A DNA stretch of 42,901 bases from Candidatus Bathyarchaeota archaeon (GTDB lineage: Archaea > Thermoproteota > Bathyarchaeia > Bathyarchaeales > Bathycorpusculaceae). Under the pieces are notes generated by a model. The model was given only the letters and a program-made list of their open reading frames with translations, was not told the origin of the DNA and did not search any database. Numbering within the stretch: the stretch's first letter is position 1; each line of letters starts with the position of its first letter. Of this stretch, positions 1 through 42,901 are shown one piece after another. The DNA lies in the NCBI GenBank assembly GCA_018396705.1, contig JAGTQZ010000005.1, positions 1 to 42,901 on the forward strand, in the 5' to 3' direction. The translations under genes and the position numbers were made by a program.

Positions 1-2
1 CT

Positions 3-1364
3 CCAGGAGGAAGCGAAGAAAAGATAGCTGAAGTTTGCAGGAATTTGGGCATAGCAGCCATAGAGCATCGAACAGACGAGGATAAGGACGTTAAGCCCTA
101 CATACAGCCCATAGAGGTTGAATGGCGCCGTGTAAAGCCTCCGGAACAGTATTTGGCTGTTAGGGACAAGCTTAGGCAGATTCTTGTTGAACGCGTTAAG
201 GGGCTACAAGCCTTAGGCGTTTTAACAGACAAGCAGCCAGCCTTCATTACTAGGCGGGATCTCGTTGAGCTTAACGAAGAATTGCAGCGTAGGCTTGGAG
301 GCGGAGAAGGCGGATACCTATACCAGCTTAAAGTGGAAGCAACAGCAGCCCTAAGCATAGCCCACATGATAGAGCTAATAGAATCCCAAGGCCCAGAAAC
401 TCTAGAAGCGTTCATTGAAAAGTCTCTAAGGCGTATGGCTATGGAGGGAAGCAAAGGCCACAAATCAATCCTAAACGATCCGCTTTTTATAGAGGCTAGA
501 AAAGCGCTTAGAAGTTGCATGGCAACACAAAACCCGAAAGTAAATGAGCTTGTCAAAGTTTTGGAGGCGCAGCTTCAAGCCAAGCCTGACTCGAGGCTTA
601 TCGTTTTTACACAGTACCGCGACACGGTAAACACTCTTCTAAAAAATCTAAACAACAATTCTAGGCTTAGGGTTGAACGTTTCGTTGGTCAAGGGGAGAG
701 GGAAGGCGACCCTGGAATGAGCCAGGAACAGCAGCGTGAAGTGCTTGAAAAGCTTAGAAGCGGAGAAACAAACGTTTTGGTGGCTACAAGCATAGCTGAA
801 GAAGGCCTAGATATTCCGGAAGTGGACCACGTAGTTTTCTATGAGCCTGTTCCAAGCGAGATACGCTACATACAGCGCAGGGGCAGAACAGGAAGACGAG
901 TAGCAGGAAAAGTAACAATCCTAATAGCTGAAGACACTGTTGACGAGGCCTTCTACTGGTCAAGCATTTCAAGAGCAAGAAAAATGAAACGAATAATAAG
1001 CCAACTAAACAGGAAACTGCCAGAACTGCTAAAGGAGAAAGCCACGCCAACCATAACCCTAATGGACTACCAGCCCCAAACAAAGCAAGCCCCAATAAAC
1101 ACCCAAACACTTCAGTCAGAAGTAGCTACCCTTCCAAGAAAAGAGCTTTGGAAACCACAAACAATACAGACGAAAGGCATAAGCCAAGCCATGAAATGGC
1201 TTATGGAAAACCTCCCAAACCAAACAATCCCAATAGAAGAAATAGTCAAACAAGCCTACGAAGAAGAAGGCCTGGAAAAGGCGGCTGTAGAAACAGCCAT
1301 ATGGCGACTAACACAACAAGGCCAAATATACCAGCCAGAACCAGGAAAAATAAGAAAACTCTAA
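3..1364 (+). CDS. Hef-like (FANCM/Mph1 family) SF2 DNA helicase, 5'-truncated by window edge
   Basis: The frame is open from base 3, so the gene enters from the left; a TTG at 45 is internal, not the start. The first residues read PGGSEEKIAEVCRNLGI, which matches the segment after SF2 motif III (TASPG) in Hef. The Hef-type insertion domain follows (about to residue 180), then helicase domain 2 with LIVFTQYRDT (motif IV), VATSIAEEGLDIPEVDHVVFY (motif V) and YIQRRGRTGRR (motif VI). Hef/FANCM proteins remodel stalled forks and branched DNA. Euryarchaeal Hef carries a C-terminal XPF/ERCC4 nuclease; here there is only a linker and a roughly 50-residue winged-helix-like tail (IPIEEIVKQAYEEEGLEKAAVE...), with no ERKxxxD nuclease motif. 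That matches nuclease-less Hef versions seen outside euryarchaea. The family is secure; the role of the tail is inference. Confidence 0.88.
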   Translation, partial: PGGSEEKIAEVCRNLGIAAIEHRTDEDKDVKPYIQPIEVEWRRVKPPEQYLAVRDKLRQILVERVKGLQALGVLTDKQPAFITRRDLVELNEELQRRLGGGEGGYLYQLKVEATAALSIAHMIELIESQGPETLEAFIEKSLRRMAMEGSKGHKSILNDPLFIEARKALRSCMATQNPKVNELVKVLEAQLQAKPDSRLIVFTQYRDTVNTLLKNLNNNSRLRVERFVGQGEREGDPGMSQEQQREVLEKLRSGETNVLVATSIAEEGLDIPEVDHVVFYEPVPSEIRYIQRRGRTGRRVAGKVTILIAEDTVDEAFYWSSISRARKMKRIISQLNRKLPELLKEKATPTITLMDYQPQTKQAPINTQTLQSEVATLPRKELWKPQTIQTKGISQAMKWLMENLPNQTIPIEEIVKQAYEEEGLEKAAVETAIWRLTQQGQIYQPEPGKIRKL

Positions 1365-1382
1365 AAAGGACTCACTTAATTA

Positions 1383-1409
1383 TTTAATTGCATACGGTCC
1401 GGCCCACTA
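1383..1409 (+). repeat. 27-bp direct repeat, left copy
   Basis: This 27-bp stretch begins tttaattgca and ends cggcccacta. It matches 3378-3404 in the same orientation with three mismatches. The two copies bracket the decayed two-gene module at 1454-3234. It could be a target or attachment duplication of an old insertion, or a shared regulatory sequence. The copies are real by inspection; the function is unknown. Confidence 0.7.
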
Positions 1410-1453
1410 TGTTGTGTAAACGCAATAAATGCAGACGGTTTATTGTTGCTGTT

Positions 1454-2370
1454 CTATGGGACTGAAACGTAAAGGTAGGAGTTATATTCATTGTTTAGTG
1501 TGCAGTCGAATAGATAGATGGGTTCTAAATATTCTTGTTCAACTCCAGGGGCATATGCATGATATGCAAGTTCAATACTGTTAATTGTTATACAGTCAAC
1601 TACTTCCAATATTTTCTCTGAAGTGAGCCTCTTTAAAGCATCTTCAAGAGTTATAACCCTAGTTTTTCCCTCAACCTCAACATCCTTCCAGAACAATTCG
1701 GCACTAAATATTCTTCCACCCTTTCCGATCGCCACACCAAAATCAGCACCCGGTCCCCATAACTTATAGCCATCAAACTTAAGCCAAAAGCCCACACTTG
1801 GACCGAAATTCTGCTCTTCCTTAACAGTTCCGTTCGGAAAGAACACCTTACGAGAGCCAGCCCATCCGACTTCTCTAAATTCTATCGACATAAGCGGATT
1901 CTTCGGCCAAAGTCCATAAGTTCTCATCTTTTCTAAAAAGTTCTCAGCAATCTTTCTGGCTTCAGACCATGTTCCTTCAAATGTAAAGCCTTTCAGATTT
2001 TCCTCTGTTTCTTCAGTGGAATAACTGATCCCTCCTGACTTATATATTGTTAATACCTTTCCATCACCCACAACACTAAAGGTCTTAGGTCCCTCTACAA
2101 CCTCACCGAAAACACCAAAAAGATCTCTTGCTATATTTTTACCACAAAATCCTTAGTGATCGTTGAATGCATAACAACCTTTAAACGAGGCACCTCGCTT
2201 GGAAAGCTTGTAAGTGAACAGTTTAAGTTGACTTTTAAACTTCCACCCAATGAGCCCGAAGAATTAAAATTAAAAGGCAAATACTTTAGCGTAAACAATA
2301 TAGCTACACAAGTTAACGCCAACACTACCATAAGCGCAGCCGACAACACAACTTTCATTAACCTCTTCAT
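1454..2370 (-). pseudogene. Secreted or membrane-anchored hypothetical protein, split by a one-base frameshift
   Basis: Two reading frames abut on the minus strand. The upstream one (2370 to 2131) starts MKRLMKVVLSAALMVVLALT, a typical signal peptide or membrane anchor, and continues to ITKDFVVKI-stop. The downstream one (GTG at 2071 to 1454) has no leader. Adding one A to the five-A run (T-run 2136-2140 on the plus strand) joins them smoothly through VVKNIARDLFGVFGEVVEGP into GDGKVLTIYKSGG, giving one exported protein of about 305 residues. I do not recognise the family. The ATG is preceded by GGAG overlapping the stop of the upstream DUF6345-like pseudogene, so the two formed an operon. The break may be real decay or a homopolymer sequencing error; decay of its neighbour favours decay. 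Confidence 0.72.
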
Positions 2371-2376
2371 ATCTCC

Positions 2377-3234
2377 TTACCTCTTGTCATATACCAAATC
2401 TATAAGAATGCCATCGGGAAGCACTGTGCCAAATCCGGGCAGATACTCCTCGTAACTGTATGTATGTACTACGCCGTTGATCGTAACCTTTGCAGACAGC
2501 CATGCCCCATATATATACCCGATGGCTGAGTATCTTTAGTGGCTCTCTTCCATGCATCTGCTATTTTCTGTGGTGGTAAAGGCACGTATGGATTCTGGCC
2601 AGTCAGATACGGTGCAAAAATAAACCCCGTATTTTCTTCAGGATAAGCCCCTCGATCATATGCTATTGTATGGAAGCCCGTTACTATGTGAATTCCTTTA
2701 AAAACTGGTTCAAACCACCACTTAATTTGGTATTCGTCGAGGCACTCGCATGCATGAAGGACTATCCACTCTAGGTCCTGATCTCCCCATTCGGGCTTCG
2801 TAATGCCAGTCTACTCTCCACTCAAAAACTCCATCCGCATCGTGATTTGTCCCGAATAGAAAGAATGTTTTAGCTCCATGACCGTAGAAGCATGCAAAGT
2901 CTACTCTGTCGATCCACACGTAATCAAATCCACCTACGGCGGGTTTCTCAAAATCAGACTCCCAAGCCATGTCATTGCCAAAATGAAAGCCACTTCATCC
3001 TATATTTATCAACAGTTGGTAAAATTGTTCAGCATTATCATCAGCATAATTAAGATCCGATACTGGCCAGCCAGCTTCTCTTGCCTTTGAATAATCGCAT
3101 ATCCACTCAACGCCAACCTCTTTAATGTTAGAGTCGTCCCGTCCGGCACGTACGTTAGGTATATTGCATATTATAAAATCAAAATCAACTAAGACTATTA
3201 TTTCTGTGGCAATCAAATAATTAACGGACCTCAC
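2377..3234 (-). pseudogene. Degenerate DUF6345-like gene (one nonsense codon, two frameshifts)
   Basis: Translating across frames recovers one protein. The first part reads VEWICDYSKAREAGWPVSDLNY, followed by a TGA at 2995-2997 where the family pattern (GWxGxFxWGN) expects TGG. Reading continues in the same frame with SGFHFGNDMAWESDFEKP and then VDFACFYGHG. A frameshift near 2795-2822 leads to EWGDQDLEWIVLHACECLDE and GIHIVTGFHT. A second near 2515-2535 leads to AIGYIYGAWLSAKVTINGV and a stop at 2377. The WESDF, GHG, DLEWIxLxAC and GxHxxxGF signatures fit DUF6345, a family of unknown function often found in exported proteins. Three independent lesions make a pseudogene much likelier than sequencing error. 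The N-terminus (GTG at 3234) may also be truncated. Confidence 0.78.
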
Positions 3235-3617
3235 ACCCTGATCTTCAGATTGTCCCTTTAGTTAAAGGGGTAATGGCATCTAATAAATTTTTGTTATAAA
3301 CCAAATTCTATGATCGTAATGTCGATCAAACTATACATTTGAAAGTTGTTTAAACTAGAGATGAAACTCGCTCAATTTTTAATTGCACATGGTTCGGCCC
3401 ACTAAATTAATGTCTAAGTGTTATTTCCTTGACAACCGCAAGTGTTAAATATTGTTTGAAAATGCAGCTACATGGTGTAGGCATTTATTTTATCTGAGGT
3501 TACGCTGCAATTAAATGTTTTAGCAGGATTTCAGAGCTCGGCTTTTTCACCGTAAATTAATTGATGAGCCTTGGGTTGATGTTTCGCATAGTTTTTCCAC
3601 AGTATGCCATGCTAAGT
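3235..3617. other. Intergenic region holding the right direct-repeat copy
   Basis: No convincing gene is visible in these 383 bases. The sequence is AT-rich, contains the repeat copy at 3378-3404 and otherwise shows nothing I can name. Short open frames here lack a start signal or overlap the asparagine synthetase gene on the opposite strand. Confidence 0.5.
3378..3404 (+). repeat. 27-bp direct repeat, right copy
   Basis: Same orientation as 1383-1409 with three mismatches in 27 bases (24 identical). It lies about 140 bp beyond the 5' end of the DUF6345-like pseudogene, so the pair encloses the whole decayed module. Confidence 0.7.
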
Positions 3618-4580
3618 TTACAGATCGTATACTATCCCCGGAATCTTGGGAAATGGTTGCACTTCGCCTATATGCCTGGCTCCAACTATCCAAGCTACAA
3701 GTCTCTCTATGCCTATTCCGGCACCGGCAGATGGACATATTTTGTTCTCTTTTGCTAACTGTAGAAACAATTTGAAGTTTTCTTTTCTCACTCCATCCCT
3801 GTCCAGTTTCTTAACGATTTTATGATATTCCCATTCCCTTCTTGACCCAGATAACACTTCGCCGAACTTTGGAAGGAAGAGGTCATAGTTGTCCCATTTG
3901 CCCGTTTCAAAGTCCTCAAAGTCATAGAATTCCCTGGGAATATTTACAACCCAAAATGGTTCATTAGCTTCTTGTACCACTGCTCTTTCCCAATTGCCGC
4001 CGTATTTTTCCTCGAGTTCTTTCATTTCGTAAACTTTGAATGGCGCGCTTGGCACTTTCAGGCAATTATACCTTCCTAGACAGTCTAGTTCCTCCCGCAA
4101 AACTTTTCGTAAGCTTCCTAGCAGTCCACATAAAATTTCCTCCACAAATTTTCTTATGTCGTCCGAAGTGGCGCCTTTTATCTCAAAGTCAAGTTGCGTG
4201 AATTCATAGGCGTGGATCCCAGTGTGGACTCTATCCTTCCTTTCAATTCTAACATTTGGTGAAAGTGTAAAAAGCTTAGGATACGCCAATGAACAGGCAA
4301 CCATTTTGTGGACAATCATGCTTAGGGTGGGTCTAACTATTTCCCCGTAAATTTCCACCTCTATTCTCTTTTCTATCGAGGATCCTGGATCAGGCCATAG
4401 GGGATCTGTTGATTTTGAAAAAACCACAGGCAACAACCACTGAAAACCATTTTTAACGAATTCTCTAGTTAAGTAACTTAAAGTATTAGTCATAACCTTG
4501 CCTATGACAATTTTCCTGCGGAGCTCATCCGCTGAAAGTTCTTCCAGAGGTTTTGGAACATAATGTATTTCTGTTTGCAA
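3618..4580 (-). CDS. asnA: Archaeal asparagine synthetase A (AsnRS/AspRS-related)
   Basis: This is a class II aminoacyl-tRNA synthetase catalytic core with no N-terminal anticodon-binding OB domain. Motif 2 is visible around NVRIERKDRVHTGIHAYEFT and motif 3 at GAGIGIERL (about residues 286-294). The 320-residue length matches the archaeal AsnRS paralogue shown in Pyrococcus to make asparagine from aspartate, ATP and ammonia, rather than charging tRNA. It is cytosolic and monocistronic, with a TATA-like element about 50 bp upstream of the ATG. A truncated AsnRS with another role cannot be fully excluded, but missing anticodon recognition makes tRNA charging unlikely. Confidence 0.85.
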   Translation of the reverse strand: MQTEIHYVPKPLEELSADELRRKIVIGKVMTNTLSYLTREFVKNGFQWLLPVVFSKSTDPLWPDPGSSIEKRIEVEIYGEIVRPTLSMIVHKMVACSLAYPKLFTLSPNVRIERKDRVHTGIHAYEFTQLDFEIKGATSDDIRKFVEEILCGLLGSLRKVLREELDCLGRYNCLKVPSAPFKVYEMKELEEKYGGNWERAVVQEANEPFWVVNIPREFYDFEDFETGKWDNYDLFLPKFGEVLSGSRREWEYHKIVKKLDRDGVRKENFKLFLQLAKENKICPSAGAGIGIERLVAWIVGARHIGEVQPFPKIPGIVYDL

Positions 4581-4630
4581 GGTTTCGCGCCTTCGTGCAT
4601 AGAGTGTTTGTTGAAAATTTTTGGAAAGTT

Positions 4631-4640
4631 CTATATAAAT
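4631..4640 (-). promoter_or_regulatory. TATA-box-like element for asnA
   Basis: On the minus strand an A-rich run leads into ATTTATATAG, an archaeal TATA consensus, 51 bp upstream of the asnA start. This predicts a leader of about 25 nt. It is a motif match only. Confidence 0.5.
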
Positions 4641-4997
4641 TTTTTATGAATGAAAATAAACTTTATTCTAAAAAGTTAATTTTAAAAGGCATATTCATGT
4701 AATATTTGCAATATTGCATTTGAATCATCCCGCTATAAGATGCTTTTGATTCAGATTGATTGCCATGGGAACTTTTAGGTTATAGGACTATCTCCACCCT
4801 CTGACCATTGAAGCCCCCCGTAAAGTCACATGGTTCCCGTTGAAACAGTAGGTCTGTTGAAAAATAATCTGAAAAGGGTTAGGATTCTTTTCCAGACGAT
4901 AAGGCTGAGAGAACACTTAAGGACATTTATGGAATATTGAAGGGGTACTCTTAAATTTTTGATTGCTGATATTAAGCTGAGGAAGGCTGGTGATTGT
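4641..4997. other. Intergenic region with no clear gene
   Basis: This 357-bp stretch lies between divergently transcribed genes. It includes a 36-codon open frame (4830-4940, +) with basic, amphipathic composition but no ribosome-binding site and no family I recognise. I do not call it a gene. Confidence 0.4.
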
Positions 4998-5726
4998 ATG
5001 TCTGTTCTCTGGAGCAGCAAGCCTTTTATGAAGAAAACCCTTGTCAAATTTGTCATAGTTTTCGTGGTTGTTACCATCATCTTCTTGAGCCGTGCGTTTC
5101 TTTATGTTCCGCTACTCATTCCGATCTGGCTTGTTTTCTGCTTTGTATTCTTCCCGCTTTACTATTTCAACAAGAAAGCCTACACGTATTCTATAACTGA
5201 AAAATCTGTCCGCATAGAGAAGTCATGGTTTTTCGGAAGCTATTCTAGAGAAATAACTTTCGACCAGATTAGGGACGTGCACATAATGCAAGGACTTTTA
5301 GCAAGAATATTCAATTGCGGCTCATTGGTGTTCATAACAACCACAGGGCTTGAAGTTGGATATGTAGGTGGAGGAGCAGCTGTTGGAAAAGGCATAATGG
5401 TTGGAGGGGGAACAGCCACACCCACCATAGTTAAGAGCAAAAGTAACATGTTCTGGGATATCCTTGAACCATCCAAAGCCAGAGAAATCCTAGTGAGCAA
5501 AATAACTGAATGGCGTGAAGTCTTCCAACAACAGAAAATTGCAGCATCGGTGGAAAAGATAGCTGAAAAAACCATTTTGCGAACACTGCATCCGCAACAA
5601 TCTCCAGCCGCGACTGTGCCAGCGGAAACCATAGTAGACCAGCTTGAAAGGCTTAAAAGACTGCTCGACATTGGGGCGATAACGAGAGAGGAGTATGAAA
5701 AGGCTAAGAAAAAGCTGTTAGAATAG
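4998..5726 (+). CDS. Membrane protein with bacterial-PH-like (YdbS/DUF304) domain and C-terminal SHOCT motif
   Basis: I chose the ATG at 4998 because GGTGAT lies just upstream; the open frame extends to 4959 without a better signal. Two adjacent hydrophobic segments (VKFVIVFVVVTIIFLSRAF and VPLLIPIWLVFCFVFFPLYY) near the N-terminus form a hairpin anchor. A bPH2-type domain follows (YSITEKSVRIEKSWFFGSYSREI, then FDQIRDVHIMQG). A glycine-rich stretch (VGYVGGGAAVGKGIMVGGG) interrupts the domain. The last 30 residues (DQLERLKRLLDIGAITREEY) match the SHOCT motif, a short oligomerisation helix pair. The cellular role of such proteins is unknown. It stands alone, with about 100 bp before the next gene. 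Confidence 0.75.
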   Translation: MSVLWSSKPFMKKTLVKFVIVFVVVTIIFLSRAFLYVPLLIPIWLVFCFVFFPLYYFNKKAYTYSITEKSVRIEKSWFFGSYSREITFDQIRDVHIMQGLLARIFNCGSLVFITTTGLEVGYVGGGAAVGKGIMVGGGTATPTIVKSKSNMFWDILEPSKAREILVSKITEWREVFQQQKIAASVEKIAEKTILRTLHPQQSPAATVPAETIVDQLERLKRLLDIGAITREEYEKAKKKLLE

Positions 5727-5830
5727 CACATTTTGCTTTACTAGTTATTTTCGCCATAGTTTATAATCCGAACAAAGAGATATTAGGTTGTGGCAACATT
5801 ACTATTTCTGATTTAATTGGAGGTGATAAA

Positions 5831-6382
5831 ATGGCGAGGGTGGCGCGGGAGATGGTGGAGAAGGCTGGGATAAATGTTGATCAGTTGGTTGAGTTGCTTG
5901 TGAAGAATGCGGCGGCGGAGCTTACAACTTACTATTATTACACGATTCTGAGGTGTAATCTCATCGGGCTTGAAGGTGAAACTATAAAGGAGATTGCGGA
6001 GGTTGCCCGTATTGAAGATCGCAACCATTTTGAGGCGCTTGTGCCCCGCATATACGAGTTGGGAGGTAAACTGCCAGAAGACATGAAAGTTTTTCATGAT
6101 ATGTCGGCGTGTCCGCCGGCTAAACTGCCAAAGGATCCAGCCAATGTTAAGGAAATGCTAAAGGTTTTGGTGGAAGCAGAAAGATGCGCTGTAAGGGGAT
6201 ACACTCATATTTGTAATATGACCGCAGGGAAAGATCACCGAACATACGACCTGTCCTTGGCGATTCTAAACGAGGAAATCGAGCATGAGTCTTGGTTCTC
6301 TGAATTTTTAGGCGAAGGCCCGTCTGGACACTTCATGCGTAGAGGCGAAACCTCACCATTCGTTTCAAAATTCCTGAAATAG
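5831..6382 (+). CDS. Dps-like (DPSL) ferritin-like iron/peroxide-detoxification protein
   Basis: This 183-residue four-helix-bundle protein has carboxylate/histidine metal ligands spread over its helices: AAAELTTYYYYT, VARIEDRNHFEAL, VEAERCAVRGYTHIC and NEEIEHESWFSEFL. The ExxH pairs (EDRNH, EIEHES) fit a di-iron site. Cysteines at SACPP and in ERCAVRGYTHIC recall the cysteine pair that separates archaeal DPSL proteins from classical Dps. Family members assemble into 12-subunit cages and consume H2O2 while storing Fe(III). Length agrees with Sulfolobus DPSL (about 188 aa). A strong GGAGGTGAT ends 5 bases before the ATG, and a TATA-like sequence (gtttataat) lies around 5759-5767. Its place next to a metal transporter and a heme protein fits iron or oxidative stress management. 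Confidence 0.85.
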   Translation: MARVAREMVEKAGINVDQLVELLVKNAAAELTTYYYYTILRCNLIGLEGETIKEIAEVARIEDRNHFEALVPRIYELGGKLPEDMKVFHDMSACPPAKLPKDPANVKEMLKVLVEAERCAVRGYTHICNMTAGKDHRTYDLSLAILNEEIEHESWFSEFLGEGPSGHFMRRGETSPFVSKFLK

Positions 6383-6410
6383 ATGAGCCGCATACCAGCC
6401 ACTATAACCA

Positions 6411-6423
6411 CCTTTTTATATAC
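6411..6423 (+). promoter_or_regulatory. TATA-box-like element for the ZIP transporter gene
   Basis: The sequence cctttttatatac lies 38-50 bp upstream of the ATG at 6461. It is a good archaeal TATA match and would give a short leader. Motif evidence only. Confidence 0.5.
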
Positions 6424-6460
6424 ACAGCAATATACTTTTCATAATGATCCGTGTTGAAAT

Positions 6461-7210
6461 ATGAGCTCAGAGGCTATCTGGTTTGGTTCAGCAGCTAGTA
6501 TGTTAGCAGGTGTGGCTACTGGTGCGGGAGCTCTTCCAGTGTTGTTTGTTAGAAATTTTTCAGATAGGTTGTTGGATGTGATGCTTGGATTCTCTGCTGG
6601 GGTAATGCTTGCTGCAACATTCTTCAGCCTTCTAATTCCAGCCATAAGTGTTGGCGGCATATGGGTTGCTGTTCTCGGAATCGTTTTGGGCGCTATGGTC
6701 TTGCACTTAGCAGATCGTCTTGTTCCCCATTTTCATCCAGCATTAGGTGAAGAAGGGCATCCCTCCAAACTTTCGAGAGTCTGGCTTTTCACGTTAGCTG
6801 TTACAATTCACAATTTTCCCGAAGGCTTGGCGGTTGGAGTAAGCTTCGGAACAGGAGACATAGCCGCCGGGCTTGTAGTTGCTGTGGCCATTGGACTTCA
6901 GAACATGCCTGAAGGCTTGGCGGTTGCACTGCCCATGTTAAGAGAGGGATACAGCAAGCGAAAGTCTCTTGGATACAGCACATTAACTGGCTTGGTTGAG
7001 CCTATTGGAGGATTGTTAGGTGTTGCGCTTGTATCTGTTTTTCATCAGTTTTTGCCTTGGGCGCTTGCCTTCGCCGCTGGGGCTATGCTCTTTGTGGTAA
7101 GCGATGAGATAATACCGGAAAGCCACAGAAAAGGTTTTGAGAGACAAGCAACTTTCGGCCTTGTAGTAGGCTTTATCGTTATGATGCTGCTCGACTCGCT
7201 GTTCGCATGA
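6461..7210 (+). CDS. ZIP-family divalent metal transporter (GufA/ZupT-like)
   Basis: A 249-residue integral membrane protein with about eight hydrophobic helices. It carries both ZIP signature metal-binding motifs: HNFPEGLAVG (residues 117-126) and QNMPEGLAVA (147-156), which form the binuclear site in helices IV and V. A histidine-bearing loop (VPHFHPALGEEGH, about 88-100) lies between helices III and IV, as in the family. ZIP proteins import Zn, Fe or Mn down their gradient into the cytoplasm; the substrate cannot be fixed from sequence. The cytochrome b5-like gene follows 13 bp downstream and is probably co-transcribed. Confidence 0.9.
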   Translation: MSSEAIWFGSAASMLAGVATGAGALPVLFVRNFSDRLLDVMLGFSAGVMLAATFFSLLIPAISVGGIWVAVLGIVLGAMVLHLADRLVPHFHPALGEEGHPSKLSRVWLFTLAVTIHNFPEGLAVGVSFGTGDIAAGLVVAVAIGLQNMPEGLAVALPMLREGYSKRKSLGYSTLTGLVEPIGGLLGVALVSVFHQFLPWALAFAAGAMLFVVSDEIIPESHRKGFERQATFGLVVGFIVMMLLDSLFA

Positions 7211-7223
7211 AGGTAGGATTAAA

Positions 7224-7466
7224 ATGAAAAAGTTTACACCAAAGGAACTCGCCAAATATGACGGCAAAAACGGAAAACCAGCTTATATAGCATACAAGGG
7301 AAAAGTTTACGACGTGTCAACCAGTTTTCTATGGAAGAACGGGAAACATCAAGCTCTCCACATAGCCGGTGTGGATTTGACAGAAGCATTGAAGCAAGCA
7401 CCTCATGGCGAAGATGTTCTTAAAAGGTTCCCTGTTGTTGGAATTTTACGTAAAAAGCAAAAATGA
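7224..7466 (+). CDS. Small cytochrome b5-like heme-binding protein
   Basis: This 80-residue single-domain protein starts KKFTPKELAKYDGKNGKPAY followed by VYDVSTSFLW. It contains two histidines in family positions: the H of KHQALHIAG and the H of APHGEDVLKRFPVVG, the likely axial heme ligands. No membrane anchor or signal peptide is present, so it is probably a cytosolic electron carrier or heme-binding protein. It is the second gene of a two-gene unit with the ZIP transporter. Stand-alone b5 domains of this type occur in anaerobic archaea and bacteria with unknown partners. Confidence 0.8.
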   Translation: MKKFTPKELAKYDGKNGKPAYIAYKGKVYDVSTSFLWKNGKHQALHIAGVDLTEALKQAPHGEDVLKRFPVVGILRKKQK

Positions 7467-7490
7467 CGCCCAACCAATAGCTAATTGTCA

Positions 7491-7500
7491 TTTTATATGC
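7491..7500 (+). promoter_or_regulatory. TATA-box-like element upstream of the lhr-type gene
   Basis: The sequence ttttatatgc lies about 70 bp upstream of the TTG start of the Lhr helicase gene, in the 104-bp gap after the cytochrome b5-like gene. Motif evidence only. Confidence 0.4.
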
Positions 7501-7570
7501 TGGTTGTTGTGCAAAATGCTTTTACATTTGGTTTCACGCTATTCTAACAGAGTTTGAGGTTAACCACGTC

Positions 7571-10447
7571 TTGAAAGAACAGCCTAGAAACGCTTTTGAC
7601 CTTTTAGTCAAGCCTGTTCGCCGCTTGATTGAGCAGAGGGGATTCTCAAAACCAACAGAGCCGCAGGAAAAGATCATTCCGCTTATTCTTGAGGGGAAGA
7701 CTGTCCTGCTTATTTCACCGACAGCTACTGGCAAGACTGAAGCCGCTTTTCTACCAGTTTTAAGCATGCTTTTACAGGAGCCTCAGCCTCCAGGTATAAA
7801 AGTGCTTTACATCACGCCTTTGAGGGCTTTAAACCGTGATATGCTGGAGCGCCTAGAATGGTGGTGCAACAACCTAGACATCAAGTTGGCAGTTAGGCAT
7901 GGTGACACGGAGACACGTGAGCGTGCAAGACAGGCGCGAAGCCCACCGGATATTTTAATTACGACTCCAGAGACATTGCAAGCTATTTTAGTCGGTTGGG
8001 TTATGAGGAAGCACTTGCAGCACGTGCGTTGGGTGATAATTGACGAAGTACATGAAATGGCAGACAGTAAACGGGGAAGCCAGCTTGCCCTAAGCCTTGA
8101 AAGGCTACGCGCCATAGTCGGAAAAGACTTCCAAGTTATAGGGTTATCCGCTACCATTGGCAGCCCAGAGAAAGTTGCCCAGTTTCTTGTTGGAAACGGC
8201 CGTTCAGTGGAGATTGTGCGGGTTCCGGTTGCCAGAAAAATGCGTTTGAAAATCCTTTATCCAAAGCCTAAGCCTGAAGATTTTGAGCTAGCTGAAAGAC
8301 TTTATACGCATCCCGAGGTCGCGGCTAGGCTCAGGGTTATCCGCGACTATATTAGCCGCCACCAGTCTGTGCTACTTTTCACGAATACTAGGGCTATTTC
8401 GGAGGTTTTGGCAAGCCGCTTTAAGGTTTGGGATATAGACTTCCCAGTCTCTATACATCATGGCTCTTTAGCTAAGCCCTCACGTATAGCCGCTGAAAAA
8501 GGCCTAAAAAATGGTGAACTCAAAGGACTAGTTTGCACAAGTAGCCTTGAACTTGGTATAGACGTGGGCCGCATAGACTTGGTCATTCAGTACATGAGCC
8601 CCCGCCAAGTTACAAGGCTAATACAGCGGGTTGGCAGAAGTGGCCACAGAATAGGCCACATAGCCCAAGGAGTAATCATCACCATGGATTCCGATGATAC
8701 TTTGGAGGCGTTAGCTATAGCAAGACGCGCTTTGAAAGAGGATTTAGAGCCTGTTGATATTCCACCGAAGCCCTACGACGCTTTAGCGCACCAAATTGCA
8801 GGGCTTCTCCTAAAACAAAAGAGGCTGGAGTTTGGCGAGATCCTTGAAATGTTTAGGAAAGCCTATCCGTATATGGATTTAACCATGGAGGATATTGAAA
8901 AAATTTTACGGTATATGCATGACCGTTTTCCAAGACTGGCTTGGGTTTCCTTCGAGGATAAGGTCGCTTTAAAACCGCGGAGGACAAGGGCACTTTTTGA
9001 ATACTATTTTGATAACTTGTCCATGATTCCAGAAGAGAAACAATATTTGGTGATTGATGAGACAGCAAACTCGGCTGTGGGCATTTTAGATGAGGCTTTC
9101 ATGGCGGAATATGGTAAACCCGGAATAAAATTCATAATCCGCGGAAGCCCGTGGCGAATCATCCACATTTCAGGCGACAAGGTTTACGTCAAACCAGTAG
9201 ACGACCCAACCGGGGCGATTCCAAGCTGGATAGGCGAAGAAATTCCTGTGCCTTTTGAGGTAGCTCAAGAAGTCGGCGCAATAAGAGGCTTTGTTGAAGA
9301 ACAAATATGCAAGAGGGTTTCACCCGAAGAAGTTGCTGCTAAGCTTAGCGAACAGTATCCAGCCGACAAGGAAACCATTTTGGATGCTTTGGCTGAAACC
9401 GTTGAACAAGTTTCCGCTGGACTGCTTGTTCCAACAGATAAGCGAATAATAGTTGAGAGTTGGGAAGATTTCGTAATTGTTCATTCTCATTTTGGCTCTC
9501 TTGTTAATAGGGCTTTAGCCCAACTTATTGGGCAACTGCTCTCCGAAAGGATTGGTTATAGCGTTGTTGTTCAGCATGATCCATACCGCATATTCATACA
9601 AACCATGTGCGCAGCGAGCGCCGACCAAATAGTCGAGCTGATCAATGAAATGGCTTTTATGGAAGAACAAAATGTTAGAGATAGCCTAACAAGAGCCACG
9701 GTTAAGACCGGGCTTTTTAAGAGACGCTTGATTCATGTGGCGAGACGCTTTGGCGCGCTTGAAAAGTGGGCGGACTTTAGTAATGTAAGCCTCCAAAGAC
9801 TTCTCAAAAGTTTCGAGGGAACCCCAATATTCGAAGAGGCCCTAAAAGAGGTTTTCCTCAAAGACTTGGATGTTAAAAGGCTTGTCCAAGTTTTGGAGAA
9901 AATACGCAAGGGCGAAATAACAGTAGAAAAAGTTGAAACCAGTGGCACAGCCACACCAGTCGCGCGGGTTGGCATTGAACGCGTAAGCATGAAAACAGAT
10001 TTGATTCCACCCGAACGGATGCATGCCGTGCTTGTCGAGTCTGCTAAGGCAAGGTTATTGAACGAGACATGTGTATTCATCTGCACAAACTGTTGGAGCT
10101 ACGCTGACATGATACGCATCAAAGACTTACCAGCGAAACCCAAATGTCCCAAGTGTGGATCTGAAGCTTTGGGGCTTCTGAAAGAGGAAGAGGAAAAAGT
10201 TTTGCCACTCATCGAGAAGAAAGGCGAAAAACTGACTAAAAGCGAAGAAAAATTACAAAGACAGGCTGTTCAAACCGCCCGCTTAATAGAAAAGTATGGA
10301 AAAGCAGCTGCGGTGGCCCTCTGTGCCAGAAAAGTTCAACCCCAAGACGTGAAAGAAGTTCTTGAAAAGAATACACGGCTTGATGATAAATTTTACGAGC
10401 TTGTCTTAGAAGCAGAACGCAAAGCCATAAGCAAAAGATTCTGGTGA
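7571..10447 (+). CDS. lhr: Lhr-family SF2 DNA helicase (large archaeal form)
   Basis: This is a 958-residue helicase. Motif I is SPTATGKTEA (49-58), motif Ia ITPLRALNRDM, motif II DEVH (158-161), motif III LSATIG, and motif VI RLIQRVGRSGHR. The Lhr winged-helix and Lhr-core regions follow. A zinc-ribbon-like cysteine set (FICTNCW, then KCPKCGS) lies near residues 840-865, followed by a helical tail. Lhr proteins translocate 3' to 5' on single-stranded DNA and unwind forks and RNA:DNA hybrids in repair. The start is TTG, which gives the natural N-terminus PRNAFDLLVKPVRRLI; upstream SD support is weak. The second helicase gene in the window, it is unlinked to the Hef-like one. Confidence 0.92.
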   Translation: MKEQPRNAFDLLVKPVRRLIEQRGFSKPTEPQEKIIPLILEGKTVLLISPTATGKTEAAFLPVLSMLLQEPQPPGIKVLYITPLRALNRDMLERLEWWCNNLDIKLAVRHGDTETRERARQARSPPDILITTPETLQAILVGWVMRKHLQHVRWVIIDEVHEMADSKRGSQLALSLERLRAIVGKDFQVIGLSATIGSPEKVAQFLVGNGRSVEIVRVPVARKMRLKILYPKPKPEDFELAERLYTHPEVAARLRVIRDYISRHQSVLLFTNTRAISEVLASRFKVWDIDFPVSIHHGSLAKPSRIAAEKGLKNGELKGLVCTSSLELGIDVGRIDLVIQYMSPRQVTRLIQRVGRSGHRIGHIAQGVIITMDSDDTLEALAIARRALKEDLEPVDIPPKPYDALAHQIAGLLLKQKRLEFGEILEMFRKAYPYMDLTMEDIEKILRYMHDRFPRLAWVSFEDKVALKPRRTRALFEYYFDNLSMIPEEKQYLVIDETANSAVGILDEAFMAEYGKPGIKFIIRGSPWRIIHISGDKVYVKPVDDPTGAIPSWIGEEIPVPFEVAQEVGAIRGFVEEQICKRVSPEEVAAKLSEQYPADKETILDALAETVEQVSAGLLVPTDKRIIVESWEDFVIVHSHFGSLVNRALAQLIGQLLSERIGYSVVVQHDPYRIFIQTMCAASADQIVELINEMAFMEEQNVRDSLTRATVKTGLFKRRLIHVARRFGALEKWADFSNVSLQRLLKSFEGTPIFEEALKEVFLKDLDVKRLVQVLEKIRKGEITVEKVETSGTATPVARVGIERVSMKTDLIPPERMHAVLVESAKARLLNETCVFICTNCWSYADMIRIKDLPAKPKCPKCGSEALGLLKEEEEKVLPLIEKKGEKLTKSEEKLQRQAVQTARLIEKYGKAAAVALCARKVQPQDVKEVLEKNTRLDDKFYELVLEAERKAISKRFW

Positions 10448-10537
10448 AAATTCAAGAGACTTACAACAACTTTTAAATGGGAGACTACGTTAATCTGGGT
10501 GAGCAAAGTAGCTCTCTAGAAGTGTGGAGATAAGAAT

Positions 10538-10864
10538 TTGGAGATAAGTCGAAGAAGACTCCGTGAAGAAGTCTTGAATAGGATCAAGTATGTGAAAAAC
10601 TGTGTTTTGGCAAGGGAGCTTTGCCTACTAATTCGCACAAACAGAGCTGTCTTAGAACCTAAAGATGTGCAGGAAATCTGCCTCTACATTTCAGGCTTAT
10701 GCAGGGAAGAGGGATGCGAAGAACCTAGCGAGCTTTGCCGCAAGGCAGCCGAAGCTGTTGGCTCCGGAGACGAGGAAAAATATTTAGAGCTGTGCGCCCA
10801 AAGCGCCATGAAATGCGGTGAGTCTAGAAGACCAACGCCAAAAAGGGAAACCTACGTGGCCTAG
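10538..10864 (+). CDS. Small cysteine-rich hypothetical protein
   Basis: A 108-residue protein of unknown family with a TTG start; GGAGATAAG lies at good spacing upstream. It has eight cysteines in a mainly helical, charged sequence (for example ELCLLIRT, EICLYISGLC, EEGCEEPSELC), which suggests metal or Fe-S binding or disulfides. No signal peptide. A TATA-like cttttaaat lies about 65 bp upstream. The regular reading frame, codon use and RBS support a real gene; I assign no function. Confidence 0.6.
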   Translation: MEISRRRLREEVLNRIKYVKNCVLARELCLLIRTNRAVLEPKDVQEICLYISGLCREEGCEEPSELCRKAAEAVGSGDEEKYLELCAQSAMKCGESRRPTPKRETYVA

Positions 10865-10977
10865 AATCAGAAAATTTTAAAAATTAGAAAAGAGACACTG
10901 CTAAATCCGGAAAAGGGAGGCTTCCCAAACTGTTCATAGCTCCTTACGTCCCAACACCCTTACCAGTCGTCCGTCAC

Positions 10978-11406
10978 ATGCTTATTCTGGCACAGCTAAA
11001 ACCCGGAGAAGTATTCTTTGACCTAGGTGCTGGAGACGGTAGAACCGTTATAATGGCCGCAAAAGATTTTGGAGCAAGAGCTGTCGGTGTTGAACTCCGC
11101 GAAGATCTTGCTAAAAAAGCCTTAAGCAGCGTTTATGAAGAGGGCCTTCAAGACAGAGTAACCATAGTTAACGGCGACATGTTTAACGTTGACCTATCCT
11201 CAGCAGATGTTGTATTTCTGTATTTGACGACAAGCGCCAACGAGAAGATAAGGCCAAAACTCGAAGCTGAACTTAAATCCGGTGCTCGAGTAGTTTCTCA
11301 CGACTATGAGATTGTAGGTTGGAAACCCCTCAAAGTTGAGAATTTCTGCGAAAACCCGAAACTGGGATATCCATCCCACACCATCTACCTATACAGAAAA
11401 GGTTGA
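10978..11406 (+). CDS. Class I SAM-dependent methyltransferase
   Basis: The SAM-binding glycine motif is clear in VFFDLGAGDGRTV, followed by AVGVELREDL (acidic end of strand 2), VTIVNGDMF and VVFLYLTT. The usual N-terminal helix of this small subfamily (APYVPTPxxVVRxML) is encoded in frame upstream of the ATG: the reading frame continues back to 10888 and spells LFIAPYVPTPLPVVRHM. The only plausible initiator with a Shine-Dalgarno (GGGAGG at 10915-10920) would be CTG at 10930, so the protein is probably about 158 residues. I give the first canonical ATG. The substrate is unknown; relatives modify small molecules or proteins. Confidence 0.72.
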   Translation: MLILAQLKPGEVFFDLGAGDGRTVIMAAKDFGARAVGVELREDLAKKALSSVYEEGLQDRVTIVNGDMFNVDLSSADVVFLYLTTSANEKIRPKLEAELKSGARVVSHDYEIVGWKPLKVENFCENPKLGYPSHTIYLYRKG

Positions 11407-11465
11407 CAAAATCTTAGAAGCTTAAATTATCTGCGTGACTGGCAAAATAACTTTTAAATTCAGGC

Positions 11466-12035
11466 GTGTTTCCTTCAAAGATTGATACAAAAAGAGCATC
11501 GTGGGAGCCAATGCAGGAAATGTTGTTTGTTCCATGGCAGCATGTTGCAGACTGGAGATGTAACACGTGTGGTTTATGCTGCAAAGCCTACAGTGTAGTT
11601 CTAAACTTCCAAGAATGGCTAAACATAGTTAAAAACTTTGGAGTGGAAACGACAGCCACAGGCTTAAACAAGCTTTATTTGAGGCGGAAAAGCGACGGCT
11701 CATGCATATTTCTCTATAGACTTTCAAACATGCACTTGTGTGGGTTACAACATATGAAACCTATAGCATGTAAACTCTGGCCCTTTAAGATTCTAACATC
11801 TCCAAGATATGGATATGCAAGAGAAGCTGCCTATCCATATCTTGGCAAACTTCTTTACGTTTACGTGGACTCAACGTGTACTGGACTGCGGTACGGAAGG
11901 CCAACATGGGAGTTTGCAAACTATACAATCAAAGAGTTTATAGAAATTGCCATCGGAACCCGCAAAGAACAAAGCAAAAGCACAGCAAACATAAGCTTGG
12001 TCCAGCAACCACTCTCCTTGCGAAGAATCTTCTAA
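11466..12035 (+). CDS. YkgJ-family cysteine-cluster protein (putative Fe-S or Zn binding)
   Basis: The CxxCGxCC motif (CNTCGLCC) near the N-terminus, then CIFL, HLCGL and KPIACKLWPF, define the YkgJ/UPF0153 family, which binds a metal or Fe-S centre of unknown role. The GTG at 11466 opens the frame, but a TATA-like cttttaaat at about 11451-11459 would place the transcript start near 11480. The real start is therefore probably ATG 11511 (MQEMLFVPWQHVADWRC). The end overlaps nothing; the ligase gene converges from the other strand about 50 bp on. Confidence 0.72.
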   Translation: MFPSKIDTKRASWEPMQEMLFVPWQHVADWRCNTCGLCCKAYSVVLNFQEWLNIVKNFGVETTATGLNKLYLRRKSDGSCIFLYRLSNMHLCGLQHMKPIACKLWPFKILTSPRYGYAREAAYPYLGKLLYVYVDSTCTGLRYGRPTWEFANYTIKEFIEIAIGTRKEQSKSTANISLVQQPLSLRRIF

Positions 12036-12084
12036 AAAAGCTTGCATGGCTTGCACATAATTTTGTTTTACACCCAACAGCTAT

Positions 12085-13881
12085 TTAAATAGATTGTATT
12101 GGGAAGCGTTCATACTGCAACTCATACAGTTTTCTAAGCTTCTCAATAGTGTCTATTTCCTCAACCGTTTTGTCTATTCTAAACCGCACTATTTTCGGCA
12201 CGCGCAATGCATAACCGCTCGTGTACTCATCTGTCTCTTGAATCTCTTGATACGTCACCTCCACAACCACCATTGGTTTCACGAATACACCCTCATCGTC
12301 TCCAACCGTTTTTGTCCTCTCGATGATTGTTGTGAGGCCCTCCATGGTTTGCTCCGGCAAGTTAGAGACTTTACCGATGGTGTAGAGTTTACGCTCTTTG
12401 GAGTCGCGCACCGCCAGCAGGAAAGACGAGTACAGGCCTGCACGTTTGCCCTTTCCATACAAGGCTTTCACGATTGTGCAGTCTATGGTGTCACGTTCAG
12501 GTTTTAGCTTTAGCCAAGTGTAGGTGCGTTGCCCAATCTCGTAGGGCGAATTCAAGTTTTTAACTACGATGCCCTCATAGCCCCTCTTTAGAGCCTCATC
12601 GTAAAAGCGCATCAACTCAACCTCGTTTTGGCATTCAAAACCTTCAGCCAAAAACTCCGGTGGAACAACTTCCAAAAGGTATTTGCGCCTCTCGGAAAGT
12701 GGCAACTCGATGAGCTCTTTCCCGTTTAAGAATAGAATATCAAAGGCTCCGTAAGTTACGCGAACCTTAGCCATTCTTTCGGCAAGCTCTTTAGATGTGA
12801 GTTCCCTTGGCACTGTTCTTTCAAGCATAGCCTGGAAGGGTAAAGGGTTGCCGTTCTGGTTCACGGCGAAAACTTCACCGTCTACAATACAGCTTTGAGC
12901 CTTGAATGTTTTGGCTATCTCTATAATTTCGGGAAGCGTCTGCGATTTCTCTACGCCGCGCCTTGAGAAAAGCCATATCTGAGTGCCCCACTTGTGCACT
13001 TGAAGACGACTTCCATCAATCTTGTACTCAGCCCTAACCGGGTAGACAACCCTATCCGGCTCGTAAAGGTGGGCCAGTTGAGGTTTAATGAACTGGCCTG
13101 GGCGAATCTTCACCTCTGCAAGTTTAAGCAGTCCTTCAGAAGCCAAACTTATACCTTCAGCTAAACCAACGATAGCGCAGGCGCTTTGAATAAGCTCCAC
13201 TGGAACATTGTATGCCTTGGCTGCAGCTCGCATAACCGTGCTCGCGTGATAGCCAAGCTTCAAGTCGCCCAAAAGTAGCCTAACAATGTACTTTGCCTCT
13301 AAGGGCGTACTAATCCGCAAGAGACTAGAGACATAAAGCTCGCGTTCTTTAACGCCCTTTAATTTTGGCAGGAACCTAATAGCCTCATAGATCTCGTTGA
13401 CGGAAAGGGAAGCTTCCATAGGCTTTTTAAGGAGATATGCAACCTCACCGTGTTCGCCATAATCTATCATGAGCTTTTTAACCTCGCTTAAGGGAGCACC
13501 TGTAGCAAGACTTATACTTCTCTCAACTAGTCCAGGACCAACTTTCAAGCTTTCTTCTGTTAGTATTCCAAGGGCAAAACGAGCCTTAACCTCGAGAGGT
13601 AAAGCAGGATCGTGGAAAAATTTGGATAGCTCTGTTTCTTTGCCTTTTTTTCCGCGGAGAACAGCCAAACGCTCGTAAACCTCAACAATTTTCGCGAAAG
13701 GCACATCCTTTTTGGGCTGCACACCATCCATGTAGAGGCGTATCAAATAGTAGGGTATGCCAGTCCGCCACTCGATCTGTTCAGGAGAAAAACCAGCTTC
13801 AATAAGCCTTAAAACAGCCTCTTTTGGAGAGCCATACGCCTCAATCAACTCTTTTATGGTCGGCGGCTTAACTATTGACAT
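12085..13881 (-). CDS. lig: ATP-dependent DNA ligase
   Basis: A 598-residue archaeal replicative and repair ligase. The adenylation motif KIDG is at residues 287-290, with K287 the AMP-accepting lysine (AEYKIDGSRLQ). The N-terminal DNA-binding domain precedes it, then the nucleotidyltransferase core (CIVDGEVFAV, GYEGIVVKN, TWLKLKPE) and the C-terminal OB domain. The first 55 residues form a helix-turn-helix-like region (RLIEAGFSPEQIEWRTGIPY). It seals nicks and joins Okazaki fragments in the nucleus-free cytoplasm. It is the last gene of a minus-strand group with the KaiC-like ATPase (20 bp upstream) and the AbrB-like protein. Confidence 0.95.
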   Translation of the reverse strand: MSIVKPPTIKELIEAYGSPKEAVLRLIEAGFSPEQIEWRTGIPYYLIRLYMDGVQPKKDVPFAKIVEVYERLAVLRGKKGKETELSKFFHDPALPLEVKARFALGILTEESLKVGPGLVERSISLATGAPLSEVKKLMIDYGEHGEVAYLLKKPMEASLSVNEIYEAIRFLPKLKGVKERELYVSSLLRISTPLEAKYIVRLLLGDLKLGYHASTVMRAAAKAYNVPVELIQSACAIVGLAEGISLASEGLLKLAEVKIRPGQFIKPQLAHLYEPDRVVYPVRAEYKIDGSRLQVHKWGTQIWLFSRRGVEKSQTLPEIIEIAKTFKAQSCIVDGEVFAVNQNGNPLPFQAMLERTVPRELTSKELAERMAKVRVTYGAFDILFLNGKELIELPLSERRKYLLEVVPPEFLAEGFECQNEVELMRFYDEALKRGYEGIVVKNLNSPYEIGQRTYTWLKLKPERDTIDCTIVKALYGKGKRAGLYSSFLLAVRDSKERKLYTIGKVSNLPEQTMEGLTTIIERTKTVGDDEGVFVKPMVVVEVTYQEIQETDEYTSGYALRVPKIVRFRIDKTVEEIDTIEKLRKLYELQYERFPIQSI

Positions 13882-13901
13882 GGCTCTTGCCAGCTACCCA
13901 A

Positions 13902-15155
13902 CTATTTTTCCTCTTCAGATGTTTTACTAAGCGGTTCAACAATCCTTAAGAAACCGTCTTTTGTTATGTCAACCCTTATTCTTCGACGTTCAAAATTGCA
14001 CATTCTACAGTCCAAAACACGGACTATGCGGACAAAATCGCCTCTTTCAACGCCTAAATCTACTTGCTGGTCATACCAATAGACACGTCCGTAATCCACT
14101 ATTATTGTTCCATCCAAATTGTGGGCTAAACCTATGCCCCCAGCCATGTCATAGCTATCCCAAACCTCGGAGCTTCGCTGGTTCACATACAAAGCGGTTA
14201 TGCCATGCACTTGGTTATAGCGGGCCAACTCCATGACACGGTATTTGAGGGCGCCGCGATAAGATTCAAGCACCGTGACAGAGTCGATTATGGCTAATTC
14301 AATTTTCTCTTTTTCAGCTACATAGCGGTATGCTTCGGCGAAGGTGTTCCAGTCACGGAGCTCCGGATAAGCCACCGTATCCAAAACAAAAAGGTTTTGC
14401 CGTATTTTCTCCCAGTCCAGGCCTAAAATGTCGGCTTTTTGTTTAAGTCTAGACTGCAAATCAAAGCGGGGTGTAGCGCTTTTCCAAGTATCTTCAGCTG
14501 TCGCGTAAAGCACCCTTCTGCCAGAAGCTGCTACTCTTACGGCTATCTCCTCAACAAGAATTGATTTGCCGGCGCCGGGCAAACCTGTTATGGCAAATTG
14601 TCCACAAATAGGGATGCCGCCTAAACCTTTCCCCTCCGGCGTCAAAAACAGGTTATCTAGAAAAGTGCCTGTTGAAAAACCCAGCAAAGGCTTTTTTGCT
14701 TCAACAGCCTCATCTGGCCGGAGCACGAAAGCCTCAAGTTTCTCTTTTCCTTCGCGGATTTCTGCTGTCATGGGTTTTGTGGCAAGCTCCCACTCGTCTG
14801 CTGGCATTCTAGCGGTTTTCATAGCCTCGGCCAGTGTCTGCGCCATGGCCCTAACTAGACTTTCAATTTCAGGAGCCACAACAGCAGTTTCAGCTTTTGG
14901 AATAGGCCCTTCAACGGGTTTTATTGTCGGAGTTTCCATAGGTGTTTTCTCAATAAATTTAGGTTTCACCTCCTCCGTGAGCGCCCACAATTCACCCTTC
15001 CGTTCCACAATTCCCTTATTTTTCAAAGTTTGAAGAATCGCATAAGCTGAGTTCGGTCCATATTTTGGGATACCTAACCCTTCAGCAATTTCGCTTAGAG
15101 AAGCCCCAGCCTCCCGTGTTTTGAGAAATTCAACTACATCTTTTTCCTCCACCAT
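13902..15155 (-). CDS. KaiC/RadA-like ATPase with N-terminal winged helix
   Basis: Residues 1-60 form a winged helix (ASLSEIAEGLGIPKYGPNSA, then LKNKGIVERKGELW). A low-complexity linker follows to about 150, then a RecA-fold core with Walker A GLPGAGKS (191-198) and Walker B IELAIIDS (285-292). Only one RecA domain is present, unlike cyanobacterial KaiC. The C-terminal part contains a CRMC pair (LDCRMCNFERRRI). Such KaiC-like proteins are common in archaea and mostly uncharacterised; the winged helix suggests DNA binding. The gene lies 20 bp upstream of DNA ligase and 46 bp downstream of the AbrB-like gene, so a DNA-repair or replication-linked role is a fair inference. Confidence 0.82.
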   Translation of the reverse strand: MVEEKDVVEFLKTREAGASLSEIAEGLGIPKYGPNSAYAILQTLKNKGIVERKGELWALTEEVKPKFIEKTPMETPTIKPVEGPIPKAETAVVAPEIESLVRAMAQTLAEAMKTARMPADEWELATKPMTAEIREGKEKLEAFVLRPDEAVEAKKPLLGFSTGTFLDNLFLTPEGKGLGGIPICGQFAITGLPGAGKSILVEEIAVRVAASGRRVLYATAEDTWKSATPRFDLQSRLKQKADILGLDWEKIRQNLFVLDTVAYPELRDWNTFAEAYRYVAEKEKIELAIIDSVTVLESYRGALKYRVMELARYNQVHGITALYVNQRSSEVWDSYDMAGGIGLAHNLDGTIIVDYGRVYWYDQQVDLGVERGDFVRIVRVLDCRMCNFERRRIRVDITKDGFLRIVEPLSKTSEEEK

Positions 15156-15201
15156 AACTGTCCCAATTAAGTATCTGCGACCAAAAGTATAAAGATTCAG
15201 T

Positions 15202-15396
15202 TTATGCTATTTGGCCCTTGGCTTGTTGTTGACGTTTTTCTATCACAAGCCTCTCGCCGTCAATTCTCACAGTCACGTCCTCTCCAACTTTGAAAGGAAA
15301 GCTCGTATCCGATGAAACCTCTTTTGGTATGTAAATGAAAATTTTATGATACCTCTTACCTCTGTCTACAACCTTGCCTTTCCCTTCACCAGTCAT
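15202..15396 (-). CDS. Small AbrB/SpoVT-like swapped-hairpin protein
   Basis: A 64-residue protein whose middle reads YHKIFIYIPKEVSSDTSFPF followed by KVGEDVTVRIDGERLVIEK. The pattern strand-IPKEV...F.VGE.V.V.I.G..LVIEK resembles AbrB/SpoVT DNA-binding or scaffold domains. It lies upstream of the KaiC-like ATPase and ligase, in the same direction, and may regulate or bind that group. Family assignment is by pattern only. Confidence 0.65.
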   Translation of the reverse strand: MTGEGKGKVVDRGKRYHKIFIYIPKEVSSDTSFPFKVGEDVTVRIDGERLVIEKRQQQAKGQIA

Positions 15397-15461
15397 AGGC
15401 GCCTACGCGCCCCATCATTCAATATAAAGTTTAATTGTGAATATAAAATTTTTAAGGGACT

Positions 15462-16322
15462 TCACGATGCCGCTTTAATTTCGAATTCGCAGTACGGATC
15501 ACCCATGGCGATGCATTTCGTTTCCTTAACTTCCACGTCCTTTCCGAAAAATCGAGCAAATATTCCGGCAATTGCGCCTCTATAAAATTGGCTTTGCGGC
15601 TTTTCTTTTTTACTCAATTCACATTCATAACTCTGGTAAATCCGCAGTTTTGCGCGTCCCTTTTCCGTATCTATTTCCACCTTGTCGATCACGCCCCAAC
15701 CGAGGGTCATGTTCATGGCTTTAGCAACTTCAATCACGTCTTCGAGCTTGTTTGATTTTACAATGTCCATATAATCATCAAAGATTTCGGCACCCATACT
15801 GAAGCCCTGATAATAAAGCATGGCTTCGCCAGCTGTTCCAAACTTTTCCCTTACGCCGTTGAAAAGGGCTTCATAAACACTTCTTCTAAAAACAACAGCC
15901 CTTTCACCAGCGGTGATTAATGGGAAGAAATAGTTGTCAAAGATTACACATTTTCCTTGAGGCTTTATTATTTTCACATTTTTGACAAAATCGTAGCTCT
16001 TCTTGAGAATCTCCAAAGTTTCCTCAGGGGTTACTTTTGCTCTTGAAAAATCTAGAAAGGATATAACGTTTACTGCTGGTTTGCCAGCATCCTCCATGGA
16101 AAACTGTATGTAACGGATTATTATGCCAAAACTCTCTGCCAACTCAGCCAATTTTCTAAGGTTCCCCTTCTCTACCCTTGATTCGATGGCGAAACCATAA
16201 ATTTTCTGTTTTTCATCGAAAACCATAACCCTTCCGATGTTTAACGGTTTAAAAGTCTGCCTAGACGTTTCGTTACACCCTCCTCGTACAACGTCGTTTA
16301 GGTGGGTGCACGAAATTACCAC
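15462..16322 (-). CDS. V4R (vinyl-4-reductase) domain protein
   Basis: The C-terminal half (residues 130-286) fits the V4R domain: FRRSVYEALFNGVREKFGTA, LGWGVIDKV, FYRGAIAGIFARFFGKDVEV, then KCIAMGDPYCEFEI with its paired cysteines. V4R domains bind small hydrophobic ligands or metals and often act as sensors. The N-terminal 100 residues contain an ACT-like sensory pattern. The GTG at 16322 abuts a perfect inverted repeat, so translation more likely starts inside: GGAGGGTG lies about 50 bases downstream, and the first ATG is residue 33 (MVFDEKQ, at 16226). The intervening codons include no canonical start, so the start is uncertain. Confidence 0.72.
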   Translation of the reverse strand: MVISCTHLNDVVRGGCNETSRQTFKPLNIGRVMVFDEKQKIYGFAIESRVEKGNLRKLAELAESFGIIIRYIQFSMEDAGKPAVNVISFLDFSRAKVTPEETLEILKKSYDFVKNVKIIKPQGKCVIFDNYFFPLITAGERAVVFRRSVYEALFNGVREKFGTAGEAMLYYQGFSMGAEIFDDYMDIVKSNKLEDVIEVAKAMNMTLGWGVIDKVEIDTEKGRAKLRIYQSYECELSKKEKPQSQFYRGAIAGIFARFFGKDVEVKETKCIAMGDPYCEFEIKAAS

Positions 16323-16323
16323 C

Positions 16324-16352
16324 TTGGGTGACTACTCAAAATAGTCACCCAA
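16324..16352. promoter_or_regulatory. Perfect 11-bp inverted repeat (hairpin or operator)
   Basis: The arms ttgggtgacta and tagtcacccaa are separated by the 7-base loop ctcaaaa. It lies between the divergent V4R and TIM-barrel genes, directly upstream of the V4R gene. It could be a regulator-binding site, perhaps for the V4R protein itself, or an RNA hairpin in its leader. Confidence 0.65.
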
Positions 16353-16486
16353 AACAAATAAAAACCTTGCTCATCCAAGATTCTTAACCATTAATTGAAT
16401 TTAAAGAACACCTTTACCCTCAAATTATAAAAACCAGAAAAACAGCCACTAAATATTAAACAACAGCAGCAAATAGGGTGAGATAA

Positions 16487-17260
16487 ATGAAAGTTGGAAT
16501 TTCAATGCTACACTGCCTAAGCGAACCCTTCAACAAAATGCTCAAATACATAACAAACACGGAGGTCACCCACGTAGAAATAGTTGACGATGGCCTTCAT
16601 GCTCTAAACAAAAGAAAAACCTTAAAGCTGAAAGAGGTTGGAAAACGCTACAACCTACAGTTTTCCGTTCATGCACCCTTTGCAGACATAAACATTGCGT
16701 CACCGTCCAAATTCTTGTTAAACGCTATGATTAAGCGATTAGAAAAATCCATACACTTTGCAAGCCTATTGGAAGCGCATGTTTGGGTTTTCCATCCGGG
16801 CTTGAAAACAGGCATAAGCATGTTTTATCCCGAGCTTGACTGGATTCAAAACTGTGAAACTGCAAGGATACTTTACAAAATTGCGCAAAAAAATGGTGTA
16901 GAAATAGCCATAGAAAATGTTCCAGAGCCTTACCCCTTCCTAATGAAGAGCGTAGAACACTTCAAAAAATTCTACGAAGAAGTCGACGTAGGAATTGGTT
17001 TAGCTCTCGACGTTGGACATGCAAACCTAAACGGGCAGATAGAGCTTTTCCTTAAAACTTTTTCAAACAAAGTTGTGCATATTCATGTCCATGATAACCG
17101 CGGGAAGGAGGATGAGCATTTAGGCATAGGCTACGGAACTGTGAATTGGAGGAGGTTTGTAGAAATTCTAAAAGAAACGTCTTACAACAATGTTTTGGTG
17201 ATTGAATCTATCGAAAAAATTACTGAAAGCATCAACAACTTGAAATCAATACTGGAGTAG
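16487..17260 (+). CDS. Sugar phosphate isomerase/epimerase-like TIM-barrel protein (AP endonuclease 2 superfamily)
   Basis: This 257-residue protein has the xylose-isomerase-like TIM-barrel metal-site pattern: THVEIVDDG, FSVHAPFADINIAS, VWVFHPG, IAIENVPEPYPF, LALDVGHANL, VVHIHVHDNRG and LVIESIE. These E/H/D residues are the divalent metal ligands shared by endonuclease IV and sugar isomerases. The lack of the endonuclease IV DNA-binding loops makes an isomerase/epimerase role likelier, substrate unknown. GGTGAGATAA precedes the ATG, with a TATA-like taaatatta about 35 bp upstream. Confidence 0.8.
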   Translation: MKVGISMLHCLSEPFNKMLKYITNTEVTHVEIVDDGLHALNKRKTLKLKEVGKRYNLQFSVHAPFADINIASPSKFLLNAMIKRLEKSIHFASLLEAHVWVFHPGLKTGISMFYPELDWIQNCETARILYKIAQKNGVEIAIENVPEPYPFLMKSVEHFKKFYEEVDVGIGLALDVGHANLNGQIELFLKTFSNKVVHIHVHDNRGKEDEHLGIGYGTVNWRRFVEILKETSYNNVLVIESIEKITESINNLKSILE

Positions 17261-17335
17261 AAAATATTGAACATTGAATTTTGACATAAATTCTATGAAT
17301 AGGATTAGACCTTTGTCCCGCAAATTAAAAAGATA

Positions 17336-19177
17336 TTATAAAGAGAGTAAGTTGAGTTCACGCTTTTTCTCTTCAGTGGGTATCCCGTCCTTGTTCCATC
17401 CTCTGAGCTTGTAGTAGTCATCCAGCATCTTGTTTAGCATTTCACGAGTTACAATTTTGCCCTTCGAGGGGCCATCTGGATGCGGTTGCTCCATTAAACG
17501 TTTGGGAAGAGCATCATCCCTCCTTGTTATTCCCTCCCTAACGTTGAACATCCTCGTCAGGTTGAGTATTCTTTCTCCGACCATTATGAATCGTTTTCCA
17601 TCCATATTCATTCCAGTGACGGCGTTTAGTATTTCAGCGGAATACTCGGGAAGCCATGGAACAAAATGCGTCCAGAATATACAGTGAATCAATGTGTCGT
17701 TTGCAGCGTTTAACTCCTCGGTTTCTTTGACGCTTTTAGCTTTGTTTTCTATGCTAAACCTGTCCAGCACACCACCTATTTCCAGACCAAGGGTTGCCGA
17801 GTGGGTGTGGCAAGCCCCCCTATCACCTATCGACAACGATAAAGCGTGTCCCCAGAAAGCTCTAGGATCCCACGCTGGACATTCTAAACCTTTCACGTGA
17901 GATGCATAGTACTCTGCCTCTTTGCCTAGTTTTTCAGCCATTCTTTTTGAGCCCTCAGCCAGTATATCTCCGAGACCAGTTCGTTCTCCAACGCTTTTAA
18001 CTAAATTGATTAAGGCTTCTCCGCTTCCAAAACCAATTTTAAGTTTTCCAAGGTTTTCGGCTTTCAATATTCCTTTTTCACAAAGCATCATAGCAAGGGA
18101 TATAACAGAGCCGGTTGATATAGTATCCATCCCGTATTGATCACACAAGCACGCAGCATAGGCGACCGTTTCGAGGCTGGATACACTGCAATTTGCGCCT
18201 AACAAGCATATTGATTCGAACTCGGGGCCGTCAAGTTTAGTTCCGGCATATGGGCCGCTCTTGATTTCACATATTTTACGGCAGCCTATAGTGCAACCGA
18301 AACAAGACGCTCTTTTAACGACAAAGTTCTCTTTCATGTATTCTCCGCTTAGGCTGTCAGCTCCCTCAAAGACGCCAGTAGTGTAGCATTTAACAGCCCA
18401 GCCTCCAAGGGCATTTGCAACGCCTACGAAGCCTGGTGTTCCAAAGTTTGGCAAAACCTCCGCTGTTGCAGGATTTTTCTTAATCATATCCTTAATGTTC
18501 TTGTAGGCTTCCTCCAGTTTTTCAGGGTTAACCACGGATGGTTTAGACGTTCCACTTACGGCTATTGCCTTCAACCTTTTTGAGCCAAGAACTGCTCCGG
18601 CACCACCTCTTCCAGCATCTCTTCCCTCATCATGTATAACTGAGGCGAACCTTACAAGTTTCTCACCGGCGGGCCCTATACGCGCTACACTTGCCTCTTT
18701 CTCGCCTATCTCCTCCTTAACCATAACCTCTGTTTCGTCTGTCATCTTTCCCCAAAGATGTTCAGCCTTTCTGATTTCAATTTCGCCGTCATGTACCCAT
18801 AGAAAGACTGGTTTCTCTGACCTACCCTCTATTATAATTGCGTCGTATCCTGAAAATTTCAGTCTGGCACCGAAAAACCCACCAGCGTAAGTGTCTAAGA
18901 ACAGTGATGTCAAGGGCGACTTTGTTATCACAACATGCCTCCCTGCAAATCCAGACGCTGTAGTCCCTGTCAGAGGACCCGTTGCGAAAATCACTTTATT
19001 GGATGGATCAAAAGGGTCAATCTTAGGCTCCACGGAATTGTAGAGAAAGTATGCGTATCCCTTGCCTCCAATAAACATGTCCACGAAGCTTTTCTTCAGC
19101 TCTTCCACAACAACCTTTTGCCGAGACAAATCCACCCTTAAGATCTTACCCATATATCCGCCATACTGGATAGTCAT
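17336..19177 (-). CDS. Aldehyde:ferredoxin oxidoreductase family tungstoenzyme (AOR 1)
   Basis: The protein begins with the AOR N-terminal domain (YGGYMGKILRVDLSRQKV, then GYAYFLYNSVEPKIDPF and FATGPLTGT). The [4Fe-4S]-binding cysteines are in RASCFGCTIGC (C292, C295, C299 from the ATG), with a further cysteine in ANDTLIHCIFW. The C-terminal PSKGKIVTREMLNKMLDDYY is typical. Members bind W- or Mo-bis-pterin and oxidise aldehydes, or reduce acids, with ferredoxin. I chose the ATG at 19177 (AAGGG seven bases upstream) over the TTG two codons earlier. It is the last gene of the 16-kb minus-strand island; its substrate may be an aldehyde or acid linked to aromatic breakdown. Confidence 0.9.
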   Translation of the reverse strand: MTIQYGGYMGKILRVDLSRQKVVVEELKKSFVDMFIGGKGYAYFLYNSVEPKIDPFDPSNKVIFATGPLTGTTASGFAGRHVVITKSPLTSLFLDTYAGGFFGARLKFSGYDAIIIEGRSEKPVFLWVHDGEIEIRKAEHLWGKMTDETEVMVKEEIGEKEASVARIGPAGEKLVRFASVIHDEGRDAGRGGAGAVLGSKRLKAIAVSGTSKPSVVNPEKLEEAYKNIKDMIKKNPATAEVLPNFGTPGFVGVANALGGWAVKCYTTGVFEGADSLSGEYMKENFVVKRASCFGCTIGCRKICEIKSGPYAGTKLDGPEFESICLLGANCSVSSLETVAYAACLCDQYGMDTISTGSVISLAMMLCEKGILKAENLGKLKIGFGSGEALINLVKSVGERTGLGDILAEGSKRMAEKLGKEAEYYASHVKGLECPAWDPRAFWGHALSLSIGDRGACHTHSATLGLEIGGVLDRFSIENKAKSVKETEELNAANDTLIHCIFWTHFVPWLPEYSAEILNAVTGMNMDGKRFIMVGERILNLTRMFNVREGITRRDDALPKRLMEQPHPDGPSKGKIVTREMLNKMLDDYYKLRGWNKDGIPTEEKKRELNLLSL

Positions 19178-19318
19178 AATCAACCCTTCCCGCTTTCAGA
19201 GATAGAACAAGTTTAGAGTATATACAGCTTATATGTTTTGCCTTAAGTCACCATGGAAATAAAAGCAAATTCTACTCTCTGCTACGTCACAAGAAAAAAG
19301 AATGAGAAAGTAACGTAT

Positions 19319-20155
19319 CTAGATTTTGATACCAAAAATTTTGGCCGCATTTTTGCTAAATATTTTTTCTAACTCTTCATCTGTAAAGATATCCGTCAAC
19401 AACAATTGCAACAGGCCGAAAGATATCTGCGATATTCCACCTATGTCTCCTCCATATAATATTCGATCAGCTCCGAGCGCTTTCGCAGTCAACCATGTTT
19501 CATCCTCTGGAATCCACAGGGCCGTATCTACGTATAAGTTTTTGAGTCTTTTACAGAATGGCAAATGCTGAGCCAATTGGCCAACCTCAACATGGGGATG
19601 GGCACTAATAAATGTCAAGTTCGGAAAGCGTTCCGCCAACTCGCCGAGTCTCCAAGGCTCTCCGGGGATAACGACATGCGTATGCGCCATAACAATAGCT
19701 CCCGGGTATTTTGACAACTCTTTTAATATTTTAACGATCAGTGGATGGTTAAGATAGGTACCCTGGTACATCATGTAAAAGGATAGCCCCTTAAGCCCAA
19801 GATCACCCATTATTCTGTGAACTTCTTCTATCGCTTTATCAACCTCATATGGGTCTACAATCCCCAAACCGCATGGAAACCTATCAGGATATTTCTCGAC
19901 GGCCGCTGCGATAGTGTCATTTTGCCGCATAGTATCCTTAATGCCATTGGGAGCAGGATAACCAACTAGAGGGGATATTACCGCCATATCTGTCCCGTTA
20001 TAATCCATCCTTTTAATGAGGTCCTCAGGAGTTACTTTTATGTACTCTGGCAGGAATACCCCGACACCCACTGTTTCACCAATGTGCGCATGCACATCGA
20101 TTATAAAGAATTTTCTTTGTAGTTTTTTTATAACCTCCTTATTTAGAACACCCAA
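19319..20155 (-). CDS. Amidohydrolase-2 family metal-dependent hydrolase or decarboxylase
   Basis: A 278-residue TIM-barrel protein with HxH metal ligands (DVHAHIG, H22 and H24), MAHTHV, FISAHPHV and the late aspartate in ILYGGDIGG. These are the usual metal and catalytic positions of the ACMSD/amidohydrolase-2 family, which hydrolyses or decarboxylates ring and lactone substrates. Unlike the larger relative at 35903, it has H rather than E at the first metal ligand. The start is TTG, supported by AAGGTGAT. It lies between AOR 1 and the LLM enzyme in the island; the substrate is unknown, and ring opening or lactone hydrolysis is possible. Confidence 0.78.
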   Translation of the reverse strand: MGVLNKEVIKKLQRKFFIIDVHAHIGETVGVGVFLPEYIKVTPEDLIKRMDYNGTDMAVISPLVGYPAPNGIKDTMRQNDTIAAAVEKYPDRFPCGLGIVDPYEVDKAIEEVHRIMGDLGLKGLSFYMMYQGTYLNHPLIVKILKELSKYPGAIVMAHTHVVIPGEPWRLGELAERFPNLTFISAHPHVEVGQLAQHLPFCKRLKNLYVDTALWIPEDETWLTAKALGADRILYGGDIGGISQISFGLLQLLLTDIFTDEELEKIFSKNAAKIFGIKI

Positions 20156-20233
20156 ATTTTATCACCTTTTAGTGTTATAGGCAGTTAACGGATTTAAGAT
20201 TTATCGTACTAACAATTCCGTAATCTGTTTGTG

Positions 20234-21121
20234 TCATATGAAGGACGGCATGATTTCTTTAGCAAATTTCTTGGTTAGTTCTAAATACTGCTCTGGTTTA
20301 GTAGACGGTGCTATCTCAACCACAACGTATTGACAGCCGGCGTCTGAATACCTTTCTAAACGTTTGATGTCAAAATCTAATTCACCTAAAACTCCAAAAG
20401 TAAAATTGCGTCCATCCCTTCCAAAATTCCGCAGTAGCTTCTTGATTCGCTCAACATATACGCTGTATTCTTCTGGACTAGATATTCCTTTAGAACCAAT
20501 ATCAAGAACCCATTCCCACTTAAAGGTGTGTGGTATCCACCCATCAAAGTACTTTGCGGTGACTTCTATCATGCGGGTTCGTTGCGCCCCAGACCACAAA
20601 GGCGGATGTGGTTTTTGAACTGGTTTGGGCATTAGTGTCGCATCGACCAGTGTATAATACTTCCCTTTAAATGTAACTTTTTCTTCACTCCAAAGCTTAA
20701 GCATTATCTGAAGTCCCTCTAGAAATTTCTCAAATCTGACTCGTGGTTCATCTAAAATGCCACTGGGCGAATAATTCACGAATTCATCTCGATAGTATCC
20801 GGCACCTAATCCAGCGATGGTTCTACCATTTGACAATATGTCAACCATTGTTATAACTTTGGCCAACTGACTCGGGATCCATCGAGGTATTGGACTTACC
20901 ATACTTCCAAGCCGAATCCTAGTGGTTTTAGCAGCAACATATGAGAGCGTAGTCCACGTGTCTACAAGCTTGTCTGAAGGAAACGGTGGTGATGGGAATG
21001 CGTAATGGTCGGGTATTAGAATAGCGTCGTACCCCAGATTTTCAGCTGTTTGGGCCCATTTTTCAAGCTCTTCTAGTTTTGTCCACCATACGCAAGGGGC
21101 AGGGCTTATGCCAAACTTCAT
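20234..21121 (-). CDS. LLM-class (luciferase-like) F420/FMN-dependent oxidoreductase
   Basis: A 295-residue bacterial-luciferase fold protein. Visible family features are MKFGISPAPC, LGYDAILIPDHYAFPSPPFP, TTRIRLGSMVSPIPRW, NGRTIAGLGAGYYRDEF and PVQKPHPPLWSGA. In archaea this class mostly uses coenzyme F420 to reduce or oxidise small molecules. Sequence alone does not separate it from Mer-like methylene-H4MPT reductases, but the overall pattern is of the generic LLM group. Within the island it may reduce a ring or carbonyl intermediate; that is inference. Confidence 0.82.
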   Translation of the reverse strand: MKFGISPAPCVWWTKLEELEKWAQTAENLGYDAILIPDHYAFPSPPFPSDKLVDTWTTLSYVAAKTTRIRLGSMVSPIPRWIPSQLAKVITMVDILSNGRTIAGLGAGYYRDEFVNYSPSGILDEPRVRFEKFLEGLQIMLKLWSEEKVTFKGKYYTLVDATLMPKPVQKPHPPLWSGAQRTRMIEVTAKYFDGWIPHTFKWEWVLDIGSKGISSPEEYSVYVERIKKLLRNFGRDGRNFTFGVLGELDFDIKRLERYSDAGCQYVVVEIAPSTKPEQYLELTKKFAKEIMPSFI

Positions 21122-21150
21122 TTTCGGTCCCCAAGGTTACGTGTTACTCG

Positions 21151-22338
21151 CTACACACCGGTCCACATTTTTTCATAAAAATTAAACAAGCTCTCTTTGG
21201 TTATTTCTTTTGGATTCCAATTTATTTCGAAGAGGCTCTTTTCAAGGAAATCTTTGACTAGTTCACCAATTTTATCCTTTTCAATACCATATTCCCTCAA
21301 ACTAGCCTTCAAACCGAATTCCTTGACTCTATTTCTGACCCATTGAACAGCTCTATTAGCAGCCTCCTCTTCGCTGAGCCCGGACACGTTTTCGCCCAAT
21401 GCAGATGCTATCATCGCGAGTTTTTCTGCTGCAACTGGCAAGTTGTATTCCATAGCGTATGGCAAAGCAAGAGCGCACGCCTCTCCATGTGGAATATGCA
21501 TTTTCTCGCCTAGGCGCATGGCAACTCCGTGTCCAATAACTAGGCCAGTGTTTGTGAAGGCTAACCCCGCAATCATTGCAGCAATAGCCATTCTTTTTCT
21601 TGCTTCAATGTTCCAACCTTGGTGATAGGCTATTCTGAAGTATTTACCGATAAGTCTGATGGCTCCTAGGTTTAAAGTGTCCGTGAACTCATTGGAATCC
21701 ACAGATAACATTGATTCTATTGCATGGCTTAAAGCGTCGAAACCAGTGTTGGCTGTCACCTTACAAGGCATAGTTATAGTTAACATAGGGTCTACAATTG
21801 CGACGTCAGGGAGAAGCAACGGACTATGTATTATTTTTTTCTCTCCCTTACTTGTGAGTATGCAAAAGGCTGAAACCTCGCTGCCAGTCCCAGCAGTTGT
21901 TGGAGATAAAATCAGATTTAATCTGCGCTCAATTTTTCCCGATCCAAAATAATCCTCGATGGTACCTGGATTTACAGCCATTACGGCCGTCGCTTTGGCA
22001 ATGTCAAGGGTGCTACCTCCTCCGATCCCTATAACGATATCAAAGTCTTTATCTTTTGAGAAAGACAAAGCTTTATTCAGTGCTTCGACGCTCGGTTCAG
22101 GCTCAATATCATCAAATATGTGGTAGCGTAGTCCATTCTTCTTTAAAAGTTCTTGAACTTTACTTGCAATATTCCCTTTAGCAATGATGGGATCCATTAT
22201 CAAAAGCGCTTTTGAACCTAATTTCTTTGCTTCCTCACCGATTTTTTCAACGGAATTCACACCAACTATTACCTGTTTTGGCAAGATTATGGTGTAGGAC
22301 CTCAATGATGGTATACGTTTTGCAAATTCCGAATTCAT
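21151..22338 (-). CDS. Iron-containing alcohol dehydrogenase (group III)
   Basis: The NAD-binding GGGSTLDIAKATAV and the Fe-binding stretches GFDALSHAIES, GLVIGHGVAM and HIPHGEACALALPYAMEYN are all present, with full family length (about 395 residues). The ATG at 22338 is chosen because AGGAGG lies upstream; the longer frame from 22404 begins with a poor, basic N-terminus. The family interconverts alcohols and aldehydes or ketones with NAD(P)H. An 18-bp palindrome lies in its upstream region. It sits between the CoA transferase and the LLM enzyme; the substrate is not predictable. Confidence 0.87.
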   Translation of the reverse strand: MNSEFAKRIPSLRSYTIILPKQVIVGVNSVEKIGEEAKKLGSKALLIMDPIIAKGNIASKVQELLKKNGLRYHIFDDIEPEPSVEALNKALSFSKDKDFDIVIGIGGGSTLDIAKATAVMAVNPGTIEDYFGSGKIERRLNLILSPTTAGTGSEVSAFCILTSKGEKKIIHSPLLLPDVAIVDPMLTITMPCKVTANTGFDALSHAIESMLSVDSNEFTDTLNLGAIRLIGKYFRIAYHQGWNIEARKRMAIAAMIAGLAFTNTGLVIGHGVAMRLGEKMHIPHGEACALALPYAMEYNLPVAAEKLAMIASALGENVSGLSEEEAANRAVQWVRNRVKEFGLKASLREYGIEKDKIGELVKDFLEKSLFEINWNPKEITKESLFNFYEKMWTGV

Positions 22339-22421
22339 ATTAATCAATCCTCCTTGGGTTCTTTTAAGTTTTAACCCGACGCTTAAAAATTTTCTCCAAA
22401 ACAAAATTTTTAATTAACTTC

Positions 22422-22439
22422 TAACAGTTCCAACTGTTA
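22422..22439. promoter_or_regulatory. 18-bp perfect palindrome, candidate operator
   Basis: The sequence taacagttccaactgtta consists of two 8-base arms around CC. It lies in the 119-bp gap between the CoA transferase B stop and the Fe-ADH start, about 85 bp upstream of the latter. Size and symmetry suit a dimeric regulator site; a transcript hairpin is the alternative. Confidence 0.55.
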
Positions 22440-22457
22440 AGCGTGTTCCTCTTCCAG

Positions 22458-23231
22458 CTACTTGCGAAGTACAACCTTATAAGGATCTAAACTTCTTAAT
22501 ATTGCTAACTCTTTATCTGTCGGTTCCTGTGTGGTTTCAACCTTATCGGGGATTTGTATGGGGAAACTACTATTTTCTTGTACATCTTTAACACTTACGT
22601 TGGGATGTACTGATATCAATTTCATTTTCTTGGTTTCTTTGTCAAACCCGTAGATTCCCAGCTGTGTGACAACTCTCCATGGTCCGGTATTGCGGGGTAA
22701 TCCTACCTTTTCCCTTGCACCCGGACCAGTGAGGTACCCTGGTGTTGTTAGGAAATCAAGTTTTCTTACAAAACGTTGTTTGTCTTGTTTCATCAATACT
22801 ATCGTTTTCCAGCATAGAGAGCCAAAGTCGTTTGCTCCGCCGCTTCCTGGAAGCCTAACTTTGGGCTTTTCATAGGGTCCGATGACGGTTGTGTTTATGT
22901 TTCCATACATATCTATTTGAGCAGCCCCGAGGAAAGCGTATTCACCATAGCCGGCCTGAATAAAACACATAGTGTAGTCCATACTGGCTGCCATAATAGC
23001 TTTATGAGTGGTCATCGAATCACCTACGGAGAGAGGTATTGTTGGGGGTTTATCTGGACACATACCTCCAGCTTCGTAAATGATAGCTAATTTTGGAGCG
23101 TGGGTGCATTTGGCAAGAAGTGCAGCAAGTATTGGCATGCCTGTACCGGTGAAAACTGTTTTGCCATCTTCTAAGAGTCTTGAAGCTGATACTATCATCA
23201 TTTCGGTTAATGTATATTTTGGCTTTGACAT
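22458..23231 (-). CDS. CoA transferase family I, subunit B
   Basis: The sequence resembles the beta subunit of glutaconate CoA-transferase: YTLTEMMIVSASRLLEDG, TGMPILAALLAKCTHAP, and IYEAGGMCPD, whose E53 matches the catalytic glutamate that carries the CoA thioester. GSGGANDF and LTTPGYLTGPGAR follow. The ATG at 23231 is preceded by GGAGGGTG and lies 16 bp after the A-subunit stop, so the pair is co-translated. The enzyme moves CoA between a short-chain or dicarboxylic acyl-CoA and a free acid. In this island, activation of acetoacetate or of a ring-fission acid is plausible. Confidence 0.87.
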   Translation of the reverse strand: MSKPKYTLTEMMIVSASRLLEDGKTVFTGTGMPILAALLAKCTHAPKLAIIYEAGGMCPDKPPTIPLSVGDSMTTHKAIMAASMDYTMCFIQAGYGEYAFLGAAQIDMYGNINTTVIGPYEKPKVRLPGSGGANDFGSLCWKTIVLMKQDKQRFVRKLDFLTTPGYLTGPGAREKVGLPRNTGPWRVVTQLGIYGFDKETKKMKLISVHPNVSVKDVQENSSFPIQIPDKVETTQEPTDKELAILRSLDPYKVVLRK

Positions 23232-23247
23232 CGCATTCACCCTCCGT

Positions 23248-24261
23248 TCAAGATGTAACCCATGGATAAACGAATTTTGCTCTTCCTTGTTCAAGCTTCT
23301 TGAGGTAATTCAGCTTCTTTATACCTCCAACAAGCTCAAGGTACTGATCAAAATCAGAAACACCGTAAACATATTTATCAAAGTATTCTTTTGTTCCCTC
23401 TTCTGTTCGTGTCATTTTTAAGTATTCAGCGATGTGTTCTTCGTCAAAGTAGTAGCGGTTTGGCATATTGCATGGATGGCAACCAAAAGGTGCTTCAACA
23501 ACTGCATCTACGTAGAAGTATGGTATACAAGTTCGCCATGGTTCCTCCCTAATTTTTTCATGCGGGATTATTTCCTCAGTGGTTATTATTAGTCTTTTAG
23601 CGGCTCTTGCAAGTTCAAAATCCTCTACCAGTATGCCATCTATTTGACAGTTGCCATATTCATCGCATCGATGAACGTGTATTATCGCTACGTCCGGAAA
23701 GCATGCGGGAATGAGGCATATAGGTCTACCAGTGAAAGGATCCTTAACAATTTTTGCTGAACTATGCTTGAATGTGTCGGTACCCATCATTATATAAGCT
23801 GGAATCCAAGGTAATCCTGAAGCTGCAGCTTTAAACCTCCATTGAAGTGCAGCGTTGCTCCATTCTGCAGCAACCTTAACTCTACCAGTTTCAACAGCTC
23901 GTCTAGAAGCCGGTGACAAGCCACGCATTTCGTGTCCAAAGGAATAGCCAGCTTCTACTTTACTTACGCACCCAGCTGCAATAAGACAGTCAAGGTCATG
24001 CACTGACGTTTTTCCTGCAACTATTAAATTCCTCTTTCTTTGCCTTATGATTTCGTATATTGCCACCATTGAAACTCGTACGTGACCAAAACCACCTGAT
24101 GCAATGTAACTACCGTCCTGCACGAACTTTGATATTGCTTCACGAATATCCATAACCTTGCTTTCCATCCTAGAACTTTTATTCGCTCTAACCCACGCAC
24201 GATGCTCCTCGGGATCAACCCAACCCAAAAGCTCAGCCTTGCCTTCTTCGATAACTTCCAT
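23248..24261 (-). CDS. CoA transferase family I, subunit A
   Basis: This is the partner of the B subunit. It shows the alpha-subunit fold signature (SKFVQDGSYIASGGFGHVRV, YEIIRQRKRNLIVAGKTS), then FPDVAIIHVHRCDEYGNCQI and KRLIITTEEII, which match glutaconate CoA-transferase alpha. Its length of about 337 residues is slightly above the usual 300-320 because of a short N-terminal arm (MEVIEEGKAELLGWVDPEEH). I chose the ATG at 24261, with CGGGGAT upstream, over an in-frame GTG at 24288. A TATA-like element lies about 45-55 bp upstream, so this gene probably begins a transcript. Confidence 0.86.
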   Translation of the reverse strand: MEVIEEGKAELLGWVDPEEHRAWVRANKSSRMESKVMDIREAISKFVQDGSYIASGGFGHVRVSMVAIYEIIRQRKRNLIVAGKTSVHDLDCLIAAGCVSKVEAGYSFGHEMRGLSPASRRAVETGRVKVAAEWSNAALQWRFKAAASGLPWIPAYIMMGTDTFKHSSAKIVKDPFTGRPICLIPACFPDVAIIHVHRCDEYGNCQIDGILVEDFELARAAKRLIITTEEIIPHEKIREEPWRTCIPYFYVDAVVEAPFGCHPCNMPNRYYFDEEHIAEYLKMTRTEEGTKEYFDKYVYGVSDFDQYLELVGGIKKLNYLKKLEQGRAKFVYPWVTS

Positions 24262-24303
24262 ATGAATCCCCGTGCTCAGAAAGGACACACTGGATGGTTA
24301 TGA

Positions 24304-24315
24304 AATATTTAAGCG
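24304..24315 (-). promoter_or_regulatory. TATA-box-like element for the CoA transferase operon
   Basis: The minus strand carries GCTTAAATATTT about 45-55 bp upstream of the A-subunit ATG, in the 160-bp gap after the acetoacetyl-CoA synthetase gene. Motif evidence only. Confidence 0.45.
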
Positions 24316-24421
24316 TTACGTGATTGATGCAGCTGAAAATGAATTTTTATTATAAAAGAAAGAAAAATGTCTTTTTATTAGAATTTCTGGATCCGTGGGG
24401 GGCAGGAATTTTCACAAAACC

Positions 24422-26401
24422 TTAAATTTCTTTTTGAAGATCTGGAAGTATTTTCTCAAAATAGGTTAGCGCCTCCGGATTAGCTATAGCGTCTTTATTG
24501 AAGACAGGTCTGCCGTTTATGATGTTTGAAACTGCTATTTCGACTTTTTTCATGTTATATGTGTACGGGATATCTGGTGCTTCTATAATTATCGCTGGAA
24601 CATGTCTTGGAGAGGCCTCTTCACGCAGGGCGTTCTTGATTTTGCTCTTCAAATCTTCTGTTAACGTGTAACCAGGCTTAAGTTTTACAAAAAGAATAAT
24701 TCGTTGATCACCCTTCCAGTTTTGTCCCACAGCCAAACTGTCAGCTATTTCAGGTAGCCTCTCAACAACGTTGTATATTTCAGCTGTTCCAATACGCACG
24801 CCTGATGGTTTTAAAACGGCGTCGGATCTCCCTAAAATTGTAATTCCCCTGGTATCACTGTGAAATATAACCCAGTCACCGTGTCTCCAAACGTTTTTTC
24901 CAGGATAAAACGTGAAGTATGCCTCTAAATATTTCTCGTTATTTGGATCATTCCAGAAGTAAAGGGGCATCGAAGGAGCAGGAGCCTCGCATACAAGCTC
25001 ACCTTCTTTGTCCCAAATGGGTTCACCTCTTGCGTCGTAGGCTTTTATTTTCATTCCAAGGCCAGGAGCTTGCAGCTCGCCTGCGTAGACTGGAAGGATG
25101 GGACACCCGATAGCAAAGCACCCATTAATATCTGTGCCGCCTGATATTGAGTTGAAATGTAGATCCTTTTTGACGTTTTCATAGATCCATTCGAAACCAT
25201 CCGCTGAGAGGGGTGAGCCCGTTTGGGATATTTCACGGAGACATGCAAGGTTAAACTCTTTCCCAGGCTCAGCGTTTACTCCTCTCAAATAATTGATGTA
25301 ACTTGCGCTACATCCAAAGATGGATATTTCCTCGTCTTCAATAATTTTCCACAATGTCCTCCAATCAGGATAATTGGGGTTACCATCATAGAGAATTATT
25401 GTTGCTCCAGTTGCTAATCCGCTCATAAGCCAATTCCACATCATCCAACTAGGCGATGTTATATACGTTATCCGATCAGTACGCTTCAAATCACTATGTA
25501 TAATTAGCTCTTTCAAATGATTTACAAGTACTCCGCCGCAACTTTGCACCATGCATTTGGGTTTACCAGTCGTCCCTGAAGAAAACATTATGTAGAGAGG
25601 ATGATTAGATGAAACCTGTCTAAATGAAGCTTTTTCCGTTGATGATAAAAAATCCTCATAAAGAACCGCGTTAGGAATCAGGCTTATGTCCGGCTTGTCC
25701 TGCAGATATGGAACCACTATAATTTTTTTGATCGATGGAACATCATTAACAACTTTCTTAACATGATCCAAAGTGTTAAAGCTTTTCCCCTTATAGAGGT
25801 AGCCATCCACTGTGAAAAGAACTTTGGGTTCTATTTGACCAAGACGGTCTATTACCGCACTAGTTCCTAATTCTATGCCACATGAAGCCCAAATGGCGCC
25901 AACACCAGCAGCGGCAAGCATAGCAATGCTCGTTTCAACTATATTTGGCATATATGCACAAACACGATCTCCCGGAGTGATTCCTATTTCGCGTAGCGAG
26001 TTTGCTAACCGTGCAACAAGCCTATAGAGCTCCCTATAAGTAATCCTAACACGCTCACCCATTTCATTTTTTGATATGAATGCTATATGATTATCAGTAT
26101 ACCTAAGAAGGTTCTCTGCAAAATTTAATTTCGCTCCCACGAACCAATTTGCACCAGGAAACTTCCTTAAATCATCAACTAAATTAGTGTAGGGTTCAGA
26201 ATATTTTACTCCAACAAACTCCCAAACGGCCGCCCAAAAACTGTGTAAGTTTTCTATTGACCAGTCATAAAGATGGAAGTAGGAGCCTTCTGCATGCGGG
26301 TCTATTTCAAGACCATACTTTTCATCAACAAACTTGATAAACTGGGCAATATTTGACTTGTCCACGTGTTCACTAGAAGGTTGCCATAATAGTTTTCCCA
26401 A
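24422..26401 (-). CDS. Acetoacetyl-CoA synthetase (acetoacetate-CoA ligase)
   Basis: A 659-residue ANL-superfamily enzyme of AACS type. The start GKLLWQPSSEHVDKSNIAQF and the LNFAENLLR block are typical. The phosphate-binding A3 motif is MFSSGTTGKPKCMVQ, with SGGTDINGCFA (A5) and WRHGDWVIF plus ITILGRSD (A7/A8). The MKKVEIAV near the C-terminus holds the adenylation lysine. It makes acetoacetyl-CoA from acetoacetate, ATP and CoA. That is exactly the step needed for the acetoacetate released by the BKACE enzyme three genes upstream, a strong contextual argument for substrate. Other medium beta-keto acids are possible. Confidence 0.88.
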   Translation of the reverse strand: MGKLLWQPSSEHVDKSNIAQFIKFVDEKYGLEIDPHAEGSYFHLYDWSIENLHSFWAAVWEFVGVKYSEPYTNLVDDLRKFPGANWFVGAKLNFAENLLRYTDNHIAFISKNEMGERVRITYRELYRLVARLANSLREIGITPGDRVCAYMPNIVETSIAMLAAAGVGAIWASCGIELGTSAVIDRLGQIEPKVLFTVDGYLYKGKSFNTLDHVKKVVNDVPSIKKIIVVPYLQDKPDISLIPNAVLYEDFLSSTEKASFRQVSSNHPLYIMFSSGTTGKPKCMVQSCGGVLVNHLKELIIHSDLKRTDRITYITSPSWMMWNWLMSGLATGATIILYDGNPNYPDWRTLWKIIEDEEISIFGCSASYINYLRGVNAEPGKEFNLACLREISQTGSPLSADGFEWIYENVKKDLHFNSISGGTDINGCFAIGCPILPVYAGELQAPGLGMKIKAYDARGEPIWDKEGELVCEAPAPSMPLYFWNDPNNEKYLEAYFTFYPGKNVWRHGDWVIFHSDTRGITILGRSDAVLKPSGVRIGTAEIYNVVERLPEIADSLAVGQNWKGDQRIILFVKLKPGYTLTEDLKSKIKNALREEASPRHVPAIIIEAPDIPYTYNMKKVEIAVSNIINGRPVFNKDAIANPEALTYFEKILPDLQKEI

Positions 26402-26478
26402 AGTCCCCCATATTATCGTAGAAAAAAGGTGTTATAAAAAATTAACGCAAATTTAGTTTAGATATACTGAAACAACGT

Positions 26479-27321
26479 TTAAGCCCATGTTGTTACTCCA
26501 CCGTCTATGAAAAGCACCTGCCCCGTTACGAAATTTGACGCATCAGAAGCAAAATACACTACCGCACCTATTAGGTCGTCAGGATATGCCCATCGGCCCA
26601 TTCTGATTCTAGAAAGCATTGACTTAGAAAGTTCTGGGTCACGCATTATATGTGCAGTGAGTGGGGTTGCCACAACTGTCGGTGCTATACAATTGACTTG
26701 AATATTGAAAGGAGCCCATTCACAAGCTAATTGTCTGGTAATCATTATTACAGCAGCCTTGCTAGTGCAGTAAGCGATGTAGTTTCTCGGCATGCCGAAG
26801 ACCCCTCTGACCGATGAAATATTAATTATTTTTCCCCTTCTCTGCCTTATCATAACTTTGCCGACTTCTTGGCATGTTAAAAACACCCCATTAACGTTAA
26901 CGTCCATGACTTTTTTCCAATCCTCAAATGGATAATCTTCAGCTGGTTTTGGAATATTCATTCCAGCATAGGTTACCAGTATATCTATTCTTCCGAAATT
27001 GTCCACCACTTGTTTGACCATATTTTTAACTTCCTCAGGCTTTGTTACATCACAACTGATTGCCATGGATTTTCGTCCGAGTTTCTCGATTTCACTCTTA
27101 ACTTTTTCAAGTTTTGTAAGATCCCTAGCCACTACCACCACATTTGCGCCAAAATCTGCGAGACCTAAGGCCGTTGGCCTCCCTAAACCCCCGCTTCCAC
27201 CCGTAACTATGGCAACTTTATCTTTCAAGTCAAAGAGCTTTTGGAAACCCATTGAACCGCTCTTTATGCGCTCTTCCAATACACGTTCATATTCTTCAGA
27301 TGACGTGAATGAAGCATTCAT
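26479..27321 (-). CDS. SDR-family oxidoreductase, candidate phloroglucinol reductase
   Basis: A classical SDR with cofactor motif TGGSGGLG (40-47), NISS (167-170), catalytic YCTSK (Y184, K188) and C-terminal FIDGG. A 30-residue N-terminal extension precedes the Rossmann fold. The NNAG motif reads TYAG here. VVVVARDLTKLE after strand 2 has an arginine (R66), as in NADP-dependent members. The ATG at 27321 overlaps the cupin stop codon (ATGA), so the two are translationally coupled; an upstream start at 27351 is less likely. Bacterial phloroglucinol reductases that make dihydrophloroglucinol are NADPH-dependent SDR-type enzymes, so this is the best candidate here. The family is certain; the substrate is inference. 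Confidence 0.88.
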   Translation of the reverse strand: MNASFTSSEEYERVLEERIKSGSMGFQKLFDLKDKVAIVTGGSGGLGRPTALGLADFGANVVVVARDLTKLEKVKSEIEKLGRKSMAISCDVTKPEEVKNMVKQVVDNFGRIDILVTYAGMNIPKPAEDYPFEDWKKVMDVNVNGVFLTCQEVGKVMIRQRRGKIINISSVRGVFGMPRNYIAYCTSKAAVIMITRQLACEWAPFNIQVNCIAPTVVATPLTAHIMRDPELSKSMLSRIRMGRWAYPDDLIGAVVYFASDASNFVTGQVLFIDGGVTTWA

Positions 27322-27674
27322 TTTTTGCCACCGCTTTTCGGATAGCTGCAAATAACCAGCATGCTCGCAGGCATATTTGTCTTGTTAATTAAGTAACGCT
27401 TCTCACCCGGTGGTATGTAGAGAGAGTCAAAAGGCTCTAGCACTATTTCTTTACCATCTTCAGTTGTTATAGTAACCTTCCCAGAAAGCATCACGTAAAC
27501 TTTTTCGAAATCGCTTGCGGACATTTCTGCTCCCCCGCCTGGAAGGAAGTGTGAGAGACCAACCCAGAAGTTCTCTACACCCGTGGTTTCTTTATGTTGA
27601 AGTCGCAGGGCAACCATGTTAAAGTGACCTGCTGCTGCATATGGTTTAGCCTCTTCCAATTTTACCTTCTTCAT
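27318..27674 (-). CDS. Cupin-domain protein
   Basis: A 118-residue single cupin with VENFWVGLSHFLPGGGAEMS (cupin motif 1 region), FEKVYVMLSGKVTI and SLYIPPGEKRYLINKT (motif 2). The first motif lacks the canonical HxH; the nearest histidine is in LSHFL. Metal binding may therefore differ or be absent. It overlaps the SDR gene by four bases and follows BKACE by about 50 bp. It could be a small isomerase or hydratase for a pathway intermediate, or a ligand-binding accessory. Confidence 0.78.
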   Translation of the reverse strand: MKKVKLEEAKPYAAAGHFNMVALRLQHKETTGVENFWVGLSHFLPGGGAEMSASDFEKVYVMLSGKVTITTEDGKEIVLEPFDSLYIPPGEKRYLINKTNMPASMLVICSYPKSGGKK

Positions 27675-27724
27675 ATCGACACCTTTCTGAATTATCCGCT
27701 ATGTTCTGCTTTTAAAACTTTTCA

Positions 27725-28690
27725 TTAATATTTCTTAGGCTCCTTGGGTAATCCAAGCATTTCTCTTGCTTGCGCTGGCGTCGCTATTGGACGGTCCAAT
27801 TCCTTGGCAATTCTAACAATCCTTTCAACAAGTTGCGCGTTACTTTTAGCTAATTCTCCTTTCCGGTAAAATATATTATCTTCGAGACCTACTCTTACGT
27901 GAAGCCCCATAGCAATAGCTATTGTCGCAAGAGGAAGTTGAAAAGCACCGATACCTATTACGCTGACCACCGAGTTTGGAGGAACATGATACAACATTGA
28001 CATCAAATTCTGAGGTGTCGGCAACACCGCACTCGGAGCACCCATAACAAACTGGAAGAGGAAAGGTGGACGGATGAGATTCTTTTCCAATAGATTATAA
28101 ACCAATTGGAATTGTCCTTGATGATAAACCTCTAGTTCAGGTTTAATATTCTTCTCCAACATTCTTTGCGCATATAGTTCAGTTTCCCTCCAAGAGAAAG
28201 TTGGCGGCCAAACACTATCCATCATTATGTCCTCAGGTCTTCCAGAAAGCGGGGGCTCTCTCTTCTTCAAAAGCATCTTCCAAGCGAGAGGACCCATATT
28301 AAGACTAGCAATCTCCGGGTCGGCCTCAAGGGACCTCATCCTCTCTTCGGTGGTTAATTGCCCAAGTCCCCCTCCCGTTGTATTGTTAATTATTATGTCA
28401 GGACATAATTCTCTAATCTTCTTGTTTATTTTACGGTAATCTTCTGGATCAATGGAGGGACTAGCATAACCTTTTTTGGGATCCCTCGCGTGAATGTGAA
28501 CGATAGACGCTCCGGCTTTATACGCTTCATAGGCTTGCTGAGCTTGCTCCTCCGGAGTTTCAGGCAAATTTGGGTTAACCTCTTTTCCATGAACACCGCC
28601 TGTTAAGGCTACAGATATTATTAGTGGAGGTAATTCCCCTGCTCGAACTAATCTTAAATACTCTCGAGGGTCGTTATAATTCCAAGCCAT
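27725..28690 (-). CDS. BKACE-family beta-keto acid cleavage enzyme, candidate triacetate acetoacetate-lyase
   Basis: A TIM-barrel zinc enzyme (DUF849/BKACE). LIISVALTGGVHGKEVNP opens the barrel, and the metal-binding HxH is in ASIVHIHARDP (H65, H67 from ATG 28690). IINNTTGGG, LEVYHQGQF, PFLFQFVMG, SVIGIGAFQLPLA and HVRVGLEDNI are hallmark segments. BKACE enzymes condense a beta-keto acid with acetyl-CoA, giving acetoacetate and a new acyl-CoA. In bacterial phloroglucinol breakdown a member cleaves triacetate (3,5-dioxohexanoate). The adjacent hydroxyacid dehydrogenase-like gene and the AACS support this assignment. The start at 28690 is preferred over 28756 because homologues begin near the YNDPREYL segment. 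3-Dehydrocarnitine or 3-keto-5-aminohexanoate cleavage remain alternatives. Confidence 0.9.
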   Translation of the reverse strand: MAWNYNDPREYLRLVRAGELPPLIISVALTGGVHGKEVNPNLPETPEEQAQQAYEAYKAGASIVHIHARDPKKGYASPSIDPEDYRKINKKIRELCPDIIINNTTGGGLGQLTTEERMRSLEADPEIASLNMGPLAWKMLLKKREPPLSGRPEDIMMDSVWPPTFSWRETELYAQRMLEKNIKPELEVYHQGQFQLVYNLLEKNLIRPPFLFQFVMGAPSAVLPTPQNLMSMLYHVPPNSVVSVIGIGAFQLPLATIAIAMGLHVRVGLEDNIFYRKGELAKSNAQLVERIVRIAKELDRPIATPAQAREMLGLPKEPKKY

Positions 28691-28837
28691 ATGCTTAACA
28701 CCTACCCAATCTTGTAAACAAAAAGGCTTAAAAACGTTTATTTTAGAGCGATGCATTTCATCGGAAGATCTTTCAGAAAAATTTGGAGTAAGGAATTATA
28801 AAAAATGTTTTAAAAGATTATCACCGTTTCCAATTAA

Positions 28838-29821
28838 TTATTGTTGTTCTCTAAATTGTTGTTCTCTAAACTTAAGTAATCCTCTGCTTTTTAGTTGCTC
28901 TATGAGCCATTCGTTTCTCCGTTTCACCACTTCCTCTATCGACCTGCTTGTATAATCGTAGAAGCCTTTTCCTGTTTTGATTCCGAGCTCGTTCGTTTCC
29001 ACTTTATGTTTAAGAAGGTTTGGAGGTTTAAACTTGTCTCCTAGAGTGTTGTAAAGATACGTGTACGCATAAAGGAAGGTATCCATGCCTCCAAGATCCA
29101 CTATCTCCAACGGACCAAGAATTGGAAGCCTCAACCCAAGGGTCATCTTTACAGCAGTATCTATATCCTCGGCGGATGCAAGTCCTTGCTCCAACATTGA
29201 GATAGCTTCTATAACAAGGGCTGCTTGAAGTCTTACGCCTAAAAATCCAGGAGAATCTTTACATACAACTGGCACTTTGCCTAGCTTTGTAATTAGATCT
29301 CTTGTAATCTCAATGGTTTCTTGCGAAGTTCGTTCTCCTTTAACTATTTCAACTAATGGCATAAGGTGTGGGGGGTTCCACCAGTGGGTTCCGATAACTT
29401 TGTCAGGTCTGCTAGTTACGGAAGCCAGTTCCGTTATACTGAAGGACGATGTATTTGAAGCGAGGATTGTGTGTTTAGGACACGTATCGTCTAATTCTTT
29501 AAAGATGCTCTTTTTCAAATCCATATTTTCAACAACAGCTTCTATGACAAAATCGGCATCTTTAGCAGCTTCAGAGATTGTTTCTTTGAATTCTATTCTG
29601 GAAAGGGCCTTTTCCACCTCTTTCTGTGTAATTATTCCATTCCTCACTAAAAACTCCAAACCGGATTTTATTTGGTCGTATGTCTCCTTAAAAAGCTCTC
29701 GGCGTCTCCGAGTAATTGTTGTCTGATAACCGGTCAATGCACATGTTTGAGCGATACCATGCCCCATGATCCCCGCACCAATGACCGCAATCTTTCGAAT
29801 TTCCGAATCTTTCCCAAACAT
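28838..29821 (-). CDS. 3-Hydroxyacyl-CoA dehydrogenase family protein, candidate 3-hydroxy-5-oxohexanoate dehydrogenase
   Basis: The Rossmann motif GAGIMGHG (15-22) is followed by FVIEAVVENMDLKK and LASNTSSFSITELA. The catalytic region is GTHWWNPPHLMPLVEIVKG (H146, N149, E158). The C-terminal 3HCDH domain contains GLRLPILGPLEIVDLGG and GIKTGKGFYDY. After strand 2 the expected acidic residue is replaced by arginines (TITRRRRE), which suggests NADP(H). L-carnitine dehydrogenase shows that this family can act on free 3-hydroxy acids. Next to BKACE, oxidation of 3-hydroxy-5-oxohexanoate to triacetate is likely. The C-terminus ends in a tandem FREQQ repeat. GGGGGAAT precedes the ATG. Confidence 0.88.
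   Translation of the reverse strand: MFGKDSEIRKIAVIGAGIMGHGIAQTCALTGYQTTITRRRRELFKETYDQIKSGLEFLVRNGIITQKEVEKALSRIEFKETISEAAKDADFVIEAVVENMDLKKSIFKELDDTCPKHTILASNTSSFSITELASVTSRPDKVIGTHWWNPPHLMPLVEIVKGERTSQETIEITRDLITKLGKVPVVCKDSPGFLGVRLQAALVIEAISMLEQGLASAEDIDTAVKMTLGLRLPILGPLEIVDLGGMDTFLYAYTYLYNTLGDKFKPPNLLKHKVETNELGIKTGKGFYDYTSRSIEEVVKRRNEWLIEQLKSRGLLKFREQQFREQQ
28841..28870. repeat. Perfect 15-bp tandem duplication in the 3' end of the dehydrogenase gene
   Basis: The unit ttgttgttctctaaa occurs twice in tandem and encodes a repeated FREQQ at the C-terminus just before the stop. It looks like a recent slippage or duplication event that keeps the frame. Confidence 0.85.
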
Positions 29822-29984
29822 GGAGATTCCCCCTTTTTTACCCTACTTTCTTAATAAATAGTTTTTCTATTCTGAGAATGATTTCTAACATTCATTTATT
29901 TTTAATTCACATTAGGACTATACGTTTTTGTAAAATTATCTTTTCTTCACAGACTTCCGCTGTGTAGGGGAATCTTAAAAGATG

Positions 29985-30917
29985 TTAGAGCGGTGGCTTT
30001 AGCTTCAACCTAAGTTTTCTTGAAATAACTCCCCATATTCCCTCCGGAAGCATCAGCAAGATTGCTAAGACAATGATCCCTTCTAACAGAAGGCTGAGAC
30101 CGATATACTGGGAGAGTAAATATCCAAGCGTCACGAATATAACACTGCCTATAATGGGACCAAATATCGTACCAACTCCACCAATAACAGCAACAAAAAG
30201 GAAATTTACAGTCCAAGAAATACTAAAGGCGGACGTGGGATGTAAATATGTGTGGTGGATAGCGTTAACTGCCCCCACAAGAGTTGTTACAAATGACGCT
30301 AAAACAAAACACAGCGCCTTACACCTGAAAGTGTTAACTCCTAAACCTAAAGCAGCATCTTCATCTTCGCCTATGCTTCTTAAACCGAACCCTAGTTTAG
30401 AATGGTAAAGGAAATATACAAGGAAAATCGAGAATATTCCCAGAACTAAGGCAGGATAGTACAGGATAACTGTTGAAACATAATAGGCTTCTCTAAAAAC
30501 TAATCCTTTACCAGCACCAACGAATTCCCAGCCGTTAAAGAAGAGTCTAATAACCTCAGCAGCAAGGAAGGTGCCTATTGCAAAGTAAACGCCACGCAAT
30601 CTCAGAAGCGGAAAAGATAACGCTGCCGCCAGCAGGCTTCCAATTAAACTAGCGATTATTACACTTGTCCACATCGGCACTCCATAATACATGACGAGAA
30701 CAGCTGTTGTGTAGCCTCCAACACCCATAAAAATCTGTTGACCGAGAGATACTATCCCCGCATGTTTAGCCATAAAACCCCAAACTTCAGCAGCTGCCAA
30801 ATACAGCAATATCAGTATTAAAGCGTCTCTTAAAAATCCACCAACCCAAAGAGGCAGCGATGCCATTAAAGCAAGTATGACAATTATGTAGATATGCTGT
30901 TTTCTAAATTGAATCAT
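29985..30917 (-). CDS. livM: LIV-type ABC transporter permease (LivM-like)
   Basis: A branched-chain-amino-acid-type (HAAT family) permease with about nine hydrophobic helices. Family segments are SLGQQIFMGVGGYTTA, LRLRGVYFAIGTFLAAEV, GLRSIGEDEDAALGLGVN (the EAA-like loop contacting the ATPase) and VIGGVGTIFGPIIGS. ATG 30917, with GGAGG upstream, starts just after the LivH stop at 30919. HAAT systems in anaerobes often import aromatic acids and other small organic acids, not only amino acids. This fits an uptake role for the island's substrate. Confidence 0.92.
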   Translation of the reverse strand: MIQFRKQHIYIIVILALMASLPLWVGGFLRDALILILLYLAAAEVWGFMAKHAGIVSLGQQIFMGVGGYTTAVLVMYYGVPMWTSVIIASLIGSLLAAALSFPLLRLRGVYFAIGTFLAAEVIRLFFNGWEFVGAGKGLVFREAYYVSTVILYYPALVLGIFSIFLVYFLYHSKLGFGLRSIGEDEDAALGLGVNTFRCKALCFVLASFVTTLVGAVNAIHHTYLHPTSAFSISWTVNFLFVAVIGGVGTIFGPIIGSVIFVTLGYLLSQYIGLSLLLEGIIVLAILLMLPEGIWGVISRKLRLKLKPPL

Positions 30918-30918
30918 C

Positions 30919-31794
30919 TTATAGTTTCCCTCCAAAAATTCCCTGAGGCCTCAGGTAAAGAATTGCCAAGATTACAAGGTAACAGAACATCAACTGGAAG
31001 CGGGATCCAAACAAGTAGCCTCCAAAAACTAATGCTTCACCCATGATAAAACCGCCAACAAGAGAGCCTTTAAGGCTTCCTAAACCTCCCATAACAACAA
31101 CTCCAAAAGACAACAACACGTATGTAGGGCCCGTGTCTGGATAGAAAGTGAAGGTCATACCTAAAAGCACACCAGCAATCCCAACAACCAGTAAGGCTAA
31201 TCCAGCGGCATAATTGTAAACAACTTCAGATTTTATTCCAAGCATCTTAGCAGCTTCTGGATCAAATGGCACAGCCCGCATAGCTTTGCCTAGATAAGTT
31301 TTCTTGAAAAACAAGAAAACAGCAATGAACACTATTAAAGCTGAAACGAAACCTAAGAGATAACGTGGAGAGGGGCTCAAGCCCAATACATCAATGTTGA
31401 TAAGCATGTAGCTTGGAATTATGCTTCGGGCATCTGCAGTGAACACTAAAAGCAGAATATTTTGTATTACAATGCTTAAGGCAAAGGTTACCAAGACTGG
31501 TTGATTCCCACCCATCGGAAGCACCCTATTTATCGTAAACTTTTGGAACAAATATCCCACAGCAAACATTATCGGTGCAACAATCAATATGCTTAGAAGC
31601 GGATCCATTCCCAGAAAGTCCATTATAGTAAATGACAAATACGCGGCTAAAATTGCAAAGTCACCGTGTGCTATATTTATAACTCTCATTATTCCAGCAA
31701 GCACAGATAAACCAAAAGCTGCCAGAGCAAAAAGTCCTCCAAGCAGAAAACCGTTGAATAGCAAGTTTATAATGTTTAAAATGTTTACATCCAT
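30919..31794 (-). CDS. livH: LIV-type ABC transporter permease (LivH-like)
   Basis: A HAAT-family permease: NLLFNGFLLGGLFALAAFGL at the N-terminus, VINIAHGDFAILAAYLSF, KAMRAVPFDPEAAKMLGI (cytoplasmic loop) and LLSFGVVVMGGLGSLKGSLV. I chose ATG 31794 (GAGG close upstream) because it begins one base after the LivF stop, and the longer frame from 31863 adds an unlikely basic leader. With LivM it forms the membrane channel of the transporter encoded here. Confidence 0.92.
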   Translation of the reverse strand: MDVNILNIINLLFNGFLLGGLFALAAFGLSVLAGIMRVINIAHGDFAILAAYLSFTIMDFLGMDPLLSILIVAPIMFAVGYLFQKFTINRVLPMGGNQPVLVTFALSIVIQNILLLVFTADARSIIPSYMLINIDVLGLSPSPRYLLGFVSALIVFIAVFLFFKKTYLGKAMRAVPFDPEAAKMLGIKSEVVYNYAAGLALLVVGIAGVLLGMTFTFYPDTGPTYVLLSFGVVVMGGLGSLKGSLVGGFIMGEALVFGGYLFGSRFQLMFCYLVILAILYLRPQGIFGGKL

Positions 31795-31795
31795 T

Positions 31796-32509
31796 TTATT
31801 CCTCACCCAGATAGGCTTTTTTGACACGTTCGTCTTTAAGGAGTGTTTGGGATGGACCATCAATCACTATTCTGCCATTCTCAAGAACAAAACCTCTGTC
31901 TGAGTTTGCAAGCGCACGGTCTGCATATTGTTCGACGAGAAGAATAGTGACGCCTTCATCGCGTATTTTATTTATAATATCATATATTTTTATCACTATT
32001 TTCGGAGCAAGCCCTAACGAAGGTTCATCCAATATCAGAAGCTTAGGCTTAGACATTAAACCCCGTGCTATGGCAAGCATTTGTTGCTCCCCGCCACTCA
32101 TGCATCCGGCGATCTGAGATTGCCTTTCCTTAAGTATAGGAAAAAGGTTGAAAACCCATTCAAGAGCGTCCTTTAATTCCTTTCTTGTTTCTGAAGCATA
32201 TGCACCAAGCTCAAGGTTTTCTCTCACTGTCATGTGGCCAAAAATCCTCCTACCTTCTGGTACGATGGTTATCCCCTGCCTTATGATTTCCGGTATGGAA
32301 ATTTTGTCTATTCGCTTTCCAAGGAAAGTTATTGATCCGCTTTTTGGGCTTAATACCCCAATAATAGTTTTACAAAGAGTTGTCTTACCAGACCCATTAG
32401 AACCAATTAATGTCGCAATCTCTCCCTTATTAACATTGAGGGACACATTCCAGAGGACTTGCAATTCACCATAGAAAACGTTTATGTTACGTACTTCAAG
32501 CATATGCAT
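31796..32509 (-). CDS. livF: LIV-type ABC transporter ATPase (LivF-like)
   Basis: A 237-residue ABC ATPase: Walker A GSNGSGKT, Q-loop region IVPEGRRIFGHMTVRENLEL, signature CMSGGEQQMLAIARGLM, Walker B LLILDEPSLGLAP, switch histidine replaced by glutamine in LLVEQY (normal for LivF). The VPEGR block is diagnostic for LivF. It lies 4 bp downstream of LivG and one base upstream of LivH, so translation is tightly coupled. Confidence 0.94.
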   Translation of the reverse strand: MHMLEVRNINVFYGELQVLWNVSLNVNKGEIATLIGSNGSGKTTLCKTIIGVLSPKSGSITFLGKRIDKISIPEIIRQGITIVPEGRRIFGHMTVRENLELGAYASETRKELKDALEWVFNLFPILKERQSQIAGCMSGGEQQMLAIARGLMSKPKLLILDEPSLGLAPKIVIKIYDIINKIRDEGVTILLVEQYADRALANSDRGFVLENGRIVIDGPSQTLLKDERVKKAYLGEE

Positions 32510-32513
32510 CGCC

Positions 32514-33236
32514 TTAGATTACCCATTTTTCCCCAAGATATGCCTCTATTACCCTTTGGTTACTTGTGACTTCCTCAAAGGAGCCTTCAGCAATTTTCTC
32601 TCCATAGTTTAAAACTATCACGCGTTCCACAATGCCTCGCAAAGCCTTCATGATATGTTCAACCCAAAATACGGTAACACCGAAATCATCTCTGATCCGT
32701 TTAATTAAGTCTTTGGCATCATTGATCTCTTTTGGGTTTAACCCGCTTAATGGTTCATCAAGCAACAGGATTTTAGGTTTTGTAGCAAGAGCTCGCGCTA
32801 TCTCCAGAAATTTACGTTCACAAATGTTAAGGTTACGTGCAGGTACATCTTTCTTATGATCCAGTCCAACAAACCTTAAATACTCGAGACTTTCACTGCG
32901 ACTTTTACTTAATCCATTTCCAGCCCCATATAACGCGCCGACCATCACATTTTCGAGAACGCTCATGTTTAGAAATGGTCTCACAAGTTGATAAGTCCTC
33001 GCGATACCCATTCGACAAATTTTATGCGACGGGAGGCCAGTAATATCCTCACCCATAAACTTTATTTTGCCTGAATCCGGTTTATAAACGCCTGAAATGA
33101 GATTAAATAGGGTTGTTTTTCCAGAACCGTTAGGTCCAATTAAGCCGACAACTTCCTTTTCATTGACCTTAAAACTTACGTCTTTAATGGCCTCCAAAGC
33201 TCCGAAACGCTTTATCAGACCAGTCCCTTCAAGCAT
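32514..33236 (-). CDS. livG: LIV-type ABC transporter ATPase (LivG-like)
   Basis: A 240-residue ABC ATPase: Walker A GPNGSGKT, MGIARTYQLVRPFLNMSVLE (LivG-type Q-loop), Walker B ILLLDEPLSGLNP and H-loop FWVEH. The signature motif is degenerate (LNICERKFLEIARAL rather than LSGGQ). It is the first gene of the 16-kb minus-strand island and faces a divergent promoter region shared with the MoaD-like gene. It powers import with LivF, LivH, LivM and the binding protein at 33747. Confidence 0.92.
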   Translation of the reverse strand: MLEGTGLIKRFGALEAIKDVSFKVNEKEVVGLIGPNGSGKTTLFNLISGVYKPDSGKIKFMGEDITGLPSHKICRMGIARTYQLVRPFLNMSVLENVMVGALYGAGNGLSKSRSESLEYLRFVGLDHKKDVPARNLNICERKFLEIARALATKPKILLLDEPLSGLNPKEINDAKDLIKRIRDDFGVTVFWVEHIMKALRGIVERVIVLNYGEKIAEGSFEEVTSNQRVIEAYLGEKWVI

Positions 33237-33389
33237 GTTACAGGCACTCTGACAATGCTGTTGAACAATCTTTGACAGATAAACCTTTATTAAATATTAA
33301 AACTTTACTTTAATCAATAAGTTAAAAACAATGAAGAAAAATAAAGGACCTAAAGTGAGTTGTGATCTTGACAACTTGAGGATGTCAGC
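33237..33389. promoter_or_regulatory. Divergent intergenic region between livG and the MoaD-like gene
   Basis: An AT-rich 153-bp gap between oppositely directed genes. TATA-like tracts are visible on both strands (TTTAATATTTAATAAA on minus about 33280-33296; AGTTAAAAA on plus near 33319). It probably drives the long minus-strand island one way and the MoaD/binding-protein genes the other. No clear inverted repeat was found. Confidence 0.45.
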
Positions 33390-33677
33390 TTGATAACAAT
33401 CAAGATTCGAGCTCTTTTTCATCTAAAAGACATGCTTGGTGCAAGAGAGCTAACGCTAAAACTGAAGGAAGGTGCAACAATTAAAGATCTAATCCAAATT
33501 CTAATCGAGCGGTATGGAGATAAAGTTGAAAGCGTCTTAATAGGACCCAACGGGAAACTAAATCCAATAATAACAATTCTGGTTAATGGCCTACAAATAG
33601 ACTTTTTCAATGGAATTAACACAACACTTGCAGATGGCGACACAGTTTCATTTATTCCTCCAGTAGGTGGAGGATAA
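33390..33677 (+). CDS. MoaD/ThiS-family sulfur-carrier protein
   Basis: A 95-residue ubiquitin-fold protein: ALFHLKDMLGARELTLKLKE at the N-terminus, ILVNGLQIDFFNG and GDTVSFIPPVGGG at the C-terminus. The terminal diglycine, to be thiocarboxylated, is the sulfur donor in pterin dithiolene synthesis. The TTG start is supported by TTGAGGA upstream. A carrier in this island fits demand for tungsto/molybdopterin by two AOR proteins and the transhydroxylase. Archaeal MoaD paralogues of this type often neighbour AOR genes. Confidence 0.86.
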   Translation: MITIKIRALFHLKDMLGARELTLKLKEGATIKDLIQILIERYGDKVESVLIGPNGKLNPIITILVNGLQIDFFNGINTTLADGDTVSFIPPVGGG

Positions 33678-33746
33678 TAGTCAGTTTTGTTGCTAAAAAC
33701 TTAAAAAGAACAAGCGTTTTAAGACTCTATGCGAGGGATTGAAGTT

Positions 33747-35084
33747 ATGAAAAGGACAGCAGCTGCTATGACAAAAGTTCAAGCGACAATCGTCATCGTT
33801 GTAGTTGTGGTGGCTGCTGTTGTTATTGGGGCATACTACTTTTTGATGCAACCTTCCGGACCAGAATATATCAAAATTGGCTGGCCAGCACCTATTACAG
33901 GAGTGCTCGCTGGTTTTGCAGAAACCACACCTTGGGTCGTTCAGCAGGTTGAGGATTATGTTAATAAAGAGTTAGGCGGTGTGCACCTATCGGAGTATAA
34001 CAGAAAAGTGTTCATAAAAGTGATTCTGAGAGATACCAAAAGCGACAGTGACCAAGCAGCAACCATAGCGGCCGAACTAATAACAAAAGAGAACATTGAT
34101 ATAATGTTGGCTTTGTACTCTCCAGCTATGACCAATCCTATAAGCGCACAATGTGAAAAATACGGAGTACCTTGCATAGTTTCTCAAACGATAATAATAT
34201 CATGGTTGATGGGCGGACCCTACGAATGGTCATACTGTATAGGTCTGGCTGAACCAGACTATGCGGTGCTATTCTTTGACTTATTTGATTCAGCAGGAGA
34301 GCAAGTAAACAAAATTGTAGCCATGATCAATGCAGATGACCCTGATGGCAGAGGCTATTCAGAATCAATAAATAGGGTTGCAGCCGCACGCGGGTACACA
34401 ATTGTGGACGCAGGACTGGTGCCATATGGTACATCTGATTATTCGTCATATATTTATACATGGAAGAGCGCTAACGCACAAATTCTAACGGGTAACATGC
34501 GCTCTGTGGAGTTCGCGGCTCTCTGGAGACAATGTAACGAGTTGGGCTATAAGCCAAAAATCGTCGCGATGTCGAGGGCTTTACTATTTCCGTCATGGGT
34601 TGAGGCAATCGGCGGCGATCTTCCTAATGGACTAATAGGGTACACATGGTGGTCAGGATATCATCCTTACAGATCATCTATTACAGGTCAGACCACAAGC
34701 CAGTTGATCGAGGCTTGGGAATCTTACAGTAAAAAACAGTGGACACCAGTTTTAGGGCTTACTCACTGCGTGCTTGAAGTGGCGATAGACGCTGTTAAGA
34801 GGGCTGGAAGCCTTGACAAAACAAGAATAAAAGAAGCCTTGGCTAACATAAACTTGAATACAATCGCTGGACCTATCAATTTCAAGGCTCCGTTAACACC
34901 TCAACAACAAGCACGTTACCAGGCGGTCTCAAGTCTTATACAATATAAAGACCATTATGTGGTTGTGAAACCGGTGGCTATCCAGTGGGTAAAAGGGACA
35001 AAGTGGCCTTGGGAAATGCAAATAATTTACAACTGGGAGAGCCCAGAAATACCTGAAACTGCAGAAATGTTTCTCTTAAGCTAA
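33747..35084 (+). CDS. LIV-type ABC transporter substrate-binding protein, membrane-anchored
   Basis: A Peripla_BP_6-type receptor. Residues near the N-terminus (TIVIVVVVVAAVVIGAYYFL) form a single membrane anchor or signal, after which KIGWPAPITGVLAGFAETTP begins the receptor domain. DTKSDSDQAATIAAELITKE and later FAALWRQCNELGYKPKIVAM are family blocks. ATG 33747 has GAGGGAT upstream, and is preferred to ATG 33729. It faces away from the other four transporter genes across a shared divergent region. The ligand is likely an aromatic or hydroxylated acid by context. Confidence 0.88.
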   Translation: MKRTAAAMTKVQATIVIVVVVVAAVVIGAYYFLMQPSGPEYIKIGWPAPITGVLAGFAETTPWVVQQVEDYVNKELGGVHLSEYNRKVFIKVILRDTKSDSDQAATIAAELITKENIDIMLALYSPAMTNPISAQCEKYGVPCIVSQTIIISWLMGGPYEWSYCIGLAEPDYAVLFFDLFDSAGEQVNKIVAMINADDPDGRGYSESINRVAAARGYTIVDAGLVPYGTSDYSSYIYTWKSANAQILTGNMRSVEFAALWRQCNELGYKPKIVAMSRALLFPSWVEAIGGDLPNGLIGYTWWSGYHPYRSSITGQTTSQLIEAWESYSKKQWTPVLGLTHCVLEVAIDAVKRAGSLDKTRIKEALANINLNTIAGPINFKAPLTPQQQARYQAVSSLIQYKDHYVVVKPVAIQWVKGTKWPWEMQIIYNWESPEIPETAEMFLLS

Positions 35085-35107
35085 AACTAAATTTCCCTTA
35101 TCTTTTT

Positions 35108-35792
35108 CTAACATTCCCGAAGTGCTTTAATGTAGTTTCTTGAAGTGGTAACCCAGCCGAAAAGTTGTTTAATATTCCATAGAGTTGCTCTCCTTGTATA
35201 TTTTGGCCCTGTGGCTGCACAGCAATCAGATATTAGAACGGGCCAAAAATCCTTTGAAAATGCGTCGCGAATTGTGGATTCAACGCAAATGTTTAAAGCA
35301 ATTCCAGTGAAAAACAGATATTTTACACCTAAACTTTTTAGTATGTCCTCTAATTCTGTGTTAGTAAAGCCACTGTACCTTTGTTTATCGATAATAAAAT
35401 CCCCCGCCAAGGGTTTAATTTCATCAATGATTTCAGCACCCCATGTTCCTTTGATTAACAGTTTATCCTTGAGTTCCGGACTTTTACGCATTAACAGTAG
35501 GCTGTATTCTTTCCAATAATTGGGGGAGTTTTGACTTCCAGCGTCAGATAGATCTGGCGAGTATACATGCCTCACATATATTATCTTTAAACCCAGCTTC
35601 CTTGAAATATCTAAAACGTCCTTGGTGGGTTTGATTACGCGTCTAAATTTTGACAAGTCAAAGCCAATTATGTCAAACATTCCGCCAGGACTTACAAATG
35701 CGTTTTGCATATCTACTACGATAACTGCGGACTCTGTAAGCTTTACTGACAGGTTCTGGATCAGCTAATATTGTTATAGCTTCTCTTTCCAT
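35108..35792 (-). pseudogene. Isochorismatase-family cysteine hydrolase with N-terminal frameshift
   Basis: The intact frame (35710 to 35108) starts at MQNAFVSPGG, just after the position of the catalytic aspartate. The family core VVDMQNAF shows that the true N-terminus lies upstream: in frame, IQNLSVKLTESAVIVVD precedes that M but has no start codon. An ATG at 35792 with AGGGTTTGAT begins MEREAITILADPEPV, the typical family leader, in another frame. One extra base near 35740-35750 would explain the break. Lysine (LLIKGTWG) and cysteine (ALNICVES) of the Asp-Lys-Cys triad are intact. Members hydrolyse amides or isochorismate-like compounds. It may be real decay or an assembly error. Confidence 0.7.
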
Positions 35793-35902
35793 ATCAAACC
35801 CTAGTGTCTTGATATTCGTTATTATAATGCTGCTTAAAAGTTTTTGAAGAGACAGTTAAAGCAAAAGTAAATAAATTTATCCTTAAAATCAATTTTGTTG
35901 TT

Positions 35903-36949
35903 ATGATCATTAATAAGGTGTTACGTGTGGAAATAGTAGACTTTGAAGCCCACTTCTACACGAAAGAATATGTTAAAACTCTACTGAAAAATGAGGACCA
36001 CCCAAAATATAAAAAAGATGAAACAACGAGCACCTACTGGCTGTGGTACACTCCCCACGTGCAAGAGCCGCATACCGAACAACTGTTAGAAAGACTTCTC
36101 GACGTGAATGAAAAACGTATCAAAGATATGCATGATGCTGGAGTAAAAATGCAAGTTCTCAGCCTCTCTGCTCCAGGATGTGAACAATTTGAAGCTTCAA
36201 TAGGAAAAAAGCTTGCTAGAAAAGTCAATGACGAACTTGCCTCAGTTATTGAAAGAAAACCAGATAGATTTGTCGGATTAGCTGCACTTGCCCCACAAGA
36301 TCCAGGTGAGGCTGCTGATGAACTTGAGCGCGCTGTGAAAGAGTTAGGTCTTAGAGGGTGGAAAACTCACTCTAACATCCGTGGAGCCTACATTGATGAT
36401 AAGAAATACTGGGTTATATTTGAAAAGGCAGAAAAGTTAGGGGTTCCAATATTTCTACATCCTACCGTTCCAACAATAGATGTGCTCAGTGATACATATG
36501 GATATGCGTTAGCTGGACCAGCTTTCGGTTTCACCTTTGATACAGCACTATGCATGATGCGTTTAATCCTGAGTGGAATCTTTGATAGGTACCCGAATCT
36601 AAAGATTGTGCTAGGCCACTTTGGCGAAACCATGCCTTTCCTACTAAACCGTCTAGACTTTCCAATTGTAAGACCATGGGTTGCTAAAAACGTAGATATT
36701 AAAATCTCAAAAAAGCCAAGTGATTACTTTAAGAGCAATGTGTACGTGGCTACAAGCGGCGAATTCCATAATCCTGCAATTATGTGTACCCTTCAGGTAA
36801 TGGGCTGTGATAGAGTGTTGTTCGCTTCAGATTATCCTTATGAAGATTCAATGAAAGCTGTTGAACGTGTTAAAGCATTACCATTACCAGAAGAAGAAAA
36901 AAGTAAGATATGCCACTTGAATGCGAAAACCTTACTAAATATACGTTAA
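35903..36949 (+). CDS. Amidohydrolase-family hydroxybenzoate decarboxylase (gamma-resorcylate/2,3-DHB decarboxylase-like)
   Basis: A 348-residue metal-dependent TIM barrel. The first metal ligands are E15-A-H17 (VDFEAHF), the E-x-H pattern of 2,6- and 2,3-dihydroxybenzoate decarboxylases, not the H-x-H of hydrolases and ACMSD. H186 (FLHPTVP), H239 (LGHFGE) and D310 (FASDYPYE) complete the site. Blocks VLSLSAPGCEQF, RFVGLAALAPQDP and LILSGIFDRYPNLKIVLGH are typical. Members remove CO2 non-oxidatively from hydroxybenzoates. In this island it could make pyrogallol from a trihydroxybenzoate for the transhydroxylase. A TATA-like aataaattta about 25-35 bp upstream suggests a leaderless or short-leader transcript; GTG 35927 is an alternative start. 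Confidence 0.85.
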   Translation: MIINKVLRVEIVDFEAHFYTKEYVKTLLKNEDHPKYKKDETTSTYWLWYTPHVQEPHTEQLLERLLDVNEKRIKDMHDAGVKMQVLSLSAPGCEQFEASIGKKLARKVNDELASVIERKPDRFVGLAALAPQDPGEAADELERAVKELGLRGWKTHSNIRGAYIDDKKYWVIFEKAEKLGVPIFLHPTVPTIDVLSDTYGYALAGPAFGFTFDTALCMMRLILSGIFDRYPNLKIVLGHFGETMPFLLNRLDFPIVRPWVAKNVDIKISKKPSDYFKSNVYVATSGEFHNPAIMCTLQVMGCDRVLFASDYPYEDSMKAVERVKALPLPEEEKSKICHLNAKTLLNIR

Positions 36950-37028
36950 CATGGGTGGGAAAACCTGTAAGGAAAATTTTTATTAGAAGATGAAAACAAT
37001 GGGATGTTAAAAATGGTGATCATTGAAA

Positions 37029-38876
37029 ATGGCTCACGGGTACGCTGGCAAAATACTTTGTGTGGACTTGTCAACTAGAGAAGTGTATACAAAAAATCTT
37101 GATGCAGATTATGTTTACCCAGTAATTGGCGGGGCAGGACTAGGCATAAAAATCCTGTACGATGAAGTTGATCCAAAAGAGGACCCATTATCTCCGAAAA
37201 ACAAGTTAATATTTTCTGTCGGGCCGCTAGTGGGCTCTGGGACACCATGCACCAGCAGAATGGCAGTTGTGGCAAAGTCTCCGTTGACTGGTACCGTTGG
37301 GATGTCGCTCTCCGGCGGGTATTTTCCGGCGGAGCTTAAATTTGCAGGATACGATGCAGTGGTGATTTCTGGGAAAGCTGATACCCCAGTCTATATTTGG
37401 ATAGAAGACGACAAAGTAACCATTAGCGATGCATCTGGCCTGTGGGGACTCACAACCACAGACACTCAAATCGTACTGAAAGAAAAACTTAACAGACCAG
37501 ATGCAAAGATCGCGTGTATAGGACCTGCTGGTGAGAAACTTGTTCGATATGCTTGTATAATAAACGAGAGGAGAGCTGCTGGAAGAAAGGGCTTAGGAGC
37601 TGTGATGGGTTCAAAGAACCTGAAAGCTATAGCAGTTAAAGGAACAAATAAAGTGAAACCAGCTGATGAAGGCAGATTTAGAAAAGCCATCAAGAAAATG
37701 CATGAATTAATGAAACAGAGCCCAGTACTTTATCCATCCTTTTCAAAAATGGGCACCCCAATGACGGTGGAAGTTACTGCAGAATTAGGAATTTTACCAG
37801 CAAAAAACTGGACAGCCACAGGCATTTTTGCTCCGGTAGAAACTCTAGGCGGAGAAACGCAATCAACCTATACAATCACTAGAGTTGGTTGTTATGGATG
37901 CCCAGTGAGATGCGGACAAGTAAAACTAGTCAAGCAAGGCCCGTTTGCCGGGTTTATGACGGAAGGCCCAGAGTTTGAGTCAACCTATAGTCTAGGAACT
38001 ATGGTTGGTGTTAACTACTTTCCAGCGGTAATAGCAGCTGACAGATTATGTGATGAATACGGATTAGATACTATTTCAACAGGGGCTACTGTGGCATTTG
38101 CTATGGAACTCGTGGAAAAAGGCATTCTATCGCGAGATGAGGTAGACGGCTTAGATTTAACCTTCGGCAATTACGAAGCCTTCTTGAAGATGATTAGAAA
38201 GATAGCGTTCAGAGAAGGTTTCGGAAGCGTATTGGCAGAAGGAGTAAAACAAGCAGCAAAAATAATCGGCAGAGGCTCTGAGAGATACGCGTTACACATC
38301 AAAGGCATGGAACTCCCAGGATATGATGTTAGAGGGGCAAAAGCTCACGGATTAAGTTACGCTACCGCATACACCGGAGCAGATCACAATAGAGGCTACG
38401 CGATACAGGAAATTTTCAATGTGCCAGTTCCGTACAAGGTTGACAGATTAGCCATAGAAGGTAAAGGCAGGCTATGTAAATGGAATCAGGACGTCAGAAC
38501 AGCAGTTTGTGATTGTATGCCTCTTTGCGTGTTCGTATTTGACATGGGATTAGCGGCGAACGCCCTAGAGCTTACCGCTGAGCTTTATGAGGCGTTAACG
38601 GGTCTAGAGATAAAGGCTGAAGAAGTGCAAAAAGCGGGAGAAAGAGTGAATAATATTGCAAGGTTATTCAACGTTAAGGCTGGATTCACAAGGAAAGATG
38701 ACGTCTTACCAGCGAGACTCATGGAAGAGGGAATACCGGGAGGACCATCAAAAGGTCAAATGGTCAGTATTGAAGATTTAAACAAAATGTTAGATGAGTA
38801 CTACGATGCTAGAGGGTGGGACAAAGAAACAGGGATACCGACAAAAGAAAAGCTATCTGAACTGGGAATAAAATGA
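37029..38876 (+). CDS. Aldehyde:ferredoxin oxidoreductase family tungstoenzyme (AOR 2)
   Basis: The second AOR-family protein of the window: GYAGKILCVDLSTREVYTKN and FSVGPLVGSGTPCTSRMAVV in the N-terminal domain, Fe-S cysteines in VGCYGCPVRCGQ (C288, C291, C295), a later CDCMPLC, and the C-terminal GGPSKGQMVSIEDLNKMLDE. ATG 37029 has GGTGAT at good spacing; a TTG two codons earlier is less likely. It differs throughout from AOR 1, so they are diverged paralogues rather than a recent duplication. It lies between the decarboxylase and the PhlG-like gene. It may oxidise or reduce an aromatic aldehyde/acid, or supply reduced ferredoxin. Confidence 0.9.
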   Translation: MAHGYAGKILCVDLSTREVYTKNLDADYVYPVIGGAGLGIKILYDEVDPKEDPLSPKNKLIFSVGPLVGSGTPCTSRMAVVAKSPLTGTVGMSLSGGYFPAELKFAGYDAVVISGKADTPVYIWIEDDKVTISDASGLWGLTTTDTQIVLKEKLNRPDAKIACIGPAGEKLVRYACIINERRAAGRKGLGAVMGSKNLKAIAVKGTNKVKPADEGRFRKAIKKMHELMKQSPVLYPSFSKMGTPMTVEVTAELGILPAKNWTATGIFAPVETLGGETQSTYTITRVGCYGCPVRCGQVKLVKQGPFAGFMTEGPEFESTYSLGTMVGVNYFPAVIAADRLCDEYGLDTISTGATVAFAMELVEKGILSRDEVDGLDLTFGNYEAFLKMIRKIAFREGFGSVLAEGVKQAAKIIGRGSERYALHIKGMELPGYDVRGAKAHGLSYATAYTGADHNRGYAIQEIFNVPVPYKVDRLAIEGKGRLCKWNQDVRTAVCDCMPLCVFVFDMGLAANALELTAELYEALTGLEIKAEEVQKAGERVNNIARLFNVKAGFTRKDDVLPARLMEEGIPGGPSKGQMVSIEDLNKMLDEYYDARGWDKETGIPTKEKLSELGIK

Positions 38877-38943
38877 AAACTTTCCTCATATTTTGTTGAC
38901 TACTAAAAGACAGAAAAAGGGATAATGCGTACGTCTAGTTATT

Positions 38944-39573
38944 TCATTTATTGGTTGTAATAGCATATAAATATGGAAGAATTGTGGCAAGGTTTCTCAT
39001 TTCCTCTACACAATGTTGGAAAAGATTTTTGGCCATCTCGTAGTTCGCGTAGTTCGGATTTAGCCAGAACCTGCTTCGCATTTCGCACCCGACATCTCTG
39101 TCCCTAACAAAGTGAGTCATACGGCCAATTTCAACCTCAATTTTTTCATTTCTTAAAAACAAGTGCGCACAAATAGCGGTTGCCCTCGCCTCCTCAAATC
39201 TTGACGTGTCGTAAAATTTTGATGGTTCTTGGAAGTGGATTCTTAATTTTGCAGCTGGTGGTTTGCCGCCTAACGTCTCTTCAACTATGTGGCTTGCCCC
39301 AATGTAATGCCCAGGTTTCCATTGGTCGTCCCAAGCGCCATAAAGATGATCTATTGGATGCCAAAGTTTGTAGATTTGCGTGTGTTCCTTTGGAGATAAC
39401 CCATACGCAAACCACCACTCTATCATTTCCCTCTTGCAATAGGGCATCCTTGTAAGTACCGCCACAAGATAATAGCCATTGGACAGACGCATGTAACCGC
39501 TCTCAAACGGCAAGTAGCCAGGTTCAAGGAGACGGTTAATTTGCTCGAACGGCAACTCTAAATCTTTTAGCAT
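38944..39573 (-). CDS. PhlG-like (DAPG hydrolase family) C-C hydrolase, candidate dihydrophloroglucinol cyclohydrolase
   Basis: A 209-residue protein with the DAPG-hydrolase pattern: MPYCKREMIEWWFAYG, YKLWHPIDHLYGAW (H72, H76), HYIGASHIVEE (E98, E99), MTHFVRDRDVGCEMRSRFWL (H154, E164) and LFQHCVEEMRNLA. PhlG is a zinc enzyme that cleaves an acyl C-C bond of 2,4-diacetylphloroglucinol, a beta-diketone-type hydrolysis. Dihydrophloroglucinol is also a cyclic 1,3-diketone, so this protein is the best candidate for its ring-opening hydrolase. The protein is shorter than PhlG (about 296 aa), mostly at the N-terminus. GGGGGAG lies upstream of the ATG. It is divergent from the transhydroxylase gene, so the two may share a promoter region. 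Confidence 0.83.
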   Translation of the reverse strand: MLKDLELPFEQINRLLEPGYLPFESGYMRLSNGYYLVAVLTRMPYCKREMIEWWFAYGLSPKEHTQIYKLWHPIDHLYGAWDDQWKPGHYIGASHIVEETLGGKPPAAKLRIHFQEPSKFYDTSRFEEARATAICAHLFLRNEKIEVEIGRMTHFVRDRDVGCEMRSRFWLNPNYANYEMAKNLFQHCVEEMRNLATILPYLYAITTNK

Positions 39574-39813
39574 TTAACTACTCCCCCAGTTAATTTGGGT
39601 GAGTACTTTTAGGTTTTCACTTTTATTTAAGTTAAGTGCTACCAACCAGTGATGTCTAGAACATGCAACCATCAAGTTTGGTATTAGATGGTGGCTTATG
39701 ATTCTGTCTCATTTACGTGCTTCACTCATCATGTAAATTAGTTAATTGAATCTCCTATATCATACATCAGAAGTTTTATAACAATGTTTTATTATTAAAC
39801 TAAGTTAAATTTA
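39574..39813. promoter_or_regulatory. Divergent intergenic region between the PhlG-like and transhydroxylase genes
   Basis: A 240-bp gap. A TATA-like CTTAAATAAAAG faces the PhlG-like gene (minus strand, about 39623-39634), and ttttataac (39774-39782) faces the transhydroxylase about 35 bp before its ATG. A small inverted repeat (accatc/gatggt, about 39669-39692) lies between them and may be an operator. The arrangement suggests co-regulation of ring isomerisation and ring opening. Confidence 0.5.
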
Positions 39814-42438
39814 ATGGAGGAAAAGCGCTTGCACGAACCCGAGAGGGAATTCGGTAAAAAACTTGAGGATGGAACAAATATCTTTACTAGTTGTACAGTC
39901 GGTGGGCCTGTTTTTGTATATGTTAAAGATGGGAAAATTAAGCGAGTCACTCCTATAATATTTGGGCCGGATGATGCTGAGTCGTGGACCATTGAGGCTA
40001 GAGGTAGGAGTTTTTCTCCTCCAAGGAAAGCTTTGCTCGCTCCGTATGTTTACACCGTCAGGTCTAGGGTTTACTCTCCGGAAAGAGCGCTTTATCCGCT
40101 TAAGAGGGTAGATTTTGATCCAGACGGTGATAGACATCCAGAAAACAGGGGCAAATCGGGGTATGAGCGTATTAGTTGGGAGGAAGCCCTAACAATAGTC
40201 ACGAACGAGATGCAACGTATAAAACGGAAATATGGTGCCGCAGCCATTGCAGCTACAACTTCATCCCATCATGAATGGGGAAACATTGGATATCGACACA
40301 GCGCCTTCTATAGATTCTTCAATCTTCTAGGTTTTACGTATGTTGAACATAATCCGGATAGTTGGGAAGGATGGCACTGGGGTGCAATGCATCATTGGGG
40401 TTTCTATTGGAGGTTAGGTGTGCCGGAGCAGTACGACTTGTTGGAAGATGCATTGAAAAATTGTGAAATGATTGTTTTTTGGTCCTCCGATCCGGACTCA
40501 ACGCGCGCGATAGGCTATCAGGGATACGAATCTGCTCCATGGCGGCAGTGGTTAAGAGATTTAGGAGTGAAAATGGTTTTCATAGATCCATATTACAACT
40601 ATACTGCAGTATTGTTTGCTGATAAATGGCTTGCTCCCCGACCGGGAACCGATACTGCTCTTGCGCTGGCAATAGCATATGTCTGGATCACCGAGGAGAG
40701 GTATGACAAAGAGTATGTGGCAACTCACACGTATGGCTTCGAGGAGTTTAAAAAATACGTTCTGGGAGAAGAAGATCAAACTCCTAAAACTCCAAAATGG
40801 GCTGAGGAATTAACAGGTATACCCGCAAGAGAAATAAGAGCTTTGGCGAGAGAGTGGGCCTCAAAAAGGACGATGTTGGCTGCCGGAGGGTTAGGTGGAT
40901 GGGGAGGTGCCTGCAGAGCAGCTTATGGGCATGAATGGGCCAGAATGATGGTTCTTTTGGCTGCAATGCAAGGGCTGGGAAAACCTGGAGTTAACATATG
41001 GGGAACCACAAAGGGAGCCCCATTCAATGCTGGCTTTTATTTCCCAGGATACGCAGAAGGTGGAATTTGTGGAGATCCTGACAAAACAGCTGCGACCTTT
41101 GAGTTGCTTGGAAGAGGAATGGTTAAGAAACCCACTGTATGTCGCATATTCCAGCACATACCCCGATTGAAACTCCCGGAAGCAATATTAAATCCCCCTG
41201 TCGAATGGAAAGCCAGAGGATTTAGCGGTGAATCGATAGAAAGCCAGTTTAGATCCTTTACATATCCCACGAAAGGTTATAATGAAGTGAAAATGTTATA
41301 CAGGTACGGTGGATCTTACATTGGCACCATGACGGAGACAAATAAATGGGCTCAAATGTACAGGAGCTCAAAATTGGAATTTGTTGTAAACCAGACAATG
41401 TTCGTTAATGAACCAGAAACAAAATTTGCAGATATCATATTACCCGCTTGTACACAATTTGAGCGTTGGGATATAGGTGAGTGGGCTAGTTGTTCAGGAT
41501 ACATACCACATTCTTCATGCGGGACAAATCATAGAGTTATTGTTCTTCAGATGAAATGCATAGAACCGCTGGGTGAATCTAAATCTGACTACCAAATATT
41601 TGCTGAAATAGCCAAAAGATTAGGTTTCTATGATGAATTCACCGAAGGAGGCATGACTGAGCTCGACTGGGTTAGAAGAATGTTTGATGTCAGCGACCTG
41701 CCAAAATATATAACATGGGAGGAATTCAAAAGAAAAGGTTACTTTGTCGTTCCACTTCCTAAGCCATATAGGCCTACCCCTGCATTACGCTGGTTCTATG
41801 AAGGCAGACCAAAGGATACACCTGATTGGGGTCCAGCTCCACGGGATAGCCCAATTAACCGGGTTGGCTTGCCGACACCAACTGGCAAAATAGAATTTGT
41901 TTCACAAACCCTCATGCGTTTTGACCCAAATGATAAAGAGAGACCACCACTGCCACGCTTTATTCCATCATGGGAGGGGCATCTAAGCGAACTTACCAAA
42001 AAATACCCATTGCAAATGGTTACTCCTCACCCTCGATATTCCTATCACACGCACCATGACGGTAAGGGAACATGGATAAACGAAATTCCAGAACATAGGG
42101 TGCTTAAAGAAGATGGACACTATTATTGGATTATTCGCATCAATCCTTTGGACGCTGAAGCTCGTGGAATTAAGGACGGTGACATAGTTAGGGTATACAA
42201 TGATAGAGGATCCGTCCTCTGCGTGGCAAAAGTAACACATAGAGTCAGACCGGGTGTTGTCCACGGATGGGAGTCATGCAACATCTATGAACCAATCGGT
42301 GAACCCGGTGATCCAAACTCGGTGGACCGTGGGGGCTGTCTAAACATACTAACGCCTTCAAGATATCAATCTAAAAATGCTTGCGGTATGGCGCCTAACT
42401 CTTGCCTAGTGGAAGTGGAGAAGTGGAGGGGACAGTAA
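39814..42438 (+). CDS. athL: Pyrogallol:phloroglucinol transhydroxylase-like molybdopterin oxidoreductase, large subunit
   Basis: An 874-residue DMSO-reductase-family protein almost the same length as the Pelobacter acidigallici enzyme (875). Segments such as GGPVFVYVKDGKI, SSHHEWGNIGYRHS, HNPDSWEGWHWG, GGLGGWGGACRA, FYFPGYAEGG and CSGYIP match it closely. The Mo-ligand serine is S183. Pocket residues equivalent to its H144, Y152, R153, D174, W176, W354, Y404, C557 and Y560 appear as H152, Y160, R161, D182, W184, W363, Y413, C560 and Y563. There is no N-terminal CxxCxxxC Fe-S motif and no Tat signal, as in that enzyme, so it is cytoplasmic. It would move a hydroxyl of pyrogallol to give phloroglucinol using a tetrahydroxybenzene co-substrate. 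The small subunit starts immediately after the stop. I matched residues from memory of the known enzyme; the substrate is inferred. Confidence 0.88.
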   Translation: MEEKRLHEPEREFGKKLEDGTNIFTSCTVGGPVFVYVKDGKIKRVTPIIFGPDDAESWTIEARGRSFSPPRKALLAPYVYTVRSRVYSPERALYPLKRVDFDPDGDRHPENRGKSGYERISWEEALTIVTNEMQRIKRKYGAAAIAATTSSHHEWGNIGYRHSAFYRFFNLLGFTYVEHNPDSWEGWHWGAMHHWGFYWRLGVPEQYDLLEDALKNCEMIVFWSSDPDSTRAIGYQGYESAPWRQWLRDLGVKMVFIDPYYNYTAVLFADKWLAPRPGTDTALALAIAYVWITEERYDKEYVATHTYGFEEFKKYVLGEEDQTPKTPKWAEELTGIPAREIRALAREWASKRTMLAAGGLGGWGGACRAAYGHEWARMMVLLAAMQGLGKPGVNIWGTTKGAPFNAGFYFPGYAEGGICGDPDKTAATFELLGRGMVKKPTVCRIFQHIPRLKLPEAILNPPVEWKARGFSGESIESQFRSFTYPTKGYNEVKMLYRYGGSYIGTMTETNKWAQMYRSSKLEFVVNQTMFVNEPETKFADIILPACTQFERWDIGEWASCSGYIPHSSCGTNHRVIVLQMKCIEPLGESKSDYQIFAEIAKRLGFYDEFTEGGMTELDWVRRMFDVSDLPKYITWEEFKRKGYFVVPLPKPYRPTPALRWFYEGRPKDTPDWGPAPRDSPINRVGLPTPTGKIEFVSQTLMRFDPNDKERPPLPRFIPSWEGHLSELTKKYPLQMVTPHPRYSYHTHHDGKGTWINEIPEHRVLKEDGHYYWIIRINPLDAEARGIKDGDIVRVYNDRGSVLCVAKVTHRVRPGVVHGWESCNIYEPIGEPGDPNSVDRGGCLNILTPSRYQSKNACGMAPNSCLVEVEKWRGQ

Positions 42439-42901
42439 ATGGCGAATTGGGCAATGGTGGTTGACATAACGAAATGCAACGGATGTTACAACTGTTTCAT
42501 TGCATGTAAAGATGAATTCTGGGATAACGAATATCCTCCATATTCGTCAGCGCAACCTAGGCATGGACATTTCTGGATGCAGGTTTTCACAAGGGAGAGG
42601 GGCCAATTCCCCCATGTGCGCGTGGCATATATGCCCGTACCCTGCATGCACTGCGACAACGCGCCATGTATTGACAGGGCAAAAAACGGTGCAATTTACA
42701 AAAGGCTAGACGGGATCATAATAATTGACCCAGCAAAATCGTTCGGTCAGAAACAGTTAGTCGAAGCTTGCCCGTATGGCGTTATTTTCTGGAATGAGGA
42801 GAGAAGAATTCCGCAGAAATGTACTTTTTGCGCCCACCTCCTTGACAAAGGCTGGAAAGAGCCGAGATGTGTGCAGGCATGTCCAACTGGAGCACTGATA
42901 T
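42439..42901 (+). CDS. athS: Transhydroxylase small subunit, [4Fe-4S] ferredoxin-like, 3'-truncated by window edge
   Basis: The ATG directly follows the large-subunit stop (TAAATG), a coupled pair. The 154 residues present include cysteines in ferredoxin groupings: C13, C16, C19, C23; C69, C72, C77; C111; C128, C131; C144, C148. These twelve fit three [4Fe-4S] clusters, as in transhydroxylase and other DMSO-reductase electron-transfer subunits. Stretches CMHCDNAPC, GAIYKRLDGIIIIDP, CPYGVIFWNEE and QKCTFCAHLLD closely resemble the Pelobacter beta subunit. Whether the C-terminal Ig-like domain of that subunit is present cannot be seen. Confidence 0.88.
   Translation, partial: MANWAMVVDITKCNGCYNCFIACKDEFWDNEYPPYSSAQPRHGHFWMQVFTRERGQFPHVRVAYMPVPCMHCDNAPCIDRAKNGAIYKRLDGIIIIDPAKSFGQKQLVEACPYGVIFWNEERRIPQKCTFCAHLLDKGWKEPRCVQACPTGALI

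Follow-up and report, generated by a model that had tools for sequence, protein, structure and literature searches.

A probable archaeal pyrogallol and phloroglucinol degradation module in a Bathyarchaeon, with its candidate ring-opening cyclase on a second contig

The window, that is the whole analysed stretch of 42,901 nucleotides, belongs to contig C5 of a Bathyarchaeia genome (G000). Gene calls come from a simple longest-ORF script; such calls missed the SDR and cupin genes of Archaeoglobus. Every gene that the earlier note had named was found as an open reading frame at the place and in the family it had been given. The genes are listed below, with identities to the operon of a second Bathyarchaeon (G170) for three of them.

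22458–23294, minus strand: CoA-transferase subunit B, divergent (PF01144, 107.9 bits; 79% identical in the G170 operon)
23248–24288, minus strand: CoA-transferase subunit A, divergent (PF01144, 143.9 bits; 83% in the G170 operon)
24422–26401, minus strand: acetoacetate–CoA ligase (TIGR01217, 824.8 bits against a cut-off of 520.9; 78% identical counterpart in the G170 operon)
26479–27351, minus strand: SDR with a proposed PGR-like role (PF13561, 217 bits)
27318–27674, minus strand: small cupin, conserved in the module (PF07883, 46.7 bits)
27725–28756, minus strand: BKACE, proposed TAL-like triacetate acetoacetate-lyase (PF05853, 312.8 bits)
28838–29821, minus strand: 3HCDH-like protein, proposed TfD-like (S)-3-hydroxy-5-oxohexanoate dehydrogenase (family match and residues)
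29985–33236, minus strand: four-gene branched-chain-type ABC importer (blastp to liv genes adjoining transhydroxylase genes in bacteria), presumably, by similarity, LivM (29985–30935), LivH (30919–31863), LivF (31796–32509) and LivG (32514–33236)
33390–33677, plus strand: ThiS/MoaD-like small sulfur carrier (PF02597, 51.6 bits)
33729–35084, plus strand: periplasmic-type substrate-binding protein, LivK-like (PF13458, 140.4 bits)
35903–36949, plus strand: Amidohydrolase-2 hydroxybenzoate decarboxylase-like protein (Amidohydro_2; 216 bits to 5-carboxyvanillate decarboxylase 4icm)
37023–38876, plus strand: aldehyde:ferredoxin oxidoreductase (AOR) family protein (AFOR_C, 450 bits)
38944–39573, minus strand: short DAPG/phloretin-hydrolase-like protein, PhlG-like (PF18089, 160.7 bits)
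39814–42438, plus strand: transhydroxylase (TH) large subunit, AthL type (PF21423, 85.5 bits; PF00384; 1130.6 bits to PDB 4v4c_A)
42439–42901, plus strand: TH Fe-S subunit, AthS type, truncated at the contig end (Fer4_11, 91.5 bits)
L009:19473–19931, minus strand: continuation ORF of the AthS-type Fe-S subunit on contig C7

The final 77 bases of the window recur unchanged at one end of contig C7, on which the gene of the Fe-S subunit runs on. Folding the RNA of the region that separates livG from the MoaD-like gene showed no signal (z −0.20).

The window TH is 59% identical to the crystallised enzyme of P. acidigallici and agrees with it at all nine checked positions, which we take to represent the active site of the 2004 structure. 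In a quick tree with rows picked by score, and with resorcinol hydroxylase not knowingly included, it falls within a 49-row clade together with the P. acidigallici enzyme (SH-aLRT 97). We conclude that it is a convincing predicted pyrogallol transhydroxylase. Its own group is sister to the remaining 46 rows of that clade, which gives no support to a straightforward recent acquisition from any of the bacteria sampled. Among the tree rows the nearest bacterial TH comes from Dehalococcoidia, and another copy (L010) has as its sister a group made up mostly of Dehalococcoidia.

The SDR, one of three PF13561 genes in the genome, had been proposed for placement on a family tree, and the outcome is mixed. 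In a tree with three generic PDB SDRs as outgroup, which also includes a handful of further SDRs of these loci, it clusters with 5g4k and the TH-linked SDRs (97/98), yet outside the 5g4k branch. The published TR(S/N) NADPH motif is absent: the window SDR reads Ala-Arg-Asp against Thr-Gly-Arg-Asn in 5g4k, so that the Arg is kept, and in a relative from genome G067 the Arg is missing as well. As the motif is lacking, we class the protein as one proposed to work like a PGR and not as a member of PGR. The dehydrogenase, aligned to 6aa8, has lost the CoA contacts (K56 to I, N221 to R) and keeps Ser117 and His138, as expected of TfD. The N221 to R exchange occurs in all 13 cluster dehydrogenases compared. 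Asn188 is Val in the window and in four other archaeal enzymes and Asn in the other eight of the 13; Clostridium TfD retains it (PMC10470551). The BKACE is the only one in the assembly (one PF05853 match) and carries Val at the Glu14 position of the lysine-pathway enzyme KCE, where none of 15 cluster BKACEs has Glu. In Clostridium TAL, Glu14 is replaced by Trp (PMC10470551). This Trp is absent from the window BKACE and from 13 of the 15 cluster BKACEs, while E. oxidoreducens, Parasporobacterium and Moorella (L108) read Gly-Ala-Trp at that position.

Gene order is conserved beyond this genome. In G170, a single run of cyclase, dehydrogenase, BKACE, cupin, SDR, acetoacetate–CoA ligase and CoA-transferase subunits A and B is 78–89% identical to the G000 genes, and 78–86% for the operon shared with the window, with pN of 0.06–0.14 and pS of 0.73–0.88 for the eight genes. 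The four pathway genes thus stand together in this sister operon and not in G000, whose cyclase lies on contig C4. Bacterial clusters were compared through the best 80 of at least 536 confirmed TH candidates, with blastp cut-offs of our choosing for the core genes: 18 of these 80 loci contain at least three of five core genes, and 43 contain none in the fetched stretch. E. oxidoreducens, named as a carrier of the phloroglucinol cluster (PMC10470551), has BKACE, cyclase, dehydrogenase, SDR and cupin all together, and Moorella shows the order cupin, SDR, dehydrogenase, cyclase, BKACE, livKGFHM, TH. The roles first proposed for the dehydrogenase, BKACE, SDR and importer are supported, and these genes, like the cupin, recur beside TH or known phloroglucinol genes in bacteria. 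A Liv-type importer 78–83% identical to that of the window adjoins the module in the archaeon G857. Genome G265 has a relative of the MoaD-like gene near livK-like, AOR and PhlG-like genes, and its 60% identical AOR-family relative adjoins a PhlG-like gene.

The small cupin had been overlooked in the earlier note. It adjoins the module in bacteria and in archaea: among the same best 80 of at least 536 TH loci it is present in 23 by blastp at the chosen cut-off and in 28 by tblastn at 1e-3, and the clusters of E. oxidoreducens, Parasporobacterium and Moorella have it too. By alignment, the canonical His metal ligands are absent. The text of PMC10470551 does not mention this cupin, and we found no description of it.

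For ring opening, the characterised Clostridium hydrolase, DPGC, is a PF04199 cyclase with a Trp20/Tyr22 signature (PMC10470551). The G000 assembly has two genes of the PF04199 family, one of them at about 174,100; they lie on contig C4, and the window has none. Each lies near a TH-family gene, and both read W-P-Y, corresponding to the DPGC signature. The orthologous cyclase in G170 forms the upstream end of the operon described above. Judged by these sequences, a C4 cyclase and not the PhlG-like protein fits the ring-opening step. The earlier claim that one window holds a candidate for every step has to be given up: since the cyclases are on C4, there is a candidate for each step in the genome but not in the window.

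We conclude that the island probably serves the anaerobic breakdown of plant-derived pyrogallol and phloroglucinol, with the ring-opening gene supplied from another part of the genome; we put at roughly 75% the probability that the window holds most of an archaeal trihydroxybenzene-fermenting pathway with its cyclase on C4. The support consists of family membership, some diagnostic residues and a gene order kept in bacteria and other archaea, whereas what each enzyme does, which cofactors it uses, how the upstream steps run and which way the flux goes are what we infer from it. Phenols would be taken up via the Liv-type importer, and the decarboxylase and the PhlG-like hydrolase may free trihydroxybenzenes from carboxylated or acylated forms. 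The molybdenum transhydroxylase would convert pyrogallol to phloroglucinol, which the SDR would reduce to dihydrophloroglucinol. The C4-encoded cyclase would open the ring to 3-hydroxy-5-oxohexanoate, the 3HCDH-like enzyme would oxidise this to triacetate, and the BKACE would convert triacetate and acetyl-CoA to acetoacetate and acetoacetyl-CoA. Acetoacetate–CoA ligase and CoA-transferase would then activate acetoacetate. The decarboxylase stands as a member of the 5-carboxyvanillate/gamma-resorcylate (LigW-type) family, and the trihydroxybenzoate first assigned to it is a candidate substrate. Members of this family act on ortho-hydroxybenzoates, and gallate fits badly as a substrate because the family acts next to an ortho hydroxyl.

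The same enzymes might instead act on another polyhydroxylated ring such as resorcinol or hydroxyhydroquinone, with the molybdenum subunit being a hydroxylase and not a TH. According to PMC10100899, the Ser-coordinated group takes in the resorcinol hydroxylase RhL. The genome has several TH paralogues, one of them with a changed active site, the SDR branches outside the known PGR lineage and does not carry the PGR motif, and both dehydrogenase and BKACE deviate at diagnostic residues. Against this, the window TH is unchanged at the nine positions examined and shares a clade with the P. acidigallici enzyme, in a tree where RhL was not knowingly among the rows, and the operon corresponds to the phloroglucinol cluster gene for gene. 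We regard another ring as an unlikely substrate.

Ring opening by the PhlG-like protein, as first proposed, appears very improbable. It belongs to a C-C hydrolase family acting on phloroglucinol derivatives and adjoins the TH gene. With PhlG and phloretin hydrolase it shares the fold family and the candidate metal residues of PF18089, with the His/Glu positions kept; it scores far above the domain cut-off of 22.7 bits and reaches 68.6 bits to phloretin hydrolase 5xe5. In contrast to these enzymes, it is short (209 aa) and far below the curated NCBIfam PhlG equivalog cut-off, with 54 against 600 bits. Of 27 genomes with a TH, 8 contain the family at another place, and in three of these 8 the forms are short and about 50% identical. 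However, the fetched stretches of the best 80 of at least 536 TH loci gave no match (blastp on ORFs; tblastn at 1e-3), and PhlG is absent from 255 of 256 genomes of the class, G170 with its full operon and cyclase included. In G862, a 61% identical PhlG-like relative adjoins a cyclase and does not replace one, and the ring hydrolase so far characterised is a cyclase (PMC10470551). The missing match in the 80 TH loci and the absence from G170 with its complete sister operon led us to reject PhlG as ring opener. More likely, it is a putative accessory acyl-phenol C-C hydrolase.

Bacterial DNA mis-binned into an archaeal genome could be suspected from the Dehalococcoidia origin of the nearest bacterial TH and from genus-mates without TH or cyclase, but we reject it: the cyclases lie on the 455-kb contig C4 with two thermosome genes nearby, such genes lying within about 10 kb of both loci, the window contig also has an ATP-dependent DNA ligase that we take to be archaeal, cyclase relatives of 75–96% identity occur in seven other archaeal genomes, and the archaeal cyclases form one group (92/100, not starred).

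With the pyrogallol–phloroglucinol reading retained, the module is predicted to be an archaeal version of an established pathway, with a patchy distribution. Of 256 genomes of the class, 3 have a TH scoring above 1200 bits and 4 a DPGC-type cyclase scoring above 425 bits; the three genus-mates have neither at those scores. In four other cyclase-bearing archaea, a search run without a positive control returned no TH at E 1e-60. The claim made at the outset, of a TH-linked phloroglucinol module in an archaeon, is supported. As a tentative extension, which taken together we consider less likely than not, some Bathyarchaeia may ferment lignin- or tannin-derived trihydroxybenzenes of the gallate/syringate type to acetyl-CoA via an archaeal pyrogallol–phloroglucinol branch with the cupin, an HMGL-type lyase may replace BKACE in G857 and G862, and a second TH-like/cyclase/SDR module may serve another phenol.

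Bathyarchaeia have been linked to lignin use in sediments, but a 2023 study of an enriched member reports a genome in which no known aromatic-ring-cleaving genes were found (PMC10989822). For other members of the class we can now name concrete candidate ring-cleavage genes with a testable substrate set, and with them a testable way in which these archaea might live on aromatic compounds from plants. From the comparison, the cyclase is the better candidate for opening the ring. It also places near relatives of the module not only in Bathyarchaeia but in Archaeoglobus and in a further lineage of the phylum to which the window belongs, and brings to attention an uncharacterised cupin conserved across phloroglucinol clusters of both domains.

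Among known systems, the P. acidigallici transhydroxylase resembles the window TH in sequence, checked positions and the adjoining small Fe-S subunit; unlike it, the G000 enzyme comes in three copies plus one divergent paralogue. In Dehalococcoidia (L015), Moorella (L108) and Anaerolineales (L027), clusters likewise unite TH, SDR, dehydrogenase and BKACE, some of them also cupin, Liv importer or acetoacetate–CoA ligase, but their cyclase lies within the cluster. The archaeal locus L197, which from the 3lot sequence we take to be A. fulgidus, unites in one 19-kb stretch a cyclase (82% identical), SDR, cupin and CoA-transferase subunit A (72% each) and a BKACE (PDB 3lot, 38–39%). In contrast to G000, it has no TH at E 1e-60 in a search without positive control, its dehydrogenase is only 34% identical and keeps Asn188, and a different MopB protein lies in the cluster. 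Contrary to the earlier view that no archaeal version was described, Zhou et al. 2023 (PMC10470551) had already reported a phloroglucinol cluster for Archaeoglobus on the basis of its sequence; a literature search found none for Bathyarchaeia. Compared with the Clostridium scatologenes pathway of PGR, DPGC, TfD and TAL (Zhou et al. 2023, PMC10470551), G000 is archaeal, has its cyclase on a separate contig and contains in addition TH, Liv importer, acetoacetate–CoA ligase, divergent CoA-transferase and a cupin that the text of that paper leaves unmentioned. Its SDR is without TR(S/N), its BKACE has Val for Trp and its dehydrogenase Val for Asn188. Both systems share four homologous steps, with an SDR, a W-x-Y PF04199 cyclase, a 3HCDH-type enzyme without CoA contacts and a BKACE without Glu14.

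From its sequence, the window is predicted to encode an archaeal variant of a pathway already known; the variant is coherent, and gene order backs this reading better than the earlier note was able to show. In Clostridium, the pathway comprises phloroglucinol reductase (PGR, an SDR), the ring-opening cyclase DPGC, the dehydrogenase TfD and the BKACE lyase TAL, according to excerpts of PMC10470551. Each gene named by the earlier note is confirmed as an ORF of the family it gave (ORF calls, family scans). Its claim that the pathway is complete within the window does not hold: there is no DPGC-type (PF04199) gene there, and the two copies found by searching the genome sequence both lie on another contig, C4.

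Features of the window (positions) and of the second module
15462-16322, V4R-domain protein, at the island's left edge
17336-19183, first of two island genes of the aldehyde:ferredoxin oxidoreductase family; the second is 37023-38876
26479-27351, SDR
27318-27674, cupin
27725-28756, BKACE
28838-29821, dehydrogenase (3HCDH-like)
38944-39573, PhlG-like protein
39814-42438, transhydroxylase (TH) large subunit
L011:10258-17426 (contig C4), L151, L153 and L198:8046-9679, second module: divergent TH-like enzyme, Fe-S subunit, DPGC-type cyclase, SDR

When the TH large subunit is compared with PDB sequences, the crystallised pyrogallol hydroxytransferase reaches 1130.6 bits and the next sequence 285.8. 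The window protein and the crystallised enzyme are 59% identical, agree at 9/9 checked positions, chosen after the 2004 structure, and share a 49-row clade with support 97 in a 98-row quick tree, among whose rows resorcinol hydroxylase was not knowingly included. Resorcinol hydroxylase is a relative of TH (PMC10100899, in part), and pyrogallol transhydroxylases have been reported from sediment Chloroflexi (PMC3971608, in part). Besides the window's TH, the genome (1.71 Mb, 9 contigs, completeness 96.7%) holds two more on C4, with identities of 84% and 67%, and a divergent copy at 41% identity, in which 4/9 checked positions are kept. The window is all of contig C5, and its end, 42825-42901, overlaps contig C7 (54255-54331) exactly over 77 bases, which we infer to be a trace left by the assembler at a branch point. 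The TH small subunit continues on C7 and is followed by ribonuclease Z on the opposite strand.

One of the C4 cyclases lies about 0.8 kb from a TH copy, with a Rid-family gene between them, and the other directly downstream of the Fe-S subunit of the divergent TH copy. In DPGC, called a 'cyclase', Trp20 and Tyr22 replace two isatin hydrolase residues (PMC10470551, in part). Both C4 cyclases carry W-P-Y, as do 22 of the 34 cluster or archaeal cyclases having that column (absent in 12), compared with 0/6 generic cyclases (two more rows are gapped there). The archaeal cyclases form a single group (support 92/100, not starred). The TH-like enzyme of the second module lacks several substrate-site residues, and thiolase-like and CoA-transferase III genes are close by. 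Similar sets are seen in G170, taken as Candidatus Bathyarchaeota JZ_bin_36.1 and belonging to the same class as our genome (probably Bathyarchaeia), and, for cyclase and SDR, in G862, an archaeon of the window's phylum.

The operon itself is found again in G170, where a single run on one 8.5-kb contig encodes cyclase, dehydrogenase, BKACE, cupin, SDR, acetoacetate-CoA ligase and CoA-transferases A and B (89, 80, 85, 82, 86, 78, 83 and 79% identical to our genome, respectively). From dehydrogenase to CoA-transferase B the gene order is that of the window; the cyclase is added upstream and reaches the contig edge. For these eight shared genes pN is 0.06-0.14 and pS 0.73-0.88, the latter near saturation. 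A third member of the class, G067, carries five of these genes (cupin, ligase, dehydrogenase, SDR, cyclase) on a contig that contains no BKACE. Among 256 class genomes, TH exceeds 1200 bits in three (ours, G170, G178) and the DPGC-type cyclase 425 bits in four (ours, G163, G067, G170); the three genus-mates have neither at these thresholds. Known ring-cleavage genes were not found in a lignin-enriched Bathyarchaeon (PMC10989822, in part). In the literature searched, which mostly excludes subscription papers and includes parts of PMC5264521, PMC7327174, PMC7141681 and PMC6122004, we found among the papers listed no report of Bathyarchaeia with a phloroglucinol/pyrogallol pathway.

Of 398 genomes sampled from the window's phylum, the cyclase profile matches 22 at 1e-30, and in three of them (ours, G857 and G862) the score exceeds 425 bits. 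In G857 a Liv importer, each of its four subunits sharing 78-83% identity with its counterpart in the window, adjoins genes for cyclase, SDR, cupin and dehydrogenase. In G862, a PhlG-like gene (61%) adjoins the cyclase and is grouped with SDR, cupin and dehydrogenase. No BKACE was matched in the fetched stretches of either (tblastn, 1e-8). Within the block we observe an HMGL-like (DRE-TIM) protein (L198:6818-8053 in G862, L199:5282-6490 in G857), a candidate that might substitute for BKACE. Of 392 genomes sampled from the phylum to which the Methanoperedens locus belongs, 14 match at 1e-30 and two, G446 and G399, exceed 470 bits. G399 is taken as Archaeoglobus fulgidus, in part because it encodes the 3lot protein; its stretch further encodes both CoA-transferase subunits, an SDR (72%) and a cupin (72%). 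The four-gene cluster of the Clostridium pathway was reported in Archaeoglobus by Zhou et al. (PMC10470551, in part). Since TH gave no match in G857, G862, G446 and G399 at E 1e-60 (a search without positive control), TH and cyclase co-occur in the sample only in our genome and G170.

For the bacterial context, we surveyed the best 80 of at least 536 confirmed TH candidates by blastp with cut-offs of our choosing; the loci with a match number 26 for SDR, 23 for cupin, 19 for dehydrogenase, 18 for cyclase, 15 for BKACE and 12 for livH. Of the five core genes (SDR, cupin, dehydrogenase, cyclase, BKACE), three or more occur in 18/80 and none in 43/80. All five are grouped in E. oxidoreducens, and in Moorella together with a Liv importer and TH. 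The cupin is conserved in bacterial and archaeal phloroglucinol clusters, and in a 20-row alignment the histidines that usually bind the metal are absent from it; the available text of PMC10470551 does not mention it, and a literature search on phloroglucinol and cupin yielded nothing evidently about this cluster.

The PhlG-like protein, proposed earlier as the ring opener, finds no support in this comparison, with no match in the fetched stretches of the same 80 loci (blastp, tblastn). It is a short DAPG_hydrolase of 209 aa, far under the PhlG equivalog cut-off, and its family occurs in 1/256 class genomes and 8/27 TH-bearing genomes. Short relatives adjoin an AOR gene in one deltaproteobacterium, with LivK-like and MoaD-like genes near, and Liv importers in two other bacteria. 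In our reading it is a candidate accessory hydrolase of acylated phenols rather than the enzyme that opens the ring. V4R domains are found in phenol sensors, and the V4R-domain protein may be a regulator.

Parasporobacterium SDR scores 322 bits to PDB 5g4k (next different SDR, 137), which is named there just 'short chain dehydrogenase/reductase family protein' and which we take to be phloroglucinol reductase. The window SDR groups with TH-linked SDRs and 5g4k (97/98; three PDB SDRs as outgroup), outside the 5g4k branch. It reads Ala-Arg-Asp against Thr-Gly-Arg-Asn in 5g4k and departs from the published TR(S/N) motif (PMC10470551, in part). Because of this placement and motif, the reductase step rests mainly on context, and the SDR is a candidate that may work like phloroglucinol reductase.

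In the window dehydrogenase, neither Lys56 nor Asn221 of hydroxybutyryl-CoA dehydrogenase is kept. Position 221 is Arg in 13/13 cluster dehydrogenases compared, and this residue could bind a free carboxylate; position 188 is Val in five (window, G170, G067, G862, G857), while the remaining eight keep Asn188. The window BKACE, the only copy found in the available genome sequence, has Val at the position of Glu14 of the lysine-pathway enzyme; of 15 cluster BKACEs, none has Glu there and two have Trp. Clostridium TAL differs from the window BKACE in having Trp there (PMC10470551, in part), and the BKACEs of E. oxidoreducens, Parasporobacterium and Moorella (L108) read Gly-Ala-Trp.

Follow-up and report, generated by a model that had tools for sequence, protein, structure and literature searches.

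A predicted E-x-H decarboxylase that may feed phloroglucinol breakdown in heat-loving archaea and some bacteria

Introduction

Does a predicted aromatic-acid decarboxylase encoded near a pyrogallol-phloroglucinol transhydroxylase supply that enzyme with pyrogallol? The question is raised by a locus of a Candidatus Bathyarchaeota archaeon, of which we analysed a stretch of 42,901 nucleotides (contig JAGTQZ010000005.1; hereafter the window). An earlier note on this DNA had proposed that an amidohydrolase-type decarboxylase turns an imported trihydroxybenzoate, for example gallate or 2,3,4-trihydroxybenzoate, into pyrogallol for the neighbouring transhydroxylase. The present analysis corrects this tempting reading, as proximity to the transhydroxylase does not make pyrogallol the product. 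Comparison across genomes suggests instead that, both in heat-loving archaea and in some bacteria, its product enters phloroglucinol breakdown directly.

A route for this breakdown has been described in Clostridium scatologenes, where a short-chain dehydrogenase (SDR) serves as phloroglucinol reductase (PGR), followed by a cyclase (DPGC), a dehydrogenase of the 3HCDH family (TfD) and a beta-keto-acid cleavage enzyme (BKACE; TAL) (PMC10470551). In the pathway account of that source, PGR reduces phloroglucinol directly, without carboxylation, and the pathway is also attributed to an archaeon, Archaeoglobus (PMC10470551).

Results

The gene and its catalytic residues

The reading frame at 35903-36949 of the forward strand is open across 348 amino acids from an ATG at 35903, and its product matches the TIM-barrel domain Amidohydro_2 of Pfam at 1.6e-42 (146.7 bits, cut-off 26.4), indicating a real gene that is far from a chance frame. 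Translation probably starts at the GTG at 35927 (codon 9), giving 340 amino acids, because the 74% identical ortholog of a Calditenuaceae archaeon begins at the same position. Residue numbers used here count from the ATG at 35903; from the GTG at 35927, the leading pair would be E7/H9.

The protein holds E15-x-H17, H186, H239, E242 and D310, and these six residues are unchanged across the first four relatives aligned. The E15/H17 pair, likened in the earlier note to that of dihydroxybenzoate decarboxylases, is present and aligned; in a wider alignment E-x-H was kept in 10 of 16 rows, the other six having His first (three rows) or another residue (three rows). We infer that E15, H17, H186 and D310 are the metal ligands, with H239 and E242 adjoining.

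A known decarboxylase class and an uncharacterised clade

Among solved structures, the best sequence matches were the 5-carboxyvanillate decarboxylase LigW (4icm, 6e-63), gamma-resorcylate (2,6-dihydroxybenzoate) decarboxylase (gamma-RSD; 2e-54 and 2e-49) and 2,3-dihydroxybenzoate decarboxylase (2,3-DHBD; 9e-43), with weaker matches to ACMSD (2e-25) and 4-oxalomesaconate hydratase (about 1e-9). LigW and gamma-RSD again ranked first when a profile built from four relatives was used. An AlphaFold2 model made from a 16-row alignment (mean pLDDT 89.4, pTM 0.91) aligned with LigW at Z 42.7 and 2.0 A over 322 residues, with 35% identity. The corresponding Z values were 41.0 for gamma-RSD, 39.2 for 2,3-DHBD, 38.2 for salicylate decarboxylase, 37.6 for iso-orotate decarboxylase and 36.8 for ACMSD, differences within 1 being counted as ties.

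A tree of 23 rows split the E-x-H decarboxylases, including LigW, gamma-RSD and 2,3-DHBD (a side of 16 rows), from the ACMSD side with support of 100/100. Its archaeal rows came from 7 of the 18 genomes matching at 1e-30 (G000, G217, G344, G157, G134, G117 and G210), and its bacterial rows from all seven places listed, including L005 19744-20766, together with a weaker L005 relative (7847-8806); salicylate decarboxylase was left out. The window protein grouped with the decarboxylases, and the clustering with hydrolases or ACMSD that would have spoken against the earlier note was not found. Solved-structure matches, tree, model and structural alignment all bear out the class that the note had proposed. 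The protein is most likely a decarboxylase of the ortho-hydroxybenzoate class rather than a hydrolase, with catalysis predicted from sequence and model.

Within the tree, the window protein belongs to a six-row clade (support 86/85) with L004 of the Calditenuaceae genome, L060 (genome G753), L064 and L005 (both of the deltaproteobacterial genome G398) and L061 (genome G479). The clade contains no solved structure; the LigW pair forms a fork of its own (95/99) apart from it, and gamma-RSD sequences also cluster apart from the window protein. The class is a known one, and the clade is uncharacterised. A W-x-T-H stretch (W153, T155, H156) is common to all six clade rows; six solved relatives have other residues there, with Asn in place of the His. 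The modelled strand at 145-148 (340-residue numbering) ends at the clade His, much as the metal-ligand strands end at or near theirs, and H156 may touch the substrate. The column of LigW Arg58, with His in the window protein and Ala in the LigW of SYK-6, is poorly aligned or not defining. It was dropped as a specificity marker because two LigW sequences themselves disagree at it.

Candidate phloroglucinol-pathway genes surround the decarboxylase

The features of the neighbourhood are collected in Table 1.

Table 1. Predicted genes flanking and including the decarboxylase, in window positions.
Feature	Position	Strand	Basis or remark
CoA-transferase pair	22458..24288	-	Family match
Acetoacetate--CoA ligase (AACS)	24422..26401	-	824.8 bits, equivalog cut-off 520.9
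SDR, candidate PGR	26479..27351	-	Family match
Small cupin	27318..27674	-	In all three phloroglucinol clusters compared
BKACE, candidate triacetate acetoacetate-lyase (TAL)	27725..28756	-	PF05853
3-hydroxyacyl-CoA-dehydrogenase (3HCDH) family, candidate 3-hydroxy-5-oxohexanoate dehydrogenase (TfD)	28838..29821	-	Family match
LIV-type ABC importer LivG, LivF, LivH, LivM	29985..33236	-	78-82% identity to Calditenuaceae cluster
MoaD/ThiS-like protein	33390..33677	+	Named by sequence reading; homologs in G753 and G479 clusters
LIV-type ABC importer substrate-binding protein	33729..35084	+	Family match
Isochorismatase-family hydrolase (RutB-like)	35108..35710	-	Homolog also in G753 cluster
E-x-H amidohydrolase-superfamily decarboxylase, predicted	35927..36949	+	Pfam, alignments, tree, model; 340 aa
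AOR1, tungsten-type aldehyde:ferredoxin oxidoreductase	37029..38876 (ORF from TTG 37023)	+	Family match; 79 bp past decarboxylase (73 bp from the TTG)
PhlG/phloretin-hydrolase-like C-C hydrolase	38944..39573	-	PF18089; sole copy in genome
AthL, pyrogallol-phloroglucinol transhydroxylase large subunit	39814..42438	+	Sequence match to solved structure 4v4c
AthS, transhydroxylase FeS small subunit, cut off by contig end	42439..42901	+	Sequence

The transhydroxylase had been named correctly: AthL matches the pyrogallol hydroxytransferase large subunit 4v4c at 1130 bits over 25-873, and the start of AthS follows directly. Its description as lying next to the decarboxylase holds for the neighbourhood and not for the gene order, as the two are separated by 2,864 bp that contain AOR1 and the PhlG-like gene. 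The product of the latter scored 160.7 bits against PF18089 (cut-off 22.7) and matched phloretin hydrolase 5xe5 at 6e-18; against the NCBIfam PhlG model it scored 54 bits, far under the cut-off of 600. The solved members of PF18089 are phloretin hydrolase and PhlG. PhlG releases phloroglucinol or acyl phloroglucinol from acylated forms. Phloretin hydrolase is described as releasing phloroglucinol from an acylated form (PMC10470551).

Candidates for the downstream steps were found at the family level. The BKACE scored 312.8 bits against PF05853, with 272.6 bits to the NCBIfam KCE model and 222.5 bits to that of 3,5-dioxohexanoate:acetyl-CoA transferase, both under their cut-offs. The PGR and TfD assignments are likewise family-level candidates in which the published motifs are not clearly recognised. 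By eye, the site of the PGR TR(S/N) motif reads ARD in the window SDR, GRN in L039 and SRN in L042, all lacking the Thr, and the TfD candidate, a 3HCDH family match, has Val at the usual place of the Asn (DSPGFLGVR) that completes the catalytic set His, Ser and Asn. DPGC is absent from the window; the same genome carries two such cyclases on contig C4, one of which adjoins another AthL gene, its product sharing 85% identity with the window AthL. The four DPGC-candidate cyclases examined all have H...H.D...H and a Trp-x-Tyr pair (W-P-Y), a pair reported for CsDPGC (PMC10470551).

Several further genes deserve mention. AthL is strikingly frequent for a genome of 1.7 Mb: in addition to the window gene there are two close copies, with 85 and 68% identity, and a further two with 43-44%. 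At L042 7257-12658 (contig C4), an AthL-like enzyme with 39% identity to AthL has its own AthS-like subunit and directly adjoins an SDR and a cyclase of the DPGC type. Its substrate may be another phenol, with the enzyme acting as hydroxytransferase or hydroxylase; a similar AthL-like gene occurs in G210 (L048). The window has two AOR genes (17336-19183 and 37023-38876) and the whole genome 10 PF01314 matches. The MoaD/ThiS-like protein probably serves the AOR pterin cofactor. Near AOR2, positions 19319-20155 encode another Amidohydro_2 protein, which opens with H-x-H and gave no NCBIfam match at 1e-10.

Counterparts of the cluster lack an AthL match

The 74% identical ortholog belongs to Ca. 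Calditenuaceae archaeon ILS 100 (locus L004; genome G217, 95% complete), which shares a phylum with the window genome and is placed in Nitrososphaerota by NCBI. Its cluster includes PhlG (75% identical to the window protein), the LIV importer, cupin (74%) and SDR (76%), as well as a DPGC-candidate cyclase, 3HCDH, two binding proteins and an acetoacetate-CoA ligase. An HMGL-like protein (L004 2041-3249) sits beside the 3HCDH at the place of the window BKACE; triacetate cleavage may differ in this cluster. AthL gave no match in G217 at 1e-20 and no first-look candidate, and AOR gave no match in that genome. A further cluster, in which nearly all of the window set recurs, was found in G753, a genome sampled from the same phylum as G398. 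It holds the decarboxylase (54% identity to the window), PhlG (56%), isochorismatase (45%) and AOR (57%), together with SDR, BKACE, cupin, LIV importer, MoaD and a cyclase 65% identical to that of G217; five G753 genes were confirmed by Pfam. At E≤1e-100, AthL had no match in G753, G479 or G592. The small cupin, which is not known to take part in the pathway, is kept in the window, at L004 404-778 and at L060 1494-1925, with 55-74% identity to the window copy.

At E≤1e-70 the decarboxylase was found in seven genomes, three of which have AthL (G000, G398 and G658). We scanned 395 genomes of the phylum of G398 and found the decarboxylase (E≤1e-70) in 5, AthL (E≤1e-150) in 12 and DPGC (E≤1e-60) in 14. 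Of the five decarboxylase carriers, two also had AthL (P 0.008, above chance) and three also had DPGC (hypergeometric 0.0003); AthL and DPGC occurred together in nine genomes. These P values ignore relatedness and come from small counts. Ten of the 12 AthL-bearing genomes were without a decarboxylase at E≤1e-70. A strict functional pair of decarboxylase and AthL was rejected as a general rule, since some genomes with the decarboxylase gave no AthL match.

A PF18089 gene was present in three of the seven decarboxylase-bearing genomes, as a single gene in each and in every case at most 2 kb from the decarboxylase. The odds of such closeness by chance are about 0.003 in G217 and 0.0015 in G753. 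The decarboxylase is thus linked to phloroglucinol breakdown at least as well as to AthL, and the link holds without AthL. PF18089 is absent from the G398, G479, G658 and G592 genomes, which carry decarboxylase relatives at 44-53% identity; given such relatives, the clade may accept a wider range of substrates. Those in G479, G398 and G658 lie near LIV or TRAP importers, without PhlG. G398 encodes three E-x-H decarboxylases with 49-53% identity (L005 9992-11011 and 19744-20766, L064 9368-10381), two of which adjoin genes reading like TRAP importers.

When 398 genomes from the phylum of the window were scanned, 18 archaeal genomes had a decarboxylase match at 1e-30, and none was found at that threshold in the two other genomes of the same genus or in the same-family genomes listed. 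The gene has probably moved between lineages, because these near relatives lack a match that distant archaea and bacteria have.

Discussion

Substrate and proposed mechanism

As the decarboxylase travels with PhlG and the phloroglucinol pathway, it most simply makes phloroglucinol from 2,4,6-trihydroxybenzoate (phloroglucinol carboxylate). We give this reading, with its full mechanism and pathway, about an even chance (roughly 0.5). We observed its family, the conservation of its catalytic residues, its predicted fold, its clade, its gene neighbours and its presence in other genomes that have no AthL match; the substrate is called from gene context alone, and the mechanism is taken from the literature on relatives. 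The earlier note had named the 2,4,6- acid for assay only, yet it is this acid that fits the neighbours, the 2,3,4- acid fitting less well.

In this class, the carboxylate and ortho phenolate of the substrate are chelated by a metal, a conserved Asp donates a proton to the ipso carbon, and CO2 is released (PMC8187880, PMC6644310). By analogy, a divalent metal, probably Mn2+, would be held by E15, H17, H186 and D310 and would chelate the substrate carboxylate and ortho-phenolate; D310 would then protonate the ipso carbon, with release of CO2. The PhlG-like hydrolase encoded beside the decarboxylase would free phloroglucinol from C-acyl phloroglucinols. Phloroglucinol would then be converted anaerobically to acetoacetate and acetyl-CoA by PGR, DPGC, TfD and TAL, and the transhydroxylase would form a separate pyrogallol inlet to the same phloroglucinol pool.

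The proposed substrate has been described as a flavonoid metabolite (PMC7249170) and, under the name phloroglucinol carboxylic acid, as a catechin intermediate (PMC3877349). Its conversion to phloroglucinol is suggested in PMC6359708, in a passage that gives the acid as not reported as a quercetin catabolite. The literature searched yielded no decarboxylase gene for this conversion. If our reading is right, a gene would be assigned to a step discussed for flavonoid breakdown, and a polyphenol-fermenting gene set would exist in thermophilic archaea beyond Archaeoglobus and would be closely matched in a bacterium. 2,4,6-Trihydroxybenzoate decarboxylates spontaneously on heating, so a thermophile may need no enzyme for it.

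A possible link to aldehyde oxidation

The orthologous AOR near the decarboxylase in three genomes suggests a route in which AOR1 would pass electrons from phloroglucinaldehyde to ferredoxin, yielding 2,4,6-trihydroxybenzoate that the decarboxylase would then turn into phloroglucinol; we regard this oxygen-free, two-step removal of a formyl group as a doubtful proposal. Phloroglucinaldehyde (2,4,6-trihydroxybenzaldehyde) is a fragment of anthocyanins. It is tabulated as a cyanidin fragment (PMC13165170). The distance between decarboxylase and AOR is given for the window in Table 1 and is 2.2 kb in G753 and 5.0 kb in G479, with a MoaD-like gene near each. The three AORs form one ortholog group (57-75% identical, AOR1 being 57-61% identical to the other two), compared with about 39-42% identity to the other window AOR; the AOR near a G398 decarboxylase is of a different kind (about 44%). 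Counting AOR-bearing genomes, four of five clade loci have an AOR within 10 kb (Poisson P about 1e-4), or three of four when the window is excluded (P 0.0008), with AOR counts hand-rounded after merging of fragments from 22 to 20 in G753 and from 16 to 15 in G479. The route cannot be the only role of the decarboxylase, because G217 has no AOR match. Were it true, it would define, with PhlG, a shared archaeal and bacterial module for taking acyl, formyl and carboxyl groups off phloroglucinol rings.

Other substrates and products

Another ortho-hydroxybenzoate, for instance 2,6-dihydroxybenzoate (giving resorcinol) or a lignin-type acid such as that of LigW, is a tentative possibility. LigW and gamma-RSD are the closest solved relatives, the class is known for a broad substrate range and reversible reactions (PMC6644310), and the relatives of G479, G398 and G658 sit beside LIV or TRAP importers with no PhlG. 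Against this, the window clade branches away from LigW and gamma-RSD and has its own W-x-T-H stretch, at whose last position six solved relatives have Asn, and the three PhlG clusters indicate phloroglucinol.

Pyrogallol is an unlikely product. The decarboxylase would in that case act on 2,3,4-trihydroxybenzoate and hand pyrogallol to the transhydroxylase for conversion to phloroglucinol. This acid carries the required ortho hydroxyl, AthL and the beginning of AthS lie 2.9 kb downstream of the decarboxylase, and in G398 AthL and a clade decarboxylase share one contig, about 22 kb apart. However, pyrogallol made in G217 or G753 would meet no AthL, AthL being unmatched in those two genomes as well as in G479 and G592 at the thresholds given above; the decarboxylase is missing from most AthL genomes of the 395; and the PhlG neighbour indicates a 1,3,5-substituted ring. 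With a 74% ortholog and a 54% homolog in phloroglucinol clusters that have no AthL match, the earlier proposal that pyrogallol is fed to the transhydroxylase is weakly supported.

It is also improbable that the enzyme works in vivo as a carboxylase, or that it hydrolyses or hydrates a ring-opened intermediate. Class reactions are reversible, and Amidohydro_2 includes 4-oxalomesaconate hydratase and hydrolases, but in the known pathway PGR reduces phloroglucinol without carboxylation, and the hydratase match (about 1e-9) is far weaker than those to decarboxylases.

Gallate (3,4,5-trihydroxybenzoate), the usual pyrogallol source in tannin breakdown (PMC10470551) and suggested earlier as the substrate of a new gallate decarboxylase family, is very unlikely and was rejected on two grounds: a phenolic hydroxyl ortho to the carboxylation site seems mandatory for the class (PMC6644310), and none adjoins the carboxylate of gallate, the 2,3,4- and 2,4,6- acids both qualifying; and gallate decarboxylases characterised in the sources consulted are of UbiD/prFMN or AGDC1 type, whereas a Pfam search at 1e-3 gave Amidohydro_2 alone for the window protein. 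A UbiD gallate decarboxylase beside AthL was ruled out separately, as the genome has a single UbiD gene, and the contig that carries it (C6) is none of those with AthL genes (C4, C5 and C8).

Comparison with known systems

The preferred reading, formation of phloroglucinol from 2,4,6-trihydroxybenzoate, can be set against known enzymes and clusters. By sequence and by structure, LigW (4icm, 4inf/4qrn) is the nearest solved relative of the window protein, and its Glu19, His188, His241, Arg252, Asp314 and Tyr317 correspond to E15, H186, H239, R250, D310 and Y313. The LigW of N. aromaticivorans has Ala opposite H17, and LigW belongs to a separate clade. The metal site of gamma-RSD (2dvt, 3s4t), given as Glu8, His10, His164 and Asp287 (PMC8187880), corresponds to E15, H17, H186 and D310. 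Gamma-RSD differs from the window protein in overall sequence (34% identity), in having Phe opposite Tyr313 and Asn opposite His156, and in clade. 2,3-DHBD (6m53, 7a19) shares fold and class at 31% identity and groups in the tree with gamma-RSD rather than the window clade; salicylate decarboxylase (6jqw, 8h41) shares fold and class at 26% identity.

At the level of gene clusters, the four enzyme families of the C. scatologenes cluster all occur in the window genome, as the SDR, the cyclase on contig C4, the 3HCDH and the BKACE. The pathway account of PMC10470551 holds no amidohydrolase-type decarboxylase or AOR, its two mentions of a decarboxylase referring to gallate decarboxylase. The Mycobacterium clusters described there also carry a gene for phloretin hydrolase (DAPG_hydrolase), as the window does (PMC10470551).

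Follow-up and report, generated by a model that had tools for sequence, protein, structure and literature searches.

A gene close to the end of a bathyarchaeal contig probably encodes a true pyrogallol-phloroglucinol transhydroxylase that would feed a phloroglucinol pathway, and we assign a probability of roughly 70% to this reading. It is supported more strongly by the phloroglucinol-degradation genes on the same contig and beside a paralog than by the residues of the active site. The observations made here concern homology, fold, pocket residues, gene neighbourhood, and co-occurrence. The window, i.e., the whole analyzed stretch of 42,901 nt, is the entire contig (C5), which ends at position 42901, and the two genes in question are the following:

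39814..42438, plus strand: pgtL-like gene, large (molybdenum) subunit of the pyrogallol-phloroglucinol transhydroxylase type (sequence, Pfam, pocket residues, fold)
42439..42901, plus strand: pgtS-like gene, 4Fe-4S small subunit, first 154 amino acids, cut by the contig end (Fer4_11 and others)

The large subunit gene is an intact open reading frame of 874 codons for amino acids, and the pgtS-like frame begins at 42439, the base directly after its stop codon. The complete small subunit that is encoded beside a paralog with 85% identity matches 4v4c_B along its length (250 bits, E = 1.9e-73). The large subunit is 59% identical to the transhydroxylase of Pelobacter acidigallici, and a phmmer search of the PDB retrieved 4v4c_A (pyrogallol hydroxytransferase) as the top match with a full-length alignment and 1130 bits, followed by the DMSO reductase family with 286 bits. 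Three Pfam domains scored above the gathering score, namely PF21423 (AhtL-like N-terminal), PF00384 (molybdopterin oxidoreductase domain), and PF01568 (dinucleotide-binding domain). An AlphaFold2 model of the window protein, built with 40 window and locus sequences as input, had a mean pLDDT of 90.4 and a pTM of 0.91. Foldseek placed 4v4c_A first (TM 0.95). The superposition on the Pelobacter structure that the earlier note had proposed gave, for the predicted structure, an rmsd of 1.5 Å over 849 aligned residues of 4v4c (VIA-align, Z 50.8). Resorcinol hydroxylase RhL and PgtL are grouped as one family of serine-coordinating Mo-bisPGD enzymes acting as phenol hydroxylases (PMC10100899), and the window protein has the ligand serine, the fold and domain set, and the paired PgtS-type Fe-S subunit of this family. 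The sequence score, PF21423, the fold match, and the beta subunit strongly argue against a generic molybdopterin reductase.

The residues that line the pocket of the P. acidigallici enzyme, and the role of each, are reportedly those described by Messerschmidt et al. in 2004. The ten residues named in the earlier note were compared position by position with the portion of 4v4c_A present in the alignment (862 residues, 8–869). All ten align in both proteins (window/4v4c_A): H152/H144, Y160/Y152, R161/R153, D182/D174, S183/S175, W184/W176, W363/W354, Y413/Y404, C560/C557, and Y563/Y560. The conservation claimed in the earlier note was thus found, as were its offsets of +8, +9, and +3. Its remark that the lengths differ by one residue is correct in number (874 versus 875), but the near-equality is coincidental, because the N-terminus of the window protein is about 17 residues longer than that of the P. 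acidigallici enzyme and this is offset by internal gaps.

The information content of the ten positions is not uniform. The counts refer to those 48 of 61 aligned family members that share 50% identity or more with the window protein. H144, S175, W176, and Y404 are invariant in all 48, and the ligand serine (S183, aligned with S175) is even invariant in 61 of 61 aligned rows. D174 was found in 45, Y152 in 44, and Y560 in 39 of the 48 relatives. The remaining three positions are variable, with R153 in 14/48, W354 in 8/48, and C557 in 11/48. Judged from this alignment, most of a large family shares six or seven of these positions, which say little, and only R153, W354, and C557 discriminate; most of the listed residues mark the family, and these three mark a subgroup. 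With column conservation allowed for, the joint expectation of a match at ten of ten positions is about 0.02. Besides P. acidigallici and the window protein, only two of the aligned members have the complete set, namely the 85% paralog from the same genome (L002) and a Desulfatiglandales protein (L044). A fragment from an archaeon of the same order (G056, L020, 88% identity) matches at all four testable positions. The nearest relative of the P. acidigallici enzyme (L009, 75%) has a cysteine at 153, and the Burkholderiales and rhizobial relatives have Y/W at 153, H/F/M at 354, and S/T/A at 557. Several of the latter are encoded among VOC-family proteins, fumarylacetoacetate hydrolases, and acyl-CoA synthetases. 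Another paralog from the same genome (L003) carries M354 and S557. Three Thaumarchaeota-labelled members (L017, L018, L056) lack Y560, and Y152-R153 is replaced by A/S or S/T in them; from these residues, they probably act on another substrate.

The pocket residues had been put forward as an argument for the same chemistry rather than that of a generic molybdopterin reductase. The second half of this argument holds. The same chemistry is probable, but the residue list does not show it: most listed residues recur throughout a large family, some members of which are found in ring-cleavage contexts, so the argument is weaker than claimed, and the objection that the earlier note itself had foreseen, pocket residues shared with other members, applies in part.

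A tree of 37 rows (IQ-TREE, LG+G4) placed the window protein and L002 on an archaeal branch of their own. P. acidigallici, L044, actinobacterial rows, and proteobacterial rows formed a strongly supported set that excludes both. Constraining the five rows with full or near-full pockets to one clade was rejected (p-AU 2e-60), and so was the same constraint after addition of the nearest actinobacterial rows (p-AU 2e-4). The phylogeny that had been proposed as a check therefore did not bear out an exclusive common origin of the window protein and its P. acidigallici counterpart; as the full-pocket rows are not monophyletic, an argument from exclusive orthology is ruled out. The full pocket is either an old state retained in several lines or was reached more than once, and both origins fit selection for one substrate. 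Because the one-clade constraint was rejected, the window protein is filed as a family member that would work in a PgtL-like manner and not as a proven isofunctional orthologue. It resembles P. acidigallici PgtL/PgtS (4v4c) in fold, position of the serine ligand, the ten pocket residues, and pairing with an Fe-S small subunit; it differs in its archaeal host, in its branch separate from the bacterial PgtL clade, and in the paralogs with altered pockets in its own genome.

The genome contains five members of the transhydroxylase-type family, and the 85% and the 43% paralogs share one 455-kb contig. In the phylum, the family is rare: at E ≤ 1e-120, it was detected in 9 of 398 sampled genomes, four of which have matches with at least 66% identity. 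An actinobacterial sediment MAG (G433, L014) has 25 members, an expansion that suggests many phenol substrates. A second subfamily with 35–44% identity is mostly archaeal (L004, L005, L030-L038, L062, L080, L084); its members keep H144, D174, and S175, have a glycine at 354 and gaps over the C557-Y560 loop, and two of them (L032, L037) have Tat-like N-termini. In a clade of proteobacterial and Moorella members, the molybdenum subunit is preceded by an N-terminal extension of about 120–150 residues (L039 9620-10000, also L040, L042, L045, L058, L063, L066-L083). No Tat motif that would explain these extensions was found in them, and a Pfam search of the L039 stretch gave no match. The third paralog has cofactor genes, MoeA and MobA-like, at a distance of about 6 kb (L022 3381-6311). 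A RidA-family gene adjoins a transhydroxylase gene in the genome under study (G000, L024 9192-9659) and lies near one in G056 (L027 1800-2294), with 90% identity between the two.

The genes upstream of pgtL on the contig are listed below.

38944..39573, minus strand: short PhlG/phloretin-hydrolase-like C-C hydrolase, 209 amino acids, divergent from pgtL (PF18089)
37023..38876, plus strand: aldehyde ferredoxin oxidoreductase family protein, tungsten enzyme type (PF02730 and PF01314)
35903..36949, plus strand: amidohydrolase of the non-oxidative aromatic-acid decarboxylase group, candidate trihydroxybenzoate decarboxylase (PF04909)
35108..35710, minus strand: isochorismatase-family hydrolase, RutB-like, below the cut-off
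33729..35084, plus strand: periplasmic binding protein of a branched-chain-amino-acid type ABC importer, candidate for aromatic uptake (PF13458)
29985..33236, minus strand: two permeases and two ATPases of the same importer type, at 29985-30935, 30919-31863, 31796-32509, and 32514-33236 (PF02653, PF00005)
28838..29821, minus strand: TfD-like protein, candidate 3-hydroxy-5-oxohexanoate dehydrogenase (triacetate-forming; 3HCDH)
27725..28756, minus strand: TAL-like protein of the BKACE family, candidate triacetate:acetoacetate lyase (PF05853)
27318..27674, minus strand: small cupin protein, recurrent in phloroglucinol operons (PF07883)
26479..27351, minus strand: PGR-like short-chain dehydrogenase (SDR), candidate phloroglucinol reductase (PF13561); the start is the first in-frame TTG, and the true start is probably later
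24422..26401, minus strand: acetoacetate-CoA ligase (TIGR01217 equivalog, 825 bits versus a cut-off of 521)
22458..24288, minus strand: two CoA-transferase subunits, at 22458-23294 and 23248-24288 (PF01144)
21151-22404, minus strand: iron alcohol dehydrogenase
20234-21121, minus strand: F420-type luciferase-like oxidoreductase
19319-20155, minus strand: second amidohydrolase
17336-19183, minus strand: second aldehyde ferredoxin oxidoreductase

The C-C hydrolase matches phloretin hydrolase 5xe5 (E = 5.6e-18) and PhlG 3hwp (E = 4.5e-13). The top PDB match of the amidohydrolase at 35903..36949 is 5-carboxyvanillate decarboxylase (216 bits), followed by gamma-resorcylate decarboxylase. By homology, these two enzymes could supply trihydroxybenzenes. 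On either side of the phenol island, one protein of the aldehyde ferredoxin oxidoreductase family is encoded; both score below the NCBIfam equivalog cut-off, the one at 37023-38876 far below, and they may have a role in ring reduction or in aldehyde oxidation.

The anaerobic phloroglucinol pathway of Clostridium scatologenes consists of PGR, DPGC, TfD, and TAL (PMC10470551). The minus-strand run from 29821 to 22458 encodes, in this order, the TfD-like and TAL-like proteins, the cupin, the SDR, the acetoacetate-CoA ligase, and the two CoA-transferase subunits. As in C. scatologenes, candidates for the SDR, TfD, TAL, and the cyclase are present, with the ligase at the end of the route; in contrast, the cyclase is unlinked, and the pathway is coupled to a transhydroxylase and a branched-chain-amino-acid type importer. 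Diagnostic residues agreed to different extents. In CsTfD, the CoA-binding residues K56 and N221 are lost and S117, H138, and N188 are kept (PMC10470551). The TfD-like protein agrees at four of these five positions, with I for K56, R for N221, and S117 and H138 kept, whereas N188 is V. The TAL-like protein has V at the position of Kce E14, where CsTAL has W (W16).

No ring-opening cyclase of the PF04199 family was identified within the 43-kb window. The genome has two, both outside the window contig. One lies upstream of the 85% paralog at a distance of 0.8 kb (L024), and the other is located between the 43% paralog and an SDR. Both contain a WPY motif, which equals the W-x-Y pair reported for CsDPGC (placed by motif only), where W20 and Y22 replace I32 and L34 of isatin hydrolase (PMC10470551). 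The cyclase beside the 85% paralog shares 62% identity with its counterpart in a Moorella cluster (L100), and the Desulfatiglandales L097 cluster has a 58% match at its edge. The SDR is 56% identical to that of L100 and 48–51% identical to the SDRs of L097.

Close copies of the BKACE protein (at least 89% identity) and of the cyclase were each found in only two of 61 related genomes, and these are the same two, G000 itself and G025. The latter keeps the TfD-BKACE-cupin-SDR-ligase block at 71–89% identity and has no close transhydroxylase, and the phloroglucinol module therefore needs none. In G025, the module is situated at the edge of a 6.8-kb contig beside a gene judged by eye to be transposase-like (L108 6033-6734), a neighbour that would fit mobility of the module. 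If the preferred reading is right, the archaeal route is apparently made up of modules that anaerobic bacteria have as well. In Desulfatiglandales L097, a single 14-kb stretch encodes a binding protein related to that at 33729..35084, which flanks pgtLS there, followed by PgtS, PgtL with a 10/10 pocket, two permeases, two ATPases, TfD, SDR, BKACE, cupin, a further SDR, and the cyclase; this PgtL (L044) thus lies within about 10 kb of the SDR, TfD, BKACE, cupin, and cyclase genes. In Moorella L011, cupin, TfD, BKACE, and SDR directly precede PgtLS, the pocket of which matches at only seven of ten positions. The cupin adjoins TfD, TAL, and SDR in both bacteria.

The main rival reading is that the enzyme belongs to the same family but acts on a different phenol, either in the manner of resorcinol hydroxylase or by hydroxyl transfer on some other di- or trihydroxybenzene or the corresponding acid. 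The family covers a broad range and has undergone repeated duplication, as the five copies in this genome and the 25 in one actinobacterial MAG illustrate. Relatives with 51–53% identity in ring-cleavage contexts (VOC-family proteins, fumarylacetoacetate hydrolases) keep H144, S175, W176, and Y404 and mostly also D174, Y152, and Y560, and own paralogs such as L003 (M354/S557) have other pockets. Resorcinol hydroxylase RhL of Azoarcus anaerobius, for which a btdh/bqd gene context would be expected, is the characterised close relative of PgtL. A search of about 100 genomes from the family of a betaproteobacterial genome (G432) and of 399 from its order yielded no identifiable RhL sequence, and gene context yielded none either; it is mainly because none was found for comparison in these roughly 500 genomes that the rival keeps weight. 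The complete pocket including the three variable positions and the adjoining phloroglucinol-pathway genes make it, nevertheless, rather unlikely. A generic DMSO/TMAO-type reductase would share the Mo-bisPGD fold and the serine ligand, and DMSO reductases are the next-best matches in sequence and fold (in VIA-align, TorA reaches Z 42.0 and the DMSO reductases about 35). However, the gap to 4v4c amounts to about 845 bits, the NCBIfam models for S/N-oxide reductases remained far below their cut-offs (bisC 391/1018 bits, dmsA 352/778, torA 290/1465), and the AhtL-like domain and the transhydroxylase-type beta subunit do not fit. This reading, already refuted on sequence and fold, has a negligible probability.

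The archaeal context could also be a binning or assembly artefact around a bacterial island. The genome is a draft MAG of 9 contigs, the relatives of the archaeon mostly lack a transhydroxylase, and in a survey the family was mostly bacterial (PMC10100899). The genome contains, however, an archaeal SSU rRNA (RF01959, 1528 bits). It has no mismatch to the Bathyarchaeia primer MCG242dF. To the probe MCG493 (sequence from PMC10477458), it has one mismatch, and the two sites are 169 bases apart; on sequence, these matches support an assignment to the Bathyarchaeia. The window contig carries genes for an Lhr-type helicase, an ATP-dependent DNA ligase, and KaiC and V4R proteins. On the 455-kb contig, about 6 kb separate the 85% paralog from the gene for ribosomal protein S26e, and about 14 kb separate the 43% paralog from a chaperonin gene of the TCP-1/cpn60 family. 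In addition, an 88% copy is present in a genome of the same order, and the copies of the phloroglucinol module with 71–89% identity belong to a genome of the same family. Contamination is unlikely given these genes on the window contig and the S26e gene near the paralog, and an artefact is very improbable.

For the preferred reading, a true transhydroxylase that feeds a phloroglucinol pathway, the following course can be proposed; every reaction, substrate, direction of flux, and physiological role in it is what we infer from the observations above. The cytoplasmic molybdenum subunit and its Fe-S partner would move a hydroxyl group with 1,2,3,5-tetrahydroxybenzene as co-substrate and thereby convert pyrogallol to phloroglucinol. 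By analogy with P. acidigallici, the molybdenum would be held by two pterins and S183, and H152, D182, and Y413 would act as acid-base groups. The SDR (26479-27351) would reduce phloroglucinol to dihydrophloroglucinol, the ring would be opened by the Mn-type cyclase encoded on the other contig beside the 85% paralog, and the TfD-like dehydrogenase would oxidize the product to triacetate. Triacetate would be cleaved with acetyl-CoA by the TAL-like enzyme, and acetoacetate would be activated by the acetoacetate-CoA ligase. Several results count against this reading, namely the V in place of N188 in TfD, the V instead of W in TAL, the location of the cyclase on a different contig, the non-monophyly of the full-pocket enzymes, the G025 module without a transhydroxylase, and the 7/10 pocket of Moorella L011. 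That a full route from pyrogallol-type phenols to acetoacetyl-CoA, independent of oxygen, exists in the Bathyarchaeon, consisting of transhydroxylation, ring reduction, ring opening, and cleavage, and perhaps starting also from acyl-phloroglucinols and trihydroxybenzoates, is given even odds.

A 2023 survey of 47,011 enzymes of the superfamily contained no archaeal RhL/PgtL members (PMC10100899), and a literature search for an archaeal pyrogallol transhydroxylase found no report. According to a 2025 review, canonical aromatic-catabolism genes are absent from a lignin-degrading Bathyarchaeon, and the mechanism of ring cleavage was described as unknown (PMC12694404). If the proposed reading is true, it would provide a specific, testable ring-opening route in lignin-associated archaea, in at least some lineages, and a concrete way for abundant sediment microbes to consume plant phenols under anoxic conditions. 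In addition, the paralogs with different pockets are a set from which the choice of phenol in the RhL/PgtL family can be learned.
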